Of a stretch of DNA of 64,000 nt, positions 1 to 64,000 are shown piece after piece. Each line of letters opens with the position of its first letter. Position 1 is the first letter of the stretch. The notes beneath the pieces were generated by a model. It did not search any database, was not told the origin of the DNA, and saw nothing but the letters and a program-made list of their open reading frames with translations. The stretch is from Pontibacter coccineus (GTDB taxonomy: Bacteria; Bacteroidota; Bacteroidia; Cytophagales; Hymenobacteraceae). The stretch covers positions 248,001 to 312,000 of the forward strand of contig NZ_JAUOTN010000001.1 of the NCBI RefSeq assembly GCF_030546575.1. The letters run 5' to 3'. The translations under genes were made by a program, and so were the position numbers.

Positions 1-66
1 TTAAAAGAAAGCGCCTTCCGGCATAAACTGAACAACATCTATAACCACTAAAACAAACTTAAAACT

Positions 67-903
67 ATGCCTTTTATCGAAACAGAAGACATCCAGCGGG
101 GAGAGAATGTATACCTGAACTACCAGGACTATGGCGACGGACAGCCCGTGATCCTGATCCATGGCTGGCCGCTTAGCCACAAAATGTGGGAGAACCAGGT
201 ACAAGCAATCGTTAAAGCTGGCTTTCGCTGCATTGCCTACGACCGCCGCGGCTTTGGTGACTCCGACCGGCCCTATCTCAACTACGACTATACCTCCCTG
301 GCGCGGGACCTTCGCGCCCTGATCGAACAGCTCGACCTGCGCCACTGCGTACTGGTGGGCTTCTCGATGGGCGGTGGTGAAGTGGTGCGCTACCTGAGCA
401 TGTACGGCAATGACCGCATCGACAAGGCGGTGCTTGTGAGCTCGGTTATCCCGATCGTAAAGAAAACTGAAAATAACCCGGACGGTGTGCCGGAAGACAA
501 ACTGGACGAGATCATGGAAGCGCTCGAAACCAAGCGAGTAACTTTCCTGGCGGAGTTCAGCAAGCAGTTCTACAACTCCAGCGAGAACAAAGACACGGTC
601 ACAGAAGAAGTGCTAAAATATGATTGGGCCATTGCCACAGCAGCCTCTCCGCATGCTACCATCGAAACCGCCAAGGCCTGGGCCAATACCGACTTCCGCC
701 CTGAGCTCCGCAACGTAATGGTGCCGACACTGATCGTGCACGGCGATGCCGACCAGATCGTGCCGATCAAGACCAGCAGTGACCAGTCTTCCAAAGAAAT
801 CCGAGACAACAAGTACATTAAAATAAAAGGGGCACCGCACGGCTTGTTCCTCACGCACAAAGAAGAACTGAACAATGCGCTGCTGGATTTCCTACGGCAG
901 TAA
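67..903 (+). CDS. Alpha/beta-fold hydrolase (arylesterase / non-heme chloroperoxidase-like)
   Basis: A 278-residue cytosolic hydrolase of the alpha/beta fold, probably an esterase of the group often labelled arylesterase or cofactor-free haloperoxidase. The oxyanion motif HGWPLS is at residues 32-37, the nucleophile elbow GFSMGGG places Ser100, the acid is in DADQ (Asp227/229), and the base is His258 in GAPHG. Length and motif order are complete for the family. No signal peptide is seen. The ATG at 67 follows an A-rich stretch without a Shine-Dalgarno sequence. It is monocistronic: it converges on the acylase gene, with a hairpin terminator between them. The substrate cannot be told from the sequence. 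Confidence 0.9.
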   Translation: MPFIETEDIQRGENVYLNYQDYGDGQPVILIHGWPLSHKMWENQVQAIVKAGFRCIAYDRRGFGDSDRPYLNYDYTSLARDLRALIEQLDLRHCVLVGFSMGGGEVVRYLSMYGNDRIDKAVLVSSVIPIVKKTENNPDGVPEDKLDEIMEALETKRVTFLAEFSKQFYNSSENKDTVTEEVLKYDWAIATAASPHATIETAKAWANTDFRPELRNVMVPTLIVHGDADQIVPIKTSSDQSSKEIRDNKYIKIKGAPHGLFLTHKEELNNALLDFLRQ

Positions 904-953
904 CCAATTCAATCGCAAAGAAAGGCGAGTGCTGCAGCAATTTTACCAAACAA

Positions 954-990
954 AAAGGTCCGGACTTTTCAGCCCGGACCTTTCTGTTTT
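954..990. terminator. Bidirectional intrinsic terminator
   Basis: A perfect 10-bp stem (954-963 with 974-983) with a 10-nt loop is followed by a T-rich tail on the plus strand and preceded by an A-run that serves the minus strand. It separates the convergent hydrolase (ends 903) and acylase (ends 1006) genes. Confidence 0.85.
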
Positions 991-1005
991 AGCAACTTAT
1001 ACCTG

Positions 1006-3213
1006 CTATCTGCTTACTTTCTGCCCTGGCTTGTAGGTAGCTTTGGCTCTTTTCTCCACGTCTTCGCGGTAGTAGGCAACGTCTTTGAACTCCACATCGG
1101 CATAGCGTTGCGCCTGGTCGTTGAAGTGCGGGGATTTCGGGTCGCCGCTCTGGCCACCAGCCAACATGGTTTTGGCTTTCACCTTGTCACCAAACTCTAC
1201 CACGGCCACAAAGCTGTTGCCGGAAGTGCCGTACAGGCGCTTGGTGTTGTAGCTGTTGGCGCCATAGGAAGCCAGGGCTCCCCAGTTGCCGGATGCCATA
1301 CCTACCGGTATACTAGGAGCCGCATCGTTGAACGGCTGCTTAATGTCGCCGGTGAGGCGCTGGAAACGGTTGATCTCACCCCAAGGTGTGTTCCATTTGC
1401 CAAAGTCGTGCTCTAGTTGCGCAATGGTCTTCCCGAAAATATCCAGGCGCTCCGTTGCAGGTGCCGTGTTGGCATAGTAGTCAAAACGCTCCATAACGTG
1501 GCCTTTTGGCGCATTGCCGTCGCGCAGCAGGTTGGTGGCATAGAAATGCGCAAGCGACATCGCCACCGATTCTTTCGACACAGAATAGTCCCAGGTGCGC
1601 ATCACCTCGATGGCTGCTTTCAGTTTCGGGTCGTTTGGCTTTTGAGTATCATAGGCTTTTACGAGCCCGGGTATGAGCACTTCGAAGCCTGGCAGGTAGG
1701 GATCATAAGCCAGGTCGATCAGTTTGTCGAGCGTCAGGTTCTCTGCTTTCTTGAGCAGGCGGATGGCGTGCACTCCCCGGAAGTTTTCAGGTGACGGTGC
1801 CATGTAGACCGGGTAGTCTTCTTTTTTCGGACTGTACTCAGCGGCTGCAGTAAACGGCGTGGAGTTGCAGTTCTGGATCCAGCCGTTTGGCGGATTTACA
1901 AGGCGGATGGTTTCATCGAGCGGGTGCAGCCCGTTCCAGTCAGTTTTCGGATTGCTGCCGTCTACCGGCTTGGAGTAGTCGAAGGAAGTGTCGCGCTTCG
2001 GGAAGAAGTTGCCGTGGTAGTAGGCGATATTGCCATCGGCGTCAGCGTATACGGTGGCGTTGGAAGAGTTGGTGCGCATCTGCATCATCTCGTCGAACTC
2101 CTTCAGGTTGCTTTTCTTGGTGCGGGTATAGGACTGGATCAGCGCATCCACCGGCTTCCACATCAGGGCCGTGGCCACCCACTTGTCGCCGTTCATATGC
2201 GTGATCGGCCCGTGGTGGGTGCGGTAGGTCGTGAAGGTCTTTTGCTTCAGCTCCTCACCATCCTTGTAAGCCAGCGTTACCTCCTGTGTTTCCACCGGGC
2301 GCAGCTCCTCACCATACCTGTAAAAGAGCTTGCCGTCCTGCTTCACGATCGTTTCTTCAAACTCGTCGATCACATCGGCATAGGCGGACGTGTGCATCCA
2401 GCCGGTCTTCTCGTTAAAGCCCTGATAAATGAAGAACTGCCCCCAGGTTACAGCGCCGTAGGCGTTCAGTCCCTCTTCGCTCACGGCATGTACCTCGCCC
2501 CGGAAAAAGAAAGAGGTATGCGGGTTGATCAGCAGCATGGCATCGCCGGAGGCGGTGTGCTTGCCCGAGATCGCAAAACCGTTGGAACCCTTTGGCTCTT
2601 CCAGCAGGGCCGGCTGTACCAAACCGTGGCCGGCACTATTCAAGCCAAGCGAACGATTTTGCTCATAAAATGCCTTGATGCCTTTGGTAGAAACGCTCTC
2701 GATGTCGCCGCCAATGGAGCCTTCGCTGAAATACATCGGCATCCAGGGTTCAAAGCGCGTGAGCAGCTTCGGCTTCACTTCCGGGTGCGTGTGCAGGTAG
2801 TAGTTGATGCCGTCGGCAAAAGCCTGGCACAGTTCCTTCAGCCACGCCGGGCTTCTCTCGTATTCGGCTTTGGCTTCCGCCTCTGTCATGTACAGACGGG
2901 CACGCAGGTCGCTGTATAGTTGCTCCTCTCCTTCTGCCTCCGCTAGCCGGCCGATGGCCCACATGTAGTTGCGCTCCACGCGGTTAAAGTCATCTTCGCA
3001 CTGTGCATAGAGCAGTCCGAACACGGCATCAGCATCTGTTTTGCCATAGACGTGCGGTACGCCAAAATCATCACGCATGATGGTGACACGGGCAGCCTGC
3101 TCTTCCCACCTGGCCACCTCGCTTGCAGAATCTGTTTTGCTGTTGGTGGCGCAGGAAGTAAGGTAGATGAATAAAAGCAGCAGGAGCGCCTGGGACTTGA
3201 AAAGGTATTTCAT
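1006..3213 (-). CDS. Penicillin acylase family protein (Ntn-hydrolase lipoprotein)
   Basis: A 735-residue member of the penicillin G acylase / acyl-homoserine-lactone acylase superfamily, which cleaves amide bonds. The N-terminus carries a lipoprotein signal with lipobox LTSC (Cys21), so it should be membrane-anchored in the envelope. Residues 40-70 contain the conserved RDDFGVPHVYG and ADAVFGLLYAQCEDDF segments of the alpha chain. GSNGFAI at about 209-215 supplies Ser210, the likely autocatalytic N-terminal nucleophile of the beta chain. Length fits the single-chain precursor. Beta-lactam, acyl-homoserine lactone and other acyl amides are all possible substrates. It is a single gene between a terminator and a non-coding repeat region. 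Confidence 0.9.
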   Translation of the reverse strand: MKYLFKSQALLLLLFIYLTSCATNSKTDSASEVARWEEQAARVTIMRDDFGVPHVYGKTDADAVFGLLYAQCEDDFNRVERNYMWAIGRLAEAEGEEQLYSDLRARLYMTEAEAKAEYERSPAWLKELCQAFADGINYYLHTHPEVKPKLLTRFEPWMPMYFSEGSIGGDIESVSTKGIKAFYEQNRSLGLNSAGHGLVQPALLEEPKGSNGFAISGKHTASGDAMLLINPHTSFFFRGEVHAVSEEGLNAYGAVTWGQFFIYQGFNEKTGWMHTSAYADVIDEFEETIVKQDGKLFYRYGEELRPVETQEVTLAYKDGEELKQKTFTTYRTHHGPITHMNGDKWVATALMWKPVDALIQSYTRTKKSNLKEFDEMMQMRTNSSNATVYADADGNIAYYHGNFFPKRDTSFDYSKPVDGSNPKTDWNGLHPLDETIRLVNPPNGWIQNCNSTPFTAAAEYSPKKEDYPVYMAPSPENFRGVHAIRLLKKAENLTLDKLIDLAYDPYLPGFEVLIPGLVKAYDTQKPNDPKLKAAIEVMRTWDYSVSKESVAMSLAHFYATNLLRDGNAPKGHVMERFDYYANTAPATERLDIFGKTIAQLEHDFGKWNTPWGEINRFQRLTGDIKQPFNDAAPSIPVGMASGNWGALASYGANSYNTKRLYGTSGNSFVAVVEFGDKVKAKTMLAGGQSGDPKSPHFNDQAQRYADVEFKDVAYYREDVEKRAKATYKPGQKVSR

Positions 3214-3295
3214 GGTTTTAGGGTAGGTAAGCTGAAAAACGATCTACCAATTTAAGCATTATTCTGAAAAACACAGGAATGATGTATAGCAGGCC

Positions 3296-3340
3296 CGCGC
3301 TATACCTGAGGCAGACAATTATAGCTTCAGGTATAGCGCG
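3296..3340. repeat. Perfect 14-bp inverted repeat built from two GGTATAG motifs
   Basis: Bases 3296-3309 and 3327-3340 are exact reverse complements, separated by 17 bases. Each arm contains the dispersed octamer CTATACCT/AGGTATAG flanked by CGCG. A third copy follows at 3348-3355 in direct orientation. The pair can form a hairpin in RNA or single-stranded DNA. No T-run follows, so it is not a standard intrinsic terminator. Confidence 0.75.
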
Positions 3341-3388
3341 CGTTTACAGGTATAGACGAGTGCTTAGATTCTGGTCCGGGAGCTCTTT

Positions 3389-3510
3389 CGGATTTGCAAT
3401 CCGGAAGTTCAAAGGCTGCGGATTTGCAATCCGCATTGCAAAGGCTACAGTTACTGTCCGGTAAGCGGATTACAAATCCGCAATACAAGTGGAGCCGGGT
3501 TGCAAATCCA
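3389..3510. repeat. Cluster of short near-palindromes of the GGATTTGCAATCC type
   Basis: Four related units occur at 3389-3403, 3418-3434, 3465-3481 and 3496-3510. Each is a near-palindrome around GGATT(T/A)(G/C)(C/A)AATCC. Each could form a small cruciform. The cluster looks like a REP-like intergenic repeat rather than an operator. Confidence 0.6.
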
Positions 3511-3610
3511 AAACCGCAGTAAATGGCAAATACGAAATAGCAAAGGCAGCTATACCTTCTGCAAGTTCAAAAGCAGCGCTACAGCCTACACCTTCACATT
3601 AGATAGAGCA

Positions 3611-5359
3611 TTAAATTCTGGCCTGATAGGTATAGAGTTGATAATACCTCCCCTGCTTCTCCAGCAGTTCTTCATGATGCCCCTGCTCAGCGATGCGGCC
3701 TTGCTCGATCACCAGAATCTGGTCGGCCTGGCGGATGGTGCTGAGGCGGTGGGCGATCACAAACGTAGTGCGCCCCTGCATCAGGGTTTTGAGGCTGGCC
3801 TGGATGAGACTTTCGCTTTCGGTATCGAGGTTGGAGGTGGCTTCGTCCAGAATGAGGATACGCGGGTCGGCCAATATGGCCCGTGCTATCGCGATGCGCT
3901 GCCGCTGCCCGCCTGACAGCTTCACGCCCCGCTCCCCTATCAGCGTATCCAGACCATGCGGGAAACGATCCGTGAATTCCTGCACGTGCGCTGCCTGTAC
4001 GGCCTGCATCAACTGTTCCTCCGTAGCATTGGGCCGCGGGAAAAGGATGTTCTGGCGGATGCTGCCCTCGAACAGAAAATCGTCCTGCAACACCACGCCC
4101 AACTGACTGCGGTAGCTTTGCAAACTGATACTTTGCAGGTCGTGGCCATCTACCGTAATTGTGCCACTGTCAGGATTCAGGAAAGAAGCAGCCAGCCCGG
4201 CAATGGTGGTTTTGCCAGAGCCCGATGTGCCTACCAGGGCCGTGACAGAACCGGCGGGTGCCCGGAAGCTGATCTCCTTCACCACATCTTTCCCTGATTC
4301 ATAGGCAAAAGCCACGCGGTCGAACACAATATCGCCGTGAATCTGATCGAGCCTGAGCGTACGGGTTCCGTGCGCATCCTCCAGCGGTGTGTTCAGGATT
4401 TCCTGGGTGCGGTCGAGGCCGGCGAAGGCTTCGGTAAACTGGCTCCCGATGTTGCTCATTTGCAGAATCGGGGCGATCATAAAACCCAGGTATAGCGTGA
4501 AGGCCAGAAAGTCACCAAAGGTCATCTCACCTTTCATGATCAGGTAGCCGCCAATGCCCATAATCCCCGCTGAGGCAATGCCCAGCAGCAAGGTAGCGGC
4601 CGAAGTCACCATACTGGTCGTGGTAAGACTCTGCTTCACATTCAGGAAAAGTCGCGTCACACCGTCTTCAAAAGTTTTGATCTCCTGCACCTCCGCATTG
4701 AAACCTTTGATCACGCGCACACCGCCCAGCGTCTCCGTCAGGCGACCGGTTACTTCGGCATTGATCACGCCACGCTCCCGGAAGATCGGCCTGATCTTAC
4801 CAAACGCTTTAAGGGAGATCACCCCAAAAATGGCCACCGGAATGAGCGCAAAGCCTGTCATGAGCGGACTGATGTAAATGAGCAGCACCAGGCAAATGAG
4901 CGAGGTCAATACGCCGCCTATCATCTGTGCAAAGCCGGTGCCCACGAGGTTTCGCACCCCTTCAACATCTGTCATGATGCGCGATACCAGTTCGCCGGTT
5001 TTGGTATTGTCGAAAAAGCGGATGGGCAGCTGCATGATGTGGCGCTGCACTTTGGCCCGCAATTGCGAAATCAGGTGCTGGGCCTCCACACTCAGTATTT
5101 GGGTGAGCGCAAAGGAAGTAACCGACTGGATAACAATCGCTAATAGCACGGCCCCGATCAGCCACTTGAGCATGGTGCTGTCACCCGTCGGAATTACATC
5201 ATCGATGAGGAACTTACTGGCACCGGGCAGCACCAGCCCGGCCAGGCGGCTGATCACGATCAGCACCAAACCGAACCCAAGGTACCTCCGCCGCGGCCAG
5301 ATGATGGTTCTGAATACTTCTGCAATCGTAACGTTCTGTAGTTTTTTTGATTTTGGCAT
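3611..5359 (-). CDS. ABC transporter, fused membrane and ATPase domains (MsbA/multidrug type)
   Basis: A 582-residue half-transporter in exporter architecture. A six-helix membrane domain (about residues 20-310) precedes the nucleotide-binding domain. Walker A GTSGSGKTT is at 377-385, the Q-loop near 425, signature LSGGQRQR at 481-488, Walker B ILILDE at 501-506 and the H-loop in VIAHRLST. Lipid or drug export is the family's usual role; the homodimer acts in the inner membrane. The substrate is unknown. The gene starts just downstream of the hairpin terminator at 5376-5414, so it has its own promoter. Confidence 0.92.
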   Translation of the reverse strand: MPKSKKLQNVTIAEVFRTIIWPRRRYLGFGLVLIVISRLAGLVLPGASKFLIDDVIPTGDSTMLKWLIGAVLLAIVIQSVTSFALTQILSVEAQHLISQLRAKVQRHIMQLPIRFFDNTKTGELVSRIMTDVEGVRNLVGTGFAQMIGGVLTSLICLVLLIYISPLMTGFALIPVAIFGVISLKAFGKIRPIFRERGVINAEVTGRLTETLGGVRVIKGFNAEVQEIKTFEDGVTRLFLNVKQSLTTTSMVTSAATLLLGIASAGIMGIGGYLIMKGEMTFGDFLAFTLYLGFMIAPILQMSNIGSQFTEAFAGLDRTQEILNTPLEDAHGTRTLRLDQIHGDIVFDRVAFAYESGKDVVKEISFRAPAGSVTALVGTSGSGKTTIAGLAASFLNPDSGTITVDGHDLQSISLQSYRSQLGVVLQDDFLFEGSIRQNILFPRPNATEEQLMQAVQAAHVQEFTDRFPHGLDTLIGERGVKLSGGQRQRIAIARAILADPRILILDEATSNLDTESESLIQASLKTLMQGRTTFVIAHRLSTIRQADQILVIEQGRIAEQGHHEELLEKQGRYYQLYTYQARI

Positions 5360-5375
5360 GGGCGTGAAGGTACGA

Positions 5376-5414
5376 CAAAAAAACGCTCACAGCTGCTACT
5401 AGCTGTGAGCGTTT
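5376..5414 (-). terminator. Intrinsic terminator of the lipoprotein gene
   Basis: A perfect 14-bp stem (5381-5394 with 5401-5414), a 6-nt loop and an A-run at 5376-5383 that gives a U-tract on the minus-strand transcript. It lies directly after the gene ending at 5438 and before the ABC exporter. Confidence 0.9.
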
Positions 5415-5437
5415 CAGTTAAGCCGCGTGCTTAAACC

Positions 5438-6055
5438 TTAAGAAGGAATGCTGCGTCGCCAGCTGCTCCATTGCTGAAGCTGAGTGGGGTTCAGCGTGGT
5501 TTCAATGTTTTGCATCAGGCCGGTGCGGTGCTCGCGTAGCACCTGCATATGCGTTTGCTTCTGTTCATGTTTGCTGAGTTCCGCCATCACACGATCGAGC
5601 AGGGTGACGAGTTTCTCGTCCAATTGCGCTTTTGTGATCCGCTTTTCGTTGTAGGCGTTCATATAGCTGTCGCGCTCGGCGTTGGCCCGCATCAGGATCT
5701 GCTGGTGAATCATGTTGATGCTACCCCGGACTGTCACGGTAGCCTGCTGATGGTTGCGTGCAAAATCCCGGATCGTGGCGGCCTGGTTGGCCTGCAGCCC
5801 CAATGTAGGCAGGATGTAAGAAAGGGTTTGCCGTTCGGTTTTGACTGTGGCTACGGTATGGATGTTAAACGCTTTATCATTGCATCCATCGCGGAGCTGC
5901 GGCTTTGCCAGCGCATCCAGGTCTTCGAGCAAAAACTCGGTCGATGAAAATGAGAGGTCGGCAGCAGGATCAGCGCCGTCTTTTTCCTCGCAGGCCGACA
6001 GGCTCAGGAAGGAAATGAAGGTCATCAGCCCCCAGATGCGTAAATTTCTTTTCAT
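5438..6055 (-). CDS. Lipoprotein of unknown function
   Basis: A 205-residue protein whose start is set at the ATG at 6055, because it opens directly into a lipoprotein signal (MKRNLRIW..., lipobox LSAC followed by Glu-Glu). The open frame continues upstream to 6319 but that extension looks non-coding. The mature part is predicted largely helical, with a Gln/His/Arg-rich C-terminal half (about residues 120-200) containing QANQAATIRDFARNHQQ and LNPTQLQQWSSWR. Such helical 'TPxQxxxW' ends recall Spy/CpxP-like or heavy-metal-resistance-type periplasmic proteins, but this is only a resemblance. Its terminator is at 5376-5414. Confidence 0.75.
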   Translation of the reverse strand: MKRNLRIWGLMTFISFLSLSACEEKDGADPAADLSFSSTEFLLEDLDALAKPQLRDGCNDKAFNIHTVATVKTERQTLSYILPTLGLQANQAATIRDFARNHQQATVTVRGSINMIHQQILMRANAERDSYMNAYNEKRITKAQLDEKLVTLLDRVMAELSKHEQKQTHMQVLREHRTGLMQNIETTLNPTQLQQWSSWRRSIPS

Positions 6056-6385
6056 AGATAAGTTCTTTATAATAAGCAACTTATATACACGAAGCCAGAA
6101 ATAAAAAGAAGACACCTTTGCCCGATAAGCAGGTACTTTCACCATGTTTAGCAGCCCCAGCTCAGAACCCTTCCCGAAACTCCCGCAGGTGGGCGTAGCA
6201 AACCGGACTGCTGTATTCGTTTGCCTCGTTATCAGCGGAATGGCTGCCTGGTCTTGCCGGGGAAATCCCCTGGTAAAAGCGCACCAACTGCCCAGGTGCC
6301 TGCAGGCTGGAACAGGCATTTGTCAGGCGTCTGTTTGCGGGTTTCGGATTGTTTCTTGGTTTTCCGGGCATGGACTGGCGATAAT
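6056..6385. other. Intergenic region, no feature recognised
   Basis: About 330 bases between two minus-strand genes. It should contain the promoter of the lipoprotein gene near 6060-6120, which is AT-rich. No hairpin, repeat or small gene could be supported here. Confidence 0.4.
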
Positions 6386-7840
6386 TTATTTTTGGGCGGA
6401 AGATTCGCGTTGGGGCTGTATGAGCTTTTCCAGGGTATAGCGCAGCACTTCGTCGTCTTCGTCGAGCAGGTGGTCGCGCACCAGGTGGTCAGGTATAAGA
6501 CCGGCCAGTTTCTCGTCGCCGTTCGGCCGCACAATGTAGCCTTTGGGCACCTTGAGTTCCACGCTCGTGCGGGGAAGCTGAAAACTGAATTGCGCGGCAT
6601 AGAGGGTCGGTGTGTCGCCGGTCTCCTCTCCCACGATCTCGCCAAAGCCATAGTCCTGGATCAGGGCGCCGCTCACGGCCGCCATAGAATAGGACTGGCG
6701 GTTGACGAGCACGTATACCTTGCCCTTGAAGCGCCGCGCCTCCGGCATGGGTTGCTGCATGGTTTGGGCATAGGCGAAGGTGCTGCCACCAGCATTTTCC
6801 AGTATCTGGCGGGTGTAGTCATCCGGTATAGCATCCGGGTACTGCTTTCGGGTCTGGGTCTTGAGCACCTCACTGGTTTTGACGGTGAATGCTGAAAACC
6901 AACGGAAAGGCTTGTCTGCAAAATAGGCGATCAGGTAGTCGCTGAAGGTATTGTGCCCGCCGGCATTGTTGCGCAGGTCCAGGATTAGGTACTTCGCCTG
7001 CTGGGTGTTGATGGCCGCAAACGCACTGTCCACGAAGGCTTTGAACTGCGCCTCCCCATCTGACGCGGGCGAACTGAAAGGACCCGGATGCAGGTACGCG
7101 ACATCCTCGCTATACCTGAAAGAGCGCTCGTTTTTGAGAATCTCCCCTCCCCGGCTGGCCTCGTAGCCCATCACGGTCATGGCGTCCAGGGTATGGGTGC
7201 TGCGCTTGCCACCTGCCTGTTTCACTTTCACGTTGAATTTTTCCTTCTGCCCGAACACGGCCCAGTAGTAGCGGGGGAAAGACCAGAACTCGAGTTTGGC
7301 ATCTTTGAAATAAGAGCGCTCCGCTGACAGGTAGGGATGAATAGCCGCCTGCAGCTTTCGGATGGGTTTGCCATTGAGCTCCAGCAGTTGGTCGCCTGCC
7401 TTGATGCTGGAATCCGGCATATAGCTTTTGCGCACAAAGGCCTTGCCGTCTTCAAAGGCCAGCTCGAGCGGAAACACCGTGCCACCCTGCGTCGCGTAAG
7501 TGATGTACGAAGCTGCCGGAAAATCCACTTCGCAGTGGCCCACGTTGCCAATCGCCAGTAGGCGTTGCATCAGCATGGTCGTCTCGAGCAGGCTCAGCGA
7601 GTCCTTCCGGATCGACTGCAACAGGTTATTGTATGCCGCATCGTAGACGGGCTTGCTCACATAGGCGTACAGGTTGTAATGTGCTTTCTGCAGCGTCTCG
7701 TAAGCATAGGCCATGTCCACTTTCACATCCGTTGCCGCGAATCTGATCGGCTTGTGCTGCGCGGTTAAATGCCCGGGCGCTGCCAGCACCAACAAGCACA
7801 GCAAGAGCTGAATCGATTTCATGTACACGTTGCTTTTCAT
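6386..7840 (-). CDS. S41 family (C-terminal processing) peptidase
   Basis: A 484-residue secreted protease. A signal peptide ends near AQHK at residue 30; the ATG at residue 7 (MKSIQ) is an equally good start. A PDZ-like segment at about 125-165 (DSSIKAGDQLLELNGKPI) precedes the catalytic domain. LILDLRNNAGG at 286-295 and RQSYSMAAV near 381-389 give Ser385 as the likely nucleophile. The later GEETGD replaces the bacterial Ctp GKxxxGK-type lysine, as in the IRBP/tricorn-like branch that uses Glu. It acts in the periplasm or at the envelope; the substrate is unknown. Confidence 0.85.
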   Translation of the reverse strand: MKSNVYMKSIQLLLCLLVLAAPGHLTAQHKPIRFAATDVKVDMAYAYETLQKAHYNLYAYVSKPVYDAAYNNLLQSIRKDSLSLLETTMLMQRLLAIGNVGHCEVDFPAASYITYATQGGTVFPLELAFEDGKAFVRKSYMPDSSIKAGDQLLELNGKPIRKLQAAIHPYLSAERSYFKDAKLEFWSFPRYYWAVFGQKEKFNVKVKQAGGKRSTHTLDAMTVMGYEASRGGEILKNERSFRYSEDVAYLHPGPFSSPASDGEAQFKAFVDSAFAAINTQQAKYLILDLRNNAGGHNTFSDYLIAYFADKPFRWFSAFTVKTSEVLKTQTRKQYPDAIPDDYTRQILENAGGSTFAYAQTMQQPMPEARRFKGKVYVLVNRQSYSMAAVSGALIQDYGFGEIVGEETGDTPTLYAAQFSFQLPRTSVELKVPKGYIVRPNGDEKLAGLIPDHLVRDHLLDEDDEVLRYTLEKLIQPQRESSAQK

Positions 7841-8001
7841 GCTGTCGCTTTTCTGTGGTTTATAAGCTGTTATCCCGGTTAGATCAAATAAGAGATAAGT
7901 GGCACCTGATTATTATGATTGATTTATAGCTGGTTACGGCTAAATATGCTTGATTAAAGCAAGTAGATGAGTCAGCAACCTACCCAGCCAGGTATAGCCG
8001 G

Positions 8002-9363
8002 TCACTTTTCAGAAACAAGCCGCTTTGACCAGGGCCAGCCATCGGCTTCCGGACGGGGCGTGACCCAGCTTTTAGCACCCCAGGTATAAGGCACAGCCGC
8101 CAGGTCCACTTTAGGATCAACGATGGGGTGCGCGGGGTAGCCGTTGAGGCTGAGACTGGAGACGGCGTACACCTGCGGATTGGCCATGCCCTGCTGCTCG
8201 AACTCCGTTTTCAGAAACTGCGCGAACTGCCAGATCATGTCCGGGTGCTTGGGTAGTTCTTTCTGCTGCTCCCATACCAGGTATGTACGCGGATACACAT
8301 ACACGGTCTGGTCCGTGGCGGGGTCTTTGACCAGGTAGTACACGTCGCCTCTTTTGGTGCGCAGCATCATGCGCCACGAAAAGCGGTGCCCTTCTTCGGT
8401 CCAGTTAACATCACCGGGAATGAAGAAATGCCGCAGCGGGAAAAGCAACTGAAAACCCAGGTATAGCACACAGAATTGTGCGCCCAGTCGCAGCAGCCAG
8501 CGAGGCTGTTTGAGGGGTGCATCCTGCAGGTATCCGGGGGTGATCTCTTTCCGGAAAATCCAGCGGGCGATCTGCTCCGGACTGAAGAAGAGCACATTGG
8601 CTGCGATCATAAAATAAGGGAACACCCCAACATGAAACACGGCCGAGTTGAAGATGTGAAAAGCGAATGCCACCCAGAAAGCCGCCGTGCGGGTGCGGGG
8701 CCAGAGCAGTGCAAAGCCGATCAGGAAATCAAACACAATGCCACCCCACACCACCATCTGTATCATGGCCGGCGTGTTCAGGTATGGCCCGATCACATAG
8801 AAGTGCGTTTTGGATGACATCCAGATGCTCATGGACTTGGCGGCCAGCCAGTCAGGTTGCAGCTTGGCCACCCCGGCATAAAAATATACCATTACCAGCT
8901 GCGCCCTAAAGAGCCAGAGCGTCCACTGCGGAGCCACCTCTGTTTCGAGCTCGGGTCGCCGCCGCACATCCAGGGAGTATTTGCGGTGGGCGGGCAAAAC
9001 AACCATCAGCCCGCTGATGAGCCAGATGAGGTAATGGTGGTTGAGGTAGTGCGTCTTTTCGCAGAAAAAACTGTAGCCAAAGAGCAAAAAGAACAGAAAG
9101 GAGCTGAGCTTGTAACGCCAGCCCACCATGATCAGGAAGCCCAGCAGCGCCATGAACAGGTATAGGTAGACCATGCCATTACCGGGCAGCGGCTTCATCC
9201 ACTCCAGCCCGATGTAGCCGAAGTGGTAGGTCGGCTCCACGTAATGCTCCTGCACCCAGTCAATGAGCACGGCACCGATCCCTTCGCAGAACATCAGCAA
9301 ACCGAACAGGATGCGGAAGTAAACCAGCGGATAAATGCCTATTGGATTGAGGAGCTGTTGCAT
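8002..9363 (-). CDS. HTTM / vitamin K-dependent gamma-carboxylase-like membrane protein
   Basis: A 453-residue polytopic protein with the HTTM (horizontally transferred transmembrane) fold. The N-terminal half has several membrane helices (for example about 10-35, 63-82, 85-100, 110-125, 150-165). HYLNHHYLIWL at about 105-115 and FYAGVAKLQPDW at 161-172 (Lys167) match the conserved signatures of vitamin K-dependent gamma-glutamyl carboxylase relatives. The C-terminal 150 residues are soluble, as in that family. The function of bacterial members is mostly undetermined. No adjacent candidate peptide substrate was identified. Confidence 0.8.
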   Translation of the reverse strand: MQQLLNPIGIYPLVYFRILFGLLMFCEGIGAVLIDWVQEHYVEPTYHFGYIGLEWMKPLPGNGMVYLYLFMALLGFLIMVGWRYKLSSFLFFLLFGYSFFCEKTHYLNHHYLIWLISGLMVVLPAHRKYSLDVRRRPELETEVAPQWTLWLFRAQLVMVYFYAGVAKLQPDWLAAKSMSIWMSSKTHFYVIGPYLNTPAMIQMVVWGGIVFDFLIGFALLWPRTRTAAFWVAFAFHIFNSAVFHVGVFPYFMIAANVLFFSPEQIARWIFRKEITPGYLQDAPLKQPRWLLRLGAQFCVLYLGFQLLFPLRHFFIPGDVNWTEEGHRFSWRMMLRTKRGDVYYLVKDPATDQTVYVYPRTYLVWEQQKELPKHPDMIWQFAQFLKTEFEQQGMANPQVYAVSSLSLNGYPAHPIVDPKVDLAAVPYTWGAKSWVTPRPEADGWPWSKRLVSEK

Positions 9364-9428
9364 AGCGATACGGGGTGTAGTTGGTTTAAGTCTACCGCTT
9401 CCGGCATGGCCTCACCATGCCTATTCCC

Positions 9429-9803
9429 TTATTCCAGCACCAAACGGTACACTAATATAAGCACACTGATGAAAACGATGGTGGTATATATCTCTTTATT
9501 ATACCGGGCCAGCCAGTTCGGCAGGAAAATATCAAAATTGTCCCGGGTAGAGTCGGAGTAACGCCGGGCCACGACCGTGATAGGGCACATTTTTTTGAAC
9601 ACCAGCAGTACGAGTCCCTCCATCACGATCAGTCCGAGGCAGATCCAGACCCATTTGTCAATCCAGTTGGCGAGCACGGCATAGAGCAGGTAAAAGATCA
9701 CCACATTGTAAAACACCCATACCATGGTATGCACGACTTTGATGAGCAGTAGCTTGCGTTTACGGAGTTCTAGCTCCTGTTCCAGATGCTGTTCCATCTT
9801 CAA
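9429..9803 (-). CDS. Small integral membrane protein, unknown
   Basis: A 124-residue protein with about four hydrophobic helices (22-45, 49-67, a weaker one near 92, 104-122) and a charged N-terminus (EQELELRKRK). The segment FKKMCPITVVARRYSD after the second helix is reminiscent of small DUF2784-like membrane proteins, but that assignment is uncertain. Its promoter region contains the GGAT microsatellite at 9872-9901. Confidence 0.65.
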   Translation of the reverse strand: MKMEQHLEQELELRKRKLLLIKVVHTMVWVFYNVVIFYLLYAVLANWIDKWVWICLGLIVMEGLVLLVFKKMCPITVVARRYSDSTRDNFDIFLPNWLARYNKEIYTTIVFISVLILVYRLVLE

Positions 9804-9871
9804 ATCTCTTCTCTATTTTTTACGAATGAAAGTACCGGGCGGAGCAGGGACTGCTGCTTTTAGCTGGTCAG

Positions 9872-9901
9872 GGATGGATGGATGGATGGATGGATGGATG
9901 G
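9872..9901. repeat. Tetranucleotide microsatellite (GGAT)7GG
   Basis: Seven exact GGAT units plus GG lie in the 167-base gap between the end of the DinB-family gene (9971) and the start of the membrane-protein gene (9803), about 70 bases upstream of the latter. It is the only simple repeat of this length seen in the window and could change length by slippage. Confidence 0.95.
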
Positions 9902-9970
9902 CTATCTGTCTGCTGTTGCCGGAACGGTCAGCGCTGCCGCTTTGCCTGCCGGGTCGGCAGCTTTCACCAT

Positions 9971-10450
9971 TCAGAGCGCCACATGCCCGAGCAATCGGCG
10001 GAGCACCATGATCTGGCCCAGGTGATAGGCATTGTGCTCGGATACCAGCATGGCTTCGCGCAGGAGCGTCTGGCCGCTGCCATGAGGTATAGGCGCAAAG
10101 AGATCGTTATCCGTATCCTGCACCAACTGCACCATGGCCTCCAGGTCGCGCTTGATGGTTTGCAGGGTCTGGTCCAGGGCAGCCTGATCGGCTGGTGTCG
10201 CCGCATCGGTCCAGTAATCGTCCGGCCACTCGGGCATCTGGTAGTTGGGGTTGCGGCAAAAGTCGAGGATGTCGTACTGGGTAAAACGTAGGTGCTCGAG
10301 CAGCTGCCAGATGGTATAGGGCAGGTCCTTTACGTGCGCGCCCGCTTCCTGCACGCTGATGCCCTGCAGCAGTTCCCCATGCGGACGAAAGGCCTGCCCC
10401 ATCCGCATCAGTTTTTCCAGATGATCACGCAATTGCTGGTCTTCTTTCAT
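9971..10450 (-). CDS. DinB family protein (YfiT/BST-type metal-dependent four-helix bundle)
   Basis: A 159-residue four-helix-bundle protein of the DinB/YfiT superfamily. The three metal-binding histidines appear at His53 (LLEHLRF), His139 and His143 (SEHNAYHLGQ), at the usual spacing. Members include thiol S-transferases (bacillithiol, mycothiol) and damage-inducible proteins of unknown reaction. It is cytosolic. Nothing in the neighbourhood fixes its substrate. Confidence 0.88.
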   Translation of the reverse strand: MKEDQQLRDHLEKLMRMGQAFRPHGELLQGISVQEAGAHVKDLPYTIWQLLEHLRFTQYDILDFCRNPNYQMPEWPDDYWTDAATPADQAALDQTLQTIKRDLEAMVQLVQDTDNDLFAPIPHGSGQTLLREAMLVSEHNAYHLGQIMVLRRLLGHVAL

Positions 10451-10525
10451 GCATCGCCTTTTATTTGCTCATACTCCTGTCGCGGCAAAAAGATCAGCGG
10501 GGAAGGCAAAAGCACTGAAAACAAA

Positions 10526-10553
10526 ACAGCCGCTACCCAAAGGCAGCGGCTGT
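10526..10553 (-). terminator. Intrinsic terminator of the disordered-protein gene
   Basis: A 9-bp stem (10526-10534 with 10545-10553) and 10-nt loop; the A-rich sequence before it gives the U-tail on the minus strand. It sits about 30 bases after the stop of the gene ending at 10583. A terminator with the same preceding AAAACAAAAC text follows the related gene at 42684. Confidence 0.75.
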
Positions 10554-10582
10554 CCTGTCAGTCACTATTTAGTCCATTGATT

Positions 10583-11299
10583 TTAGTAACGGTCGTCGCG
10601 GTTACGGCCGTAGCCGCCGCCTTGTGAGCCATAGCCGCCGTAGTTGCCGGACGAGATGCGGTTGCTGCGGCTGCTGTCCAGGTCGGTGCCATAGTCATCC
10701 TCAAAGCTGCTGGTAATGCCTGCGTTCGGAATACCCCTGCTGGAGTGTATGTCCTGCTGGCCCATGCGCCCATAGTCTGAAATGCCGTAGCCCTCGCGCA
10801 TACGGTCCTGTCTCATGCGGCTACCCCGGCCTTGCTCCATCCGGTGGCTGCGATCCTGGCCCCCAAATTGGTCACGACTGCGCATGTCACGGTCACGGTC
10901 AAAATTTCCGGAGCCCTGGCTATACCTGCCTGATGCACCATAACGGTTCGCTTCAGACCAGTTTTGGTTTTGGTTGCGGCTCTCGCCCCAGCTACCTCTG
11001 TCACGGTCGCCGTAGTTCATGTTATAGTCGGAATCACGGTGCTCCGTGCCCCTTCCTTCGCGCATGCGTTCATAAGCATCGCCCATATTGCCTTTGTGGT
11101 AGCTTTGCCGCATGCCACCGCGATTGCGGCCCTGGTCGTAGCGGTCGTCCTCCGTATTGCGGTGATGGCTGCGATATTCCTGCTCAAATTCGTTGGTGAG
11201 GTTACGTGCACTGTGGTAGTGCTCATCGTTGCGGTTGTATCCGGCACCTTCGCTGTAATCGCGTTCGTAGTTGTGGCGATCTCTGTCTTGTCTGTCCAT
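10583..11299 (-). CDS. Disordered Arg/Gly/Tyr/Asp-rich hydrophilic protein
   Basis: A 238-residue protein with no signal peptide and no hydrophobic segment. It is dominated by Arg, Asp, Gly, Tyr, Ser, Asn and Gln, with many DRD, RYG, GRG and YGG groups and a Gly/Tyr-rich C-terminus (GNYGGYGSQGGGYG). The composition predicts an intrinsically disordered protein of the RGG/YG kind, able to bind nucleic acid or condense. It resembles the protein at 42684-43358 in composition, size, leader and terminator. The high charge also fits a stress hydrophilin. No enzymatic domain is visible. Confidence 0.75.
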   Translation of the reverse strand: MDRQDRDRHNYERDYSEGAGYNRNDEHYHSARNLTNEFEQEYRSHHRNTEDDRYDQGRNRGGMRQSYHKGNMGDAYERMREGRGTEHRDSDYNMNYGDRDRGSWGESRNQNQNWSEANRYGASGRYSQGSGNFDRDRDMRSRDQFGGQDRSHRMEQGRGSRMRQDRMREGYGISDYGRMGQQDIHSSRGIPNAGITSSFEDDYGTDLDSSRSNRISSGNYGGYGSQGGGYGRNRDDRY

Positions 11300-11375
11300 A
11301 GTTTTGTTATCAGGTTTAAAATGATACTTCCTTTTTTAAACGGAGACAGCGGATTACGGTTATCCAGACGACACC

Positions 11376-11891
11376 TCAGGTCTCTTTGATGCGGGAAGCC
11401 AGCACGCGGAACAGGATGTAAAGGAAGGCGAAAATTGCCATGGCGATCAGTGTCCAGAATTTCTGCTCGTTCTTATCCTGCCAGTAGTCACGCTCGCTTT
11501 CCGTTGACTTCAGTCTGCCGCGAATGGCCTGGTTCGCCAGTTGCTCGATCTGCAGCTCCCGGTGCAGGGAGTCAAGGGCCAGGGTATCACGCAGGTATAC
11601 GGTGCGGGTCACCACCCGGCTTTGGGCAGATGCGTAAGGTATAGCTGTTCGAGGCGCATCAGGTATAGCCGGTCTTCCTGGTTGGTATGTAGCGTAGAAG
11701 TTTCCTCCAATAGGACCTCCCGGGCTGAGGGCTGATCTGGAAGGGCTGAGGACAGGTTTGGGATGAACCACGGGCGCATACAGTTTGGGCACCCTTTTGC
11801 TGGCAGCAGGTATAGCGTCCTCATCAGCCCTTGTCTGGCGCTGGGTGGCGCAGGCACTGAGCAGCAGCAATAAAACCAGGGTCCATCTCAT
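11376..11891 (-). CDS. Lipoprotein with C-terminal membrane helix, unknown
   Basis: A 171-residue protein with a lipoprotein signal (lipobox LSAC, Cys14). A Pro-rich linker (about 35-85) leads to a coiled-coil-like stretch (about 100-135, LHRELQIEQLANQAIRGRL) and a hydrophobic helix near the C-terminus (147-163), ending in basic residues. Two membrane attachments in so short a protein are unusual. It is divergent from the histidine kinase gene, sharing a 188-base intergenic region. The function is not recognised. Confidence 0.7.
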   Translation of the reverse strand: MRWTLVLLLLLSACATQRQTRADEDAIPAASKRVPKLYAPVVHPKPVLSPSRSALSPGGPIGGNFYATYQPGRPAIPDAPRTAIPYASAQSRVVTRTVYLRDTLALDSLHRELQIEQLANQAIRGRLKSTESERDYWQDKNEQKFWTLIAMAIFAFLYILFRVLASRIKET

Positions 11892-12079
11892 GCGGCAGGA
11901 TCGTCAATTTAGAAACGCTATACCTGTCGCCTATACGCATGCGAACGCCCGGTGGGTACGAAAATGGAGGAGCGTCCCTTGTTATTTTTTTTATCCCGGC
12001 GTCATCTCTTTTAACAAGTTGACGTTTGAATTGTCTTTAAGAATAAACATATTTAAAAAAATCAGGTTCACGTTTTCGA

Positions 12080-14641
12080 ATGACTACAACCCGCTCCATC
12101 TCTCCAGAAGTTTTACGCGCCTTTGAGACCGTGCCTGACCTCTACCTCATCCTTTCCCCTGACTTCACCATACTGGGCGCCAGCAACGCCTACCTGGAGG
12201 TTGCCCACCTGAAAATAGAAGAAATCAAAGGACGCTATCTGTTCGACGTGTTTCCCGATAACCCGGAACTCGCTGCGCCGGATGGCACCTTCAACCTGAG
12301 AAGCTCGCTGGAGTGGGTGTTGCAGCACAGAAAACCCCACCATATGGCGCTGCAACGCTACGATGTGCAGTTGCCACCCGTAACAGGTGAGTTTCAGGAA
12401 AGATACTGGCTGCCTTCCAACACACCTGCGCTGGATGAAGCGGGCAACATCAGCTACATCCTCCACAAGGTACTGAACGTGACAGAGCAGGTGCTGGTGG
12501 AGGAGCGACTGGCACATAGGGAGCAGGAGTTGAAAGAGCTGCACAGCGAACAAAGGATCACCAACGCCGCCTTAGTGGCGGCGCATGCTGCGGCTGATTT
12601 GGAGCGGCGCAAACTACACAGTATCTTCATGCAGGCCCCGGCCATGATCTGCATCCTGGAGGGGCCGCAGCATGTGTTCACCTTTGCCAACCCAACCTAC
12701 CAGCAGCTGGTCGGCAACAGACCCATATTGGGCATACCTATTCTGGAAGCTATGCCGGAGCTGGCCGGGCAGGCAGTGATGGTACTGCTGGACAAGGTAT
12801 ACCAGACCGGTGAAAGTGAATTTGCACACGAAATGCTGGTGCGCCTGGACCACACGAACTCCGGCATCTTAGGCAATAATTACTACAACTTCATTTACCA
12901 GGCCATCCGCAACCTCGCCGGCGACATAGCTGGCATCATGGTGTTTGCTTTCGAGGTGACCTCGCAGGTGGAGTCGCGGCGTGAGATGGAGCTCGCCAAC
13001 CAGGAGCTGTACCGTGCGCAGGAGGAGCTGCTGCAGCTGAACCAGGAACTCGAAAGGCGCATAGCTGCCCGCACAGCCGAACTGGAACTTTCCAAAGCGG
13101 CCATCGAGGCACAGCGCAACCAGCTGCACACCATTTTCATGAACTCCCCCACCCCATTTCTGGTGTTGGGCGGTCCCAATTTTACGTTCCAGCTGATCAA
13201 TCCGGCCTTCAAGAAAATGTTTCCGGGCAAAAACATGCTAGGCAAAAAACCGCTCGAGGTGTTCCCGGAGCTGCGGGCCACTCCTATTCCGGAGTTCATG
13301 GAAAAGGTATACCGGACGGGCGAGAATTATGAAGCCGTGGCGTTACCGCTTATGCTCTCGCGAAATGAAGGGGCCGATCCCGAGGAAATGTACGTAACAT
13401 TCACCCTACAGGCGCGCCGTGACGAAAAAGGAGCGATCGATGGCGTACTGGTATTTGCCCACGACGTGACAGAGCAGGTGAGGTCGCAGCAAAAGGTAGA
13501 GCAAAGTGCTAATCGGCTACGCCTGATCACGGACGCGCTGCCTGTGCTGATCGGCTACCTGGACAAGGAAGAGAAATACCGGTTCACGAACAAGGCCTAC
13601 GAATTCTGGTTTCCCATCAAGGCGGATGACCTGCTTGGCCGTGCCGTGCGGGACGTGGTGGGTGAGAAAGCATACAGCGGCGTGAAGCAGTACATTGACC
13701 GGGCGCTGGCCGGCGAGCGGCTCGATTTTGAGAGCCGCATGCCCTACCGCGAGGATTTCGTAAAGTACATCCACACCAGCTACGTGCCAGATATAAGAGA
13801 CGGGGAAGTAGCCGGGTTCTATACCCTGGTGCATGACATCACAGAGCCAACCATTGCGCGCCTGAAACTGGAAGAAAGCGAGCACGAGGCCCGTGCACTC
13901 ACCGCGAAACTGGCTGCTGCCAACCTGGAGCTTTCCGAAACCAACACCCAACTCACCCGCACCAACATCGACCTCGACAACTTTATTTACGCAGCCTCCC
14001 ACGACCTCAAGGCTCCGATCTACAACATCGAGCGCCTGCTGCTTATCCTGATGGAGTCTATTCCGAACGAAGCACAGGCCTCTCTGGAGCTAAAGCATGT
14101 GATCGGGATGATTGACAGCTCCATCAGCCGTTTCAAGCGCACCATTGATCACCTGACGGACGTAACCAAACTCCAGAAGGAAAACAGCCAGGAGGCTTCG
14201 GAGGTTAACCTGACTAACCTTATCCATGATATCACACTTGACCTCAGTGCCCAGATAGAGAGCACGGAGGCCAGCATTGAAGTGGACGTCGCGGCCTGCA
14301 ACGCCATCCGGTTCTCGGAAAAGAATCTGCGCTCCATCCTGTACAACCTGATCTCCAATGCCCTTAAATACAGAGCTCCGGACCGTACACCGATTATTCA
14401 GATCAGCTGTGAAGAAGCCGGTGACGACTTCCTGCTGAAAGTGCGCGACAATGGACTGGGTATGAAACCAAGCGGGGTGGCCAAGATCTTCTCCATGTTC
14501 ACCCGTCTGCATGACCACGTGGAGGGTTCGGGAATTGGGCTATATATGGTCAAGAAAATTGTGGAAAATGCGGAAGGCCGTATCGAGGTGGAAAGCGGAA
14601 TCGGGCAGGGCTCTACGTTTAGCGTATACTTTAAACGCTAG
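12080..14641 (+). CDS. Multi-PAS sensor histidine kinase
   Basis: An 853-residue cytosolic sensor kinase. Four PAS-type domains can be traced (about 10-150, 180-310, 345-480, 485-610), each preceded or followed by helical linkers, and no membrane segments are seen. The HisKA dimerisation domain carries the phosphoacceptor His641 in AASHDLKAP. The ATPase domain follows with N-box NLISNALKY, G1 DNGLGM and G2 GSGIGLYMVKK near the C-terminus. There is no receiver domain and no response regulator next to it, so its partner is elsewhere. The signal is probably sensed by the PAS domains. Confidence 0.92.
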   Translation: MTTTRSISPEVLRAFETVPDLYLILSPDFTILGASNAYLEVAHLKIEEIKGRYLFDVFPDNPELAAPDGTFNLRSSLEWVLQHRKPHHMALQRYDVQLPPVTGEFQERYWLPSNTPALDEAGNISYILHKVLNVTEQVLVEERLAHREQELKELHSEQRITNAALVAAHAAADLERRKLHSIFMQAPAMICILEGPQHVFTFANPTYQQLVGNRPILGIPILEAMPELAGQAVMVLLDKVYQTGESEFAHEMLVRLDHTNSGILGNNYYNFIYQAIRNLAGDIAGIMVFAFEVTSQVESRREMELANQELYRAQEELLQLNQELERRIAARTAELELSKAAIEAQRNQLHTIFMNSPTPFLVLGGPNFTFQLINPAFKKMFPGKNMLGKKPLEVFPELRATPIPEFMEKVYRTGENYEAVALPLMLSRNEGADPEEMYVTFTLQARRDEKGAIDGVLVFAHDVTEQVRSQQKVEQSANRLRLITDALPVLIGYLDKEEKYRFTNKAYEFWFPIKADDLLGRAVRDVVGEKAYSGVKQYIDRALAGERLDFESRMPYREDFVKYIHTSYVPDIRDGEVAGFYTLVHDITEPTIARLKLEESEHEARALTAKLAAANLELSETNTQLTRTNIDLDNFIYAASHDLKAPIYNIERLLLILMESIPNEAQASLELKHVIGMIDSSISRFKRTIDHLTDVTKLQKENSQEASEVNLTNLIHDITLDLSAQIESTEASIEVDVAACNAIRFSEKNLRSILYNLISNALKYRAPDRTPIIQISCEEAGDDFLLKVRDNGLGMKPSGVAKIFSMFTRLHDHVEGSGIGLYMVKKIVENAEGRIEVESGIGQGSTFSVYFKR

Positions 14642-14696
14642 CAGGCTGCCGTTTTTTTCAGAACTTGCAACGGTGCAACTGCGCTATACCTAGCTT

Positions 14697-15527
14697 ATGA
14701 ACACCAATCGTTTTCTGCCCCGTCACAAAGCCGCCGAACTGCTCCAGCATATCCGTTCCTCCGATACCAAAACCGTATACGACCCCGAAAAGCACCGCCT
14801 GACACTACTGGATGAAGCAGGTATAGAACAGGTGCATTTCCGCCTGCCGCTTTCGTTGCCTCATTCCGACACAGGTATAGCCGAGGATGGGAAGGTGCAC
14901 TACATCCTGCTGCTGATACAGGCCGGCCACTGCGCCATGGGTTATTTTGAGGACGGCCAATGCCTGAACCACAAGGTGTTTCGCTCATACATGGTGCGCC
15001 AGAAACAAGGCAAAAGCCAGATCAAGTACCTCAAGACCAAAGGCAAGTCACGGGCAGGCTCCCGGGTGAGGCTGGGTGAAACGGCGGAGTTTTTCGAGAA
15101 CATCAACAACCGGTTGCAGGATTATTTCCGGGAGCACCGTATCGACCGCATCGCCCTTAGCTGCTCTAAAACCCTGCTTCCTTATTTGTATGCCTCCGCT
15201 ATACCTACGCCTTTCGACAAGCGGGACCCACGCCTGTTCAAAATCCCGAAACACATCCACACCCCCATCTACGAGGTGCTGCTCGACGCCAACCGTTTCC
15301 TGCAGCGGGGCGAACTCATTTCCCTGACCGAGGCAGGATTTGCAGCTATACCTGCGCTGGAGGATTTTCTGCTTCACCACCTAGACGCTGCTGACGGGCA
15401 TGACGGAACTTTACCATTTACGGAAACGGCCGACGAGGTATATGTGACGGATGAATGGGAGGATGAAGGAGACGACGTTTTCTTTGATGATGTAGATGAT
15501 GAGGACGACATAGTGGATTGGGACTAG
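14697..15527 (+). CDS. VLRF1 (Vms1-like) release-factor family protein
   Basis: A 276-residue protein that matches the pattern of the eRF1-like VLRF1 fold found in yeast Vms1 and human ANKZF1. The diagnostic stretch is RQKQGKSQ at 101-108, where the Gln-containing loop corresponds to the peptidyl-tRNA-cleaving loop of Vms1, followed by RAGSRVRLGETAEFFENI at 119-136 and IDRIALSCSKTLLP at 149-162. The tail (about 248-276) is almost entirely Asp/Glu. Family members release nascent chains from stalled ribosomes, so a ribosome-rescue role is inferred. It starts 55 bases after the kinase gene. Catalysis here is untested. Confidence 0.75.
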   Translation: MNTNRFLPRHKAAELLQHIRSSDTKTVYDPEKHRLTLLDEAGIEQVHFRLPLSLPHSDTGIAEDGKVHYILLLIQAGHCAMGYFEDGQCLNHKVFRSYMVRQKQGKSQIKYLKTKGKSRAGSRVRLGETAEFFENINNRLQDYFREHRIDRIALSCSKTLLPYLYASAIPTPFDKRDPRLFKIPKHIHTPIYEVLLDANRFLQRGELISLTEAGFAAIPALEDFLLHHLDAADGHDGTLPFTETADEVYVTDEWEDEGDDVFFDDVDDEDDIVDWD

Positions 15528-15613
15528 CGCTTTCATACCACGTGTAAGTGTCCCGTGGTTCCGACTCTTCGGGGCAGCTTTACGTAAGTACACCTATCAG
15601 AAAAACGAAAACT

Positions 15614-15970
15614 ATGGAAGACCAGATCAACAGAGACATGGCGGTGTTTGAGCAGGTATGCGAAATAAATGAACTAGACCCGCAGGCAATTACTGAAGAG
15701 GCACACAAGCGGTTCCCGGACAAGTTCAAAACCGGCAAGAACCCGGAGCAACTTATCTGGACAGCTTATGATCACCGTGCCAAAGCACTGATCAACAGCG
15801 TGACACAAGAAGCTGAGCGGAAAACGGATCAGGCTTATACCATTGATGGTGACCCGGCTGCACCCGCCTTTGTCATAAACGAGGACGCGATCCGTAGCCA
15901 GTACAGTGCAGATAAAGCAACTGCGATAATTGATGCGCTCGGGCAGGTACAGCTTCCGGTTACCGGCTAA
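15614..15970 (+). CDS. Small soluble protein, unknown
   Basis: A 118-residue acidic protein without signal or membrane segment. The start is taken at the ATG at 15614 (MEDQINRDM); the upstream extension from 15548 looks non-coding. The N-terminal half (AVFEQVCEINELDPQAITEEAHKRFPD) is helical. No family was recognised. A strong terminator follows immediately. Confidence 0.7.
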   Translation: MEDQINRDMAVFEQVCEINELDPQAITEEAHKRFPDKFKTGKNPEQLIWTAYDHRAKALINSVTQEAERKTDQAYTIDGDPAAPAFVINEDAIRSQYSADKATAIIDALGQVQLPVTG

Positions 15971-15976
15971 AACAGG

Positions 15977-16010
15977 AAAGGCAGCCACTAGCAAGTGGCT
16001 GCCTTTCTTT
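15977..16010. terminator. Bidirectional intrinsic terminator
   Basis: A perfect 13-bp stem (15977-15989 with 15994-16006) with a 4-nt loop and a T-rich tail. It lies between the convergent genes ending at 15970 and 16030. Confidence 0.88.
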
Positions 16011-16029
16011 CAGGCTATTGTCTAACCCT

Positions 16030-16521
16030 TCAGCTGTTCTTTTTGCGCGTGAGGAGCAGGACGGCAGCGGTCGTAACCAGTGCCATTATCCCCACTTTCT
16101 GGATGAGCCCGCTGCGGTTGTGCTCCCAATCGGCTTTCCAACCTTTTTCTGCAAAGATGTTCGGCACGGTGCCTTTGGCAAAATCATCCAGCACGCCCTC
16201 CACCACATTCACGCGGTCTGCCATAAGCAGGGGCAGCCAGTGCAGGTAGCTGTTTTCGCTATGCTTGAAGGCAAAGCGGCGGATCATTCCGCTCAGTCCG
16301 CTGGGTGGCATGGAGGTGCCAAACACAGCCGTTACGTTGGGCCGCTCAATGGAGTGCAGCACTTCGATATCGACGTCCTGCAGCGTTGGCCGCTCCCAAC
16401 TGTAGCCCTCCTGCTCAGCGTCCGTGCGGTGTTTCATGGGGTACGTCGGGTCGTTCTTCGGGTCGGCGTCTATACCCCAGCCTTTTATATGCGAATAATC
16501 TTTCGGTGTCTTGTTTTCCAT
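16030..16521 (-). CDS. Tail-anchored protein of unknown function
   Basis: A 163-residue protein: a hydrophilic N-terminal part (about 1-75, with several Pro and Trp), a middle with many helices, and a single C-terminal membrane helix (about 140-157) followed by RKKNS, so probably tail-anchored. It lies 14 bases downstream of the alcohol dehydrogenase on the same strand and is probably co-transcribed. No family was recognised. Confidence 0.7.
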   Translation of the reverse strand: MENKTPKDYSHIKGWGIDADPKNDPTYPMKHRTDAEQEGYSWERPTLQDVDIEVLHSIERPNVTAVFGTSMPPSGLSGMIRRFAFKHSENSYLHWLPLLMADRVNVVEGVLDDFAKGTVPNIFAEKGWKADWEHNRSGLIQKVGIMALVTTAAVLLLTRKKNS

Positions 16522-16535
16522 GGTCTTTCTCTCCT

Positions 16536-17687
16536 TTATCTGGCTGATGGCGGAATCATGACAGGCTTAATGCAATTGTCCAGCTTCTCTGAAAAAATAT
16601 GGTAGGCGTCGGCTACGTCTTCAAGCGGCACGCGGTGCGTGATAAGTGCTTTCGGATTCAGGATACCGTTCTGCACGTGGTCGATCAGCCTTGGCAGCAG
16701 GCGTTTCACCGAGGCCTGGTTTGCCCGGATGGTGATGCCCTTGTTCACCACGTTCCCAAGTGGGAAGAGGTTGTCTGTCGGACCGTAAATACCGACGATG
16801 GATACGATGCCGCCTTTTTTCACAGAGTTAACGGCCCAGTGCGCGGCTGTAGCCGAGCCAGCCTGTAGCAGAAGTTTGCGCCCTGTGATGGTCTGCATCA
16901 CGTTACCGGTTGCTTCGGCACCCACTGCATCGATCACCACATCGGCACCCATCCAGTCAGTGGTCTTTTTCACAAACACCACCGGGTCGTCCATTTCCTC
17001 GTAGTTGTAGGCCTCGCAGTTGGCGTAGTTACGCACGAACTCCAGGCGGTACTCCACTTTGTCGATCACGATCACGCGGCCCGCGCCGAAGAGCCAGGAG
17101 CAGCGTGCCGCCATGATACCAATAGGCCCTGCTCCGAAGATCACGACCGTGTCGCCTTTCTGGATGCCGCCCATCTCAGCAGCCTGGTAACCGGTTGGCA
17201 CCACATCCGTCAGTAGCACGGCGTCGTCCGGATCCATCCCTGGAGGTATAACAGTTGGTCCGACATCGGCATAAGGAACGCGCACGTACTCGGCCTGTCC
17301 GCCATCATAGCCACCGGCTGTGTGCGAGTAGCCAAAAATACCACCGACAGCCGTGGCCTGTGAGTTGGACTCGTGGCAGTTGCCAAACAGACCCTGCTTA
17401 CAGAAATGGCATTTACCGCAGGCGATGTTAAATGGCACGATCACCATATCGCCCACTTTCAGCTTCTGTATTTCAGATCCGATCTCAATTACTTCGCCAA
17501 TAAATTCATGGCCGAACGTCATGCCCACACGGGTGTCGGGTACGTTGCCATTATAGAGGTGGAGGTCAGAGCCGCAAATACAGGAGCGCGTAACGCGCAC
17601 GATGGCATCCTGGGGATGCAGAATTTTGGGCTCTGGTTTTTCGTCAATGCGGACCCGCTGCGGCCCGCGATAGTTCATTGCCAGCAT
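16536..17687 (-). CDS. Zinc-dependent alcohol dehydrogenase (MDR family)
   Basis: A 383-residue medium-chain dehydrogenase. The catalytic zinc ligands are Cys38 (CGSDLH) and His60-Glu61 (GHEF). The structural zinc is bound by Cys90, Cys93, Cys96 and Cys104. The Rossmann motif GAGPIG (about 185-190) binds NAD(P). Long insertions such as GYSHTAGGYDGGQAEYV place it in the formaldehyde-dehydrogenase-like or threonine-dehydrogenase-like branch. It oxidises an alcohol or reduces an aldehyde; the substrate is not fixed by sequence. It leads a two-gene unit with the tail-anchored protein at 16030. An internal ATG at residue 4 is an alternative start. Confidence 0.92.
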   Translation of the reverse strand: MLAMNYRGPQRVRIDEKPEPKILHPQDAIVRVTRSCICGSDLHLYNGNVPDTRVGMTFGHEFIGEVIEIGSEIQKLKVGDMVIVPFNIACGKCHFCKQGLFGNCHESNSQATAVGGIFGYSHTAGGYDGGQAEYVRVPYADVGPTVIPPGMDPDDAVLLTDVVPTGYQAAEMGGIQKGDTVVIFGAGPIGIMAARCSWLFGAGRVIVIDKVEYRLEFVRNYANCEAYNYEEMDDPVVFVKKTTDWMGADVVIDAVGAEATGNVMQTITGRKLLLQAGSATAAHWAVNSVKKGGIVSIVGIYGPTDNLFPLGNVVNKGITIRANQASVKRLLPRLIDHVQNGILNPKALITHRVPLEDVADAYHIFSEKLDNCIKPVMIPPSAR

Positions 17688-17934
17688 AAGTTAGTTTTCA
17701 GTTTGTCTTCAAAAGTGCAAACTCTTCCGCCCTGAACGGGCTTCCGAATCACGTTTAGATAAATACTAATCTATACCTTAATGGTTGCAATAATTGTACT
17801 TTTAAAAGAAATAGCTATATAAGCATGCTTTTATACTTCAGCTGCCAGGTACTCATAGCGTACCCTCCCATGCTGTAGCAAAAGCGCAGCCTATACCCTG
17901 TTCAATAATAACCTGCAACCAGTTTGGCCAGGCG

Positions 17935-18111
17935 CTACCTGCCGTCGTCCTTGATCCTGGTTTTGATCTGCTCGGCCATTTCAGGTGTCACCTCTACATG
18001 GTGCACCTCCCGTGCGTGTTTACCGGCTTGTGCCAGCACTTCCTGTTCGCTGTTAGCTCTTATTTCGGCATTGCAATCAAAGCCGACATCCCTGCATTTT
18101 AATGTTTTCAT
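17935..18111 (-). CDS. DUF1059 family small protein
   Basis: A 58-residue gene read directly from the complementary strand. It begins MKTLKCRDVGFDCNAEI, continues with a helix containing QEVLAQAGKHAREVHH, and ends MAEQIKTRIKDDGR. This matches DUF1059: the KxxxCxxxGxDC start, the AxHAxxxH centre and the TPE helix. The two cysteines and the histidines could bind a metal, but this is not shown. It stands alone between the dehydrogenase and the UvrA-like gene. Confidence 0.85.
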   Translation of the reverse strand: MKTLKCRDVGFDCNAEIRANSEQEVLAQAGKHAREVHHVEVTPEMAEQIKTRIKDDGR

Positions 18112-18351
18112 GATCTGGCTGGTTTAGTATGTTTATTCGAGGTATCACAATTAAAACGAATGAGTAAACTATTCTATACCCTGTTGTATTTCAATTAGTT
18201 ATAACATTACAAAGATTTTCATCAAGACTTTATCCGTGGCACCTGCGATGTTGCCACCTCTTACCAAAAGCGGAAACCTGCGTACACTCAACAATTTTCT
18301 TTTGCGGCACGAAGCTATACCTTCGTGTCAGAACAGCATACAACAGCACAC

Positions 18352-20895
18352 ATGGCAACACCAAAACAGGATCAGACGACAACCGGGCAGTTCAAGGGAT
18401 TCGTAGAAGTGCGGGGAGCGCGGGAGCATAATCTCAAAAACATCAGCCTCTCTATACCCCGCGATGCGCTCGTTGTCTTTACCGGTGTATCCGGTTCCGG
18501 TAAGTCCAGCCTGGCCTTTGGAACGCTGTATGCCGAGGCGCAGCGCCGCTACCTGGAGTCCGTGTCGCCTTATGCCCGCCGCCTGTTTCACCAGATGGCG
18601 GTGCCTGAAGTGGACGCAATAGACGGACTGCCCCCTGCAGTGGCCCTGCAACAGCAGCGCGGCACACCCACTACCCGTTCCTCAGTCGGCAGCGTGACCA
18701 CGCTCTCCAACCTGCTGCGCATGCTCTACTCACGGGCCGGCGACTACCCTTCGGGACAATCCATTATCTATGCCGAGGCTTTCTCGCCCAACACCGCAGA
18801 AGGGGCCTGCCCAACCTGTCATGGTCTGGGGCGCATGTACGATGTCACCGAAAAGTCGATGGTGCCCGACGATTCGCTCACCATCCGGGAGCGGGCCATC
18901 GCGGCCTGGCCCATGGCCTGGGGCGGACAGAACCAGCGCGACATCCTGGTGACATTGGGCTTCGATGTGGACAGGCCCTGGTGTGAGTTGCCACAGAAAG
19001 ACCGCGACTGGATACTCTTCACGGACGAGCAGCCCGTCGTGCCGGTATACCCTGGCTATACCCCTGAAGAAACGCAACGTGCCCTCAAACGCAAGGAAGA
19101 GCCTAACTACATGGGTACCTTTAGCAGTGCCCGCCGCCACGTGTTCCATACCTTCGCCAACACCAACAGCCCGCTCATGAAAAAGCGGGTGATGCAGTAT
19201 ATGCTGAGCACCGACTGCCCCACCTGCCAGGGCAAGCGGCTGCGGCCGGAGTCGCTCTCCGTCAAATTTGCGGGCTACGACATCACGGAACTGTCACGCC
19301 TGCCTTTAAAACGGGTGCAGGCCGTCCTCAAGCCTTTTGCACGGGGCAACGAGCCGGGCCATGCCCGCACGGAAGCCGAACACCCGGAGCAGGCCATTGT
19401 GGCCAGGCGCATTGCCGATGACCTGTGCGCCCGCATCGAGGTGCTGCTCGATCTGGGCCTGGGCTATTTATCGCTGGATCGCAGCACCCCTACCCTCTCC
19501 CCGGGCGAACTGCAGCGCCTGCGCCTGGCCACGCAGCTTTACTCGCACCTGTTCGGAGTGGTGTATGTGCTTGACGAGCCATCCGCCGGCCTGCACCCTG
19601 CCGACAAAGTGGCCCTGCTCCGGGCACTCGACGGACTCAAGAAAGCGGGCAATTCGCTCTTTGTGGTAGAACACGACCTGGCTGTGATCCGCCACGCGGA
19701 CTGGATCGTGGATGTGGGCCCTGCTGCCGGCGAGCAAGGCGGCGAGATTCTGTACAGTGGCCCTACTGAAGGATTGCGGCAGGTTAAAGCCTCCCGCACG
19801 GGTGAGTATCTGTTTGGCAAAGCAAAGGGCTTCAACTCCGATCCGCGTGAACCCAAAGCCTGGCTAAAACTAAGCGATGTCAGCCGAAACAACCTGGACA
19901 GCCTGTCTGCCGAGTTTCCGATTGGGGTGTTCACCGCCGTGACGGGCGTATCCGGCTCCGGCAAATCCAGCCTGGTGAGCCAGGTGCTGGTGGAGCTGGT
20001 GGCCGCTCACCTGGGGCACCAACTGCCTGTTGAAGAAGAGGAGGGCGAGGAACTGGAACGTGATATACCTGTCACAACCGGAGGTCATATCACGGCAGGT
20101 ATGGAACAGATCAAACGGTTGGTGCGCGTCGACCAGAAGCCCATCGGCCGGACACCACGCTCCAACATGGCCACCTACACCGGCCTGTTCGACCATGTGC
20201 GCAATCTTTTTGCCAGCACGCCGCTTGCCAAAAAGCGCCGCTACGATGCCGGGCGCTTCTCCTTTAACGTGGCAAAGGGGCGCTGTGAGAACTGCCAGGG
20301 AGAGGGCTTTGTGATGGTGGAGCTGCTCTTTTTGCCCAGCGTATACGCCCCCTGCCCTGTGTGCCACGGTGCCCGCTACAATGCCCAGACCCTGGAGGTG
20401 ACCTACCGCGACAGGAACATCGCCGAAGTGCTCGACATGACAGTGGATGCGGCCTGGGAGTTCTTTGACGAGGAGCCAGCCGTGCACCGCGCCCTCACCA
20501 TGCTAAGGGAAGTCGGGCTGGGTTACCTGCGCCTCGGGCAGCCCGCCACCGAACTCTCCGGCGGTGAGGCGCAACGCATTAAACTGGCCACTGAACTACA
20601 GCGTGCGCAACGCGGCAATACCCTCTACATCTTAGACGAACCAACCACTGGTCTGCACCCTGCTGATGTGGACAGGCTGATGACCCAGCTTCACCTATTG
20701 GTTGATGCCGGCAATACGGTGATTGTAGTAGAGCACGACATGCGCGTCGTGGCTGCCAGCGACTGGGTGATCGATATCGGGCCGGGTGCAGGCGAAGAAG
20801 GCGGTCAGATAGTAGCGGCTGGGCCACCCGAAGCAATTGCCAGATCCGAAGGAAGCAAAACAGCCCCCTTTTTAAGAACATTATCTACAGCCTAA
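18352..20895 (+). CDS. UvrA-like excinuclease ATPase (UvrA2 type)
   Basis: An 847-residue double ABC ATPase of the UvrA family. Each half begins with Walker [10 protein letters not shown] (about residues 45 and 535) and each half has a signature region ([30 protein letters not shown]) and Walker B ([26 protein letters not shown]). Zinc-finger cysteine pairs appear as CPTCHG, CPTCQG and CENCQG...CPVCHG. It is about 90 residues shorter than housekeeping UvrA (about 940), as in UvrA2 paralogues linked to DNA adduct or drug resistance. The ATG at 18352 is preferred; GTG at 18325 is an in-frame alternative. It is unlinked to uvrB or uvrC. Confidence 0.9.
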
Positions 20896-21248
20896 GCCCA
20901 GGCTGCAACCGTGAATAGTTGCAACTTCATGCTGCTTGAGCAGGTTGTATGGGCTGTCGCCTGATTAGTGAGAAGTAGCGCTCAGGCAAAGAAAAGGACC
21001 TTCATGCTGAGGCTGTTTGAAAAGGATTCTGCCCTTTCAGTATTAATACAGCTGAATGGATGAACCGGCATAAGTACAAAGCCTGCAGCCGCGAAACAAA
21101 AAGACACAATTTGGAAAAAACAAACTCCTGGACGCAGTGTTTATATTTAACCAACACCATAAGTAATTCACAAATTGACATTTAGCCTATTGTTTTCTTA
21201 TTGCTAAAATGTTTAAATTTGCAGATTATCATCTTTTTAGTTTGTGCG
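20896..21248. other. Intergenic region with the GAF-gene promoter
   Basis: About 350 bases without a supportable gene. The proximal part is featureless; the distal part is AT-rich and carries the promoter at 21190-21221. Confidence 0.5.
21190..21221 (+). promoter_or_regulatory. Bacteroidota-type promoter (TTG / TAnnTTTG)
   Basis: A TTG at 21190-21192 and TAAATTTG at 21214-21221 are separated by 21 bases, fitting the Bacteroidota -33/-7 consensus. The -7 box lies 27 bases before the ATG at 21249 and overlaps the upstream extension of that frame, which is why the later start is chosen. Confidence 0.65.
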
Positions 21249-21776
21249 ATGGAATATAGATTCGTGCATCATTGGAATTATGTGCTAAGGGAGGATGAGC
21301 ACCGTATAATGGAATCGGCCATTTCGCTCACCTCGCAGCCACGCAACGAGTCCTTCCTCAGACAGGCGGCCGAATTCATCGCGACCCATGCCCAGGTGCA
21401 GTATGTACTAATCGGCAGCTTAAGCGAAGATGGCAAGGATGTGCTGACGAAAGTGTTTCTGAAAAACGGAGAGGTACAGCCGAATATCTCATACCCTCTG
21501 CAATCCGGTCCCTGCGATGCTGTTCTTACACAGCGGTTCTGCTATTACCCCAACAACGTACAGCGCCACTTCCCCCAAGACATCGAGCTGCAGGAAATGA
21601 ACATCGAAAGCTACCTAGGCAGCATTTTCCTGACAGAAGGCGGAGATCCGGTTGGATTGATCGCCCTGATGAGTGACCAACAACTCGAAAACGCCGCTTT
21701 TGCCGAGCACCTGGTGCTGGTGCTGAGCCCTGCTATTGAAGAAGAATTGATCCTGCAGTGTCATCCCTCACTCTAA
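21249..21776 (+). CDS. GAF-like domain protein
   Basis: A 175-residue cytosolic protein. After an N-terminal helix (WNYVLREDEHRIMESAISLTSQ) comes a single GAF-type sensor domain (about 35-165), with QYVLIGSLSEDGKDVLTKVF, YPLQSGPCDAVL and SYLGSIFLTEGGDPVGLIALM as typical strands and loops. SGPCDAVL places a Cys in the usual cofactor/ligand-binding region. No output domain is attached, so it may act through a partner. Start and promoter agree (see 21190-21221). Confidence 0.75.
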   Translation: MEYRFVHHWNYVLREDEHRIMESAISLTSQPRNESFLRQAAEFIATHAQVQYVLIGSLSEDGKDVLTKVFLKNGEVQPNISYPLQSGPCDAVLTQRFCYYPNNVQRHFPQDIELQEMNIESYLGSIFLTEGGDPVGLIALMSDQQLENAAFAEHLVLVLSPAIEEELILQCHPSL

Positions 21777-21792
21777 ACATACCAAGCCAATA

Positions 21793-21844
21793 AAAAAACC
21801 TCTGCCTACTTCCAGCGTCTGTGCTGGTGTAGCAGAGGTTTTTT
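21793..21844. terminator. Bidirectional intrinsic terminator
   Basis: A 13-bp perfect stem (21793-21805 with 21832-21844) bounded by an A-run and a T-run. It separates the convergent GAF-protein gene and susD-like gene. Confidence 0.88.
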
Positions 21845-21875
21845 CACTTTCAGAAACAGGTATAGCGCAACGGCC

Positions 21876-23204
21876 CTAGATAGCAGGATCGTTTGGCGTA
21901 TTCGGGTTGTTGCGGCGCTCCTGGTCAGGATACGGATAGAAATTGCGGTTACGCTCCGTCAGGTTTTCAGGTGGTCCCGGACGGTTGAAACGACGGCTGT
22001 CCTCCCATTTCTGTCCGCTCAGGTATAGCTCAGCAGACCGCTGTTTGTATACCTCCAATAGCAAGGCCTCTCTGGTCACAGGGCCGCTATAAGCCGGCAA
22101 AGCAGCATGAACGCCAAACGGATCACCGGAAGTCTGCGTCCGCACCTGGTTGATCAGTGCCAATGCTTCCTCCGGGGAGCCATTGCTTCGCAGCAGCGCT
22201 TCTGCTTTGATCAGTTTCATCTCGTCTGGCAGGTATGCCGGTATACTGGTCGTCTGTGTGTTGAAAAATCCTGCCAGCGTCATCACCCGGTCTCCGGACA
22301 CGTCGGCACCTGGCTCTGTCATGTAGAAGTTGTATCGCCCATCTCCCTCTTCAAAAAGCGCATCCGGCAAGCCGAATTGATCCCGCGGTCTGAAGTAACC
22401 CAGGATAAATACAGTATTATAGATCGGGTTCGGACTCAGTGTGCTGTACACAAACTCAGAGCGTTTGGTCAGATCCACTTTGTCTGCATTAGCAATAGCC
22501 GCGTCATAATTTCCTGCATATAAGTTATACCGCGCATTGTAAGCGTACAGCGTGCTACGCAGATCGAACGCAGTACCGGTAACCTGTGTCGTAAACTCCG
22601 GTGACGGGGGCGTGGCCTCGATCAGTGCGATCCCTTCGTTCAGGTGGGCGATGGCAGCTGCCAGCACCTCTGCTCTGGGCCTGAATGTTACTTTGTCGGT
22701 CCGGCTGGTTTCGGTGTTTGCCTGTTCATATGCGATGTACAGGTTGCCGAGCGCCATGGCATTGAACAGGTGCGCGTGCGCCATTACCCCGCTCAGCGTT
22801 CCGCCCGTCAAGGTGGGTACATTGGGAGCGTTCTCCAGAATCTGCTCACTCATCAGCATGGTGCGCTGCATGCGTGACCAATGGCCGAGGATGTTGCCGT
22901 TGAACGTGGGCAGGGCAGTTCCACCAGCCTCCAGTTCGAGCACGTTGGTAAAGGTGGCTACCCCTTTCATCTCGCGACCCGTCACACCTGTGTATAACAG
23001 CGCCGCCTCCAGGCCTGAGGTAGAGTAAAACTGTCGCAACCCGACACTCAGGGCAATGATGCCTTCACGGGAGTTCAGCACCTCCACGTCACTGGCTGCG
23101 TTTGGATTGGGTATATCCAGTTCGCACCCAGTCGTCAACAGCAGACAGCCCGATAGGAAGCCCACTTTTAAGTAAGAAGCTATATTTTTCATGTTGTTTT
23201 TCAT
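21876..23204 (-). CDS. SusD/RagB-family outer-membrane lipoprotein
   Basis: A 442-residue surface lipoprotein that binds nutrient and caps the TonB-dependent transporter encoded just upstream. A lipoprotein signal ends in lipobox TTGC followed by ELDIPNPN. The body is TPR-like helical, and the C-terminus carries the SusD-type SGQKWEDSRRF ... YPYPDQER...NPN motif. The frame also allows a start at 23219 that overlaps the susC stop (TAATG), or at 23192; 23204 gives a signal of normal length. It is the last gene of the anmK-susC-susD unit and is shorter than polysaccharide-type SusD (about 550). Confidence 0.88.
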   Translation of the reverse strand: MKNNMKNIASYLKVGFLSGCLLLTTGCELDIPNPNAASDVEVLNSREGIIALSVGLRQFYSTSGLEAALLYTGVTGREMKGVATFTNVLELEAGGTALPTFNGNILGHWSRMQRTMLMSEQILENAPNVPTLTGGTLSGVMAHAHLFNAMALGNLYIAYEQANTETSRTDKVTFRPRAEVLAAAIAHLNEGIALIEATPPSPEFTTQVTGTAFDLRSTLYAYNARYNLYAGNYDAAIANADKVDLTKRSEFVYSTLSPNPIYNTVFILGYFRPRDQFGLPDALFEEGDGRYNFYMTEPGADVSGDRVMTLAGFFNTQTTSIPAYLPDEMKLIKAEALLRSNGSPEEALALINQVRTQTSGDPFGVHAALPAYSGPVTREALLLEVYKQRSAELYLSGQKWEDSRRFNRPGPPENLTERNRNFYPYPDQERRNNPNTPNDPAI

Positions 23205-23218
23205 AAGGTTAGGAAGCA

Positions 23219-26200
23219 TTAGAAGGTAAAGTTGAGGCCCAGTGCATAGGTTCTCGGGATCGGCACCTCCACAAAGTCAAAGCCTCTCACGGCGTTGGTC
23301 TGACCAGCCGCATTCACTTCCGGGTCATAACCGCTGTAGTCGTCAATCGAGAACAGGTTACGCCCGGCCAGGCTGAGGCGCATGCTGTTCCCTCCCAAAA
23401 AGGCGGGCTTAAAATCATAGGCCACCGACACTTCTCTCAGCTTAATAAAAGAGCCGTCTTCAATGTAATTTTCAAATATGCCGAACAGTGCGGCAGAGGT
23501 ACCTTTCGGCACTTCCCCTCTTAGTTCCGGCTCATAACCGGCCAGTCCGCCATACAGGTCGCGCTCGCCCACGCGACGGGTGAAGTTGAACACGTCAAAC
23601 CCGTAAACGGCATCAAACTGGGTACGGAAGGACAGTCGCTCGCCTACCGAGATGTCGTTTGTCCAGGAGCCGGTCCAGTCCGGGTTCGGGTCGCCGATCA
23701 CCTTGGGCACGGTGGCGCCCATCGGCTGCCCGTTTTCGGGGTTGCGCCCGGCACGCTCAGGCTGTGGCAGTCCGGCAGGGTTCAGCAGCAGCGAACCGTC
23801 GGGATTTCGTGCAAAATAGGTAGCGTAGAAGGCACCGAGCGGGTACCCATCCACGGCAGCCACCTGACCGAAACCACCCGGGAATGGCAGCACGCCACCC
23901 GGTATGTTATTCACTTCGTTTTTGTTGCGGGAATAGATCAGCGTAGAGGTCCAGCGCACACGCTCTGTCTGGACAGGCGCGCCTGTGATCATCAGTTCAA
24001 AACCCTTGTTAGTCATGGTGCCGATGTTGGCGTACTGGTTCAGGAAACCCGAAGAAGGCGTCAGGCCAATGAACAACAGCAGGTCCTCCACATCTTTCTT
24101 GTAAACCGAAAACTCCAGACCCAGCCTACCGCCGAGGAAACTCATATCAGCACCGAACTCTGTTTCTACCTGGCGCTCCGGCTTAATGCCCGAGTTACCC
24201 AATAAGGTAGATGGAATAACGCCCGGAAGTCCAGGAAGTGAAACAGGGTTGTAATTGGTATAGCGGTCATAAGCTCCGATCGCTGTCAGGTTGCCCGCCT
24301 GGCCATAGGAGGCCCGCAGTTTGAAAATAGGGATGATATCGGCCAATCCCTGCCAAAAACTTTCGTTGGAGATCAGGTAGCTGGCGCTCACTTTCGGGTA
24401 AAACTGCCATCTGTTGTCTTCTCCAAACACCGAAGACACGTCGTAGCGACCGGCGCCCGTCAGGAAGAAACGCTCTCCGATACCGAACGTTTGCTGGGCG
24501 AAAAAGCCCATGATGTTTATATCGGCTCTTCCATCGATGGAGACTACCGTGGCGCCGCCGGAGCTAACCTGGGCGATCGGTCCTAACTGCGTGCCTGTTA
24601 TACCTGTTGAGTAGTATTTCTCCGTCTGCACCGTACCCCCTATACCTGTGGTAGATTCCAGCCAGTCGGTCAGGAAAGTGCGGTAAGAGGCATTCAGATC
24701 GTTGTTAAGCAGGTATGAGGTGCGGTCAGCACGTCGTGAGTAGCCGGCATTATAGGAAGGTGTTGTGTTGCCCACCGGTATATAGCCCGTTGCGATCTGC
24801 GTTGAATTGTCAAAACCCAGCACGTAGCTCACATTCAGGCCATTGATCGGTGTGAGGTTTACCTGAAAATCGCCGATGAAACGGTTGGTGCGCTGCCCGA
24901 AATCAAAGCGGTTGATGGCCTCAAGCGGGTTGGTGCGACGAAGGATAGCCGTAGGCGCCGTGGAAGGGTATATTCCGTTCACCGGTTCCGGGTTGATGAA
25001 GTTGTTACTGAAAATGAAGCCGGTCAGGGCTCCGTATGCTTCGCTCAGGCCGCCGTTTGGTATTTCCTCGCTCGTGCTGAGCACATAGTTGGCTCCTAAC
25101 GACACCGAGATCCAGTTTCTGATCGTCTGGTCGATTCGAATACGGGCGCCTCCCCGCTTAAAGTTCGTATTATCGATGATGCCCTGGTTGCTCAGGAAAT
25201 TGCCGCTCATATAGTACTGGGTATTCGCGCTGCCCCCCGACACCGACACATTGTTCTCGGTACCATAGGCAGTCCTGAAGATTCTGTCCTGGTAGTCATA
25301 CCTAGTGACTGGTTCCTGCGTGAGGTCGGCGGCCAGGTTGTTCACAAAGCGGAAAGGGTGCTGGTTATAATCCAGCGTTTTGCGCACTTCATTCACCCGA
25401 AACTGCGTGGAGACCGAGATTTTAGGAGCACCCTCCACCCCGCGTTTCGTGAAGATCTGCACCACCCCGTTGCTGGCCCGTGACCCGTAGATAGCAGCCG
25501 CAGCGGCCCCTTTGATGATCTCGATGCGTTCAATGTCATTTGGGTTAATGTCTACCAGTCGGTTCTGCGCATAGCCACCCAGGTCGATCAGTTCAGGAGA
25601 GCTGTTGTTGATGATCACCCCATCCACAATGTAAAGCGGGTCGCCCGACCCAACGACCGTGCTGGTACCTCGCAGGCGCACACTGATACCGCCCGCCGGG
25701 TTGCCGGAGTTCTGGCTGATCTGCGCACCGGCGACCTTACCAGCCAAGGCCTGGTCTATGGACGTCGCCACACTGTTTTCGATAGCATCTCCTGAAACGG
25801 TGGAAATGGCATTGCCCAGCTCCTTTTTGCTGGTTGCCACGGAAGTGCCCGTCACCACCACTTCATCCAGCCCCACTATATCCTCCTGAATCTGCGCATC
25901 CACCTGCACGGTCTGCTGATCACCGAGGGTAACAGGACGGGTCTGTGGTTTAAAGCCGATGAAAGAGAACGTGAGCTGGTAAGTACCTGGGGGCAGGGCA
26001 GCCGACAGGTTGTATACCCCACTGGCATCGGTGGCCGTGGCAATGTTGTGGTTCTGAAACTTTACCACCACACCGGGCAGCGGAGACTTGGTGCGGGCAT
26101 CTGTGACGGTGCCCGTAATCGCGTAGCGTGCCCCTTGCGCGCTGGCCAGCTGACAGGCAGCAGCCAACAGAAGGAAACACAGCAGGATAGCCTTTCCGGA

Positions 26201-26230
26201 GGCCCTCCCGATCAGGTAAATTTTTCTCAT
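23219..26230 (-). CDS. SusC/RagA-family TonB-dependent outer-membrane transporter
   Basis: A 1003-residue receptor. A signal peptide (to about residue 32) is followed by a carboxypeptidase-regulatory-like beta-sandwich (about 38-115), the TonB box region (VVVTGTSV near 125) and a plug with the SusC signature DPLYIVDGVIINN (about 198-210). The rest is a 22-strand barrel ending in Phe (ALGLNFTF). It imports a substrate bound by the SusD-like partner, using TonB/ExbBD energy. It starts 50 bases after anmK and is probably co-transcribed with it, suggesting a peptidoglycan-derived or other amino-sugar substrate. Confidence 0.92.
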   Translation of the reverse strand: MRKIYLIGRASGKAILLCFLLLAAACQLASAQGARYAITGTVTDARTKSPLPGVVVKFQNHNIATATDASGVYNLSAALPPGTYQLTFSFIGFKPQTRPVTLGDQQTVQVDAQIQEDIVGLDEVVVTGTSVATSKKELGNAISTVSGDAIENSVATSIDQALAGKVAGAQISQNSGNPAGGISVRLRGTSTVVGSGDPLYIVDGVIINNSSPELIDLGGYAQNRLVDINPNDIERIEIIKGAAAAAIYGSRASNGVVQIFTKRGVEGAPKISVSTQFRVNEVRKTLDYNQHPFRFVNNLAADLTQEPVTRYDYQDRIFRTAYGTENNVSVSGGSANTQYYMSGNFLSNQGIIDNTNFKRGGARIRIDQTIRNWISVSLGANYVLSTSEEIPNGGLSEAYGALTGFIFSNNFINPEPVNGIYPSTAPTAILRRTNPLEAINRFDFGQRTNRFIGDFQVNLTPINGLNVSYVLGFDNSTQIATGYIPVGNTTPSYNAGYSRRADRTSYLLNNDLNASYRTFLTDWLESTTGIGGTVQTEKYYSTGITGTQLGPIAQVSSGGATVVSIDGRADINIMGFFAQQTFGIGERFFLTGAGRYDVSSVFGEDNRWQFYPKVSASYLISNESFWQGLADIIPIFKLRASYGQAGNLTAIGAYDRYTNYNPVSLPGLPGVIPSTLLGNSGIKPERQVETEFGADMSFLGGRLGLEFSVYKKDVEDLLLFIGLTPSSGFLNQYANIGTMTNKGFELMITGAPVQTERVRWTSTLIYSRNKNEVNNIPGGVLPFPGGFGQVAAVDGYPLGAFYATYFARNPDGSLLLNPAGLPQPERAGRNPENGQPMGATVPKVIGDPNPDWTGSWTNDISVGERLSFRTQFDAVYGFDVFNFTRRVGERDLYGGLAGYEPELRGEVPKGTSAALFGIFENYIEDGSFIKLREVSVAYDFKPAFLGGNSMRLSLAGRNLFSIDDYSGYDPEVNAAGQTNAVRGFDFVEVPIPRTYALGLNFTF

Positions 26231-26280
26231 AGTGCCTCTTATTTTGTACGGTTAAAATGTGATGTATAAGTGTTCAGAAT

Positions 26281-27480
26281 TTACTCAGGTAAACTGATCT
26301 TCCCCATCAGCACGGAGGGTACCCGCCTCTTGCCAGGGCCGAAGTGGATGGGCTCCCCCACCAGGCACTCATTGGCCAGTGTGGCAAACAGCACCGCCTC
26401 TTTCGCATCCGGTGATACTCCCAGCTCTGCTGTGTTGCGTACGGTGGCACCCGGTAAAAGCGCCTTTATGTTCTGTACAAGCAGCGGATTGTGCATACCG
26501 CCGCCACTCAGGAAAATTTCAAAATCAGCATCATCGAGTGAGCGGGTCAGGGCCCCGCAAATGGCAACGGCCGAAAAGCGGTTCAGGCTCGCCATGACAT
26601 CTTCCGGGGACAGGTGTTCCGTATCGGATCTGCGTTGTGCTTCGGCCAGGTATGAGAGGTTGAACAGTTCCGGGCCAGTCGTTTTGGGAAAGTCCTGCTC
26701 AAAAAAGGGATGGTAAAGCAAGGAGGCCACCAATGCCTGGTTGTAGGTTCCTTTCCTTGCAATGGCAGCATCTGCATCATAATAGGTGCCGGGAAATTGC
26801 TGCTGCACATAGGCATCCATCAACGTGTTGCCAGGTCCTACATCGGTCGAGAAGATACGGCTCGTGTCCAGGTCGCCGGGCAGGAAGGTAAAGTTGGCAA
26901 TACCGCCAATGTTGAGCATGATCCGGTTCTGATCCTGCTTCGAGAATAGCAGGTAGTCACCGTACACGGCCAGTGGGGCACCCTCTCCTCCTGCAGCCAC
27001 ATGCTTCTGCCGGAAATCACTCAGGGTGATGACGCCTGTACCCATGGCGATATGATCGCCGTCGCCAATCTGCAACGTGGCATCCGGCATACCGGCTATA
27101 CCATGCAGCGACGCCGGTGCGTGGTAAATGGTTTGGCCGTGGCTGGCTATGACGTCCACTTCAGAGGAATCTACTCCCCACTCCTGCAGGCTTTTGTTGA
27201 TGAGGTCGGCATGGAAGCGGCCAATATAGGCGTTGAGGAGGCAGACGCGCTCCAGGTCAACTTCCCGCTTCGAAAAGATCGCCTTCACTTCCTCTTTAAA
27301 GGTTTCATCATAAGGCATGGTCACAAATTCCCGGAGTTGCATGCGGGTTTCGGTACCCTGTCCCTCAAATTCACAAAGCGCGATGTCTAGACCGTCAAGC
27401 GAGGTGCCTGACATGAGACCAATGATGGTTCTTTTTTCTTTACTGGCAACTTCAAAAAGTTGTCTTAGTACTTTATTCAT
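26281..27480 (-). CDS. anmK: Anhydro-N-acetylmuramic acid kinase
   Basis: A 399-residue kinase that converts 1,6-anhydro-N-acetylmuramic acid and ATP to MurNAc 6-phosphate in cell-wall recycling. The N-terminal phosphate loop is GLMSGTSLDGLDIAL (residues 21-35). The substrate and catalytic part shows SHGQTIYHAP, TLSDFRQKHVAAGGEGAPL (catalytic Asp in SDFR) and DVGPGNTLMDAY. FLSGGGMHNPLL near residue 330 completes the ASKHA-fold ATPase. Length (E. coli about 369) is normal with a short N-terminal extension. It is the first gene of a unit with susC and susD; no murQ etherase is present in this window. Confidence 0.95.
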   Translation of the reverse strand: MNKVLRQLFEVASKEKRTIIGLMSGTSLDGLDIALCEFEGQGTETRMQLREFVTMPYDETFKEEVKAIFSKREVDLERVCLLNAYIGRFHADLINKSLQEWGVDSSEVDVIASHGQTIYHAPASLHGIAGMPDATLQIGDGDHIAMGTGVITLSDFRQKHVAAGGEGAPLAVYGDYLLFSKQDQNRIMLNIGGIANFTFLPGDLDTSRIFSTDVGPGNTLMDAYVQQQFPGTYYDADAAIARKGTYNQALVASLLYHPFFEQDFPKTTGPELFNLSYLAEAQRRSDTEHLSPEDVMASLNRFSAVAICGALTRSLDDADFEIFLSGGGMHNPLLVQNIKALLPGATVRNTAELGVSPDAKEAVLFATLANECLVGEPIHFGPGKRRVPSVLMGKISLPE

Positions 27481-27626
27481 ATAAGTTAAGATTAAAATGA
27501 CCTTAAGTCAAAAGAACCATAGGTTCTTCATACGAAATACATAAAGTTAGGGTAATATAGAGACAGACGAATTTCCGCATAATCAGGCAGAAATCCACAA
27601 GAAGGTTGTTGTTATGACTGGCTTGA

Positions 27627-28328
27627 TCAGAGGCGTATAATCCGGCCGTCCTCCATCTCGATGGTGCGGTGCGTATTTTCGGCGAACTCGGGGTCGTGCG
27701 TCACAATGAGCAGGGTCTGGTTGTGCGCCTCGGCAAGTTCTTTGAAAATGTTGAAGACGATGTCGCTGTTGCGCTTGTCGAGGTTGCCGGTGGGCTCGTC
27801 GCCCATGATGATGTGCGGATCGTTAATGAGTGCCCGGGCAATGGCGACGCGCTGCTTCTCCCCGCCCGAAACACGGTAAGCCGACTGCGTGGCCAGGTGA
27901 TCAATCCCCAGCATTTTGAGCCGCTCCATGGCGCGGTGCTCCACTTCCTGCTCGCTATACCTGCCCAGTTTCAGGCCGGGCAGCATGACGTTGCGCAGCA
28001 CCGTGAACTCGTTGAGCAGGTAATGGAACTGAAACACAAAGCCGATCTTCTCGTTGCGGATGCGTGCCAGCTCCTTGTCCGGCCGGCCGGACATTAGCTC
28101 CTTGTCGATGTACAGCTCACCGGTGTAGTCGGTGTCCATGGTGGAGAGGATGTAGAGGAGCGTGGACTTGCCGCAACCCGACTTTCCGATCACGGACACG
28201 AACTCCCCTTTGTTCACCGAGAACGTGATGTCGCGTAGCACCTGCACTGTCACGGGGTCATGGAACTCCTTGTTGATCCCCCTCGCTTCGAGTATAACTT
28301 CCTGCATCTTTTCTTCGCTCCCTTTCAT
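27627..28328 (-). CDS. ABC transporter ATP-binding protein (MacB/LolD type)
   Basis: A 233-residue ATPase. Walker A is GKSGCGKST, the signature VSGGEKQRVAIARAL, Walker B HIIMGDEPTGNLD, all typical of the LolD/MacB/FtsE branch. The start is set at the ATG at 28328 (MKGSEEK), seven bases after the stop of the permease gene; the longer frame reaching 28403 would overlap the permease. It energises the permease encoded just upstream, forming a mechanotransmission-type exporter with the adaptor at 29598. Confidence 0.93.
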   Translation of the reverse strand: MKGSEEKMQEVILEARGINKEFHDPVTVQVLRDITFSVNKGEFVSVIGKSGCGKSTLLYILSTMDTDYTGELYIDKELMSGRPDKELARIRNEKIGFVFQFHYLLNEFTVLRNVMLPGLKLGRYSEQEVEHRAMERLKMLGIDHLATQSAYRVSGGEKQRVAIARALINDPHIIMGDEPTGNLDKRNSDIVFNIFKELAEAHNQTLLIVTHDPEFAENTHRTIEMEDGRIIRL

Positions 28329-28335
28329 CCTATAC

Positions 28336-29595
28336 CTATTTGCCCCTGATGATCTCGACCGGGTCCACCCGGCTTGCCTTGCGGGCCGGGAAGAAACCGG
28401 CAAAGTACGTCGTGATCAGTGAGAAAATCCCGCCGATCATGTAGTATACCACGTCGTAATTAACCGGGTAAGTCGTGATAGTGGGCAGCGCTGCCGTCAC
28501 GAAGGGGATGTTATCAATGAGGACCGAGAACAGGAAGCCGAACACCAGCCCCACCACACCTCCGAAAAAGCCGATGCTCATCGCGATCAGCAGAAAGACC
28601 AGGTTCACGTCCCTGCCCGAGAAGCCGGTGGCCTTGAGAATGGCAATGGAATCCATCTTCTCGTAGATCATCATGTTGAGGATGTTGAAAATCCCGAATC
28701 CCGCCACAATCAGCAGCGTGATACCCACGGCGTATGAGATGAGCGAACGCACGCTGCTTCCCGTCTCGAACTGCGCATTGGCCGTCTGTATATCCTCCGC
28801 ATCGACATTGAAAAGCTGTGCATACTCCCGGGCAACGGCCGGGGCCTGCTCCAGGTCATGGAGCTTCACCTGGATGTCGGTCATGTAGTTGGCCGGTTTG
28901 CCGAGCAGTTTCTGCGTAGTCTCGATGGAGGCGTAGCTCTGCACCTTGTCGATTTCCTGTATACCTGACTGAAAATACCCGACCACCTTCAGCGAAAAAC
29001 GCTCGCCCTGCGCCGTCGTCACCTGCACCACATCGCCGATGTCTGCCACCAGTATGTCTGCCAGCCCCTTGCCCAAAATGATGCTGTTGGCCACGTTTTT
29101 AGCGTCGATGGGATTGCCGGCTGTCACGTAGTCCTGGAAGTTAAACAGGCGGCTCTCCTCCTCCACATCGATGCCATTGATCACACCGGTAATTTCGATC
29201 GTGCCCTCGTTGTAGAACACCTGCGCGAGGAGCTTGGGGGTGGCGCCCAGCACCCGCTCGTCGGCCTTCACGGCCTGCAGAATGGGGCCACTGTTGTAAA
29301 TCTCCTGCCGGGTGATGCCGGCTTTCACGGAGCTGATGAAGTTGTATGAGTCCTTGTATTGCGCGGCCACATTCACCGGCTGGTTTTCGCTGGGCTTGAT
29401 CTCGTTGTAGAGACGCACGTGCGGGGTGCGGTTCAGGATAAGGCCATCGAGCAGATCGTTGAGGCCGTTCATGAAGCCGAGCAGCGTGATGAACATGGCG
29501 ATGCTAAAGGTCACGCCAACGGCTGCCACCAGCGTCTGCCGCCAGCGGGCCAGCAGCATGGATTTCGCGATGCTGTATATCAGTGTGAAATTCAT
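28336..29595 (-). CDS. ABC transporter permease (FtsX/MacB/LolCE type)
   Basis: A 419-residue permease with one N-terminal membrane helix (about 20-42), a large periplasmic domain (about 43-290) and three C-terminal helices (about 293-315, 340-365, 383-405), the four-helix FtsX layout. The last cytosolic segment FFPARKASRVDPVEIIRG is the family's usual ending. It lies two bases after the adaptor gene and seven before the ATPase, so all three are one operon. Possible cargo: lipoprotein, peptide or macrolide-like compounds. Confidence 0.92.
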   Translation of the reverse strand: MNFTLIYSIAKSMLLARWRQTLVAAVGVTFSIAMFITLLGFMNGLNDLLDGLILNRTPHVRLYNEIKPSENQPVNVAAQYKDSYNFISSVKAGITRQEIYNSGPILQAVKADERVLGATPKLLAQVFYNEGTIEITGVINGIDVEEESRLFNFQDYVTAGNPIDAKNVANSIILGKGLADILVADIGDVVQVTTAQGERFSLKVVGYFQSGIQEIDKVQSYASIETTQKLLGKPANYMTDIQVKLHDLEQAPAVAREYAQLFNVDAEDIQTANAQFETGSSVRSLISYAVGITLLIVAGFGIFNILNMMIYEKMDSIAILKATGFSGRDVNLVFLLIAMSIGFFGGVVGLVFGFLFSVLIDNIPFVTAALPTITTYPVNYDVVYYMIGGIFSLITTYFAGFFPARKASRVDPVEIIRGK

Positions 29596-29597
29596 CG

Positions 29598-30680
29598 CTA
29601 AGGCTTCACGATCACATCTTCTTTCGACAGGCCCTCCACGATCTCCACTTTCTGGTAGTCTTTCAGCCCGGTCTTCACAGGCACGCGTTCGCCATCCTCT
29701 TGCAGCACATAGGCGCCCTCCACCAGGTACTCGCGCGGTATGGTCAGGGCATTTTTTTTGGCCTGAATGATGATGTTGGCCTCTGTGGTCAGGTTCGGGT
29801 ATAGCGCATCGGGTTTGGTCACGAAAGCGGCCTCCACGGTAAAGGAGCGGGTGCGCTCATTCATGGCCGGGTTGACCTTGGTGATGCGCCCCTCAAAAAC
29901 CTGGCCTCTGTAGCTGTCCAGGTTGAGCAGTACCTGCTGGCCCGGCTTCACACGGGCGATGTCATACTCGTCCACCTGCAGTTCCAGTATAAATTCGTCG
30001 GCATCGCCCAGCACCGCAATCGGCACCTGCGGACTCACCAGCTCGCCTTTCTCACGGAGCACGCTGTATACCTTGCCGTTGGTTTCGCTTTTCACCGTAT
30101 AGTCGTCGCGCAGGGTCTCGCTGATCTGCAGGTTCTTCTGGGACTGGCGGGCGGCAAAATCGAGTTGTTTTTTAAGGTCGCTGTAGCGCAGGCGGGCTGA
30201 GCGGTAGGCTGTCTGGGAATTTTTGTAGGCCAGTTCGCGCTGCTCCAGTTCCACGCGGGTACCGATCTGGCTGGCCCAGAGGTTGCGCTGCCGCACCAGC
30301 AGCAGCGAGTCGTTGCGCATGCGGCTGCGGGCCAGGTCGATGGACTCCTGCAGCTCGGTCAGTTTTTCGGCATTGGCACCGACGCGGGCGTATTCCGCGG
30401 CCAGGCGGGCATTCTCAGTGTTCAGTTGGGCGGCCTCGTTGCTGATGCGGACGAGCGTTTCGCCCCGCCGCACGGTATCCCCCTCCGTCACCAGTATTTC
30501 CTCTATGATGCCACTCACCACCGGGTATACCTGGTACTGGTTGCGGCTTTTCACGAGTCCGGATGCGTATACGGCTTCCGAGATATCCTCCACGGTGGGC
30601 TGCGTCGTTTCCTGCCCGTCTCCACAGGAGGTGAAAAAAACCAGCAGCAGAAGCAGTTGTAAATAGTGTTTTGTTGACAT
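29598..30680 (-). CDS. Periplasmic adaptor (HlyD/MacA family lipoprotein)
   Basis: A 360-residue membrane-fusion protein with a lipoprotein signal (lipobox FTSC, Cys19). It shows the lipoyl half-motifs (VSGIIEEILVTEGDTVRRGETLVRI and a second near NGKVYSVLREKGELVSP), a helical hairpin between them (about 80-185), then the beta-barrel and membrane-proximal domains. It would bridge the FtsX-type permease to an outer-membrane channel; no TolC-like gene is in the window. First gene of the adaptor-permease-ATPase operon. Confidence 0.92.
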   Translation of the reverse strand: MSTKHYLQLLLLLVFFTSCGDGQETTQPTVEDISEAVYASGLVKSRNQYQVYPVVSGIIEEILVTEGDTVRRGETLVRISNEAAQLNTENARLAAEYARVGANAEKLTELQESIDLARSRMRNDSLLLVRQRNLWASQIGTRVELEQRELAYKNSQTAYRSARLRYSDLKKQLDFAARQSQKNLQISETLRDDYTVKSETNGKVYSVLREKGELVSPQVPIAVLGDADEFILELQVDEYDIARVKPGQQVLLNLDSYRGQVFEGRITKVNPAMNERTRSFTVEAAFVTKPDALYPNLTTEANIIIQAKKNALTIPREYLVEGAYVLQEDGERVPVKTGLKDYQKVEIVEGLSKEDVIVKP

Positions 30681-31236
30681 GATACCTCAAACGTAAAAGA
30701 CACTATGCAGCTTGTTTGCTCTTATACCTGCCCCATCTTCTAATGTATGGCTATACCTGCCAACAGCCGGACCGGAAAGTTGCTGCGCTTCAAATGTACT
30801 ACATTCAGCATACGATAACATTATCATGGGCAGGCTAAAAAGTATTATAGCGTATACCTGATATATTTTCCCGCGGAGTGACCAGCGTCATAGGCAGCGC
30901 CTTTCGGTCTTTCTAAATTTGTCGTGAGGCGAAGTTCTATACCTACGGGCATAAACTTAGGAACGAAGCTATACCTGATCGGGCAGAACTGTTCCTTGCA
31001 AAAGTGGTGCAGGTCACGCTGCCGGCATAATTGGAGAGATGCTACAGTCCGGACAGGCTTCTTCGTCACAGGATCGTGCCAGGCCCGGGACTAGGCATAC
31101 CCGGCACTTAATTGCCCGTATGACCTACAGACTACCACTAGCTATCGTTATTCAGCCACTCACCTTGTATTGAAATCATCAAGGCCTGCGGCGGCATTCC
31201 AAACCTCTGCAGGTATAGACAAGAACAACCAGCAAC
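30681..31236. other. Long intergenic region rich in GGTATAG motifs
   Basis: About 556 bases between divergent genes with no supportable gene. Exact CTATACCT/AGGTATAG octamers lie at 30751, 30937, 30969 and 31211, and one-mismatch copies near 30724 and 30854. The promoters for the adaptor operon and the P-type ATPase must be here, but neither box could be assigned. Confidence 0.55.
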
Positions 31237-34014
31237 ATGCGTGTAACAGAAGAGGAAAGACATAAAAAAACGACCCTGTCTGCGGACAAACCCCAGCACT
31301 GGCATAGCCTCGACGCGCAGGAGGCCCTCAAACTTCTGCACGTTGACCAGAAAGAGGGTTTATCAGAGGAAGAAGTACAAAAGCGCCGGGAAACTTACGG
31401 ACCTAACATCATCACGCAGCAAAAACAGCAGAGTGCCTTGGTGCTTTTTCTGCTGCAGTTTCACCAACCCCTCATTTACATCCTGCTGGCCGCCACCGTT
31501 GTTTCACTGCTGCTCGGCGAGTACATCGATGCAAGCGTTATTTTCGGTGTAGTCCTGATCAATTCCATCATCGGCTACATACAGGAATCCAAAGCACTGG
31601 CCGCCATCGACGCTTTGTCCAAAAGCATGTCCGCCAGGGCCAGCGTGTTGCGCGGGGGCAGTAAGCAACAGATCGAGGCCTCGGAGTTGGTGCCCGGCGA
31701 CATCGTGCTGCTGCAGTCCGGCGATAAGTTTCCGGCTGATGTGCGGCTGGTGCGGGCCCGTGACCTGAAAGTGGACGAATCGGCGCTGACCGGGGAATCG
31801 GTGGCAGTGGAGAAACACACGGATCCCGTGGCTGCAGACGATGTGCTGGGCGACCGCTTCTCCATGGGATTCGCCTCCACAGTGGTAACCTACGGGCAGG
31901 CAACGGGCCTGGTGGTCGCCACCGGCGACAAAACCGAGGTGGGCAAAATACAGGAATCCATTTCGAGCGCGCAGAACCTGGACACGCCGCTTACCATCAA
32001 AATAAAGGAATTCAGCAACCTGCTCCTATGGGTTATCCTGGTGCTTTGCGTCGTGCTTTTCCTGGTCCAGTACCTGCGGGGAGCCGACCCGGCTGATACC
32101 TTTATGCTAGCCGTGGCCCTGGCGGTAGGCGCTATACCGGAGGGTTTGCCGGTGGCTGTGACCATCATGCTGGCGCTGGGAGTATCTAAAATGGCCAAGC
32201 GACGCGCCATTATCCGCAAACTGGTGGCCGTCGAAACACTGGGCAGCACCAACGTCATTTGCTCCGATAAAACCGGGACGCTCACCGAAAACCAGATGAC
32301 CGTGCAGCAAATCATGGCCGGCGGCGAAAACTACACCGCTACCGGACTGGGTTACCGGCCCGAGGGTGAAATCCAACAGAAAGAAAAACAGGCTGACCTG
32401 AACGGAAACCAAGCACTGGAGCAATGCCTGAAAGCCGGTTTGCTCTGCAACGACAGCGCCCTGAAAGAGAAAGACGGGCAGTGGCTGATAGAAGGCGACC
32501 CTACCGAGGGAGCGCTGGAGGTGGCCGCCCGAAAAGCCGGGTTCGAGAAACGAAAGCTGGAGGAGCACCAGCCCCGGCAGGACACCATACCGTTTGAGTC
32601 CGAATACCAGTACATGGCCACGCTGCACAGCGGCGACAGACCGGTTATCTACCTGAAAGGTTCAGTAGAAGCCGTGCTGGCTCGCAGCAGCAAAACCCTG
32701 CTGCCAAACGGCGAATTAGGCGAGCTTGACAAGGAGCGTATCGAAAAGCACGTGGAGCAAATGGCCAGTGAGGGGCTCCGTGTACTGGCGTTTGCCATGC
32801 TGGAGGCACCCGACGGCCAGACGCAGATAGACCACGGGCACACCACTTCGAACCTCATTTTCCTGGGCCTGCAAGGTATGATAGACCCGCCCCGCAAAGA
32901 GGCGATGGAGGCCGTGGCCCTGTGCCAGCGCGCAGGTATAGACGTCAAGATGATTACGGGCGACCATGCTGTGACAGCCGCCGCCATTGCCAGCCAGATC
33001 GGGTTGAAAGGCCGCCAGAAAAACGGGCAACTGGTGGCCGTGACAGGTAAACAGCTCCAGCAGATCGGTGACCAGGAACTCCCTGACCTCGTCGAGAAAA
33101 CCGCCGTATTTGCCCGTGTGGCGCCCGAACAGAAACTGCGGCTGGTCAAAGCCCTGCAGTCGCGCGACCGGGTGGTGGCCATGACGGGAGACGGCGTGAA
33201 CGACGGCCCTGCCCTGAAACAGGCCAACATCGGCATCGCCATGGGCATTACCGGAACCGATGTGGCCAAAGATGCCTCGGACATGGTACTCACCGATGAC
33301 AATTTTTCGTCCATAGAAGGCGCCGTGGAAGAAGGCCGGAGCGTGTTTGACAACCTGACCAAGTTTATTGTCTGGACGCTGCCTACCAATCTGGGAGAGG
33401 CGCTGGTGGTACTGCTGGCCATTGCGCTCAATTCCCAGCTCCCCATGCAGCCGGTGCAGTTCCTTTGGATAAACATGACCACTTCGGTGCTGTTGGGGCT
33501 CACGCTGGTATTCGAGCCCAAAGAGCCCGGTATCATGGACCGCCCGCCACGTGCCGCTAACCAGCCGCTGCTCACCACCAAACTGATTATGCGCACGCTG
33601 CTGGTGGGTGTGCTAATGCTTGCAGCCGCCTACGGCCTGTTTCTGTACGAACTGTACCAGGGTGCGACGCTTGCCGAGGCCCAGACCGTTGTAACGACGG
33701 TGTTTGTGGTGGTGGAATCCTTCTACCTGCTTAACTGCCGCTCGCTGGTAAGGCCGACTGGCCAGATTGGCTGGTTCTCGAACATGTGGGTGTACTACGG
33801 TATTGGTGTGATGTTCCTGGCGCAGGCGCTCTTCATCTACACGCCGTTCATGAACATGCTCTTTGGCACCAGTCCGCTGGATGCCATGCAGCTACTGCGC
33901 ATTTTTGGGGCGGGTGCCGTCGTGTTCACAATTATCTCTATTGAGAAGCGGATTCGCTTCCGGCTGGGTGCCAAAAGGCTGAAGGCAGCCAAACAGGAAG
34001 TGCAATTCACGTAA
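31237..34014 (+). CDS. Cation-transporting P-type ATPase (P2-type, Ca2+-ATPase-like)
   Basis: A 925-residue P-type pump. It has an N-terminal cation-ATPase domain (about 20-90), the TGES actuator loop, the M4 signature GAIPEGLP, phosphorylation site DKTGTLT with Asp344, the KGSVE nucleotide-binding segment, TGD and GDGVNDGPALK hinge motifs, and about ten membrane helices. The PEGLP motif with these features places it with SERCA/PMR1/PacL-like pumps rather than heavy-metal P1B pumps (no CPx motif). It probably exports Ca2+ or Mn2+; Na+/K+ is less likely. The hydrolase gene follows after 11 bases. Confidence 0.92.
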   Translation: MRVTEEERHKKTTLSADKPQHWHSLDAQEALKLLHVDQKEGLSEEEVQKRRETYGPNIITQQKQQSALVLFLLQFHQPLIYILLAATVVSLLLGEYIDASVIFGVVLINSIIGYIQESKALAAIDALSKSMSARASVLRGGSKQQIEASELVPGDIVLLQSGDKFPADVRLVRARDLKVDESALTGESVAVEKHTDPVAADDVLGDRFSMGFASTVVTYGQATGLVVATGDKTEVGKIQESISSAQNLDTPLTIKIKEFSNLLLWVILVLCVVLFLVQYLRGADPADTFMLAVALAVGAIPEGLPVAVTIMLALGVSKMAKRRAIIRKLVAVETLGSTNVICSDKTGTLTENQMTVQQIMAGGENYTATGLGYRPEGEIQQKEKQADLNGNQALEQCLKAGLLCNDSALKEKDGQWLIEGDPTEGALEVAARKAGFEKRKLEEHQPRQDTIPFESEYQYMATLHSGDRPVIYLKGSVEAVLARSSKTLLPNGELGELDKERIEKHVEQMASEGLRVLAFAMLEAPDGQTQIDHGHTTSNLIFLGLQGMIDPPRKEAMEAVALCQRAGIDVKMITGDHAVTAAAIASQIGLKGRQKNGQLVAVTGKQLQQIGDQELPDLVEKTAVFARVAPEQKLRLVKALQSRDRVVAMTGDGVNDGPALKQANIGIAMGITGTDVAKDASDMVLTDDNFSSIEGAVEEGRSVFDNLTKFIVWTLPTNLGEALVVLLAIALNSQLPMQPVQFLWINMTTSVLLGLTLVFEPKEPGIMDRPPRAANQPLLTTKLIMRTLLVGVLMLAAAYGLFLYELYQGATLAEAQTVVTTVFVVVESFYLLNCRSLVRPTGQIGWFSNMWVYYGIGVMFLAQALFIYTPFMNMLFGTSPLDAMQLLRIFGAGAVVFTIISIEKRIRFRLGAKRLKAAKQEVQFT

Positions 34015-34025
34015 GCTATACCTTG

Positions 34026-34841
34026 GTGAAACAGGTGATCGGAGCGGCGGTTTTAGTAGGTACCTTATACCTTGTCATGATGGGTTTACTTTCATTTCAG
34101 CAGGAGAAACTGATCTTCTTTCCGGAAAAACTGCCGGTAGACTACACGTTCCGCTTCGACCAGGAGGCTGAGGAAATACGTATACCTGCGCCGGACGGCG
34201 TGTTGCTGCATGGGCTGCATTTTAAATCGGAAGAGTCAAAGGGGCTGGTGTTTTACCTGCATGGCAACGCGGGTTCGGTGGCCAGTTGGGGCTGGGCGCA
34301 CGAGGCCTATACCGCACTGGGTTACGATATGTTCGTGCTCGACTACCGCGGCTATGGCAAAAGCCAGGGCGAGATTAGCAGCGAAAAGCAGTTTTACGCC
34401 GATGCCGAGGCAGCCTTCCTGGAGATGGCCGGCAGGTATAGCGGCAAACATGTTCTGGTGGTCGGCTATTCCATTGGCACGGCAGCAGCGGCGCGGCTGG
34501 CGGCCCTGCATTCACCCACTTTGCTGCTGCTGCAGGCGCCTTACTATAGCCTCAGCGATTTGATGCAAAGCCTATACCCGATGGTGCCGGGCTTTTTGCT
34601 CAGGTATAAGTTTGAGACGTATACCTTTGTGGCGCAAACCAAATCGCCCATCGCCATTTTCCATGGCGCGCAGGACGAGATCATTTACCCGGGCTCTTCG
34701 GAAAAGCTGAAGGCATACCTTAAACCAACAGACCGCGTTATCCTTCTCGAAGGACAGGGCCACAATGGCATGAACGAGAACCCGGCTTTCCGGCGCGAAC
34801 TGGCAAACGTGCTTCACAATTTGCCACCCGCAAAGCCCTGA
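34026..34841 (+). CDS. Membrane-anchored alpha/beta hydrolase (BEM46/S33-like)
   Basis: A 271-residue hydrolase with an N-terminal membrane helix (about 4-23). The oxyanion motif HGNAGS (about 78-83), nucleophile elbow GYSIGTA, acid in AQDE and base in GQGHNGM give a full Ser-Asp-His triad. A GTG start at 34026 is preferred; TTG at 34023 is just upstream, inside a copy of the GGTATAG motif. It lies 11 bases after the P-type ATPase stop and is probably co-transcribed. Lipid or peptide ester substrates are possible. Confidence 0.85.
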   Translation: MKQVIGAAVLVGTLYLVMMGLLSFQQEKLIFFPEKLPVDYTFRFDQEAEEIRIPAPDGVLLHGLHFKSEESKGLVFYLHGNAGSVASWGWAHEAYTALGYDMFVLDYRGYGKSQGEISSEKQFYADAEAAFLEMAGRYSGKHVLVVGYSIGTAAAARLAALHSPTLLLLQAPYYSLSDLMQSLYPMVPGFLLRYKFETYTFVAQTKSPIAIFHGAQDEIIYPGSSEKLKAYLKPTDRVILLEGQGHNGMNENPAFRRELANVLHNLPPAKP

Positions 34842-34938
34842 AACTATACCTGACAGAGACCACAATACACACTGCTATACCTGAAAAAGGTACTGCAGCC
34901 TTACAAAACCAGAAACTACACAAAACTAAAGAAGAAAC

Positions 34939-35424
34939 ATGGAAGGCGTTTTTAACACTACCGGTCGGACGAACATACCTGACTCCTATACCTACACCCC
35001 ACAAAACGAACAGGAAGCCTGGATTGCTATAATGCACGCCTGCATGGCCGTGGATGATGACGTGGCCGATGAAGAACTGGACGAAATGGCGCAAACACTG
35101 GCCGACCGGCCGCTGTTCGAAGGGCACGACATCATGGCCTACAGCCGGAACGTCTTCTATGCACACGTGCAGTTGGGCAGCAAAATACTGATCGACAACT
35201 CGGTAGAACTGATATCGGAGGAAAACCGCCCCAACCTGTTTGCCCATACCATTCAACTGGTGCTGTCCGACAGTGTGGTAACCGAGAAAGAGGAAGAGTT
35301 GATCCACTACCTGCACTCCGCCCTGGACATGGATGAGAGAGAAGCGCAGGCGATCGTCCGGGATATACTGGTCCTCAACCAAGACAAGAAACACAGGGGA
35401 GGAAGTGGTGAAGAGGAGGACTAA
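34939..35424 (+). CDS. TerB-like domain protein
   Basis: A 161-residue acidic, all-helical protein without signal peptide. The pattern EQEAWIAIMHACMAVDDDVADEELDEMAQTL followed by VLSDSVVTEKEEELIHYLHSALDMDEREA is the paired-helix, Asp/Glu-rich layout of TerB-like tellurite-resistance domains, which may bind divalent metal. A Lys/Arg/Glu-rich tail ends the protein. No other ter genes are nearby, so a tellurite role should not be assumed. Confidence 0.65.
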   Translation: MEGVFNTTGRTNIPDSYTYTPQNEQEAWIAIMHACMAVDDDVADEELDEMAQTLADRPLFEGHDIMAYSRNVFYAHVQLGSKILIDNSVELISEENRPNLFAHTIQLVLSDSVVTEKEEELIHYLHSALDMDEREAQAIVRDILVLNQDKKHRGGSGEEED

Positions 35425-35438
35425 CTCGTTCTTTTGAG

Positions 35439-35446
35439 TATGTTTG
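35439..35446 (+). promoter_or_regulatory. Possible -7 promoter box TATGTTTG
   Basis: A perfect TAnnTTTG box 18 bases before the ATG at 35465 of the TPR gene. The expected upstream TTG at 19-21 bases is missing, so support is partial. Confidence 0.35.
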
Positions 35447-35464
35447 TGCACTAAACCACTGTGC

Positions 35465-36583
35465 ATGACACGATTTCTACTCAGCTTCCTTCTTTTCTTT
35501 TCCGTTTTGCAGACTAGTGCACAGGATCCGGGGCCCTCGCCGCTTACCTTAGCCGACCAGCACCTCGATGCCGGTCGCTACCAGGAGGCGGTGGCCGCCT
35601 ATACGATTGTCATCACCCGCGACAGCTTCACCTTTGAGCCCTTCTATAACCGGGGACTGGCCTACCTGAAACTCAAAAACTACCGGGCAGCTCTCACGGA
35701 CCTTGACCGGGCTCTCCTGCTGAATGCGGGAAGCAAAGACGGGTTCAGCAACAGGGCGCTGACAAAAGTGCACCTGAAAGACATGGAAGGGGCTCAGGAC
35801 GATTACAGCAAGGCGATCCGCATTGCCCCTCAGGACGCCGACCTTTACTACCAGTCTGCCCTGGCCCTGCTCCTCGACGACAAAACCGCTCCTGCCAGAC
35901 AGCACCTCCTAAAGAGTATAGAGCTGGCACCCTCTGCCCCTGCCTACCTGGAATTGGGCAAGTTGAGCGACGCCTCCGGGAATTTTGAGGGAGCCAAGGG
36001 TTACTTCGATAAAGCCATCGCGCTCGATGCCAGTATGGCAGAAGCGCACTTCCGAAGGGGAACGGTACAGGAGCAACTGGCGCAGCACTCAGCGGCAGAA
36101 ACAGACTACAGCACAACGGTCAGATTAGATCCGGCACATGCGGACGCCTACTTTAACAGGGCGTTGCTCCGGTACATGCGCGAGAACTCGGCCGGCGCAA
36201 TTCAGGACCTGACGAAAGTGATCTCACTGGACAAAGGCCGCTCCGAGGCTTATGCTAACCGCGCCACGGCCTATACCAAGACTGGACAGACACAGGAAGC
36301 GCTCGCAGATTATAACAAAGCAATCAGCCTCAACAGCAAAAATGCTGAGTTCTATACAAAACGGGGAGAGCTGAAGATCAAGCTGAAAGACTATGCCGGG
36401 GGCGAAAAGGACTTTACCCGCGCCCTGAGCCTGGACGCAAAATCACCTGGCGCTTACCTCGGGCGCGGCTACTGCCACATGGCCCTGAAGCAAACGGCCA
36501 AAGCCTGTGCCGACCTCACCAAAGCATACCAACTGGGTAACCGCAACGCCATGGACCTCATGAAGTACAACAAGTGCAACTAA
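35465..36583 (+). CDS. Secreted tetratricopeptide-repeat protein
   Basis: A 372-residue protein with a signal peptide (MTRFLLSFLLFFSVLQTSAQ) and about nine TPR units filling residues 30-350, with recurrent YxxRGxAxxxLxxxxxAxxDLxxAxxLxP patterns. The start at 35465 is preferred because it opens the signal peptide. TPR arrays mediate protein-protein contacts; here in the periplasm. A C-terminal CADLTKAYQLGNRNAMDLMKYNKCN carries two Cys that may form a disulphide. A specific partner is not evident. Confidence 0.88.
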   Translation: MTRFLLSFLLFFSVLQTSAQDPGPSPLTLADQHLDAGRYQEAVAAYTIVITRDSFTFEPFYNRGLAYLKLKNYRAALTDLDRALLLNAGSKDGFSNRALTKVHLKDMEGAQDDYSKAIRIAPQDADLYYQSALALLLDDKTAPARQHLLKSIELAPSAPAYLELGKLSDASGNFEGAKGYFDKAIALDASMAEAHFRRGTVQEQLAQHSAAETDYSTTVRLDPAHADAYFNRALLRYMRENSAGAIQDLTKVISLDKGRSEAYANRATAYTKTGQTQEALADYNKAISLNSKNAEFYTKRGELKIKLKDYAGGEKDFTRALSLDAKSPGAYLGRGYCHMALKQTAKACADLTKAYQLGNRNAMDLMKYNKCN

Positions 36584-36709
36584 GGTATAGCTGCACAAAC
36601 ATGTCAGACCTGCCTGGCGATAGGCCGGCTCCGGATTGCTATACCTGACATAGTAGACGATAGCTTTCCAGCGTAGCATAGCTGCTTCTGCGCAGCCCCC
36701 GCTCAACTA

Positions 36710-37135
36710 TCAGGTATAGCTGGCCCGCTTGTGCTCTTCCCGTCTTACCCCTCTGCCCATCGCGGCGTCGATGCTCCAAATGCCAGCACCGCGGGCGGCC
36801 ATGTACAGAAACAGAAAGCAGTAGAGCAGCGCATTCTCCCCCTGGTTGAGCAGTGGGTTCCAGCCCTGTGGCACGTGCGCCATGAAAAAGGCCACCGCCA
36901 TCTCACCACTGGCAATGAACGCGGCCCAACCCGTCAGGAATCCAAATGCGATCATGAGTCCGGCAACCAGTTCTATTATGCCGGCCACCCCCATCAGCGA
37001 GGCTATTTCCACGGTATTGCCGTCCCCGGGCCAGCCAAAGAGCTTTTGGGTGCCGTGCATGGCAAACATCAATCCGGCCACAATGCGCAAGATGGCGTAC
37101 AGTTGCGGGCTGTAGGGCCCCAGAAATCTTTCCAT
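36710..37135 (-). CDS. DoxX family membrane protein
   Basis: A 141-residue protein with four membrane helices. It starts with the typical RIVAGLMFAMHGTQKLFGW helix and continues with GVAGIIELVAGLMIAFGFLTGWAAFIASGEMAVAFFM, the DoxX signature. DoxX proteins are linked to redox and thiol stress in some bacteria; the exact role here is unknown. A monocistronic gene. Confidence 0.9.
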   Translation of the reverse strand: MERFLGPYSPQLYAILRIVAGLMFAMHGTQKLFGWPGDGNTVEIASLMGVAGIIELVAGLMIAFGFLTGWAAFIASGEMAVAFFMAHVPQGWNPLLNQGENALLYCFLFLYMAARGAGIWSIDAAMGRGVRREEHKRASYT

Positions 37136-37291
37136 AGTTTTTGAGCTTTATACCTGTTTGGTTAGCAGGCTATTATACAAGCACTTACATACGGAAATTA
37201 CGATTATAAGATTATCATGTTGAACTAATCGGATGCGCCCAGTCGCTGCGGGTCAGCAATTTCGAATGGTGGTTGAATTTAAGTGGCGTGA

Positions 37292-40200
37292 CTACTTGAT
37301 TTCGGTAAAGGCGGTGTCGATCTGGTAGTATCGCAGCACATCCAGAAACTCGTTGCGTAGCACAAGGGAAATGTCTTCCCGCTCCCGTCGGTTGCTGAGC
37401 TTCACCTTGTATTTATCCTGATCACGCACCAGCAGCAGGTGCTGCTTGCTCGGGCTGTTCTTCAGCGACAGCGAATCTTCCTGTATCTGCTCGATGCGGC
37501 GCTGGTTGTTTCCGAAGAGGATGTTAAAAACGTTGATGTCCACGCTCAGGCGGGCATCCCCACGCATGGTATATGAGCCCCTGAGGTCGAAAGAGGACAG
37601 GTTGTTGTTCATGCTGAAACCAGGCGCAACAAACTTATTTTTGTAGAGCACAAAATCGGCCTCCACATCCTCGAAAAACAGGTGCTCGGTCCTTTCTTTC
37701 CGCATGAAGCCCAGGGCTTCCTGAATAGGCTTAATGTCGATCAGCTCCATGCCCCGGAAGGAGGCCCGGCTGTAGGCGACCGTTTGGTCAAAGCTCGGCG
37801 TGAAGGTCCCGTCCAGTTTGGTATAAAGGGTCAGGTTACAGTCCGCCTCGCCTTTAATGTTCTGGCTTCCCAGCATATCCAGCTCCATCTGTTCGGCCAC
37901 CGCAAACAACTGCTCCAGATCGACGTCCTGCACCTGCGCCTTCAGCCGGACGGGGATGGTGTCGGAGGGCTCGTTGAGGTACATCATGCCGTTCGAAAAA
38001 ATCTTGCCGCCGAAGGCTTCCAGGTATAGCTTGTCGAGTTGGGCCTGCTCCCGGTTCATGCGGGCTTTTATCGCCAGGTTGCTTCCCGTCAGGTACTCGT
38101 ACTTCAATTCCTGCGCTTCTACATGCAAACCCAGGTCGTATACCTTCTCCCGCAGCTTACGCATGCCTTTTTCATCCTCCTCTTTCTTTTCGGGCAAATT
38201 CTGCGGCGGCTCGGTAGGCAGTAGCGTTTTCAACCCTGCCATATTTTGCATGAAGGCCTGCAGGTCCAGAAAATCGTACTGCAGCGACACATCCAGGTAT
38301 GGCCGGGTCAATTTCGAGCTGATCAGGTAGAAGCCGCCGTGGGCTGTGGCCGCACCGCCTTTGGTTGTCTTAAACCGCATCGATTGCATTGTCACGTGGC
38401 TCTTGTTTTTATTCAGGGTCACGGAAAGGTGCTGCAGGTCTTCTTCCCCAGGCAGGTCAATGTGCTTCACGCGCAGCAGTAGATCCACTTTCTGCAGCGG
38501 CATCAGGATAGCGAGACCTCCGTCTTTGCCAGTCGCAGCACTTTTACCCTTGCCTGCCGAACCAGCAATGGCATTCACCTGCTGCAGGCTGGTCAGGTCG
38601 AGGGTATCCATTTGGGCAGCCAGCTCTATGTTGGCGGCATGGAGCTGGCGGTTGTCATTGGGCGCCGTCACGTTTCCGGTCACCGTGATTCCCTGCGAGG
38701 TCATGCCGATGTCGGAGAGCGTGAGGCGCTTGCCGTCACTCTTTAGCCTGGCCCGCATGTTTCGAACAGACGCTGCCTCCAGGTTGAGCTGCTCACACGT
38801 CAGCCGCACGTTCAGCCTCAAAAATTCGGGCACGATCGTAGTAGTAGCCGCGACTGCTGCATTTGCCGGGGCTGATGGCTGCCCGTTGGGTTTAGCATCG
38901 GGCTTTAGCTTTAGCCAGTCCGTGTCCAGCCGATTCACTTTAACGGCGCCTCGTACGGTCACGGTGCCTTGCTGGCCCAAAAGGTAATTCATCACATCGC
39001 GCACAGATCCATCCACCGAAAAAGGCTTGCCACCTAGTTTGCCTCCCATCCCTTGCAGGCGCAGTTCGTTGCCTGCCAGTTTCGCCTCCCCATTCAGGTC
39101 GGTGAAGGGCACGGTGAGCTTTGCCGGCTGAAAGCCAACTTCCTGCAGGCGGATAGCTCCCTGCCACTGCAGGTCATTCTTCCGTAGCCGGTCCTCGCCG
39201 GCGTACAAATTTCCTTTGATGGTGACGTCGCCGGCCAGTGTACCGCGCGGCAGGGAAAGGTAATCCGGTGGCATCAGGTCTGCCAGGCTATCCAGGGTAT
39301 AGCTTCCGCTGAGATGCGCATCTACAAAGGGTTTGGTAAAGTCTGTGATCTTCGCCTGGAGCTGCAGGCTATCCTGGCCAGTGCGCACCGACACACGGTG
39401 CAGCGTGAACGTACTAGACTCCGGTGAATGCTTCGGCCCGTTATCCAATAGCCCGGCTATTTGTATATGCGACAGCGTGATGCGGCTGGTGGGCCAGTGC
39501 AGTTTACCGTCCTGCAAGGCAAAGTGCAGTTTGTTTCTGGGCCGTTTTGTCGGCCCGGAGTGGCCGGCAATGTGGTAGTGCAGCTTTACGCGGCCTTCGC
39601 TCTCCACCTGCCGGAGCAAAGGGATAGACCGGACCGAGTTCATCTGGTTGAGCAGGAAGAAAAAGGGCTGCTCTCCTTTAAAGTGCAGGTCCAGCTCGGA
39701 GCCCGGCTCGTTGGCCGTCTTTTGGTGCGTACCCGAAATCAGTACTTCATTTTCGTTGAGCACAGCCCGGCTCTCCTCAATCTTTCCAAGCTTTTTAGCC
39801 AGGTCGTAGGTATAGCGTGCATCGGCCGTAAAGCTTCTGTCTTCGAAAAGGCGCAGGTCACGGCTACTAATGTAGTTGATCTTCCCTTCCAGCTTGCCCT
39901 TTATTTTGAGGATGTTACCGCTCAGTTCCGCTGCCAGATCGGAGTCGAGCAGTTGCAGAGAGAAGGCGCTCGCCTTGTAATGGTTTTCGCTCAAAAAGCG
40001 AGCGTTCCGGATCCGGAGCTGGGGGATGTTCAGCTCGAAATCGCCTGGACCGTCCTCCTGTTTTTGTCCTTTGCCAAAGCTGAGACCGCGCTTGTGGCCG
40101 GTCGAGTCTACCTGCTGATGAAACGTGAGGCCATCGAGGTATACCTTGCTGATGCGGAGCCTGCCATAGGGCCATTGCATCACTGGTACCAGCACCTCAG

Positions 40201-40480
40201 CATGTGTGACAGCCAGTACTTCCACGGGCTGCGCACCGCTTGTGTCCTTTAGCGATATATTGTCCAGCGTCAGGGTCAGGTAGGGGAAATTTTTCCAGTT
40301 GGAGATCTCTGATTCAAATGGCGCAAGCACCAGGTTGGGATCTTTGGTTAGTGCCGTTCTGATGAAAACCGGTAGCTTCTCCTGGTAGAGCGGGGCCAGC
40401 AGAAACTGAGCTGCCAGCACTAGCGTGAGCACTAGTCCGATTACCAGCAGAAAGATCTTAACGAGGGGGCGCGTTTTCAT
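37292..40480 (-). CDS. AsmA-like (repeating beta-groove) envelope protein
   Basis: A 1062-residue protein with one N-terminal membrane helix (MKTRPLVKIFLLVIGLVLTLVLAAQFLL) followed by a long beta-rich periplasmic region containing AsmA-like segments: YLTLTLDNISLKDTSG near the start, several repeats of the VTGNVTA and GGAATAHGGFYL kind, and an AsmA C-terminal type end with SFDLRGSYTMRGDARLSVDINVFNILFG. This architecture matches bridge-like lipid-transfer proteins (AsmA, TamB, YhdP), suggesting phospholipid transport between membranes. The ATG at 40480 is preferred over 40492 because it opens at the membrane anchor. Monocistronic. Confidence 0.85.
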   Translation of the reverse strand: MKTRPLVKIFLLVIGLVLTLVLAAQFLLAPLYQEKLPVFIRTALTKDPNLVLAPFESEISNWKNFPYLTLTLDNISLKDTSGAQPVEVLAVTHAEVLVPVMQWPYGRLRISKVYLDGLTFHQQVDSTGHKRGLSFGKGQKQEDGPGDFELNIPQLRIRNARFLSENHYKASAFSLQLLDSDLAAELSGNILKIKGKLEGKINYISSRDLRLFEDRSFTADARYTYDLAKKLGKIEESRAVLNENEVLISGTHQKTANEPGSELDLHFKGEQPFFFLLNQMNSVRSIPLLRQVESEGRVKLHYHIAGHSGPTKRPRNKLHFALQDGKLHWPTSRITLSHIQIAGLLDNGPKHSPESSTFTLHRVSVRTGQDSLQLQAKITDFTKPFVDAHLSGSYTLDSLADLMPPDYLSLPRGTLAGDVTIKGNLYAGEDRLRKNDLQWQGAIRLQEVGFQPAKLTVPFTDLNGEAKLAGNELRLQGMGGKLGGKPFSVDGSVRDVMNYLLGQQGTVTVRGAVKVNRLDTDWLKLKPDAKPNGQPSAPANAAVAATTTIVPEFLRLNVRLTCEQLNLEAASVRNMRARLKSDGKRLTLSDIGMTSQGITVTGNVTAPNDNRQLHAANIELAAQMDTLDLTSLQQVNAIAGSAGKGKSAATGKDGGLAILMPLQKVDLLLRVKHIDLPGEEDLQHLSVTLNKNKSHVTMQSMRFKTTKGGAATAHGGFYLISSKLTRPYLDVSLQYDFLDLQAFMQNMAGLKTLLPTEPPQNLPEKKEEDEKGMRKLREKVYDLGLHVEAQELKYEYLTGSNLAIKARMNREQAQLDKLYLEAFGGKIFSNGMMYLNEPSDTIPVRLKAQVQDVDLEQLFAVAEQMELDMLGSQNIKGEADCNLTLYTKLDGTFTPSFDQTVAYSRASFRGMELIDIKPIQEALGFMRKERTEHLFFEDVEADFVLYKNKFVAPGFSMNNNLSSFDLRGSYTMRGDARLSVDINVFNILFGNNQRRIEQIQEDSLSLKNSPSKQHLLLVRDQDKYKVKLSNRREREDISLVLRNEFLDVLRYYQIDTAFTEIK

Positions 40481-40717
40481 AACAGATTGCATTGCCTGAC
40501 CGGAAGCTTAGTTTCCGGTTTGCTTCTCCTTAAACTCGCTTTTTGCAAGAAAGTTTGGTGCGCCCACCCTTGCCCGGACCTCCTGTGTTATATAGATTTC
40601 TACTATATGGCTACTTGATTTTGTTCAGACCAACTGGAAGCTGTTTGTGAAGGATAGAAAAGGGGTTTCCTACGCCATTTTCTAACCTAAACCCGGCCCT
40701 CGCCCGTACAACTGACT

Positions 40718-40747
40718 AACCCTGGAGTCTTTCCGGGGTTGGTTAGT
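40718..40747 (+). promoter_or_regulatory. Hairpin before the hydrophilin gene, possible regulatory element
   Basis: A 9-bp stem with one G-U pair (40718-40726 with 40732-40740), extendable using GGTTAGT at 40741-40747 as an alternative arm pairing 40715-40721. It lies about 30 bases before the ATG at 40774. Two mutually exclusive pairings are possible, but nothing proves a regulatory role. Confidence 0.3.
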
Positions 40748-40773
40748 TATGTTCTACCTAAAGAAAACAAACC

Positions 40774-41106
40774 ATGAGCGACAACAATAGAAATATCTCC
40801 GAAGATCCGAATTCAAGAAAAGGGGAAGGCACAAGCGGCCTGGGCAAAGGCAAGCAGACAGGCCCGGTGGCAGGCGGCGCTGACAATACCCGTGGCGAGA
40901 ACAAGCCAAGCCGCGAGGGCAGCAGTGGCGGTGCCAAGAAAGGCAAAGACAACCCGAACGAGCAAAACAGTCCGCAGGGCTCTAATGCCAACCTTACCAC
41001 CACCAGTCGTGGCGCTGACAGCACCGACAAGGAGTTCCGCAACAACCAGCCGAACCCGAGCACGATCACGGATCCTGATATGCGAAACAAAGAAAGAAAC
41101 AACTAG
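40774..41106 (+). CDS. Hydrophilin-like disordered small protein
   Basis: A 110-residue protein made almost only of Gly, Asn, Ser, Thr, Lys, Asp, Glu, Arg and Pro, with no hydrophobic core or signal peptide. The composition fits the hydrophilin/stress-protection class. It is followed by a strong terminator at 41131 and preceded by a hairpin. No homologous domain was recognised. Confidence 0.72.
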   Translation: MSDNNRNISEDPNSRKGEGTSGLGKGKQTGPVAGGADNTRGENKPSREGSSGGAKKGKDNPNEQNSPQGSNANLTTTSRGADSTDKEFRNNQPNPSTITDPDMRNKERNN

Positions 41107-41130
41107 GGCTATACCTTAGCCCAAAATGAG

Positions 41131-41158
41131 AAAAGCCCCGGCATTGGTCGGGGCTTTT
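41131..41158. terminator. Bidirectional intrinsic terminator
   Basis: A perfect 10-bp stem (41131-41140 with 41149-41158) with 8-nt loop, T-rich tail on the plus strand and A-rich leader. It separates convergent genes ending at 41106 and 41187. Confidence 0.88.
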
Positions 41159-41186
41159 GTTTTATACCTGCTGGGAGGGCTATACC

Positions 41187-42581
41187 TTACTTCAGTTCAT
41201 CCAGTACCACATACATTTTTTTCACGAGCGATGAGGCCGACCCGTTGTAGTTGTTCACCACGAAAGAGAACAGGTATTCCTGCCCGTCTTTGGCTTTGTG
41301 GTAGCCGGTAAAGCCTTTTGCGCCACGTATGGTGCCGCTCTTCATCTTCATATTGTTAAAGGTAGGCAGTGAGGCATGGAAACCCGCGTACCACGGCTGC
41401 TGACGGGCATGCAGCAACAACTGCACCTGGGCATGCGTCGTCACGCGGTTAAGCGGAGACAGTCCGGAGCCGTCTACCATGGCCAGTTCAGATTCGGCTA
41501 TCCCTTTACTTTTCCAGTGCTGGCGGATCTTGTCCAGGCCCTTACGGGTGTCGCTGGTACTGCCATCGGCATACGCGATTGTTTTGGCCAGGGCTTCGCC
41601 GTACAGGTTGATGCTCTTGCGGTTGAACCAGTATACGATGCTGTCGAGTGGCGGTGATGTGACGGTATGGAAGAAGGTATAGCCCTGCTGTGGCGTGCCG
41701 TTGTGCTGCAACACAGCTTGCTGCGGCATGTTGATGCCAAGAGTGCGAAGCGTATCGGCCAGCATGCTCACAAACTGGTTAGCCCCGGAAGGGAGCGCGC
41801 CCGAGATCTTGAAACTGCTTTCGTTGACAGGTATGGTGCCCCGGATGGCAGCCGTGCTGGTTCCCACCGGGAAGTAGATGTAGGCATTGTCACCAGTGCC
41901 TGCAGCAGCGGATGTCAGCTCGGAGCGCAGGCCATAGCCGTTGAGGTTCGGCACCGTTTTGACGATCGAAACGGGCTCGCCAATCTGCTTGCCTGACTTG
42001 AGGATCACATCGTACTGGTTTTCGCGCCAGTTGAGCTTGGCGGCACCAGCCCCGTAGTAGTTGGCAATATCCTGCCACATCCACCCGTCAGGCACGGTTT
42101 CTTCATTCCACCCTTCATTGCTCACCACTACCTCGTTCACCGTTTTTATACCTGCACGCTGCATGGCCCGCACTAAGTCTTTCAGCACAGCATCCTCTTT
42201 GGTTACCGGCCAGCGCCAGCTTCCAAAAGTAGGGTCACCACTTGGCTGGATGAGGAGCGACGTTTGTTTGCCGTTTTTGCGAAGGGCAAATTTCGTTTCG
42301 TAGCGGTAGGCCTTGCCCAGTAGTTCGTAGGCGCTGATGCTGGTGATGAGTTTCATGGTGGAGGCCGGCGCCAGCCCGACTTTGCTGTTGCGATCATACA
42401 CAACTTGTCCTGTTTTGGCGTCCACTACATATAGCGAGGCGATGCCGTTCTGCAGCTGCGAGTCAGCTTCGAATTTCTGGAACGCGGTGGTGAGTTTAGA
42501 CGCAATAGACTGCGCCCCGGCATGCTGTAGCGTCAGCAAACAGGCAATCAGGAAGGTGAATGAGGTAATGCGGGTTTTCAT
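41187..42581 (-). CDS. dacB: D-alanyl-D-alanine carboxypeptidase/endopeptidase (PBP4, class C)
   Basis: A 464-residue periplasmic penicillin-binding protein of the S13 family, which trims or cleaves peptidoglycan cross-links. The signal peptide is MKTRITSF...AGAQ. The nucleophile motif SxxK is STMK (Ser74, Lys77), the second motif is SGL in MVDGSGLSPLN, and the third is KSGT. The insertion domain between the first two is of the family's size. The ATG at 42581 gives a proper signal peptide; the longer frame to 42617 does not. Confidence 0.92.
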   Translation of the reverse strand: MKTRITSFTFLIACLLTLQHAGAQSIASKLTTAFQKFEADSQLQNGIASLYVVDAKTGQVVYDRNSKVGLAPASTMKLITSISAYELLGKAYRYETKFALRKNGKQTSLLIQPSGDPTFGSWRWPVTKEDAVLKDLVRAMQRAGIKTVNEVVVSNEGWNEETVPDGWMWQDIANYYGAGAAKLNWRENQYDVILKSGKQIGEPVSIVKTVPNLNGYGLRSELTSAAAGTGDNAYIYFPVGTSTAAIRGTIPVNESSFKISGALPSGANQFVSMLADTLRTLGINMPQQAVLQHNGTPQQGYTFFHTVTSPPLDSIVYWFNRKSINLYGEALAKTIAYADGSTSDTRKGLDKIRQHWKSKGIAESELAMVDGSGLSPLNRVTTHAQVQLLLHARQQPWYAGFHASLPTFNNMKMKSGTIRGAKGFTGYHKAKDGQEYLFSFVVNNYNGSASSLVKKMYVVLDELK

Positions 42582-42630
42582 AGGCAAAAAGTACGCATTT
42601 CTGCCGGTTATCCCCAAACCTTAAAACAAA

Positions 42631-42662
42631 ACGGCCGCTTATTCCTGCGAAAAAGCGGCCGT
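42631..42662 (-). terminator. Intrinsic terminator of the second disordered-protein gene
   Basis: A 10-bp stem (42631-42640 with 42653-42662); the leading TTAAAACAAA gives a U-rich tail on the minus strand. Located about 20 bases after the stop at 42684. The same leader precedes the terminator at 10526. Confidence 0.78.
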
Positions 42663-42683
42663 CAACAATTCTAAACCCTATTT

Positions 42684-43358
42684 CTACCAGTCCCGGTTAT
42701 CACGGTACCTGTTGCGCTCGCTGTAGCGGCGCTCGTCATCGAACCTGCGCTGCTGGTTGTGCCCCCGGTTATTGTTGGCGCTGCGCTCCCGGTCTTCGTC
42801 GCGGTTGTTATACCTGGTGGAGCCGTAGCCCGTGTCGCGAAACTCGTCAAAGCTGCGGTTGTAGCCTCTATCGCCCCTGTCCTCGTTCCGGTAACCGGAC
42901 CTTGACAGGTTGCTGTCCATGTAACCCGTGCCACGGTAGCGGCTGTCTGATTCTTGGTTCATGCGGCCGCGGTAGTCGTAATCGCCGGAACCGCTGTAGT
43001 TCTGGCGACTGTGCTCGTTGTGGTCGTAGTAGTTTCTGTCGCCACCCATGTGACTTGGTCTTTCACGACCCGACATTCCATAGTTAGAGGGGCCGTAGGC
43101 AGAGCCGCCACCGTAGGTGCTGCCGCCTTCGCCGTAGCGTGTTCCGCCACTGAAGTCGCCATAGGCGCGTGTTCCGTGGGACATCCGGCCGCGCTCGTCA
43201 CGGTTTTCGTAACGGTCGCGATCACTCCTACGCTGGCTGCTTTCGGGGTTAAAGCGGGAAAGGCTGTGGGTGTTGCCGGTACGGGCGTTTCCGTGTTCAT
43301 CAAAGTCGGCGTAGTGGTTTTTGCGGGGACGGTCGTTATACTCTTCGTTTCTGTTCAT
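42684..43358 (-). CDS. Disordered Arg/Gly/Tyr/Asp-rich hydrophilic protein (second copy type)
   Basis: A 224-residue protein without signal or hydrophobic segment, rich in Arg, Asp, Glu, Asn, Ser, Gly and Tyr (repeated DRDRYENRDERG, RGDRGYNRSFDE, YGGGSAYGPSNYG kinds of text). The ATG at 43358 (MNRNEEYNDRPRKN) is preferred over the frame's earlier start. It parallels the protein at 10583 in size, composition, and terminator design but does not align residue by residue over long stretches. Likely an intrinsically disordered stress or nucleic-acid-associated protein. Confidence 0.72.
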   Translation of the reverse strand: MNRNEEYNDRPRKNHYADFDEHGNARTGNTHSLSRFNPESSQRRSDRDRYENRDERGRMSHGTRAYGDFSGGTRYGEGGSTYGGGSAYGPSNYGMSGRERPSHMGGDRNYYDHNEHSRQNYSGSGDYDYRGRMNQESDSRYRGTGYMDSNLSRSGYRNEDRGDRGYNRSFDEFRDTGYGSTRYNNRDEDRERSANNNRGHNQQRRFDDERRYSERNRYRDNRDW

Positions 43359-43524
43359 AGCTTCGTTATTTAGGTTAATACACTCCCTCTCATAACGCAG
43401 CAAACCAGAGGTTGTTCTTTTCCGCTTTTTAAAACTCGATCCCTAACCTATTGCAAAGTCAATTGCCAGACTGAACCTCTGCCTAATTTAAAGTTTTGTT
43501 CACAACACTTTAGCACTGCTATAC

Positions 43525-44088
43525 CTACAGTTTATGCAGTTGAAAATACCCCAGGTGCATCTCGTCTTCTGGCCCTGCTATACCTGGCATGACCTCGAGT
43601 CTGAACTGCTGTTTGTCCTTAGCTATCAGGATGTCTTTTACTTCAAAAACCTCGTCCACATCCACTCCAAATTTGTCGTCGATGTGGGAAGTGGCGCCTT
43701 TGAAACCGGTGTGCTTGTAAAAGGCAGTTTGTTTTGCCTGCTGCACCGCTCCCGCCTGGTCTTGCGCAACGGCCAGCATCTTGTAATGAAATTCGTCGAA
43801 CTCCCCCGGCTTATAGCCACCCAGATTCAGGAAGAACAGTTTATCTGAGCCAGCTTCAGCAGGTATAGCCTCTTTGGGGACCACCTTTATCCGGAAGCCG
43901 TTTACCTGCGTCACTTCCCGCCAGGCATCGACGTGAATATTGCCCTTTGCCTCCGGCCAAAATGCTTTAATAGCTGGTACAAGGTCGCTTACCTGTTCAC
44001 CGATGGCAAAGAACATGTCGTGCTGCTCGGTGTTGCGCCCCGCCGGCCGACAGCCCAGCATCAGCATAAAGAGTTTTGGATGTTGCAT
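43525..44088 (-). CDS. DUF1543 domain protein
   Basis: A 187-residue cytosolic protein with the DUF1543 pattern: KLFMLMLGCRPAGRNTEQHDMFFAIGEQ at the N-terminus, then PEAKGNIHVDAWREVTQVNGFRIKV. A second half near 90-187 (LFFLNLGGYKPGEFDEFHYKMLAVA) repeats the LGGYxxxxxxExH theme, suggesting an internal duplication. Biochemical function is unknown for the family. The gene is followed by its own upstream repeat-filled region and has no operon partner. Confidence 0.85.
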   Translation of the reverse strand: MQHPKLFMLMLGCRPAGRNTEQHDMFFAIGEQVSDLVPAIKAFWPEAKGNIHVDAWREVTQVNGFRIKVVPKEAIPAEAGSDKLFFLNLGGYKPGEFDEFHYKMLAVAQDQAGAVQQAKQTAFYKHTGFKGATSHIDDKFGVDVDEVFEVKDILIAKDKQQFRLEVMPGIAGPEDEMHLGYFQLHKL

Positions 44089-44991
44089 TGGTGTTTTGTT
44101 TGTGTGATTAGTTTAAAATTGTTGAAATTTAGATTCTATCGCTGATGTTACTATCGGCTTACTTATTTGTCATCCAGTAAGGATCTTGTTAAAGAGGGCC
44201 CCTACCCCCGCCCGTAGCATCGGCTTAACCTCCCTTTAACCAAGTTTCTTAACAGAATGACAGCATGTTTTAAGTATGTCTTCTTAAAATGAAATGGTTT
44301 AGCTATCGGGAGGGGTCCCTACCCAAAATGGTGGAAGGAGTTGTGCATGATTGTCATCTCCCTGCCCTCCTTCTTTGTCGAGGACACCTACCACCAAGGG
44401 GACTTTTCGGTAGCTACCAATTAACAGGTATAGCATTCTGGTTCCTGCAGTTCAAGTTATTCCCTTACTCAACCCACCCCTGCCCCTCCCAAGAGGGGAT
44501 TTTCTGGTGTTACTACTTCACAGGTATAAACTTCGTGGCAACTTTCTAAACAATACCGGGTCCAACCACCCCTAACCCCTCCTTATCTAAGGCGGGGAGC
44601 CTGTAATTACCACTTTACAGGTATAAACACTGTAGCAAATGACTACCGGCAGGTATAGCAAGACTAACTTGCCCCGGAAGCTATGAAGCAAATAGCACTA
44701 GCCCGGTGCACCAAAGACGATTTTGTGTTTGAGCGGTCAGCGAGTTTAAAAGCGTCTTGATTTTTTTGCTTACTTTTTTCATCAAGGAAAAAGTGAGTGC
44801 CCGCCGCACAGGCGAAGCAATGAAACAAATCAGTTAGGTATAGGAAGACAGCAGCTACGTCAGGTATGGGTATAGCCATCGGCAATTATACCTATACCTG
44901 GGCCAGAGGCCTCTTACAGTAGACACGAGCAAGGACGCTCGCGCCATAGCGTTATACCTAGCCCCGCCGGCCAGGCGACGACCCTTTCCCC
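44089..44991. other. Large non-coding region with degenerate repeats
   Basis: About 900 bases with no credible gene between two minus-strand genes. It holds three degenerate copies of an 80-base C-rich element (44359-44640), a run of GGTATAG motifs (44426, 44650, 44836, 44890) and an A/T-rich stretch at 44755-44810. The minus-strand frame at 44664-44885 looks fortuitous. Confidence 0.6.
44359..44640. repeat. Three degenerate copies of a C-rich, GGTATA-ending element
   Basis: Copies at about 44359-44440, 44471-44545 and 44564-44640 each begin with a pyrimidine-rich CCCCTCC-type run, include an AGGGG-type counterpart that can pair with it, then a run of TTTTC/ATTACC text and end in CAGGTATA(A/G). 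They look like decayed tandem copies of a Bacteroidota intergenic repeat. Confidence 0.6.
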
Positions 44992-46116
44992 TTACTTATA
45001 CCCAATAATCGAAGTAAACGAAACCTTCCGCATCGGCTGCCGCGAAACCGGGTTGATCGCCTCCACAACCCCCTCCGCTTTCAGCGCCTCCAATGCTTCT
45101 TTGTAATTGCCCCTGATATAATTTGTGCCAATATTATGATGGCGGTAAATGCTGTCGATAGGCAGGTTATGGTAGAAGGAACGCTTGCCGGCTAGGTCAG
45201 TGATCAGGTTTTTGATCGAGTAACGGTACTGCTCCTGGAACAGCGATAACTGGTGCTTGATGTTGGCGCCGAAAAGCGGCACGCCGTCTTCCTGGTAATC
45301 ACTGTACATGAGCATGAGTTCCTTCATTTTCATGTAAGGCGCATCGTTCTTTGACACAAAAAACAGGTAGTGGCTGGTTTGGTTCTTCTTAGGCAGACTG
45401 ATCTTGAACCGGAACGTTTTGTAGTCCTTCTCCCGGAAAACGTCCTCAAACTGGTCGACCATGAAGTCTTCGCGCTGACCGGTATCCTGGTAGCGGTCAC
45501 AGAACTCCCGAATCTTCTGCAATCGCTCTTTGCCAAACACATCGGCCATGATGCTGTCGTCCGTAGCACCCTGCACCGCTGCGCGCAGTTTGGCCGGCGT
45601 AAAAATCATGAACAGATCGAGCCCCCAGCGTCGTACCGACTGCAAGAGCAACTGCTGTGAAAACTCGTAACCGAACGGATCAAGGTATAGCAGTGTGGGC
45701 ACATCGTTGCCGAGGAGCTTGGCGAGCGTTGCCAGGCTGGCTTCTTCGTGCAGGAGCACCGGCTTGTGCTGCAAGTCCTGGTAATAAGGTAGCTGCTGCA
45801 GGTTTTCTTTTAATTTGGCAGTGACGGTCTTCTTTTCGTCGTTGAAAAAAGTGCGCACCACCTTGTTGAGGTTATACTTGTCAGTGGCCCCAAAGATGCT
45901 GTTGAGCACCCGGACAGGCGTGGCGGGCTTACCGTCTTCTGTCTTTCCGTCACCTGCGTACAGGTCAATGAAGGCCAGCACCGGGTTTGACTTGTAGCGC
46001 TGCCCCTGCAGCTGGGCACTGCACCAGGCCTTAAAAAATTCGTTCAGCAGCTCTGACTTGATCTCAGCACTGCTGCGCTGTTCTATAAAAAAATCGTTTG
46101 TATCGGCCGTAGACAT
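44992..46116 (-). CDS. tcmP: Three-Cys-motif partner protein (TcmP family)
   Basis: A 374-residue protein of the TcmP family, normally encoded beside a three-Cys-motif (radical-SAM-like, phage Gp37/68-type) protein. Diagnostic text is SSAEIKSELLNEFFKAWC near the start, LAFIDLYAGDGKTEDGKPATPVRVLNSI at about 50-80, and LLYLDPFGYEFS near 140-152, which resembles a methyltransferase-like DP(F/P) loop. The start at 46116 (MSTADTNDFF) is preferred over 46155. No three-Cys partner is visible within the window, so it is an orphan here. The biological role of the system is not established. Confidence 0.85.
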   Translation of the reverse strand: MSTADTNDFFIEQRSSAEIKSELLNEFFKAWCSAQLQGQRYKSNPVLAFIDLYAGDGKTEDGKPATPVRVLNSIFGATDKYNLNKVVRTFFNDEKKTVTAKLKENLQQLPYYQDLQHKPVLLHEEASLATLAKLLGNDVPTLLYLDPFGYEFSQQLLLQSVRRWGLDLFMIFTPAKLRAAVQGATDDSIMADVFGKERLQKIREFCDRYQDTGQREDFMVDQFEDVFREKDYKTFRFKISLPKKNQTSHYLFFVSKNDAPYMKMKELMLMYSDYQEDGVPLFGANIKHQLSLFQEQYRYSIKNLITDLAGKRSFYHNLPIDSIYRHHNIGTNYIRGNYKEALEALKAEGVVEAINPVSRQPMRKVSFTSIIGYK

Positions 46117-46230
46117 GCAATATGGTCTAATCTGCCCGCACGGCAGGTATAGCAATTCAGTTTCCTATACCTGCGGGGTGGGCCTTGTTTTATGGAAAGG
46201 TAAAGTTAGGGCTTGTTTCAATTATAAGCG

Positions 46231-46238
46231 TAATTTTG
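46231..46238 (+). promoter_or_regulatory. -7 box TAATTTTG directly before a start codon
   Basis: A consensus TAnnTTTG box only four bases before the ATG at 46243. With the usual distance to the transcription start, the message would begin at or within the start codon, suggesting a leaderless mRNA. The nearest TTG (46213-46215) is 15 bases upstream, shorter than the usual 19-21. Confidence 0.4.
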
Positions 46239-46242
46239 CAGC

Positions 46243-46677
46243 ATGAAACTGACCGGCAACATTCTCAATATTAAAAACAAGCGCGACGACCGCAATGCAG
46301 ATGTATCCATCGAGGTGGACAAGATCGAATACGTGACTTATAAAAAGGATGGTAAGTATTACCAGCCCTTCAACGTGGAAGTGGAGTTGGAAGAGTCGCT
46401 TGTGATCACCGGAGACCAGCTGGCCCGCAAATCGGAGAAACACCTGCAGGAAGGCGAGTATGATTTTGATGTGTATGACAAGGCAGAGGCAGAGTATGTG
46501 CTCAACGAGGATAAGTTTCTATCGGTGCTGCTGGCCTACGACGAGTTTGAGCAGGAGCATGTGCTCTCGTCGGTGGAGTACACGGTCACGCTCTCAAACG
46601 AGGAATTCAAGGTGCTGAAAGAAGAGCAGCACAAACTCCGCCAGTCCCGCAAAGGCACAGGCAAAAAGAAAAAATAA
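46243..46677 (+). CDS. Small soluble protein, unknown
   Basis: A 144-residue protein, acidic with a basic C-terminal tail (RQSRKGTGKKKK). It has a beta-rich N-terminus (MKLTGNILNIKNKRDDRNADVSIEVDKIEYVTYK) and helical C-terminal half. No signal peptide. The family is not recognised. It is divergent from tcmP and ends in a clear terminator; whether the two share a promoter region functionally is unknown. Confidence 0.7.
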   Translation: MKLTGNILNIKNKRDDRNADVSIEVDKIEYVTYKKDGKYYQPFNVEVELEESLVITGDQLARKSEKHLQEGEYDFDVYDKAEAEYVLNEDKFLSVLLAYDEFEQEHVLSSVEYTVTLSNEEFKVLKEEQHKLRQSRKGTGKKKK

Positions 46678-46705
46678 CCCGCTACACCCAAGGGTATACA
46701 AACAG

Positions 46706-46745
46706 AAAGACCTGCCTCAAGCATTGCTTTAAGCAGGTCTTTCCT
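46706..46745 (+). terminator. Intrinsic terminator
   Basis: A 10-bp stem (46706-46715 with 46733-46742), which can extend inward, followed by TTCCTTTT. It ends the gene at 46243-46677. Confidence 0.82.
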
Positions 46746-46886
46746 TTTCATGTTCCGTCAAACATGGAAGCAATTCTTCCAAAAGCTTCTACAAGCTTTA
46801 ATTCAGGTTTACGCCTGTCTGAACGATAACATAAAGTCTATACCCAGGTATACGCAAATCTGCGCAGCAGGTTGACGTCCAATCAC

Positions 46887-47093
46887 TTACTTCTTGTTCA
46901 TACCCAGATAGATACCATAACCGATTAGTCCGGCACCCACAGCAAAAAGCACATACTGCTTCTGTTTGGTGTCCAGGCCGTTGTAGGTATCCAGTCCGAA
47001 CTTGCCGGGATTCTTCACTACGTTCATGATCTCGCCCGGATTTTCCATCAGGTAGCTCAAAGGATTGGTGGATTTTGATGTATTGGTTTTCAT
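46887..47093 (-). CDS. Small single-pass membrane protein
   Basis: A 68-residue protein with an N-terminal polar half (NPLSYLMENPGEIMNVVKNPGKFGLD) and a C-terminal membrane helix (about 48-64) ending in NKK. It follows the DUF4097 gene by 85 bases and may be the last gene of the ECF sigma operon. Function unknown. Confidence 0.6.
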   Translation of the reverse strand: MKTNTSKSTNPLSYLMENPGEIMNVVKNPGKFGLDTYNGLDTKQKQYVLFAVGAGLIGYGIYLGMNKK

Positions 47094-47178
47094 GGTTGTT
47101 CTTTTTTTCCTTTTGCTTACGGGAACAGGCGCCCAATAGATAGGAAAATTTCACAAAAGCTATACCTGCATCCGGTGG

Positions 47179-47994
47179 TTACTTGGCAGCCTTGCGGAGG
47201 TAAATGTTGCCGTTCATGTTCTTGATCATGATCTCCGGCCCGCCGCCATTTACCTTGCCCGTGATAAAATCTGCGGTGCTCACCCGGTACAGGCCCTTCT
47301 CATTTCGGGTTCCTGTTTTTGCTTGTGCCTGTGCAGCCTCCCGTGTCATCTCAAAATCCGTGTATACCTCTCCCCTGTCGGATCGCAGCTTGGTGTTGAA
47401 TTTCGAGTTGGCCGGCAGTGTCACATCCACATTACCGTTCAGGGTAGAAAAGGCCATTGGCGACTTGCCATCCCAACGCAGGATATTGGCTTTCACCTTG
47501 CCGTTCGTTGTGTTGGCAACCGCATTGCCTGACACATTCTCCAGCAGAATGCTGCCGTTTACGTTGGAGAGCTCCAGGTTTCCGTTCACATTGCGCACAA
47601 CCAGGTCGCCGCTATTAACAGTCGATAACCGCAGATTAAAGTTTTGAGGCACTTGTATCTCCAGGTTGGCCTGCCTGGTCACCGCTTCAGTGCTTACCTT
47701 CACCTGGTTGTTCTGCTCCGTTATCGTCAGGCCCAGATTGGTGTTCGGTATGCGTTTCAAACCTCCGGCATCTTCACGTTCCCGTACCCGGCCTTCGCCT
47801 GCACTAGCCTTTATGATCACCTCTTTGCCCTTCGTGCCGGTCACTGTAATAGAGCCGGTTACCAGGCTGACTTCCAGGCTACCCGCCTCGTTGGGCTTTG
47901 TAAGCGGAACCGTAATTTCTTCTCCGGTTGTACTCTGAGCAAATAAAGAGGTGCTCAGCATCAAGAATATCAAAATGATGGTGTTGCGTTTCAT
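47179..47994 (-). CDS. DUF4097 family beta-helix-like protein
   Basis: A 271-residue secreted protein. A signal peptide (MKRNTIILIFLMLSTSLFAQ) precedes short repeats such as GDLVVRNVNGNLELSNVNGSILLENVSGNA and MIKNMNGNIYLRK, the repeating GxIxxxxVxGxV pattern of DUF4097, predicted to stack as a beta-solenoid. Such proteins are common in sigma/anti-sigma units but their function is unsettled. It is the second of two DUF4097 genes in the ECF operon. Confidence 0.85.
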   Translation of the reverse strand: MKRNTIILIFLMLSTSLFAQSTTGEEITVPLTKPNEAGSLEVSLVTGSITVTGTKGKEVIIKASAGEGRVREREDAGGLKRIPNTNLGLTITEQNNQVKVSTEAVTRQANLEIQVPQNFNLRLSTVNSGDLVVRNVNGNLELSNVNGSILLENVSGNAVANTTNGKVKANILRWDGKSPMAFSTLNGNVDVTLPANSKFNTKLRSDRGEVYTDFEMTREAAQAQAKTGTRNEKGLYRVSTADFITGKVNGGGPEIMIKNMNGNIYLRKAAK

Positions 47995-48039
47995 GGGTTC
48001 TTTTAGTTGTTGTTAATGTATATGATCAGGACGAGTGGC

Positions 48040-48909
48040 TTAGCTTTGCGCCTTCACAATTACTTTTCCATTAAAGGTTTTCAGATACAGCGAGGCCGCG
48101 CCCGCCCCTGTTTTATAAGTTGATTCTTTGCCGAGTTTGTAGGTGGTAGTGGCGCCACTTCGATTGCTCACTTTTTCTACTTTCGGAGCCAGTTGCTGCA
48201 GGTCTTCCAGGTCGGTGTAAAAGTCGCCGTTGAAAGCGCTGAAGTTGATGGTGGCTGAAAGCGACTTACGGTACAGCAACTCAACGTTGCCGTTCAGCGT
48301 TTCCAGCCTCGCCTGCTTTTTTGGGTTTTCGCGGTATTTCGCCACCACGCTCCCATTCACTGTTTGGGCATCCACGTCTCCCGAAATATTATCCAGCAGG
48401 ATCGATCCGTTGACATTGTTAGCATGAATATAGCTGGCCGTAAGGTCTTTGATCTTCACGTCGCCGTTGTTGATCGTGGTGAGGGCGATATTGGTGTTCT
48501 GCGGTACCTTGATCGTGAAATTATGCGTGAATCTGTATCCGAGTTCTCCCGTGATGTTCACTCCCCGATTGGAGGAGCCCGTTCTGTGCGACTGGATGTA
48601 AGGAGCCTTCAGATAACTGATGATGCTGTCGCCGCTCACTTCAAACTCCAGGCTCAGCTCTTTCGATTTTTCCAGGCCGTCTGCTGTTTTGGGCTTGATG
48701 ATGCGCTCTACTTCGATCAGTACCTTGTCGCTGTTATGCGTTTCCACATGCACAAAGCCGTTAATGTTCTCGATCTTCAGCACATTGGAAGGTGACTTGC
48801 GGTTAAAGCGCAGCTCCTTTACAATCTTTTCGGTGTGATCCTGAGCTACCAGTTCACTGCTGACACAGAGGAAGGCAAACAGTAGCACCAGGGATTTCAT
48901 GACTTTCAT
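48040..48909 (-). CDS. DUF4097 family beta-helix-like protein
   Basis: A 289-residue secreted paralogue of the next gene. A signal peptide (FAFLCVSSELVAQ) is followed by the same solenoid-type repeats: VLKIENINGFVHVETHN, ALTTINNGDVKIKDLTASYIHANNVNGSILLDNISGDVDAQTVNGSVVAKY. It ends with KTFNGKVIVKAQS. The gene starts four bases after the HEAT-repeat regulator ends, so translation is tightly linked in the operon. The function is unknown; expression is probably under the adjacent sigma factor. Confidence 0.85.
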   Translation of the reverse strand: MKVMKSLVLLFAFLCVSSELVAQDHTEKIVKELRFNRKSPSNVLKIENINGFVHVETHNSDKVLIEVERIIKPKTADGLEKSKELSLEFEVSGDSIISYLKAPYIQSHRTGSSNRGVNITGELGYRFTHNFTIKVPQNTNIALTTINNGDVKIKDLTASYIHANNVNGSILLDNISGDVDAQTVNGSVVAKYRENPKKQARLETLNGNVELLYRKSLSATINFSAFNGDFYTDLEDLQQLAPKVEKVSNRSGATTTYKLGKESTYKTGAGAASLYLKTFNGKVIVKAQS

Positions 48910-48913
48910 AGTT

Positions 48914-49729
48914 TTAGATTAAGACGTTTATACTCTCTTTGATTTTATCTTTCACCAGTTCGTTGGTGCTTTCATCCTGCAGGAGCTGCTTGAGCTGTGG
49001 CACTGCTTCTTTTTCCTGCAAGGCCTGCATCAGGTCTGCCAGGGCGATCTGTACCATGGGCGAATCCTGTTTGCTGATGGACAGGATCAGCCCGGCCCTT
49101 ACTTCCGGTTTTGAAGTATGATTTTTCAGGGCCTCCACAGCCGCCAGCCGCACGTTCACGTTAGGGTCGTTGTTGAGGGAGTTAAACAAGGCATCTATCA
49201 CCCGGCTATCGGCATTCGTCATCTCCTGTGAGATATTCACGGCTTGCAACCTGTCTACCGCCAGCGGCTGATCGATTAATGTCGTAAAGAGGACCTGCTT
49301 CATCTGGCTCAACTCCGTGGCCAGCATTTTTACATCGGGGTCCTGCTGCTGCTGTCGCTGCTTGGGTGAGAAGGCAAGCCAGGCCACTAAAAAGCCGGTA
49401 AAAAAGATGACTAAGGTATAGGCGAATTTCGCCGGGCTTAGAAAAATATTCAGCTGCTGCCAAAGGTCGCCCCAGGAAAAAGCGGGTCCCGAGGGCATTA
49501 CTTTCTGCTTCTCAGTTGCCAGCAGCTGGTTGAATTTCGCATCCAGCCCAGGTCCTGGCTCCGGATCCGGCAAGGTATGGAAAGCCTGGTAGGCAGCCTG
49601 CGTCGCTTCCAACTCGGCAGCAGGTATAGCGCCCGTTGCCACCAGGGTTTCAAATTCCTGCTGTTGCACCTCATCTAGGTTTCCTGTCAGGTAATCCAGG
49701 ATCAGTTCTTCGTATCGCTCGCTGTTCAT
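48914..49729 (-). CDS. Membrane-anchored HEAT-repeat protein, likely anti-sigma factor
   Basis: A 271-residue protein. The cytosolic N-terminus (MNSERYEELILDYLTGNLDEVQQQEFETLV) has the anti-sigma-like helical start, though without a full His-Cys-Cys zinc motif. A membrane helix (about 98-117) leads to a periplasmic C-terminal domain with HEAT-type helical repeats (PNVNVRLAAVEALKNH, MVQIALADLMQAL, AVPQLKQLL). The start overlaps the sigma gene stop by 4 bases, the usual coupling for a sigma/anti-sigma pair. The assignment is from context and layout. Confidence 0.75.
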   Translation of the reverse strand: MNSERYEELILDYLTGNLDEVQQQEFETLVATGAIPAAELEATQAAYQAFHTLPDPEPGPGLDAKFNQLLATEKQKVMPSGPAFSWGDLWQQLNIFLSPAKFAYTLVIFFTGFLVAWLAFSPKQRQQQQDPDVKMLATELSQMKQVLFTTLIDQPLAVDRLQAVNISQEMTNADSRVIDALFNSLNNDPNVNVRLAAVEALKNHTSKPEVRAGLILSISKQDSPMVQIALADLMQALQEKEAVPQLKQLLQDESTNELVKDKIKESINVLI

Positions 49730-50292
49730 ATGTTTATCCCTTTCGCCTGTAATTTCAGAAAGACCTCCCGGAGGTCGTTTATAGCCCGGAACACCCGAAC
49801 CTTCACATTTGCTTCGGTGCAGTTGTGCATTTCCGCAATGTCTTTGTATTTCACCCCTTGCAGCTTGCTCATCAGGAGCAGCTCCTTTTTGTCGTGGCTC
49901 AGTTGGTCAAGGGCCATTTCCATCAGCAGCAGGTGCTCCTCTTTCTGCTTCGCTTCGCCCGGTACCGTCAGGTCCGCCAGCACCTCCTGCTTCTCGTCAA
50001 TGTCGGTGGTAATGCCTGCTCTCTTTGCCTTTTTAATGTGGTCGGCCAGCACGTTGCGGGCCAGGTGATAGAGCCAGGTGACAAACTTGCCATCGCCCCG
50101 GAAGGTATGGCGGTACTTGAGCACCCGCTCAAAAACATCCTGCACCAGGTCCTCGCTCAGCTCAGCATTCCGGGTAAAGCGGAAATAGAAGCCATACAGG
50201 CTTTTGCCATACCGCTTAAAGAGGAGGCTAAGCTTGTCAAGGTCACCAGACTTTACCTTGAGCATCAAAGCATTGTCAGTCAATATTTCCAA
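49726..50292 (-). CDS. ECF-type RNA polymerase sigma factor
   Basis: A 188-residue sigma-70 of the extracytoplasmic-function class. Region 2 (about 15-85: SLYGFYFRFTRNAELSEDLVQDVFERVLKYRHTF) precedes region 4 (about 125-180: DQLSHDKKELLLMSKLQGVKYKDIAEMHNCTEANVKVRVFRAINDLR), whose helix-turn-helix would bind the -35 element. It heads the operon with the HEAT-repeat regulator and two DUF4097 proteins, all tightly packed. Its promoter lies between 50293 and 50412; no matching autoregulatory box was identified. Confidence 0.92.
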   Translation of the reverse strand: MEILTDNALMLKVKSGDLDKLSLLFKRYGKSLYGFYFRFTRNAELSEDLVQDVFERVLKYRHTFRGDGKFVTWLYHLARNVLADHIKKAKRAGITTDIDEKQEVLADLTVPGEAKQKEEHLLLMEMALDQLSHDKKELLLMSKLQGVKYKDIAEMHNCTEANVKVRVFRAINDLREVFLKLQAKGINI

Positions 50293-50412
50293 ATGAGCAG
50301 GCTGTTTTGGTGTTCATCTATACAAACTCCGGTTTGAAGAAAAGTTACAGTATTTTGTCACTTATTTTGCGCAAAAGGAGCAAAATTGCTGCGCACTGCC
50401 TGCGCCTAAAAG

Positions 50413-50439
50413 ATAAAGGGGCTCAGAAAGCCCCTTTAT
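50413..50439 (-). terminator. Intrinsic terminator after the TonB-dependent receptor gene
   Basis: A perfect 11-bp stem (50413-50423 with 50429-50439), 5-nt loop. On the minus strand it is followed by TCTTTTA-like bases. It separates the receptor gene (ends 50470) from the sigma gene promoter. Confidence 0.75.
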
Positions 50440-50469
50440 TCTCACCTTTACAAACAAGCAATATTTCGA

Positions 50470-52920
50470 TCAACCGCCGGTGCGGTTTAATTCTTCCAGA
50501 TTGTTTCGGCGGCGCTCTTCTACTTTAGCGCCACTGCTAAACTTGTAACGCAGGGTAAATCCGATGTTACGCTGCCGGAAATATTGATCCCAGTCACTCA
50601 CGTTGCCCTCGCCCAGCGTAGCTCCAATGATCAGGTGCTGCGTTCCAAAAATATCGTTGGCGTTGATGCTCAGGTCCAGTTTCTCATCCATAAAGCTTTT
50701 CTTAACCCCCACATTCAACCACCAGCGCGCATCGGCACGGTAGAGGGCGTACACACTAGGCCCCTGGTATACGCCGTTCAGCTCCAGCTTCACTTTTTTA
50801 GGTAACAGGATGGTATGGTTAGACTGCAGCATATAAGACACTTGGTCATTTACAGTCTGCCCTTTGTCGATCGCGACATTGTATTCGCTGTAAGACACGG
50901 TCAGCGTGTTGTTCGTCTCCCAGTTTTTCATGACACTGTAGGGCGCATTAGCTGTCAGGCTCAGGTTTTTAGAGTCGTCTGCGTTGCCGATGTAATACAC
51001 GGTGGTGGCCGTTTCAGGATCAATAGCGACCAGCTCTACAATAACATCCTGCGTGTGCTGATAGCTTAGGGTCAGGTTGTAAGTTTTCTTGAACACCTGC
51101 GAAATGCTGAACGCGTTGGTATACTGTGGCTTAAGGTCTGGATTTCCCAGCCAGTAGGTATGAGGGTCGCGGTAGGCGAAAAAGGGATTTAGCTGTCCGT
51201 AATTCGGGCGCTGCAGGCGGCGGCTGTAGTTATAGTTGATCTGGTAGTCCTCGCTCACCTTCTGCTGCAGAAACAAACTCGGGAAAAAGTTAAGATAGCT
51301 CCGCTTCGTGACCTCCCCCGTGGTTAGCAACTCGCCCTTCGACTGGGTCTGCTCTGCTCGCAAGCCTGACTGCAGGCTAAAACGTTCAGTGAGTTTGGTG
51401 TTGAAATTCACATAGGCGGCATAAATGTTCTCATCGTACACAAAGTGGTTCGTACGCGTGGTATCCAGCACCGGAACTTCGGCGTTATTAAAGAAAAAGC
51501 GGGAGTCAGCGTCGGATATCACCCGGCTGGCTTTTGCTCCTACCTCCAACTTACGCCCTTGCGCCAGCGGTTTCGTAAAATCTACTTTGGCAGCATAAAT
51601 ATCGAACTCGTTAGGGGTATTGGTATACAAAAAATCCTGCCTAACGGCACCCGGATTGTTGAGATCGTAGTAGTAGTTGTAGAAGTCAGCGTCTCCCCTG
51701 TTCTTAATCTTGACGAAGTCCAGATCGGCGGTGAGTGTCGTACCCAAGGTGTCATACTTGCCCATGTAATGCAGATTGGCCGTTCTGTTGGAAAAGCGGT
51801 TCTGGTTGAAATTGTCCGCATCTATAAACTGGGTGGGCTGGTTAGGCGCAGACCCTATGTAAGTCTCTGTCAGGAAGTCAGCATGCAACTGGTTAGTGGC
51901 ATAGTAACCCATGACGCCTACGCTGTGCAGGTCGTTAAAGCTGTAGTCTGTTCCCAGGCGAACAGCAGGCGGACCTTCCACCTTAAAATTGCCATCTGCC
52001 ACCTGGTCGAAGTATGTAGAGGATTCATCGCCTTTGAACACACGGGTGAAGGTGGCATCGCGCCCTCCGACGCGCCGCGCCATATCCAGGTTCAGGAAAG
52101 AACTCCACGGTCCGGTCTTGTAATTAACGCTGGCTCCTGTACTGTAGCCGTACTGCTTAAAGTTGTAGTTTCCTCCGGCATACACACTGCCATTCAAACC
52201 TTGCACGGTATTCTTTTTCAGGTTAATGTTGAGGATACCAGAGGAACCTTCCGCATCATACTTCGCTGATGGGTTCGTGATGATCTCAATATTTCGGATA
52301 TTCTCGGCCGACATGCTTTCGAGCAAAGAGCGCAGATCACGTGCGGAGAGGTAGGTCAGTTTTCCGTCCAGCATGACGGTGACCCCTGCCCTGCCGTTGA
52401 GCTGTATGTTGCCTTCCTGGTCTATAAAAACGCCTGGCGAGGTGGCCAGCACATCATAAGCCGTTCGGCCTGCTGCCAGCGCGGTGCCTTCTATGCTCAC
52501 CACCATGCGGTCGGCTTCTTGGGTGATGGTGGGGCGGAGCGCTTCCACCGTTACCTCCTTCAACTGGGTTGTGCTGGGCACCAGCCTGATGTTCCCGACA
52601 GTAGCCTCCGGTTTTGACGCCCCGACCGCCACCTGACTAAGGAACTTCTTATGATACCCCAGGAAACTAATGGCCAACTGATAATTGCCCGGTGCTACTT
52701 CCGAAAAGGAGAAGCGGCCTCTGGCATCGGTGAGGGCGCTCTGCAATGCCTGCGTATTGCCGGACTGAAGCAGGGCAACTGTTGCATACTCAATGGGCTT
52801 GCCAGTCAGCGAGTCGGAAAGTGTGCCCGATATTTTACCTGCCTCCTGTGCCCATGCGGCACTTGAAACGGATAGGAAAAGGCATAGCATTCCCATCAAA
52901 AAAAGTACACTTTTTTTCAT
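50470..52920 (-). CDS. TonB-dependent outer-membrane receptor
   Basis: An 816-residue receptor. A signal peptide (to about AWAQE) is followed by a carboxypeptidase-like domain (about 28-105: GKISGTLSDSLTGKPIEYATVALL), a plug containing VMLDGKLTYLSARDL and IRNIEIITNPSAKYDAEGSSGILNI, and a barrel of the OMP_b-brl_3 kind ending in QRNIGFTLRYKF plus a charged tail. There is no SusD-like partner, so it is not a SusCD pair. Ligand unknown. Its stop is at 50470, 178 bases from the start of the sigma gene (50292), with a terminator between. Confidence 0.88.
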   Translation of the reverse strand: MKKSVLFLMGMLCLFLSVSSAAWAQEAGKISGTLSDSLTGKPIEYATVALLQSGNTQALQSALTDARGRFSFSEVAPGNYQLAISFLGYHKKFLSQVAVGASKPEATVGNIRLVPSTTQLKEVTVEALRPTITQEADRMVVSIEGTALAAGRTAYDVLATSPGVFIDQEGNIQLNGRAGVTVMLDGKLTYLSARDLRSLLESMSAENIRNIEIITNPSAKYDAEGSSGILNINLKKNTVQGLNGSVYAGGNYNFKQYGYSTGASVNYKTGPWSSFLNLDMARRVGGRDATFTRVFKGDESSTYFDQVADGNFKVEGPPAVRLGTDYSFNDLHSVGVMGYYATNQLHADFLTETYIGSAPNQPTQFIDADNFNQNRFSNRTANLHYMGKYDTLGTTLTADLDFVKIKNRGDADFYNYYYDLNNPGAVRQDFLYTNTPNEFDIYAAKVDFTKPLAQGRKLEVGAKASRVISDADSRFFFNNAEVPVLDTTRTNHFVYDENIYAAYVNFNTKLTERFSLQSGLRAEQTQSKGELLTTGEVTKRSYLNFFPSLFLQQKVSEDYQINYNYSRRLQRPNYGQLNPFFAYRDPHTYWLGNPDLKPQYTNAFSISQVFKKTYNLTLSYQHTQDVIVELVAIDPETATTVYYIGNADDSKNLSLTANAPYSVMKNWETNNTLTVSYSEYNVAIDKGQTVNDQVSYMLQSNHTILLPKKVKLELNGVYQGPSVYALYRADARWWLNVGVKKSFMDEKLDLSINANDIFGTQHLIIGATLGEGNVSDWDQYFRQRNIGFTLRYKFSSGAKVEERRRNNLEELNRTGG

Positions 52921-53280
52921 AGTTTAAAGAATTGTGATTTTATTTTTCCGCTTTTGTAATCGTGGGGTGTAAGCTAAAGACACACATTCCGCTGCACAGT
53001 TGCATCCGCACCAAATTAAATCCGCCAGCTTGCAGCACCTCTCCACAGGGGAGACGACCGGGTCGCGAAAACCTTACAGGGTTTTCAACTTATTTTTCAC
53101 AGGGGCTGCCAAGGGCTGAGCAACACCCGGGTGATGTACACAAAAGGAAACTCCGGTTTTGGAGAAGGTTACAAAATTTCCTGTTCTTTTTTGCAGGCAT
53201 AAGGTATAGAGAGCTCCCCCGCTCGCTAAGCATACCTGATGATGCGATGAACGGAGGCGCTTCCATCATTTGTCACCGAA
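52921..53280. other. Intergenic region, no feature recognised
   Basis: 360 bases between two minus-strand genes. The right part is GC-rich; one motif copy lies at about 53203. The promoter of the receptor gene should be near 52925-52960 but no TAnnTTTG box was found. Confidence 0.4.
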
Positions 53281-55701
53281 TCAGTCGAAGCGCAGGTTTG
53301 ACACCGGATTAGCCATGGCCGCTTTCAGCGCCTGGTAGCTGATGGTAACAAAGGCGAGAACAGCCGCAAATAACCCGGCCACCAGAAATATCCATACCGG
53401 TATATCGATGCGGTAGGCAAAGTCCTCCAGCCAGGTGCTCATGGCATACCAGGCCAACGGAAATGCGAGCAGCGCAGAAACCACGATCAGCATCAGAAAC
53501 TCTTTGGAAAGCAGCGTCACAATGTCTTTGTTTTCGGCGCCCATCACCTTGCGTATACCTATCTCCTTTTTACGGCGCTCTGCTGCGTAGGCCGCCAGGC
53601 CAAACAACCCGAGGCAGGCCACAAAAATGGCTATACCTGTAAAGATCCAGAGCAGCGACTTTAACTTATCCTCCGCCTTGTACATCTTCTCAAAGTTGTC
53701 ATCCATGAACATGTATTCAATCGGGTATTCAGGCGAAAATTTACTCCACACTTCCTTTACATGATCGATCGAGCTGGCCATACTCTCCGCTTCCATTTTC
53801 ACGGCCACTTTTATGTTTGCTCCCGGGTATATCTGCAGTACCGTTGGGTCTACCTTATCATACAAGCTCTTGAAGTGAAAATCCTTTACAACCCCAATAA
53901 TTTTGCCTTCCTTCAGGGAGTCCTGGTTATCCCAGGTTGGCCATAAAAGTGTCTGACCGATCGCTTTCTCCGGAGTCCCGTAGCCTAATTCCTTCACGGC
54001 AGTCTCGTTGATCATGAAGGCATGATCTGCATCCGTTTTATATGCTTTGGAAAAAGGCCTGCCCGTTATTGTTTTTACATTGAGGGTGTTCAGGTAATCG
54101 AAGTCTATCATCAAGATGGTTGTGGGTTGGCGTATCTGCTCCCCATCTCTGGGAACAATGATGCCATCTCCGGCTGTGGCGTCTCCCGGAAAACCATAGC
54201 CTATGGAAGCGCTTTTGATTCCGGGGGCTTTCACTAACTCGTTCTTAAAAGTTTCGTAGTTGGTGAACATATTGTCACCCCGCATCTGGAAGAACATGAT
54301 CTGTTCCTTGTCGAAGCCCAGGTCCTTGTTGTGCAGATAAGACACTTGTTTATACACCACCATGGCACTTATGATCAGGAATATGGATAGGGCAAACTGC
54401 AGAACGATCAGTCCGTGCCGCAGCCACTGGATTCTCCCCAGCTTACTGTCTACCACAACGGCACTTTTCAAAACACTAACCGGCTTATAGCCAGACAGCA
54501 CCATGGCGGGATAGATGCCTGCCAGAAAACCAACCACAAGTGTTAATGCCAGCAATAGCAAAAGGAGCCATGGTTCCGTGAAGACATTAAAGCTCATACT
54601 CTTCCCTGTGAATGCGTTTAAGGAGGGCAGAAGCAAAGAGGTGAGTGCAGCAGAAAAGATAACACTGATCAGCGTGAGCGTGACTGTCTCAAAAAGAAAC
54701 TGCAACATGAGCTGGCCCCTGCTGGCGCCTACCGCTTTTCGTACCCCCACTTCCTTGGCCCGCTGCATGGACTTGGCAGTGGCCAGGTTAACAAAGTTGA
54801 AGCAGGCAATGAGTAGGATGAAGATGGCTATAACCCCAAGCGCTCTGACATAAGTTATATTGCCTCTGATCGACTGGTCGTATTTAAAGCTGGCGGAGTA
54901 CAGGTAAACCTCCCGCAGTGGCTGCAGAAAAGGAAGGTAATCATGTGGCTTATTGTTGTCCGGGTCGATCTGCTTCGCTACAATCTCTCTGAATTTGGAT
55001 TGCACAAACGCAGGATCTGATCCTTCTTTTAACTTAACATACGTATAAAACTGCTGCCAGCCCCAGCTTTTCATCCTTTCGGCAGGTAAATCGGCCGCCT
55101 TCATAGGCAGCACAAAATTGACAGGCAGATGAAACTTGTCGTTGCTCTCAAACACCCCTTTTACAAGGAGCGTGGATTTGTTCAGGGCAATCTCTTTACC
55201 TACGGGGTTTGCATCTCCAAAAACCCTTTCAGAAAATTTATCAGAAATGACGACTGAGGCAGGATCATCCAATACCTTTTCGGGAGAGCCATATTTGAAT
55301 TTGAGCTGGAAAATATCGAAGAACTGGGGGTCAGCAATGAACATCCCGGTTTCATAGATTTGCTTCTCCCCTACCTCTATGAGCGTTTTAGAGTCAAAGG
55401 TTACCATTAAGATACGGACCACCGTCTCTACTTCAGGTATACTCTGCTCCAGGGTTGTACCAAACATGGGCGGTACACTGGCAATAAAATCGCCCCCGTT
55501 TTCGCCGGTCTGTTGGTTATAAACACGGTATACCTGTTCCCCTTCCGGCAGAAACTTATCGTACTGCAGTTCATCGTGCACAAACAGGCCAATAAGCAGA
55601 CAGGCGGTAATGCCCAGGGCCAGCCCTGCTATGTTGATAAAGGAAAAGCCTTTGTGCCTTAATAAATTCCGATAGGCGGTTTTGAAATAGTTTCTGAACA
55701 T
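53281..55701 (-). CDS. MacB-like ABC transporter permease (two-unit FtsX type)
   Basis: An 806-residue permease with two FtsX units. The N-terminal MFRNYFKTAYRNLLRHKGFSFINIAGLALGITACLLI opening is typical of Bacteroidota FtsX-like permeases. Each half has a membrane helix, a periplasmic MacB-type domain, and three further helices. The first half ends ERAKEVGVRKAVGASRGQL-like, the second has AAERRKKEIGIRKVMGAENKD. No ATPase is adjacent. It is divergent from the NtrC-type regulator and shares its 233-base intergenic region, so control by that system is plausible. The ATG at 55701 is preferred over 55710. Confidence 0.88.
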   Translation of the reverse strand: MFRNYFKTAYRNLLRHKGFSFINIAGLALGITACLLIGLFVHDELQYDKFLPEGEQVYRVYNQQTGENGGDFIASVPPMFGTTLEQSIPEVETVVRILMVTFDSKTLIEVGEKQIYETGMFIADPQFFDIFQLKFKYGSPEKVLDDPASVVISDKFSERVFGDANPVGKEIALNKSTLLVKGVFESNDKFHLPVNFVLPMKAADLPAERMKSWGWQQFYTYVKLKEGSDPAFVQSKFREIVAKQIDPDNNKPHDYLPFLQPLREVYLYSASFKYDQSIRGNITYVRALGVIAIFILLIACFNFVNLATAKSMQRAKEVGVRKAVGASRGQLMLQFLFETVTLTLISVIFSAALTSLLLPSLNAFTGKSMSFNVFTEPWLLLLLLALTLVVGFLAGIYPAMVLSGYKPVSVLKSAVVVDSKLGRIQWLRHGLIVLQFALSIFLIISAMVVYKQVSYLHNKDLGFDKEQIMFFQMRGDNMFTNYETFKNELVKAPGIKSASIGYGFPGDATAGDGIIVPRDGEQIRQPTTILMIDFDYLNTLNVKTITGRPFSKAYKTDADHAFMINETAVKELGYGTPEKAIGQTLLWPTWDNQDSLKEGKIIGVVKDFHFKSLYDKVDPTVLQIYPGANIKVAVKMEAESMASSIDHVKEVWSKFSPEYPIEYMFMDDNFEKMYKAEDKLKSLLWIFTGIAIFVACLGLFGLAAYAAERRKKEIGIRKVMGAENKDIVTLLSKEFLMLIVVSALLAFPLAWYAMSTWLEDFAYRIDIPVWIFLVAGLFAAVLAFVTISYQALKAAMANPVSNLRFD

Positions 55702-55934
55702 ACAGCGCAATTTTTATCTACCCGACTAAATACAGAGCATATGCCATAAATGCATGCTGCTAATTATCAGACACTTACAATCAATACATACTATAGCCAC
55801 GTACATTTCCGTGCAGCAGGTGTGCGATTTCGCCCGCAGGTGTTTTGCAAAGAAAGCTGTTTCCGCTTCTTAATCAGGGAGTTGTATTAATGGCATAATT
55901 ATAGTTTATTTAGCTACTATTACTATTTCTGCTT

Positions 55935-57293
55935 ATGCTGCTAAAAAAGGCTTCCGTACTGATTGTGGATGATGATGCCGATGTGCTCACGGCGGTTCGC
56001 CTGTTGCTCCGGCCGCAGGTCAGGGAGATAATGACGGAAAAGAACCCGGAACAGCTCCCCGCTTTGCTCAGGCAGCACAGCTTCGATGCCATCCTGCTGG
56101 ACATGAACTTTAAAAGTGCCATCCATACTGGCAACGAAGGCCTGTACTGGCTTCAGAAAATAAAGGAACTGCGACCGGAAGTGGCTGTCATCATGATCAC
56201 GGCCTATGGTGAAATCGATCTGGCTATCAGGTCGCTAAAGGAAGGTGCTTTCGATTTTGTAGTAAAGCCCTGGCACAACGAGAAGCTGCTGAGCACCATT
56301 ACCCATGCGGTGGGCCAAAAGGCAAACGGCAGCAAAGCGATGGTCTCCGGCACAGGCATTCCCTCCAGCGACTTGGAGCTGCTGGGAGAGTCGGATGTGA
56401 TGCAGGACATCAAGCTCAAGATAAAAAAAATTGCCCCCACCGATGCCAATATCCTGATTCTGGGTGAGAATGGCACCGGTAAGGAACTGGTGGCGAAGGC
56501 TATTCACGAGCAGTCGCTGCGGGCCGGCAAGCCCTTTGTAAAAGTGGACGTGGGCGCGCTCACCGACTCGCTGTTCGAGAGCGAACTGTTCGGGCACAAA
56601 AAAGGGGCGTTTACAGATGCCCGCGAAGACCGCGCCGGCCGTTTTGAAGCTGCGCAGGGCGGCACCATCTTCCTGGATGAAATTGGCAACATCTCGCTGC
56701 ACCAGCAGTCGAAGCTGCTGAGCGTGCTACAGAACCGCCAGGTGATCCGGGTGGGCGCCAACGAGCCGGTGCCTGTCGACGTGCGCCTGCTCTGCGCTAC
56801 CAACGTTCCGCTGAGCGAACTCGCCAACGAGTCGCGATTCCGGAAGGACCTCATCTACCGCATCAACACGGTGGAGATCCTGATACCCCCGCTTCGCAAG
56901 AGAGGAAAGGACATTGTGCTGCTGGCGACGCACTTTGCCCAGGTATATGCCCACAAATACATGAAACCGGTACCGGAACTCAGCAAGGCGGCTCAGGACA
57001 AACTCTTGCACTACCACTTCCCCGGCAATGTGCGGGAGCTGCAGTATGCCGTTGAAAGGGCTGTCATCATGGCCGATGACGCGCTGCTGGATGCTGATGA
57101 TATTCTATTTTCGCCCATAGAGGCAGCACCGGCCGGCGAAGCGCTGGAGCGCGGCACCAATCTGGAGGAACTCGAGAAACTGACGATCAACAAAGTGCTG
57201 CAGTTGCACAACGGCAACCTGACCCGGACCGCCAAGGAACTCGGCATCACCAGAACGGCCCTTTACCGGCGCATGAACAAGTATGGGCTTTAG
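55935..57293 (+). CDS. Sigma-54-dependent response regulator (NtrC family)
   Basis: A 452-residue regulator. The receiver domain (residues 5-125) has the acidic pocket VDDDAD and phosphoacceptor Asp56 (ILLDMNF), with Thr (ITAYG) and Lys (VVKPWH). The AAA+ domain (about 155-390) has Walker A GENGTGKE, the sigma-54-contacting loop GAFTDA (a common variant of GAFTGA) and the Walker B DEIG. The Fis-type HTH is at the C-terminus (NLTRTAKELGITRTALYRRM). It overlaps the downstream kinase gene by 11 bases and is divergent from the MacB-like permease, its likely target. Confidence 0.93.
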   Translation: MLLKKASVLIVDDDADVLTAVRLLLRPQVREIMTEKNPEQLPALLRQHSFDAILLDMNFKSAIHTGNEGLYWLQKIKELRPEVAVIMITAYGEIDLAIRSLKEGAFDFVVKPWHNEKLLSTITHAVGQKANGSKAMVSGTGIPSSDLELLGESDVMQDIKLKIKKIAPTDANILILGENGTGKELVAKAIHEQSLRAGKPFVKVDVGALTDSLFESELFGHKKGAFTDAREDRAGRFEAAQGGTIFLDEIGNISLHQQSKLLSVLQNRQVIRVGANEPVPVDVRLLCATNVPLSELANESRFRKDLIYRINTVEILIPPLRKRGKDIVLLATHFAQVYAHKYMKPVPELSKAAQDKLLHYHFPGNVRELQYAVERAVIMADDALLDADDILFSPIEAAPAGEALERGTNLEELEKLTINKVLQLHNGNLTRTAKELGITRTALYRRMNKYGL

Positions 57294-58638
57294 GAACCTG
57301 GAGTGGGCGCTGATTGCCCGGATAATGCTGTTGCTTATCACCATGAGCATCCCAGCTTTTGTCGTGGCCCAGGGCTGGTCGGAGGCGCTGGTGTTCTGGC
57401 TGCCTGTATTTGTTTTTCAGGTACTGGACCTGCTACGCTTTTTGCGCAAAACGCAGACAGAATTCAATCAGTTTATCCAGTCAGTACATTACCGTGACTT
57501 TTCCCGGCATTTTGATGTGCAGCAGGCCTATACCCAGTTGCAGCCACTCCGCAAGGGCTTCAACGAGATCAACTCCACTTTTAAAACCATCACGCTCGAG
57601 AAAGAAACCCAGTACCATAACCTGCAGAAAGTGATGGAACTGGTGGAAACCGGTATTCTGTCCTACAACATGGAGAACGGGGAAGTGGTGCTCATGAACG
57701 AATCGCTCCGCAAGCTGCTGCATGTGCCCTTCATGAAAACGATCCATTACCTGTCCAAGCGGGATAAGGCGCTGTACGAAGCCATACTTGGCCTGGAGCC
57801 CGGCCATACCCGCATCGCAACCGCGCATACCACCCATTTCGAGAAGCACACCACCAAAGTGCTGCTCTCCGCCACAGCCCTGCAAAACGAAGGGAACAGG
57901 TATAAACTGGTTGCCTTCCAGAACGTGAACGAAGCGCTGGATGAGACGGAGTCACAGGCCTGGCAGAAGCTGCTGAACGTGCTCACGCACGAGATTATGA
58001 ACTCGGTCGCCCCCATCTCCTCCCTGGCCGACACCCTGAAAAACCGCCTGCAGGAAACCCGGCCCACAGGTATAACTTCAGAAGACCTGGAGGACCTGGA
58101 GGTAGGTATAGGCACGATCAAGCAACGAAGCGAAGGGTTGCTGCGCTTTGCCGAAACCTACCGGAATCTGAACAGGATCACCAAACTGAACCTGGACACG
58201 GTATCTGTAAAAGACCTCTTCGCCAACCTGCAGCGCCTGATGCAGCCAACCCTGGCGCAAAAGGGTATACAGCTGGAAACGAACCTGGCCAATCCTTACA
58301 TTTCGCTGCATGCCGACCCTACCCTGCTCGATCAGGTGCTCATCAACCTGCTGGTGAATGCCATGGAAGCGGTGAAAACTGTGCCGGCTCCGCAGATAAC
58401 GCTGGCTGCCTATACCTCTCCGGACGATAAAACGGTCATCAAGGTCATGGACAATGGCATCGGCATGTCTCAGGAAGTACAGGAGAAAATCTTTATACCT
58501 TTCTTTAGCACGCGCAAGCAAGGCAGCGGCATCGGCCTGAGTCTATGTAAGCAGATCGTGCTGTTGCACCGGGGAACCATACAGGTACAGTCGGCTCCGG
58601 GAGAGGGCACCACTTTTATGCTGCGTTTCGGGCAATGA
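57283..58638 (+). CDS. Sensor histidine kinase (NtrY-like)
   Basis: A 451-residue kinase with two N-terminal membrane helices (about 8-28, 32-53) and almost no periplasmic loop. A PAS-like stretch (about 115-210: METGILSYNMENGEVVLMNESLRKLL) follows. The HisKA phosphoacceptor is His236 in LTHEIMNSVAPISSL, the ATPase domain has NLLVNAMEA, DNGIGM and GSGIGLSLCKQ. It pairs with the overlapping NtrC-type regulator (11-base overlap), forming one two-component unit that senses a membrane or cytosolic signal. Confidence 0.92.
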   Translation: MGFRNLEWALIARIMLLLITMSIPAFVVAQGWSEALVFWLPVFVFQVLDLLRFLRKTQTEFNQFIQSVHYRDFSRHFDVQQAYTQLQPLRKGFNEINSTFKTITLEKETQYHNLQKVMELVETGILSYNMENGEVVLMNESLRKLLHVPFMKTIHYLSKRDKALYEAILGLEPGHTRIATAHTTHFEKHTTKVLLSATALQNEGNRYKLVAFQNVNEALDETESQAWQKLLNVLTHEIMNSVAPISSLADTLKNRLQETRPTGITSEDLEDLEVGIGTIKQRSEGLLRFAETYRNLNRITKLNLDTVSVKDLFANLQRLMQPTLAQKGIQLETNLANPYISLHADPTLLDQVLINLLVNAMEAVKTVPAPQITLAAYTSPDDKTVIKVMDNGIGMSQEVQEKIFIPFFSTRKQGSGIGLSLCKQIVLLHRGTIQVQSAPGEGTTFMLRFGQ

Positions 58639-58690
58639 AATTGAAAAGGTCACGTATAGGAAGCAGAAATAAAAGAATTAACGCATACTC

Positions 58691-59326
58691 ATGTTCCTGC
58701 TCCAGCATCCTGCACTTTTGCTCCTCCTTACTGCCACCCTCTTCGAAACCCTTGCCAATCTGGACCTGGCCACACTGCAGCTGCTGAATGGCAGCCGGGC
58801 AACAGACCTGGACTTCCTGCTGCTCACGTTGACAATTACCGCCTACGGACTTGGTGCCCTGGTACCAATTTGCCTATACCTGGCGGGGCATTTCAGGCGG
58901 ATGGTATCGCTCAAGCTGAAGGCCTACCAGTATGTATTTGCCATGGGGCTCAACATTCTGTTTATCGGCTTGTTGAAGTATACGGTCGATCGCCCCCGCC
59001 CCTTTGTGACGCACGATACCATTGAGCAGCTTGCGGAGGCCAGCAGTCCCTCCTTTCCTTCCGGCCACACGGCTTATGCGTTTACAGCAGCCGTCGTGCT
59101 TGTGCTGATGTTCCGCAACCCAGCCCTGCGCAGCCTTATCGTGACCTGGGCCTTGCTCGTTGCCTATTCCAGGCTGGCCCTGGGTGTGCACTACCCCAGC
59201 GACGTGCTCGGCTCCATGCTACTCGGATCAACCGCCGACTTCCTCTCTACCTACACCTTCCGGAAACACCGGGAGCAGTTCTATACCTTGTTTAGGTGGG
59301 GCCGGAATTTAAGGATCGTGCGCTAG
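58691..59326 (+). CDS. PAP2-family phosphatase
   Basis: A 211-residue membrane phosphatase with about five helices. All three PAP2 catalytic motifs are present: KYTVDRPRP (K-x6-RP), PSFPSGHT (PSGH), and YSRLALGVHYPSD (SR-x5-H-x3-D). Members dephosphorylate lipid phosphates such as phosphatidate or undecaprenyl diphosphate. It follows the kinase by 52 bases and may belong to the same transcript. A GGTATAG motif lies just after the stop. Confidence 0.92.
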   Translation: MFLLQHPALLLLLTATLFETLANLDLATLQLLNGSRATDLDFLLLTLTITAYGLGALVPICLYLAGHFRRMVSLKLKAYQYVFAMGLNILFIGLLKYTVDRPRPFVTHDTIEQLAEASSPSFPSGHTAYAFTAAVVLVLMFRNPALRSLIVTWALLVAYSRLALGVHYPSDVLGSMLLGSTADFLSTYTFRKHREQFYTLFRWGRNLRIVR

Positions 59327-59750
59327 GTATAGCAGTCGTCTTTAAGGGGTTACCTGTCAGCTCCAGCCAGCTAAATGCTGCTCCGATGCTACCAACATCC
59401 GTTTTTTGAAACGTATAGTTGCGTTTATAAACCCTTAAAGACTCTTCCTAGATTCGTTGCCCATCATTCTGGCTATTTCCTGGCGATAGAAAATGTTGAT
59501 TCCACTCAGGGGAAAAACTACTAATCCACCCTAATCACTTGATTTACAAAATCTTTACCTCTATGGTTAGCCTCGTGCTGGAAAAATAATGAGTCAGTTG
59601 GAGAGTTGCGGTGAAAGCACTATATTAGTAAAGCACTATGGAAGCGATCAGGTTTTGAAGCAATTGCTGTGGCACTCCACACATAGTGCAGATAAGCCGA
59701 ATAGACTTCCGTTTAGCAACTAGTTGGCAGTAAGAAAGATTATAAAAGAA
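59327..59750. other. AT-rich intergenic region at the edge of the accessory block
   Basis: About 420 bases, clearly more AT-rich than what precedes. It holds an 8-bp inverted repeat (59633-59640 with 59682-59689) with a 41-base spacer and no supportable gene. It may be the first part of the imported block. Confidence 0.5.
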
Positions 59751-60164
59751 ATGGTTATAGCTGATAAAAACGAAGTCTACGCACTTCAAAAGTTACTGGC
59801 GAAGGTCAAGTTCTCTGACCAGATAGACAGCTATGACTTAAATGAATTTGCTGGCAGCCCACTTTTAACAAGCCTTCTGATAAAAGCGAGAGAAGAAGTA
59901 ATTGAAAACTTCAAGGAAGAAGGGCGTGCTGATGTAGTTGAAGACTGGTTAAAAATGTCAGTTTACAAATTTGATAGCATTACAGGCAAAGCAATAGCAA
60001 ATCGACTAAAGCATCTCTCTGACTCAACACTTAGCACATTAGCAGGCTGGAGCAGAGATAAAGTAAGAGACTATGCTGTCGGGTTGATCGAACCTTTGGA
60101 ATATGAAAATAGCGAAGTTGATAAACTGGTTGATTACATATATCAAATTGCTAAAGAAAATTAA
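59751..60164 (+). CDS. Small protein of unknown function in a cassette-like block
   Basis: A 137-residue soluble, largely helical protein (MVIADKNEVYALQKLLAKVKF...). The ATG at 59751 is preferred over a TTG at 59724. Base composition and codon use are much more AT-rich than in the flanking genes, pointing to transfer. An attC-like element begins nine bases after the stop. It resembles no family I recognise. Confidence 0.65.
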   Translation: MVIADKNEVYALQKLLAKVKFSDQIDSYDLNEFAGSPLLTSLLIKAREEVIENFKEEGRADVVEDWLKMSVYKFDSITGKAIANRLKHLSDSTLSTLAGWSRDKVRDYAVGLIEPLEYENSEVDKLVDYIYQIAKEN

Positions 60165-60172
60165 AAATTCCT

Positions 60173-60240
60173 TCTGCCAACAAAGTTCATAATTTAGGTT
60201 CGGCTACGCCTCCCCACATTATGCACGAGTAACGTTGTAG
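60173..60240 (+). other. attC-like structured element 1
   Basis: Begins TCTGCCAAC, ends ACGAGTAACGTTGTAG, with a central TTCGGCTACGCCTC (60199-60212). Arms CATAAT (60188-60193) and ATTATG (60218-60223) pair. It shares ends and centre, but not the arm sequence, with element 2 at 60724. Confidence 0.5.
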
Positions 60241-60254
60241 GAATATATAATAAA

Positions 60255-60716
60255 ATGAAACTCACTTTACTCTTATTACTAACGCTCTCTCTCAATACAG
60301 CCATAGCTTGTTCATGTGGCAGAGTGTCTATATTTAAGAATTTCAAAAGATCCGATAGTGTATTCAAGGGAAAGGTAATTGAAGTAAAAGAGATTAAAAC
60401 AACAGAACAAACAACGGCAGGGAAAGCAGCGGAATATAGCCGTTATGAATTCAAATTTGAAGTCATAAACAGGTATAAAGGACTAAAGACAAAAGAGCCT
60501 ATCACTATCACTACTACAGGTGGTGGCGCTGATTGCGGTAATTACTTTAATTTAGGTGAAAGCTATATTGTGTATGCCTACAACTGGGACACTATGTTAA
60601 CACGGCAATTTATAGACAAAAAAACGGACGAGTTCTTGACCACAAATTTATGCACCAGAACAAAAAAGGTTAAGCCTTGGACAGTTTTTGAATCGGTCGT
60701 ACTGGACATAATCTAA
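60255..60716 (+). CDS. Secreted protein with TIMP/NTR-like domain
   Basis: A 153-residue exported protein. The signal peptide (MKLTLLLLLTLSLNTAIA) is followed by CSCG, the start of the mature part, and the remaining Cys (GADCGNYF, TTNLCTRTKK). A beta-rich body (FKGKVIEVKEIK, YEFKFEVINRYKG, PITITTTGGG, YIVYAYN) is reminiscent of the NTR/TIMP-like OB fold in which an N-terminal Cys can inhibit metalloproteases. This is a structural guess. AT-rich, sitting between the two attC-like elements, so probably a mobile cassette. Confidence 0.7.
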   Translation: MKLTLLLLLTLSLNTAIACSCGRVSIFKNFKRSDSVFKGKVIEVKEIKTTEQTTAGKAAEYSRYEFKFEVINRYKGLKTKEPITITTTGGGADCGNYFNLGESYIVYAYNWDTMLTRQFIDKKTDEFLTTNLCTRTKKVKPWTVFESVVLDII

Positions 60717-60723
60717 AAATACA

Positions 60724-60790
60724 TCTGCCAAAACAGCACAGGCAGCATGTTCGGCTAATGCCTCAAGCGTTGCCTGTACGAGACCGTTAT
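60724..60790 (+). other. attC-like structured element 2
   Basis: Begins TCTGCCAAAAC, has central TTCGGCTAATGCCTC (60750-60764) and ends ACGAGACCGTTA. Arms ACAGGCA (60738-60744) and TGCCTGT (60771-60777) are perfect complements but differ from the arms of element 1. Starts eight bases after the stop of the TIMP-like gene. Confidence 0.5.
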
Positions 60791-60917
60791 CCACTAAATA
60801 ATAAACCAATGCAACTGAAACAGCATTTTCTGGGTCAATCATTAAAGAGTTAACACCTTATGAAAAATAAGAGTAACGAATCAGCTTTTTCAATACCACG
60901 GGCTAAATAACATAGAA

Positions 60918-61358
60918 ATGGGGAAATGCTTTGCTTTATTAATCTCAATCATAGCATTGACAATAGCTTCTTGTTCAAATAACAAGGATGAAACCCCTGC
61001 TCCTACTGATATCTTAGGTAAATGGACACTAAACCAGGTATATGCGAATGACCATTGGGGTGGGCCACTATACTGGCAACCAGCGAAATCCGGTATAGAG
61101 ATCGAATTCACTTCTGACAAGAAATTTTTCAAGAAATATCCATCAGATGGTTTCTATTCTCTGCAAGGCAGCTTTGTGAAGTTAAATGACAGCACCCTCC
61201 AAATAACCCGCTTGAATCCTGCTGATCCCTCCTTTCCCACTTATGAGCTGAGTTATTCATTTGAGACCGGAGGGGTTTTAATACTGGGAAACAGGCATAT
61301 GCATGAAGGGGTGGTAAAAGAAAAGTTTAAAATTCAAAAATCCGATACTTCAAAGTAA
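60918..61358 (+). CDS. Lipocalin-like small lipoprotein
   Basis: A 146-residue lipoprotein (signal MGKCFALLISIIALTIASC, lipobox IASC, Cys19). The mature protein shows ILGKWTLNQVY near its start, a beta pattern and repeated FxxDxKFFKKY and DSTLQITRL strands, as in lipocalin-like domains of Bacteroidota. AT-rich as the preceding cassette genes, but no attC-like site follows it, so it may mark the end of the block. Confidence 0.7.
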   Translation: MGKCFALLISIIALTIASCSNNKDETPAPTDILGKWTLNQVYANDHWGGPLYWQPAKSGIEIEFTSDKKFFKKYPSDGFYSLQGSFVKLNDSTLQITRLNPADPSFPTYELSYSFETGGVLILGNRHMHEGVVKEKFKIQKSDTSK

Positions 61359-61423
61359 TAGCTTAGAAGCTCTGTATATAACAAACGTACTTCTCTCAAA
61401 CTAATCAACAAAACCCAGCCCCT

Positions 61424-62311
61424 ATGGACGAGATCAAGAAAGAAGACATCAAGCAGGAAGTGTTTGACCTGTACGACGACTATGCCCACAACCGCATCAA
61501 CCGGCGGGATTTCATGCAGAAGCTCTCGATCTATGCGGTGGGTGGGCTAACGGTTGGTTCGCTCACAAGCTTTCTGATGCCGGATTACCAGAACAAAGTT
61601 CAGTTGGCAGCTAACGATCCGCGCATCATTTCGGAGTATATCACCTACCAGTCTCCCAAAGGTGGGGGACCGATAAGGGCGCTCCTCTCGATGCCGGCTA
61701 AGGCGAAGAAAAAACTCGGAGGCATCGTGGTTGTGCATGAAAACAGGGGACTCAATCCGCATATCGAGGATGTGGCCCGTAGAGCGGCCCTGGCCGGATT
61801 TATCTCACTCGCACCGGATGCCCTCACTCCGCTGGGCGGCTATCCGGGTACCGATGACGAAGGCCGTACCTTGCAGAGCCAACGCGACCGCAACGAAATG
61901 CTCGAGGACTTCATAGCAGCGCACGACTACCTCAAAAAACACAAGAATTGCAATGGCAAAGACGGAGTCGTGGGCTTCTGCTTTGGCGGCTGGATCTCGA
62001 ACATGATGGCTGTGCGTATACCTGATTTGGCGGCAGCCGTTCCGTTTTACGGCGGGCAGGCGCCGGTGGAGGATGTGCCACAGATCAAAGCCCCCCTCCT
62101 GCTACACTACGCCGAGCACGACGACCGCGTAAACGAAGGCTGGCCAGCTTACGAAGCGACTTTGAAAGCGAACAACAAGAAGTACACCGCCCACTTCTAC
62201 CCAGGCAGCAACCACGGCTTCCACAACGACACCACGCCGCGCTACGATAAAGCAGCAGCTGAACTGGCCTGGCAACGCACTGTCGATTTTTTCAATCAGT
62301 ACCTGAAATAA
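61424..62311 (+). CDS. Dienelactone hydrolase family protein, Tat-exported
   Basis: A 295-residue hydrolase. A twin-arginine signal, NRRDFMQKL (about 26-34), precedes a hydrophobic helix (36-52), so export folded by Tat is predicted. The catalytic Cys is Cys186 in GFCFGG, with Asp in HDDRVN and His in SNHGFHND; HENRGL supplies the oxyanion region. DLH enzymes open enol-lactones; the real substrate here is unknown. GC content returns to the normal level. The GNAT gene follows after 33 bases. Confidence 0.9.
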   Translation: MDEIKKEDIKQEVFDLYDDYAHNRINRRDFMQKLSIYAVGGLTVGSLTSFLMPDYQNKVQLAANDPRIISEYITYQSPKGGGPIRALLSMPAKAKKKLGGIVVVHENRGLNPHIEDVARRAALAGFISLAPDALTPLGGYPGTDDEGRTLQSQRDRNEMLEDFIAAHDYLKKHKNCNGKDGVVGFCFGGWISNMMAVRIPDLAAAVPFYGGQAPVEDVPQIKAPLLLHYAEHDDRVNEGWPAYEATLKANNKKYTAHFYPGSNHGFHNDTTPRYDKAAAELAWQRTVDFFNQYLK

Positions 62312-62344
62312 CGATTTACAACGGGCTATACCTAAAGCAGGCAA

Positions 62345-62851
62345 ATGATCAACTTCAAACTACGCCCATGGACCATAAAGGACCTCGACAGTCTGGTGCG
62401 GTATGCTGACAATTTTAACATAGCCCGCAACATGGCGGATGTTTTTCCGCATCCCTATACTTACGAGAAAGGCAGGGCATTTATAGAAATGGCAAACCAA
62501 AGTAACCCGCCCAACATTCTGGCGATCGAGGTCGAAGGCGAAGCCGCCGGAGGTATAGGGTTACATCCACAGCAGGACATCTACCGAAAAAATGCCGAAA
62601 TGGGTTATTGGCTGGCCGAGCCTTTCTGGGGCGAAGGCATCATCACGGAGGCTATTCGCCAAATGGTGGACTACGGCTTTGCAAACTTGGATATCACGCG
62701 GATTTACGCCCGGCCCTTTGGGTACAACATCGGCTCGCAGCGGGCACTCGAGAAAGCTGGTTTTGTGCTGGAGGCGAAACTGGAAAAGACCTTTTATAAG
62801 AATGGGGAATACCAGGATGAGTTGATCTATGCGGTGAGGCGGCCGGCGTAA
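62345..62851 (+). CDS. GNAT-family N-acetyltransferase (RimJ/RimL type)
   Basis: A 168-residue acetyl-CoA-dependent transferase. LRPWTIKDLDSLVRYADN opens the fold, EMGYWLAEPFWGEGIITEAIRQMVDYGF carries the acetyl-CoA-binding pattern, and IYARPFGYNIGSQRALEKAGF is the RimL-like NxxSxxxLEKxGF motif. Targets may be a ribosomal protein N-terminus or small amine. Separated by 33 bases from the hydrolase and probably co-transcribed. Confidence 0.9.
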   Translation: MINFKLRPWTIKDLDSLVRYADNFNIARNMADVFPHPYTYEKGRAFIEMANQSNPPNILAIEVEGEAAGGIGLHPQQDIYRKNAEMGYWLAEPFWGEGIITEAIRQMVDYGFANLDITRIYARPFGYNIGSQRALEKAGFVLEAKLEKTFYKNGEYQDELIYAVRRPA

Positions 62852-62971
62852 TGGCAGTGGTATAACACAAGGCAACTAGCGGAAAAGCGTAACAAGCTTA
62901 TGTATTAACAGCTAGGTATATATGCTTTAATAGTTATATTTACACCAGTATCATCTACCCTTTTTCAGCCT

Positions 62972-64000
62972 ATGAGAACAACTTTACTGCTGCTAATTTC
63001 TTTTTTCTTCATCTGCATCCAATCTAATGCCCAGATTGCCAACTTTGATCTTTACCAAAAAGTAGGGATAACGGTAGGTCTGGAGAACGACATTGCAGTT
63101 GACTCCGAGGGAAACATATACCTACCTCACCAAAAGTTGCAAAAGTTTACTCCCGAAGGCAGGGTTATTCATAAGGATCCCTTATGCGACATAGATTTCA
63201 GGGGTTATAATAGCTATAGAATAGCTTTCGACGCAAAAGGCAATCTATATGCACTCAGCTATTCCGTCTCAAAACTTTCTAAATACAACAAGGAGGGGAA
63301 GCTGCTTTTTGAGATCGGAACAAGGGGGAAAGGGCCGGGCCAATTCAGTTATCCGAATAATATTAAAGTAAACTCCAAGGAAGAAATTTTTGTAGCGGAC
63401 AGCGGAAACGGCCGAATTCAAAAGTTTGACAAGGAGGGGAATTTCCTGCAGGAAATTCCGCTTGTTACCGGCAGCATTAGCCTGGATGCACACGACAATT
63501 TATTCGCGCTTGACGTTCCAAATAAAAGAATCATCAAGTACTCTCCCCAGGGTGAGCAGTTACTGGTATTTGGCAACAGCGAGGATGTCGGCACCAGGCT
63601 GAATGGTCCGGTTCAGCTTGATGTAGACAAGAAAACGGGGCAAGTGTATGTGTTTGACAACCTAATAAATGGTTATGGTTACAAAGGCTTCCTTGTGTTT
63701 GACGCGAACGGAAACTTTGAAACTAAATCTATTCTGGACTCTGGGCCCGGACGCTTAATGGGATCAAGTCATTTGATAACCGTTAATCACGAAGGCAATA
63801 TCCTGATAGTTGATCAAAGCCATCAAATCGGCAACAGTCAAATATTTCTTTATGATAAAAAAGGGCAATACCTGGACTCGTGGGGAAGAGAATGGTCACC
63901 AAAGGAAATTACTCTGGATGAAGATGACAACATTTACATTATAAACTCTACCGGTAAGGTAACGAAGTTCGATCATGAGGGTGAGGTTGTCATGGAATTT
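62972..64000 (+). CDS. Secreted six-bladed beta-propeller (NHL-like) protein, partial at 3' end
   Basis: An open frame of 343 codons that runs off the window. The signal peptide MRTTLLLLISFFFICIQSNAQ leads into repeats such as NDIAVDSEGNIYLPHQKLQKFTPEG, NNIKVNSKEEIFVADSGNGRIQKFDKEGNF and EGNILIVDQSHQIGN, the blade pattern of NHL / 6-bladed propellers. Such secreted propellers are common in Bacteroidota. C-terminus and any further domains are not visible. Confidence 0.85.
   Translation, partial: MRTTLLLLISFFFICIQSNAQIANFDLYQKVGITVGLENDIAVDSEGNIYLPHQKLQKFTPEGRVIHKDPLCDIDFRGYNSYRIAFDAKGNLYALSYSVSKLSKYNKEGKLLFEIGTRGKGPGQFSYPNNIKVNSKEEIFVADSGNGRIQKFDKEGNFLQEIPLVTGSISLDAHDNLFALDVPNKRIIKYSPQGEQLLVFGNSEDVGTRLNGPVQLDVDKKTGQVYVFDNLINGYGYKGFLVFDANGNFETKSILDSGPGRLMGSSHLITVNHEGNILIVDQSHQIGNSQIFLYDKKGQYLDSWGREWSPKEITLDEDDNIYIINSTGKVTKFDHEGEVVMEF

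Follow-up and report, generated by a model that had tools for sequence, protein, structure and literature searches.

To our knowledge, uptake sequences are known mainly from two proteobacterial families, both of which use type IV pili, and they pose a standing puzzle: why a bacterium should mark its own DNA thousands of times. The USS of the Pasteurellaceae is a genome-wide word that occurs in coding and intergenic DNA alike and has lineage variants, all of which holds for the Pontibacter word described here; the two words themselves are unrelated. In the Neisseriaceae, the DUS is described as a short non-palindromic word with an invariant core, present in hundreds to thousands of copies, with dialects that are a few letters apart and track the phylogeny, one genome carrying two of them, and overlapping dyad pairs (PMC3630211). 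The USS receptor has been predicted to be a type IV minor pilin (PMC12616744). The HIPs of cyanobacteria are presented as GC-rich palindromes tied to methyltransferases (PMC4390886). Transformation of Riemerella anatipestifer is described as pilus-free, with ComEC, DprA and a predicted periplasmic HHH-motif protein essential and an outer-membrane protein, RA0C_RS04915, reported from Flavobacteriaceae only; the main text of that paper does not use the term 'uptake sequence' (PMC8459023).

An iterated word in a Pontibacter genome

Within a stretch of 64,000 nucleotides (the window, meaning the whole of that stretch), the octamer AGGTATAG was found in 69 exact copies, 35 on the forward and 34 on the reverse strand. 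The host is a Pontibacter, a soil and marine bacterium. Exact matches on the forward strand lie at 3329..3336, 3348..3355, 3628..3635, 4488..4495, 7990..7997, 8459..8466, 9158..9165, 10085..10092, 11637..11644, 11661..11668, 11808..11815, 14819..14826, 14873..14880, 21858..21865, 22021..22028, 31211..31218, 32934..32941, 34434..34441, 36583..36590, 36712..36719, 38022..38029, 39808..39815, 41675..41682, 43861..43868, 44426..44433, 44651..44658, 44836..44843, 45683..45690, 46145..46152, 49414..49421, 49622..49629, 53202..53209, 58104..58111, 59325..59332 and 62551..62558. Those on the reverse strand lie at 288..295, 3300..3307, 3550..3557, 7110..7117, 10920..10927, 11918..11925, 14684..14691, 15199..15206, 15346..15353, 17771..17778, 18315..18322, 24640..24647, 27955..27962, 28330..28337, 30751..30758, 30937..30944, 30969..30976, 34016..34023, 34844..34851, 34875..34882, 34986..34993, 36639..36646, 41109..41116, 41180..41187, 43519..43526, 43578..43585, 44892..44899, 46165..46172, 47160..47167, 53631..53638, 58410..58417, 58874..58881, 59281..59288 and 62326..62333.

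The original prediction had set roughly sixty copies, with no clear strand bias, against about two expected by chance, and both points are borne out. The mean over 100 dinucleotide shuffles of the window was 0.88 copies (maximum 4), while a third-order Markov model fitted to the window, motif included, gave an expectation of 5.6. Many octamers extend further, as had also been seen: 30 of the window copies reach the longer form CAGGTATAGC, for which the Markov expectation is 0.86. Across the whole genome CAGGTATAGC occurs 1,416 times (785 in one orientation and 631 in the other) as compared with seven occurrences of the word read backwards, and AGGTATAGC occurs 2,540 times as compared with 31. 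This enrichment over the reversed word, approximately 80- to 200-fold, is the orders-of-magnitude genome-wide over-representation that characterizes DNA-uptake sequences. Counts within a few-fold of a third-order Markov expectation, which would have spoken against the original prediction, were not what we found; the iterated element is real and more abundant than first noted.

Dialects and turnover across the genus

Among 50 Pontibacter genomes the word takes three forms, all with a common TATA core: an AGG dialect (AGGTATAGC) in 12 genomes, an AAG dialect (AAGTATAAA) in 23 and an AAC dialect (AACTATA[AG]) in eight, the last with up to 10,204 matches. Two dialects occur together in four genomes and none in 11, giving 39 carriers and 11 non-carriers, and in most species the word is present more than 1,000 times per chromosome. 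AGGTATAG represents one of these dialects; a single window could not reveal the others. The three dialects follow the ComEC tree, in which the AGG genomes form a single clade (support 97/99; 11 of the 12, the twelfth having been left out) and seven of the eight AAC genomes fall in another (support 100/100).

The copy range, the invariant core, the phylogeny-following dialects, the two-dialect genomes and the overlapping dyads thus resemble the Neisseriaceae DUS as described (PMC3630211), whereas the phylum and the word are different, with TATA in place of a CTG core. The original prediction had envisaged a lineage-specific element in the Hymenobacteraceae. The element is indeed lineage-specific, but it belongs to one genus, since no more than 62 copies of AGGTATAGC were found in any of 154 genomes from five other genera of the family. 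In genus g5, AGGTATAGC occurs 18-54 times and the reversed word 5-25 times, which may represent a weak excess.

Conservation of copies, a check that had been proposed at the outset, was examined at homologous sites in relatives. The anmK gene (26281..27480, reverse strand) served purely as an anchor for retrieving homologous regions of named relatives and lies outside the motif system. In nine AGG relatives copies were kept in 85 of 135 pairwise homologous-site comparisons (the pairs not being phylogenetically independent), against a background of 14-38% of all 8-mers, and indels were seen at eight of the 135 sites. In AAG-dialect orthologs, AGG sites read AAGTATA[AGC] in 53/745 and 27/110 ungapped comparisons; the figure for orthologs in non-carriers was 3/443. 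Judging from these alignments, copies change by substitution at homologous sites. In non-carriers, AAC words are still seen at the corresponding sites in 76/371 ungapped comparisons, which counts against reading the word as an uptake sequence.

Placement of copies in genes, strands and replicons

As first noted, the octamer stands both inside genes and between them: 39 window copies lie within open reading frames (ORFs) longer than 80 amino acids, 24 between them and six on an edge (longest-ORF calls). Placement relative to genes, which had been singled out for checking, was uneven, with 2.26 copies per kb in intergenic and 0.72 in intragenic DNA and a peak of 3.77 in the gaps between convergent genes; overall, intergenic density was three to five times intragenic density. 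Within genes we counted 274 copies against 10.85 expected under synonymous codon shuffling, a control in which over-representation was present in all five usable reading frames. Relative to the gene strand, coding copies are oriented both ways (126 same and 159 opposite in this genome; 106 and 107 in G165, a genome of the AAG dialect). The inverted repeat reported earlier exists (46145..46152 on the forward and 46165..46172 on the reverse strand) but does not reflect a general pattern. In 464 kb, 50 pairs of adjacent copies were separated by under 60 bp; 36 of these pairs were direct, 14 of the direct ones overlapping at a 6-bp step, and 14 were inverted. No excess of inverted pairs was seen in the AGG and AAG dialects. 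The high density between genes, above all in convergent gaps, might be produced by a very small mobile unit that inserts itself, or by a transcription or RNA signal such as a promoter, terminator or pause. Such an origin nevertheless appears the least probable of those considered, given the turnover by substitution with few indels, the two orientations of coding copies, the want of surplus inverted pairs in these two dialects and the share of window copies held by ORFs.

Chi and KOPS are among the over-represented octamers of other bacteria, and CAGGTATAGC shows a lean in orientation in this genome that is not quite even (counted over unoriented contigs), as an oriented signal for RecBCD/AddAB or FtsK might. 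Using GC skew, however, we found copies on both replichores and near-even use of the strands: 214 of 392 copies were on the leading strand in G165 (summed over 20 stretches) and 239 of 476 matches in G174, of the AAC dialect (summed over 10), so that these chromosomes lack the replichore orientation bias of Chi and KOPS. Together with the size of the enrichment over the reversed word, this makes an oriented signal very unlikely, and the earlier argument from strand neutrality against a Chi-like site holds. The absence of strong replication- or transcription-strand bias is also expected of uptake sequences.

The same stretches reveal how widely the word is spread, with 10-29 copies per 20 kb in G165 and 29-62 matches per stretch in G174. 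A binding site for a chromosome-organising or nucleoid protein, selected for folding or segregation, would account for this spread, for the higher density between genes and for depletion on plasmids. We consider it improbable, as no polarity or favoured region was found in the sampled stretches of G165 and G174, and a folding site need not switch dialect, nor need its copy number differ between congeners from close to background up to thousands; 11 of the 50 genomes manage without the word.

Uptake sequences are expected to be poor on mobile or foreign DNA, and the word is sparse on the plasmids and in the low-GC segments examined. Three plasmids carry it 3.9, 13.4 and 15.8 times more sparsely than their own chromosomes, the P. 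actiniarum plasmid still holding 32 copies of AAGTATAA versus five of the reversed word, and in this genome the segments of lowest GC have 0.58 copies per kb versus 0.90-1.19 above a GC of 0.494. Such depletion on plasmids would also be expected if plasmids were newcomers under another site-accumulating mechanism. Under a HIP1-like mechanism, an orphan methyltransferase would mark the word, mismatch repair would convert near misses into it, and dialects would reflect changes of methyltransferase. HIPs too are reported to be genome-wide iterated octamers replaced by alternate words in some genomes (PMC4390886), and part of the AAC-dialect copies overlap to form AACTATAGTT palindromes, which are frequent there (52 in 200 kb). 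AGGTATAG and AAGTATAA are, however, TATA-centred and non-palindromic, and a cell-wide repair bias should reach plasmids, yet these are 4-16 times poorer; we therefore regard a HIP1-like origin as unlikely. The original prediction had likened the word to DNA-uptake sequences or HIP1: its behaviour fits the former, and the resemblance to HIP1 is looser, the word being non-palindromic and scarce on plasmids.

Competence genes and a putative receptor

The candidate natural-competence system whose existence the original prediction had proposed checking was found in part, in that the inner machinery is present and no receptor was found. As in Riemerella, by family matches and description, ComEC and DprA are each matched in 50/50 genomes and a ComEA-like HHH protein (open frame of 304-346 amino acids, with three HHH_3 stretches) in 49/50. 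In G166 comEC, dprA and the HHH gene are all broken, with the neighbours of comEC intact, and the copy count is 1,270 compared with 2,067-4,337 in its eight subclade relatives; however, this count is not unique, as G147 has 1,304 with intact genes, and the near-miss ratio of G166 (0.66) exceeds those of G172 (0.55) and G180 (0.60), both with intact genes. G186, in which comEC and dprA are broken, keeps 2,664 copies, and in G184 comEC is split over two frames. Since the comEC, dprA and HHH genes are intact in all 11 non-carriers, those genes do not predict the motif. A limited literature search found no paper on competence in Pontibacter.

Unlike the Neisseriaceae, whose type IV pilus has a secretin and ATPases and whose DUS is bound by the pilin-like ComP, Pontibacter yielded no secretin in a profile search (PF00263, 0/50) and no convincing pilus ATPase (PF00437 stretches of only ~38-66 residues, above the cut-off in 3/50). 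With the secretin missing from all 50 genomes, a ComP-type pilin receptor is unlikely. The sole candidate receptor examined, DUF5689, the domain of the Riemerella surface protein RS04920, is present in 22/50 genomes, 17 of the 39 carriers and five of the 11 non-carriers, and does not track the motif. In this genome the DUF5689 gene adjoins genes resembling SusC/SusD.

Copy number, dialects, neutrality of strand and frame, substitution turnover and plasmid depletion together form an uptake-sequence fingerprint that HIP1, Chi and KOPS fit less well, and on balance we believe that the AGGTATAG(C) word is probably a DNA-uptake sequence. Free DNA bearing the word would be bound by a receptor on the cell surface, imported and then recombined; we propose that the word would multiply and persist because DNA that carries it would be taken up more often. 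With comEC, dprA and the ComEA-like HHH genes, Pontibacter would be competent and would prefer DNA bearing the word; dialects would have arisen through shifts in what the receptor prefers, and non-carriers would have lost the preference. Since no secretin and no convincing ATPase of a type IV pilus turned up in the genus, we would expect the receptor to be an outer-membrane or surface protein other than a pilin, perhaps part of a pilus-free machinery as in Riemerella. More tentatively, and with confidence that stops just short of even, we suggest that this password arose independently of the Neisseriaceae and Pasteurellaceae, and that changes in the non-pilin receptor reading it gave rise to three dialects and a bilingual stage, thereby raising sexual barriers within a Bacteroidota genus.

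If this is true, Pontibacter would provide a third, unrelated and pilus-free case of an uptake sequence, and its carriers, non-carriers, graded counts and bilingual genomes would make it possible to trace, within one genus, how such a sequence arises, spreads, changes and is lost. It would also open a route to an outer-membrane DNA receptor of Bacteroidota, which should track dialect.

Iteration of the word in the window and its genome

The original prediction was that a single octamer is heavily iterated across the window on both strands, and counting bears this out: AGGTATAG occurs 69 times (35 forward, 34 reverse), compared with a mean of 0.88 and a maximum of 4 in dinucleotide shuffles. 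The 69 copies yield the consensus CAGGTATAGC, with C preceding the octamer in 40 and following it in 45, and no further conserved flank was found beyond this C on either side. The iteration extends genome-wide, since the 4.66 Mb of GCF_030546575.1 hold 1,416 copies of CAGGTATAGC as against 7 of the reversed word (the same letters read backwards, used as a count control). These comprise 785 forward and 631 reverse copies on contigs of unknown orientation, which departs from perfect evenness.

Short-range arrangements of the word were also seen. In a 464-kb sample of this genome, the commonest short spacing is a 6-bp-step overlap (AGGTATAGGTATAG), present in 14 direct copy pairs. At the very end of one contig (G000:C1:219602-219663), five copies of CAGGTATAGC stand head to tail with a 13 bp step, as if the assembly had broken inside a longer tandem array.

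Dialects across Pontibacter and at homologous sites

The distribution of the word was surveyed in 204 Hymenobacteraceae genomes, 50 from Pontibacter, the genus of the window, and 154 from five other genera. AGGTATAGC (the AGG dialect) is abundant in 12 of these, all Pontibacter (1,365-2,768 copies), with 57-297 copies in the remaining 38 Pontibacter and a maximum of 62 in the five other genera. One of the latter (genus g5, G131-G146) shows a weak excess of up to 7.7-fold (18-54 copies, 5-25 reversed). A k-mer scan of 20-40-kb stretches revealed that in many other Pontibacter this role is taken by another word. AAGTATAAA (AAG) is abundant in 23 of the 50 Pontibacter genomes (1,062-4,337 copies; 84-572 in the other 27), and AACTATA[AG][ACT] (AAC) in eight (2,089-10,204; 162-1,096 in the other 42). 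Double matching of the palindrome AACTATAGTT inflates the AAC counts; 476 hits in 200 kb of the AAC genome G174 represent 424 places. Taking carriers as genomes with more than 1,000, 900 and 1,500 hits of the three words, respectively, AAG and AAC occur together in four genomes, and 11 of the 50 Pontibacter exceed none of the thresholds. A mismatch profile indicates that the TATA core is strict and that the dialects diverge at letters 2, 3, 8 and 9.

In the 11 non-carriers, AAGTATAAA exceeds its reversed word 2.5-6.2-fold in eight genomes and 1.4-1.8-fold in the other three. The residual excess in the eight is what relics would leave, part of it being background, because AGG genomes that do not use this word also stand at about 2-4-fold. 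Examination of 20-60 kb from each non-carrier revealed no other dialect, save in G187, where GGTATGG and GGTATAA are weakly raised (loci L115, L116 and L193), perhaps as a fading fourth dialect.

Beyond the genus, AASTATARM is raised ten-fold in only one of 194 genomes of the order, the carrier G180 (4,467 versus 447), which is among the four Pontibacter in this set; the highest ratio outside Pontibacter is 2.0 (G239, 218 versus 108). A search for like words in other Bacteroidota covered 59 of 64 loci (L017-L080), five shorter than 9 kb being left out. After inspection of the 25 strongest results, nine leading words were checked in six of these loci plus L034 and L050, and in these short samples eight were clustered and one, ACTCATAC in L050, was spread over 8 places. 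Single 20-kb stretches from other Hymenobacteraceae genera also contain words raised along their length, namely CCCTACCC (12 versus 0.9; L126, from G012), ACCTAGCT (12 versus 1.4; L127, from G029) and the palindrome CGCATGCG (6 places; L125, from G010), which may be other iterated elements.

A midpoint-rooted ComEC tree was built for 49 of the 50 Pontibacter genomes, G186 being left out as its ComEC is broken. On this tree, 11 AGG genomes form one clade (support 97/99), seven of the eight AAC genomes form another (100/100) with the eighth, G195, outside, and AAG genomes are scattered over the rest. Together the five labels require 7 changes, versus 26.2 when shuffled. On our reading of this tree, AAG appears to be the ancestral dialect over most of the genus, and AGG and AAC appear to be derived. 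The non-carrier state takes four changes on the best tree, of which well-supported branches force only one. We also noted that the 39 carriers have genomes of 3.8-5.5 Mb (mean 4.59) and the non-carriers of 4.9-6.5 Mb (mean 5.71). The Mann-Whitney p of 3.5e-6 for this difference comes from genomes that are not phylogenetically independent, and with only four carrier changes on the tree an independent-pairs test is without power; the larger genomes of non-carriers are a lead only.

Homologous regions were fetched with anmK as anchor (window 26,281-27,480, reverse strand), a gene outside the motif system. Its product shares 92-96% identity with the AnmK proteins of P. amylolyticus, P. virosus, P. 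indicus, P. ramchanderi and another Pontibacter, which places the host in this genus. Around anmK, 85 of the 135 copies aligned with nine AGG relatives are conserved (a pairwise sum of non-independent comparisons), against an identity of 14-38% for all 8-mers there. Retention is weakest in L012 (2 of 8), and an indel is involved at 8 of the 135 aligned copies, the other losses being substitutions. In L007, L008, L010 and L011, from four relatives that lack the AGG dialect, none of 13 copies is conserved.

At AGG sites, ungapped comparisons with orthologs from AAG genomes found AAGTATA[AGC] in 53 of 745 (comEC) and 27 of 110 (anmK) cases, and those with non-carrier orthologs in 3 of 443. The original AGGTATA[AGC] is still present at these sites in 43 of 745 comparisons with AAG genomes and in 33 of 443 with non-carriers. 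In the opposite direction, the AGG word stands at AAG sites in 35 of 899 and 16 of 81 comparisons with AGG genomes and in 13 of 1,111 with non-carriers, in which AAG words persist in 37 of 1,111. These counts indicate that the mark at a homologous place is often in the dialect of the genome concerned. Within dialects, retention is 1,349 of 2,210 for AGG and 1,879 of 3,541 for AAG. At AAC sites, comparisons with AAG genomes found AAG in 19 of 818 and AAC itself in 177 of 818. In the comEC regions of non-carriers, AACTATA[AG] persists in 76 of 371 ungapped comparisons, above the values for AGG (33 of 443) and AAG (37 of 1,111); decay would be expected here, and the persistence may come from repeated counting of a small number of constrained sites.

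Placement relative to genes, strands and plasmids

With genes called by a longest-ORF heuristic, copies in the 464-kb sample lie at 0.72/kb within genes and 2.26/kb between them; the corresponding densities in the AAG genome G165 are 0.62 and 2.89/kb. A set of 361 genes contains 274 copies, compared with 10.85 under synonymous codon shuffling. A reading of the word as a peptide motif was rejected, since this excess stands in all five frames that avoid an in-frame stop. The excess of TAGGTATAAGG in G192 is apparently due to a coding repeat that recurs about every 234 bp.

Relative to genes, 126 copies in the 464-kb sample have the same orientation and 159 the opposite (106 and 107 in G165). When the sign of GC skew was used to assign strands, leading-strand orientation was found for 214 of 392 copies over 20 chromosomal stretches from G165 and for 239 of 476 hits over 10 from G174, although skew is close to zero in three of the latter. 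Chi- or KOPS-like roles were set aside given the lack of orientation bias in these two chromosomes, one AAG and one AAC, and terminator hairpins were rejected because inverted pairs are not in excess in two dialects. The word is a DNA-level, nearly orientation-free mark.

Among 4-kb segments of the genome under study, those of lowest GC (0.383-0.470) have 0.58 copies/kb and those with GC above 0.494 have 0.90-1.19/kb (Spearman 0.26, p 0.003; control words -0.15, p 0.10). This is the opposite of the chance expectation, under which a TATA word would be commoner in AT-rich DNA. No significant correlation emerged for G165 (p 0.21), where only the lowest tenth is poor (0.50/kb). Among the longest copy-free stretches are SusC/D-like genes and an AT-rich island (C4, 9,426-16,207 of the joined stretch, GC 0.38) with apparent defence genes, both labels coming from a reading of the proteins.

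Three plasmids with transfer genes, recognised via TraG, are the second contigs of G147 (P. actiniarum), G148 (P. akesuensis) and G165 (P. kalidii). Compared with predictions from chromosome density, they hold 14 versus 54.1 copies of AAGTATAAA (200 of 204 kb examined), 3 versus 40.2 (100 of 116 kb) and 3 versus 47.5 (all 73.8 kb), respectively. Such depletion speaks against a mutational or repair bias acting throughout the cell. The P. actiniarum plasmid is poor rather than empty, with 32 copies of AAGTATAA versus 5 reversed.

Competence genes and a proposed role in uptake

All 50 Pontibacter genomes have matches to ComEC (PF03772) and DprA (PF02481), and 49 encode a second HHH_3 protein in an open frame of 304-346 aa, which is in pieces in G166. 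The protein of the window's genome (319 aa, three HHH_3 stretches and, by reading, a predicted N-terminal membrane anchor) is reminiscent of the essential HHH protein of Riemerella, a likeness of description rather than of compared sequence. Riemerella DNA uptake is reported to proceed without pilus homologs through ComEC, DprA, ComF, RecA and the HHH protein, as well as two further proteins predicted to lie in the outer membrane and at the surface (PMC8459023). A type IV pilus route was rejected for Pontibacter: secretin (PF00263) was found in none of the 50 genomes, and the pilus/secretion ATPase family matched only stretches of about 38-66 residues, above cut-off in three, leaving no convincing ATPase.

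In G166, a single-contig genome (loci L238, L258 and L259), comEC, dprA and the HHH gene are all broken while the neighbours of comEC are intact, other broken-gene flags nearby being opposite-strand frames. This joint decay suggests that the three genes belong to a single dispensable pathway. In G186 (L233), comEC and dprA are broken beside intact comEC neighbours, the HHH frame is 304 aa and 2,664 AGG copies are still present; comEC of G184 is split over two frames. The AAG count of G166 is 1,270, compared with 2,067-4,337 in eight subclade relatives, which alone proves little because G147 has no more than 1,304 even though its genes are intact. Motif erosion in G166 was likewise not relied on, its near-miss ratio being 0.66 (subclade 0.75-1.30) and those of G172 (0.55) and G180 (0.60) lower still. 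Intact comEC, dprA and HHH frames in all 11 non-carriers count against a link between genes and word.

DUF5689 was considered as the receptor and rejected, being present in 17 of 39 carriers and 5 of 11 non-carriers, with SusC/SusD-like neighbours in the window's genome. There, the gene (L240:9711-10940) lies directly before a SusC/SusD-like pair, a setting that we would read as nutrient uptake rather than competence.

Searches outside whose reach lay bioRxiv and most subscription papers found no paper on Pontibacter and natural competence or on a DNA uptake sequence in Bacteroidota, so that absence is unproven; matches for uptake sequences with Bacteroidetes transformation or competence concern, by title, Neisseria and pili. 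Neither the top-ranked matches of wide searches, including those for the octamer itself and for the words together with Pontibacter, nor the matches for HIP-type words contained a description of the Pontibacter word.

The uptake words of Neisseriaceae are described as having clade-bound dialects around a constant core, with counts such as 943 to 5,918; overlapping dyad pairs occur, and a single species uses two dialects (PMC3630211). Clade-bound dialects, core, bilingual genomes and dyad pairs each recur in Pontibacter, and in our view this analogy is the strongest argument for a role in uptake. Taken together, the features are those of a DNA uptake sequence, and from this pattern we infer, with slightly more confidence than doubt, that the iterated word is one. 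Pontibacter would then use uptake machinery of the pilus-free Riemerella kind, in which a putative surface receptor would prefer the word.
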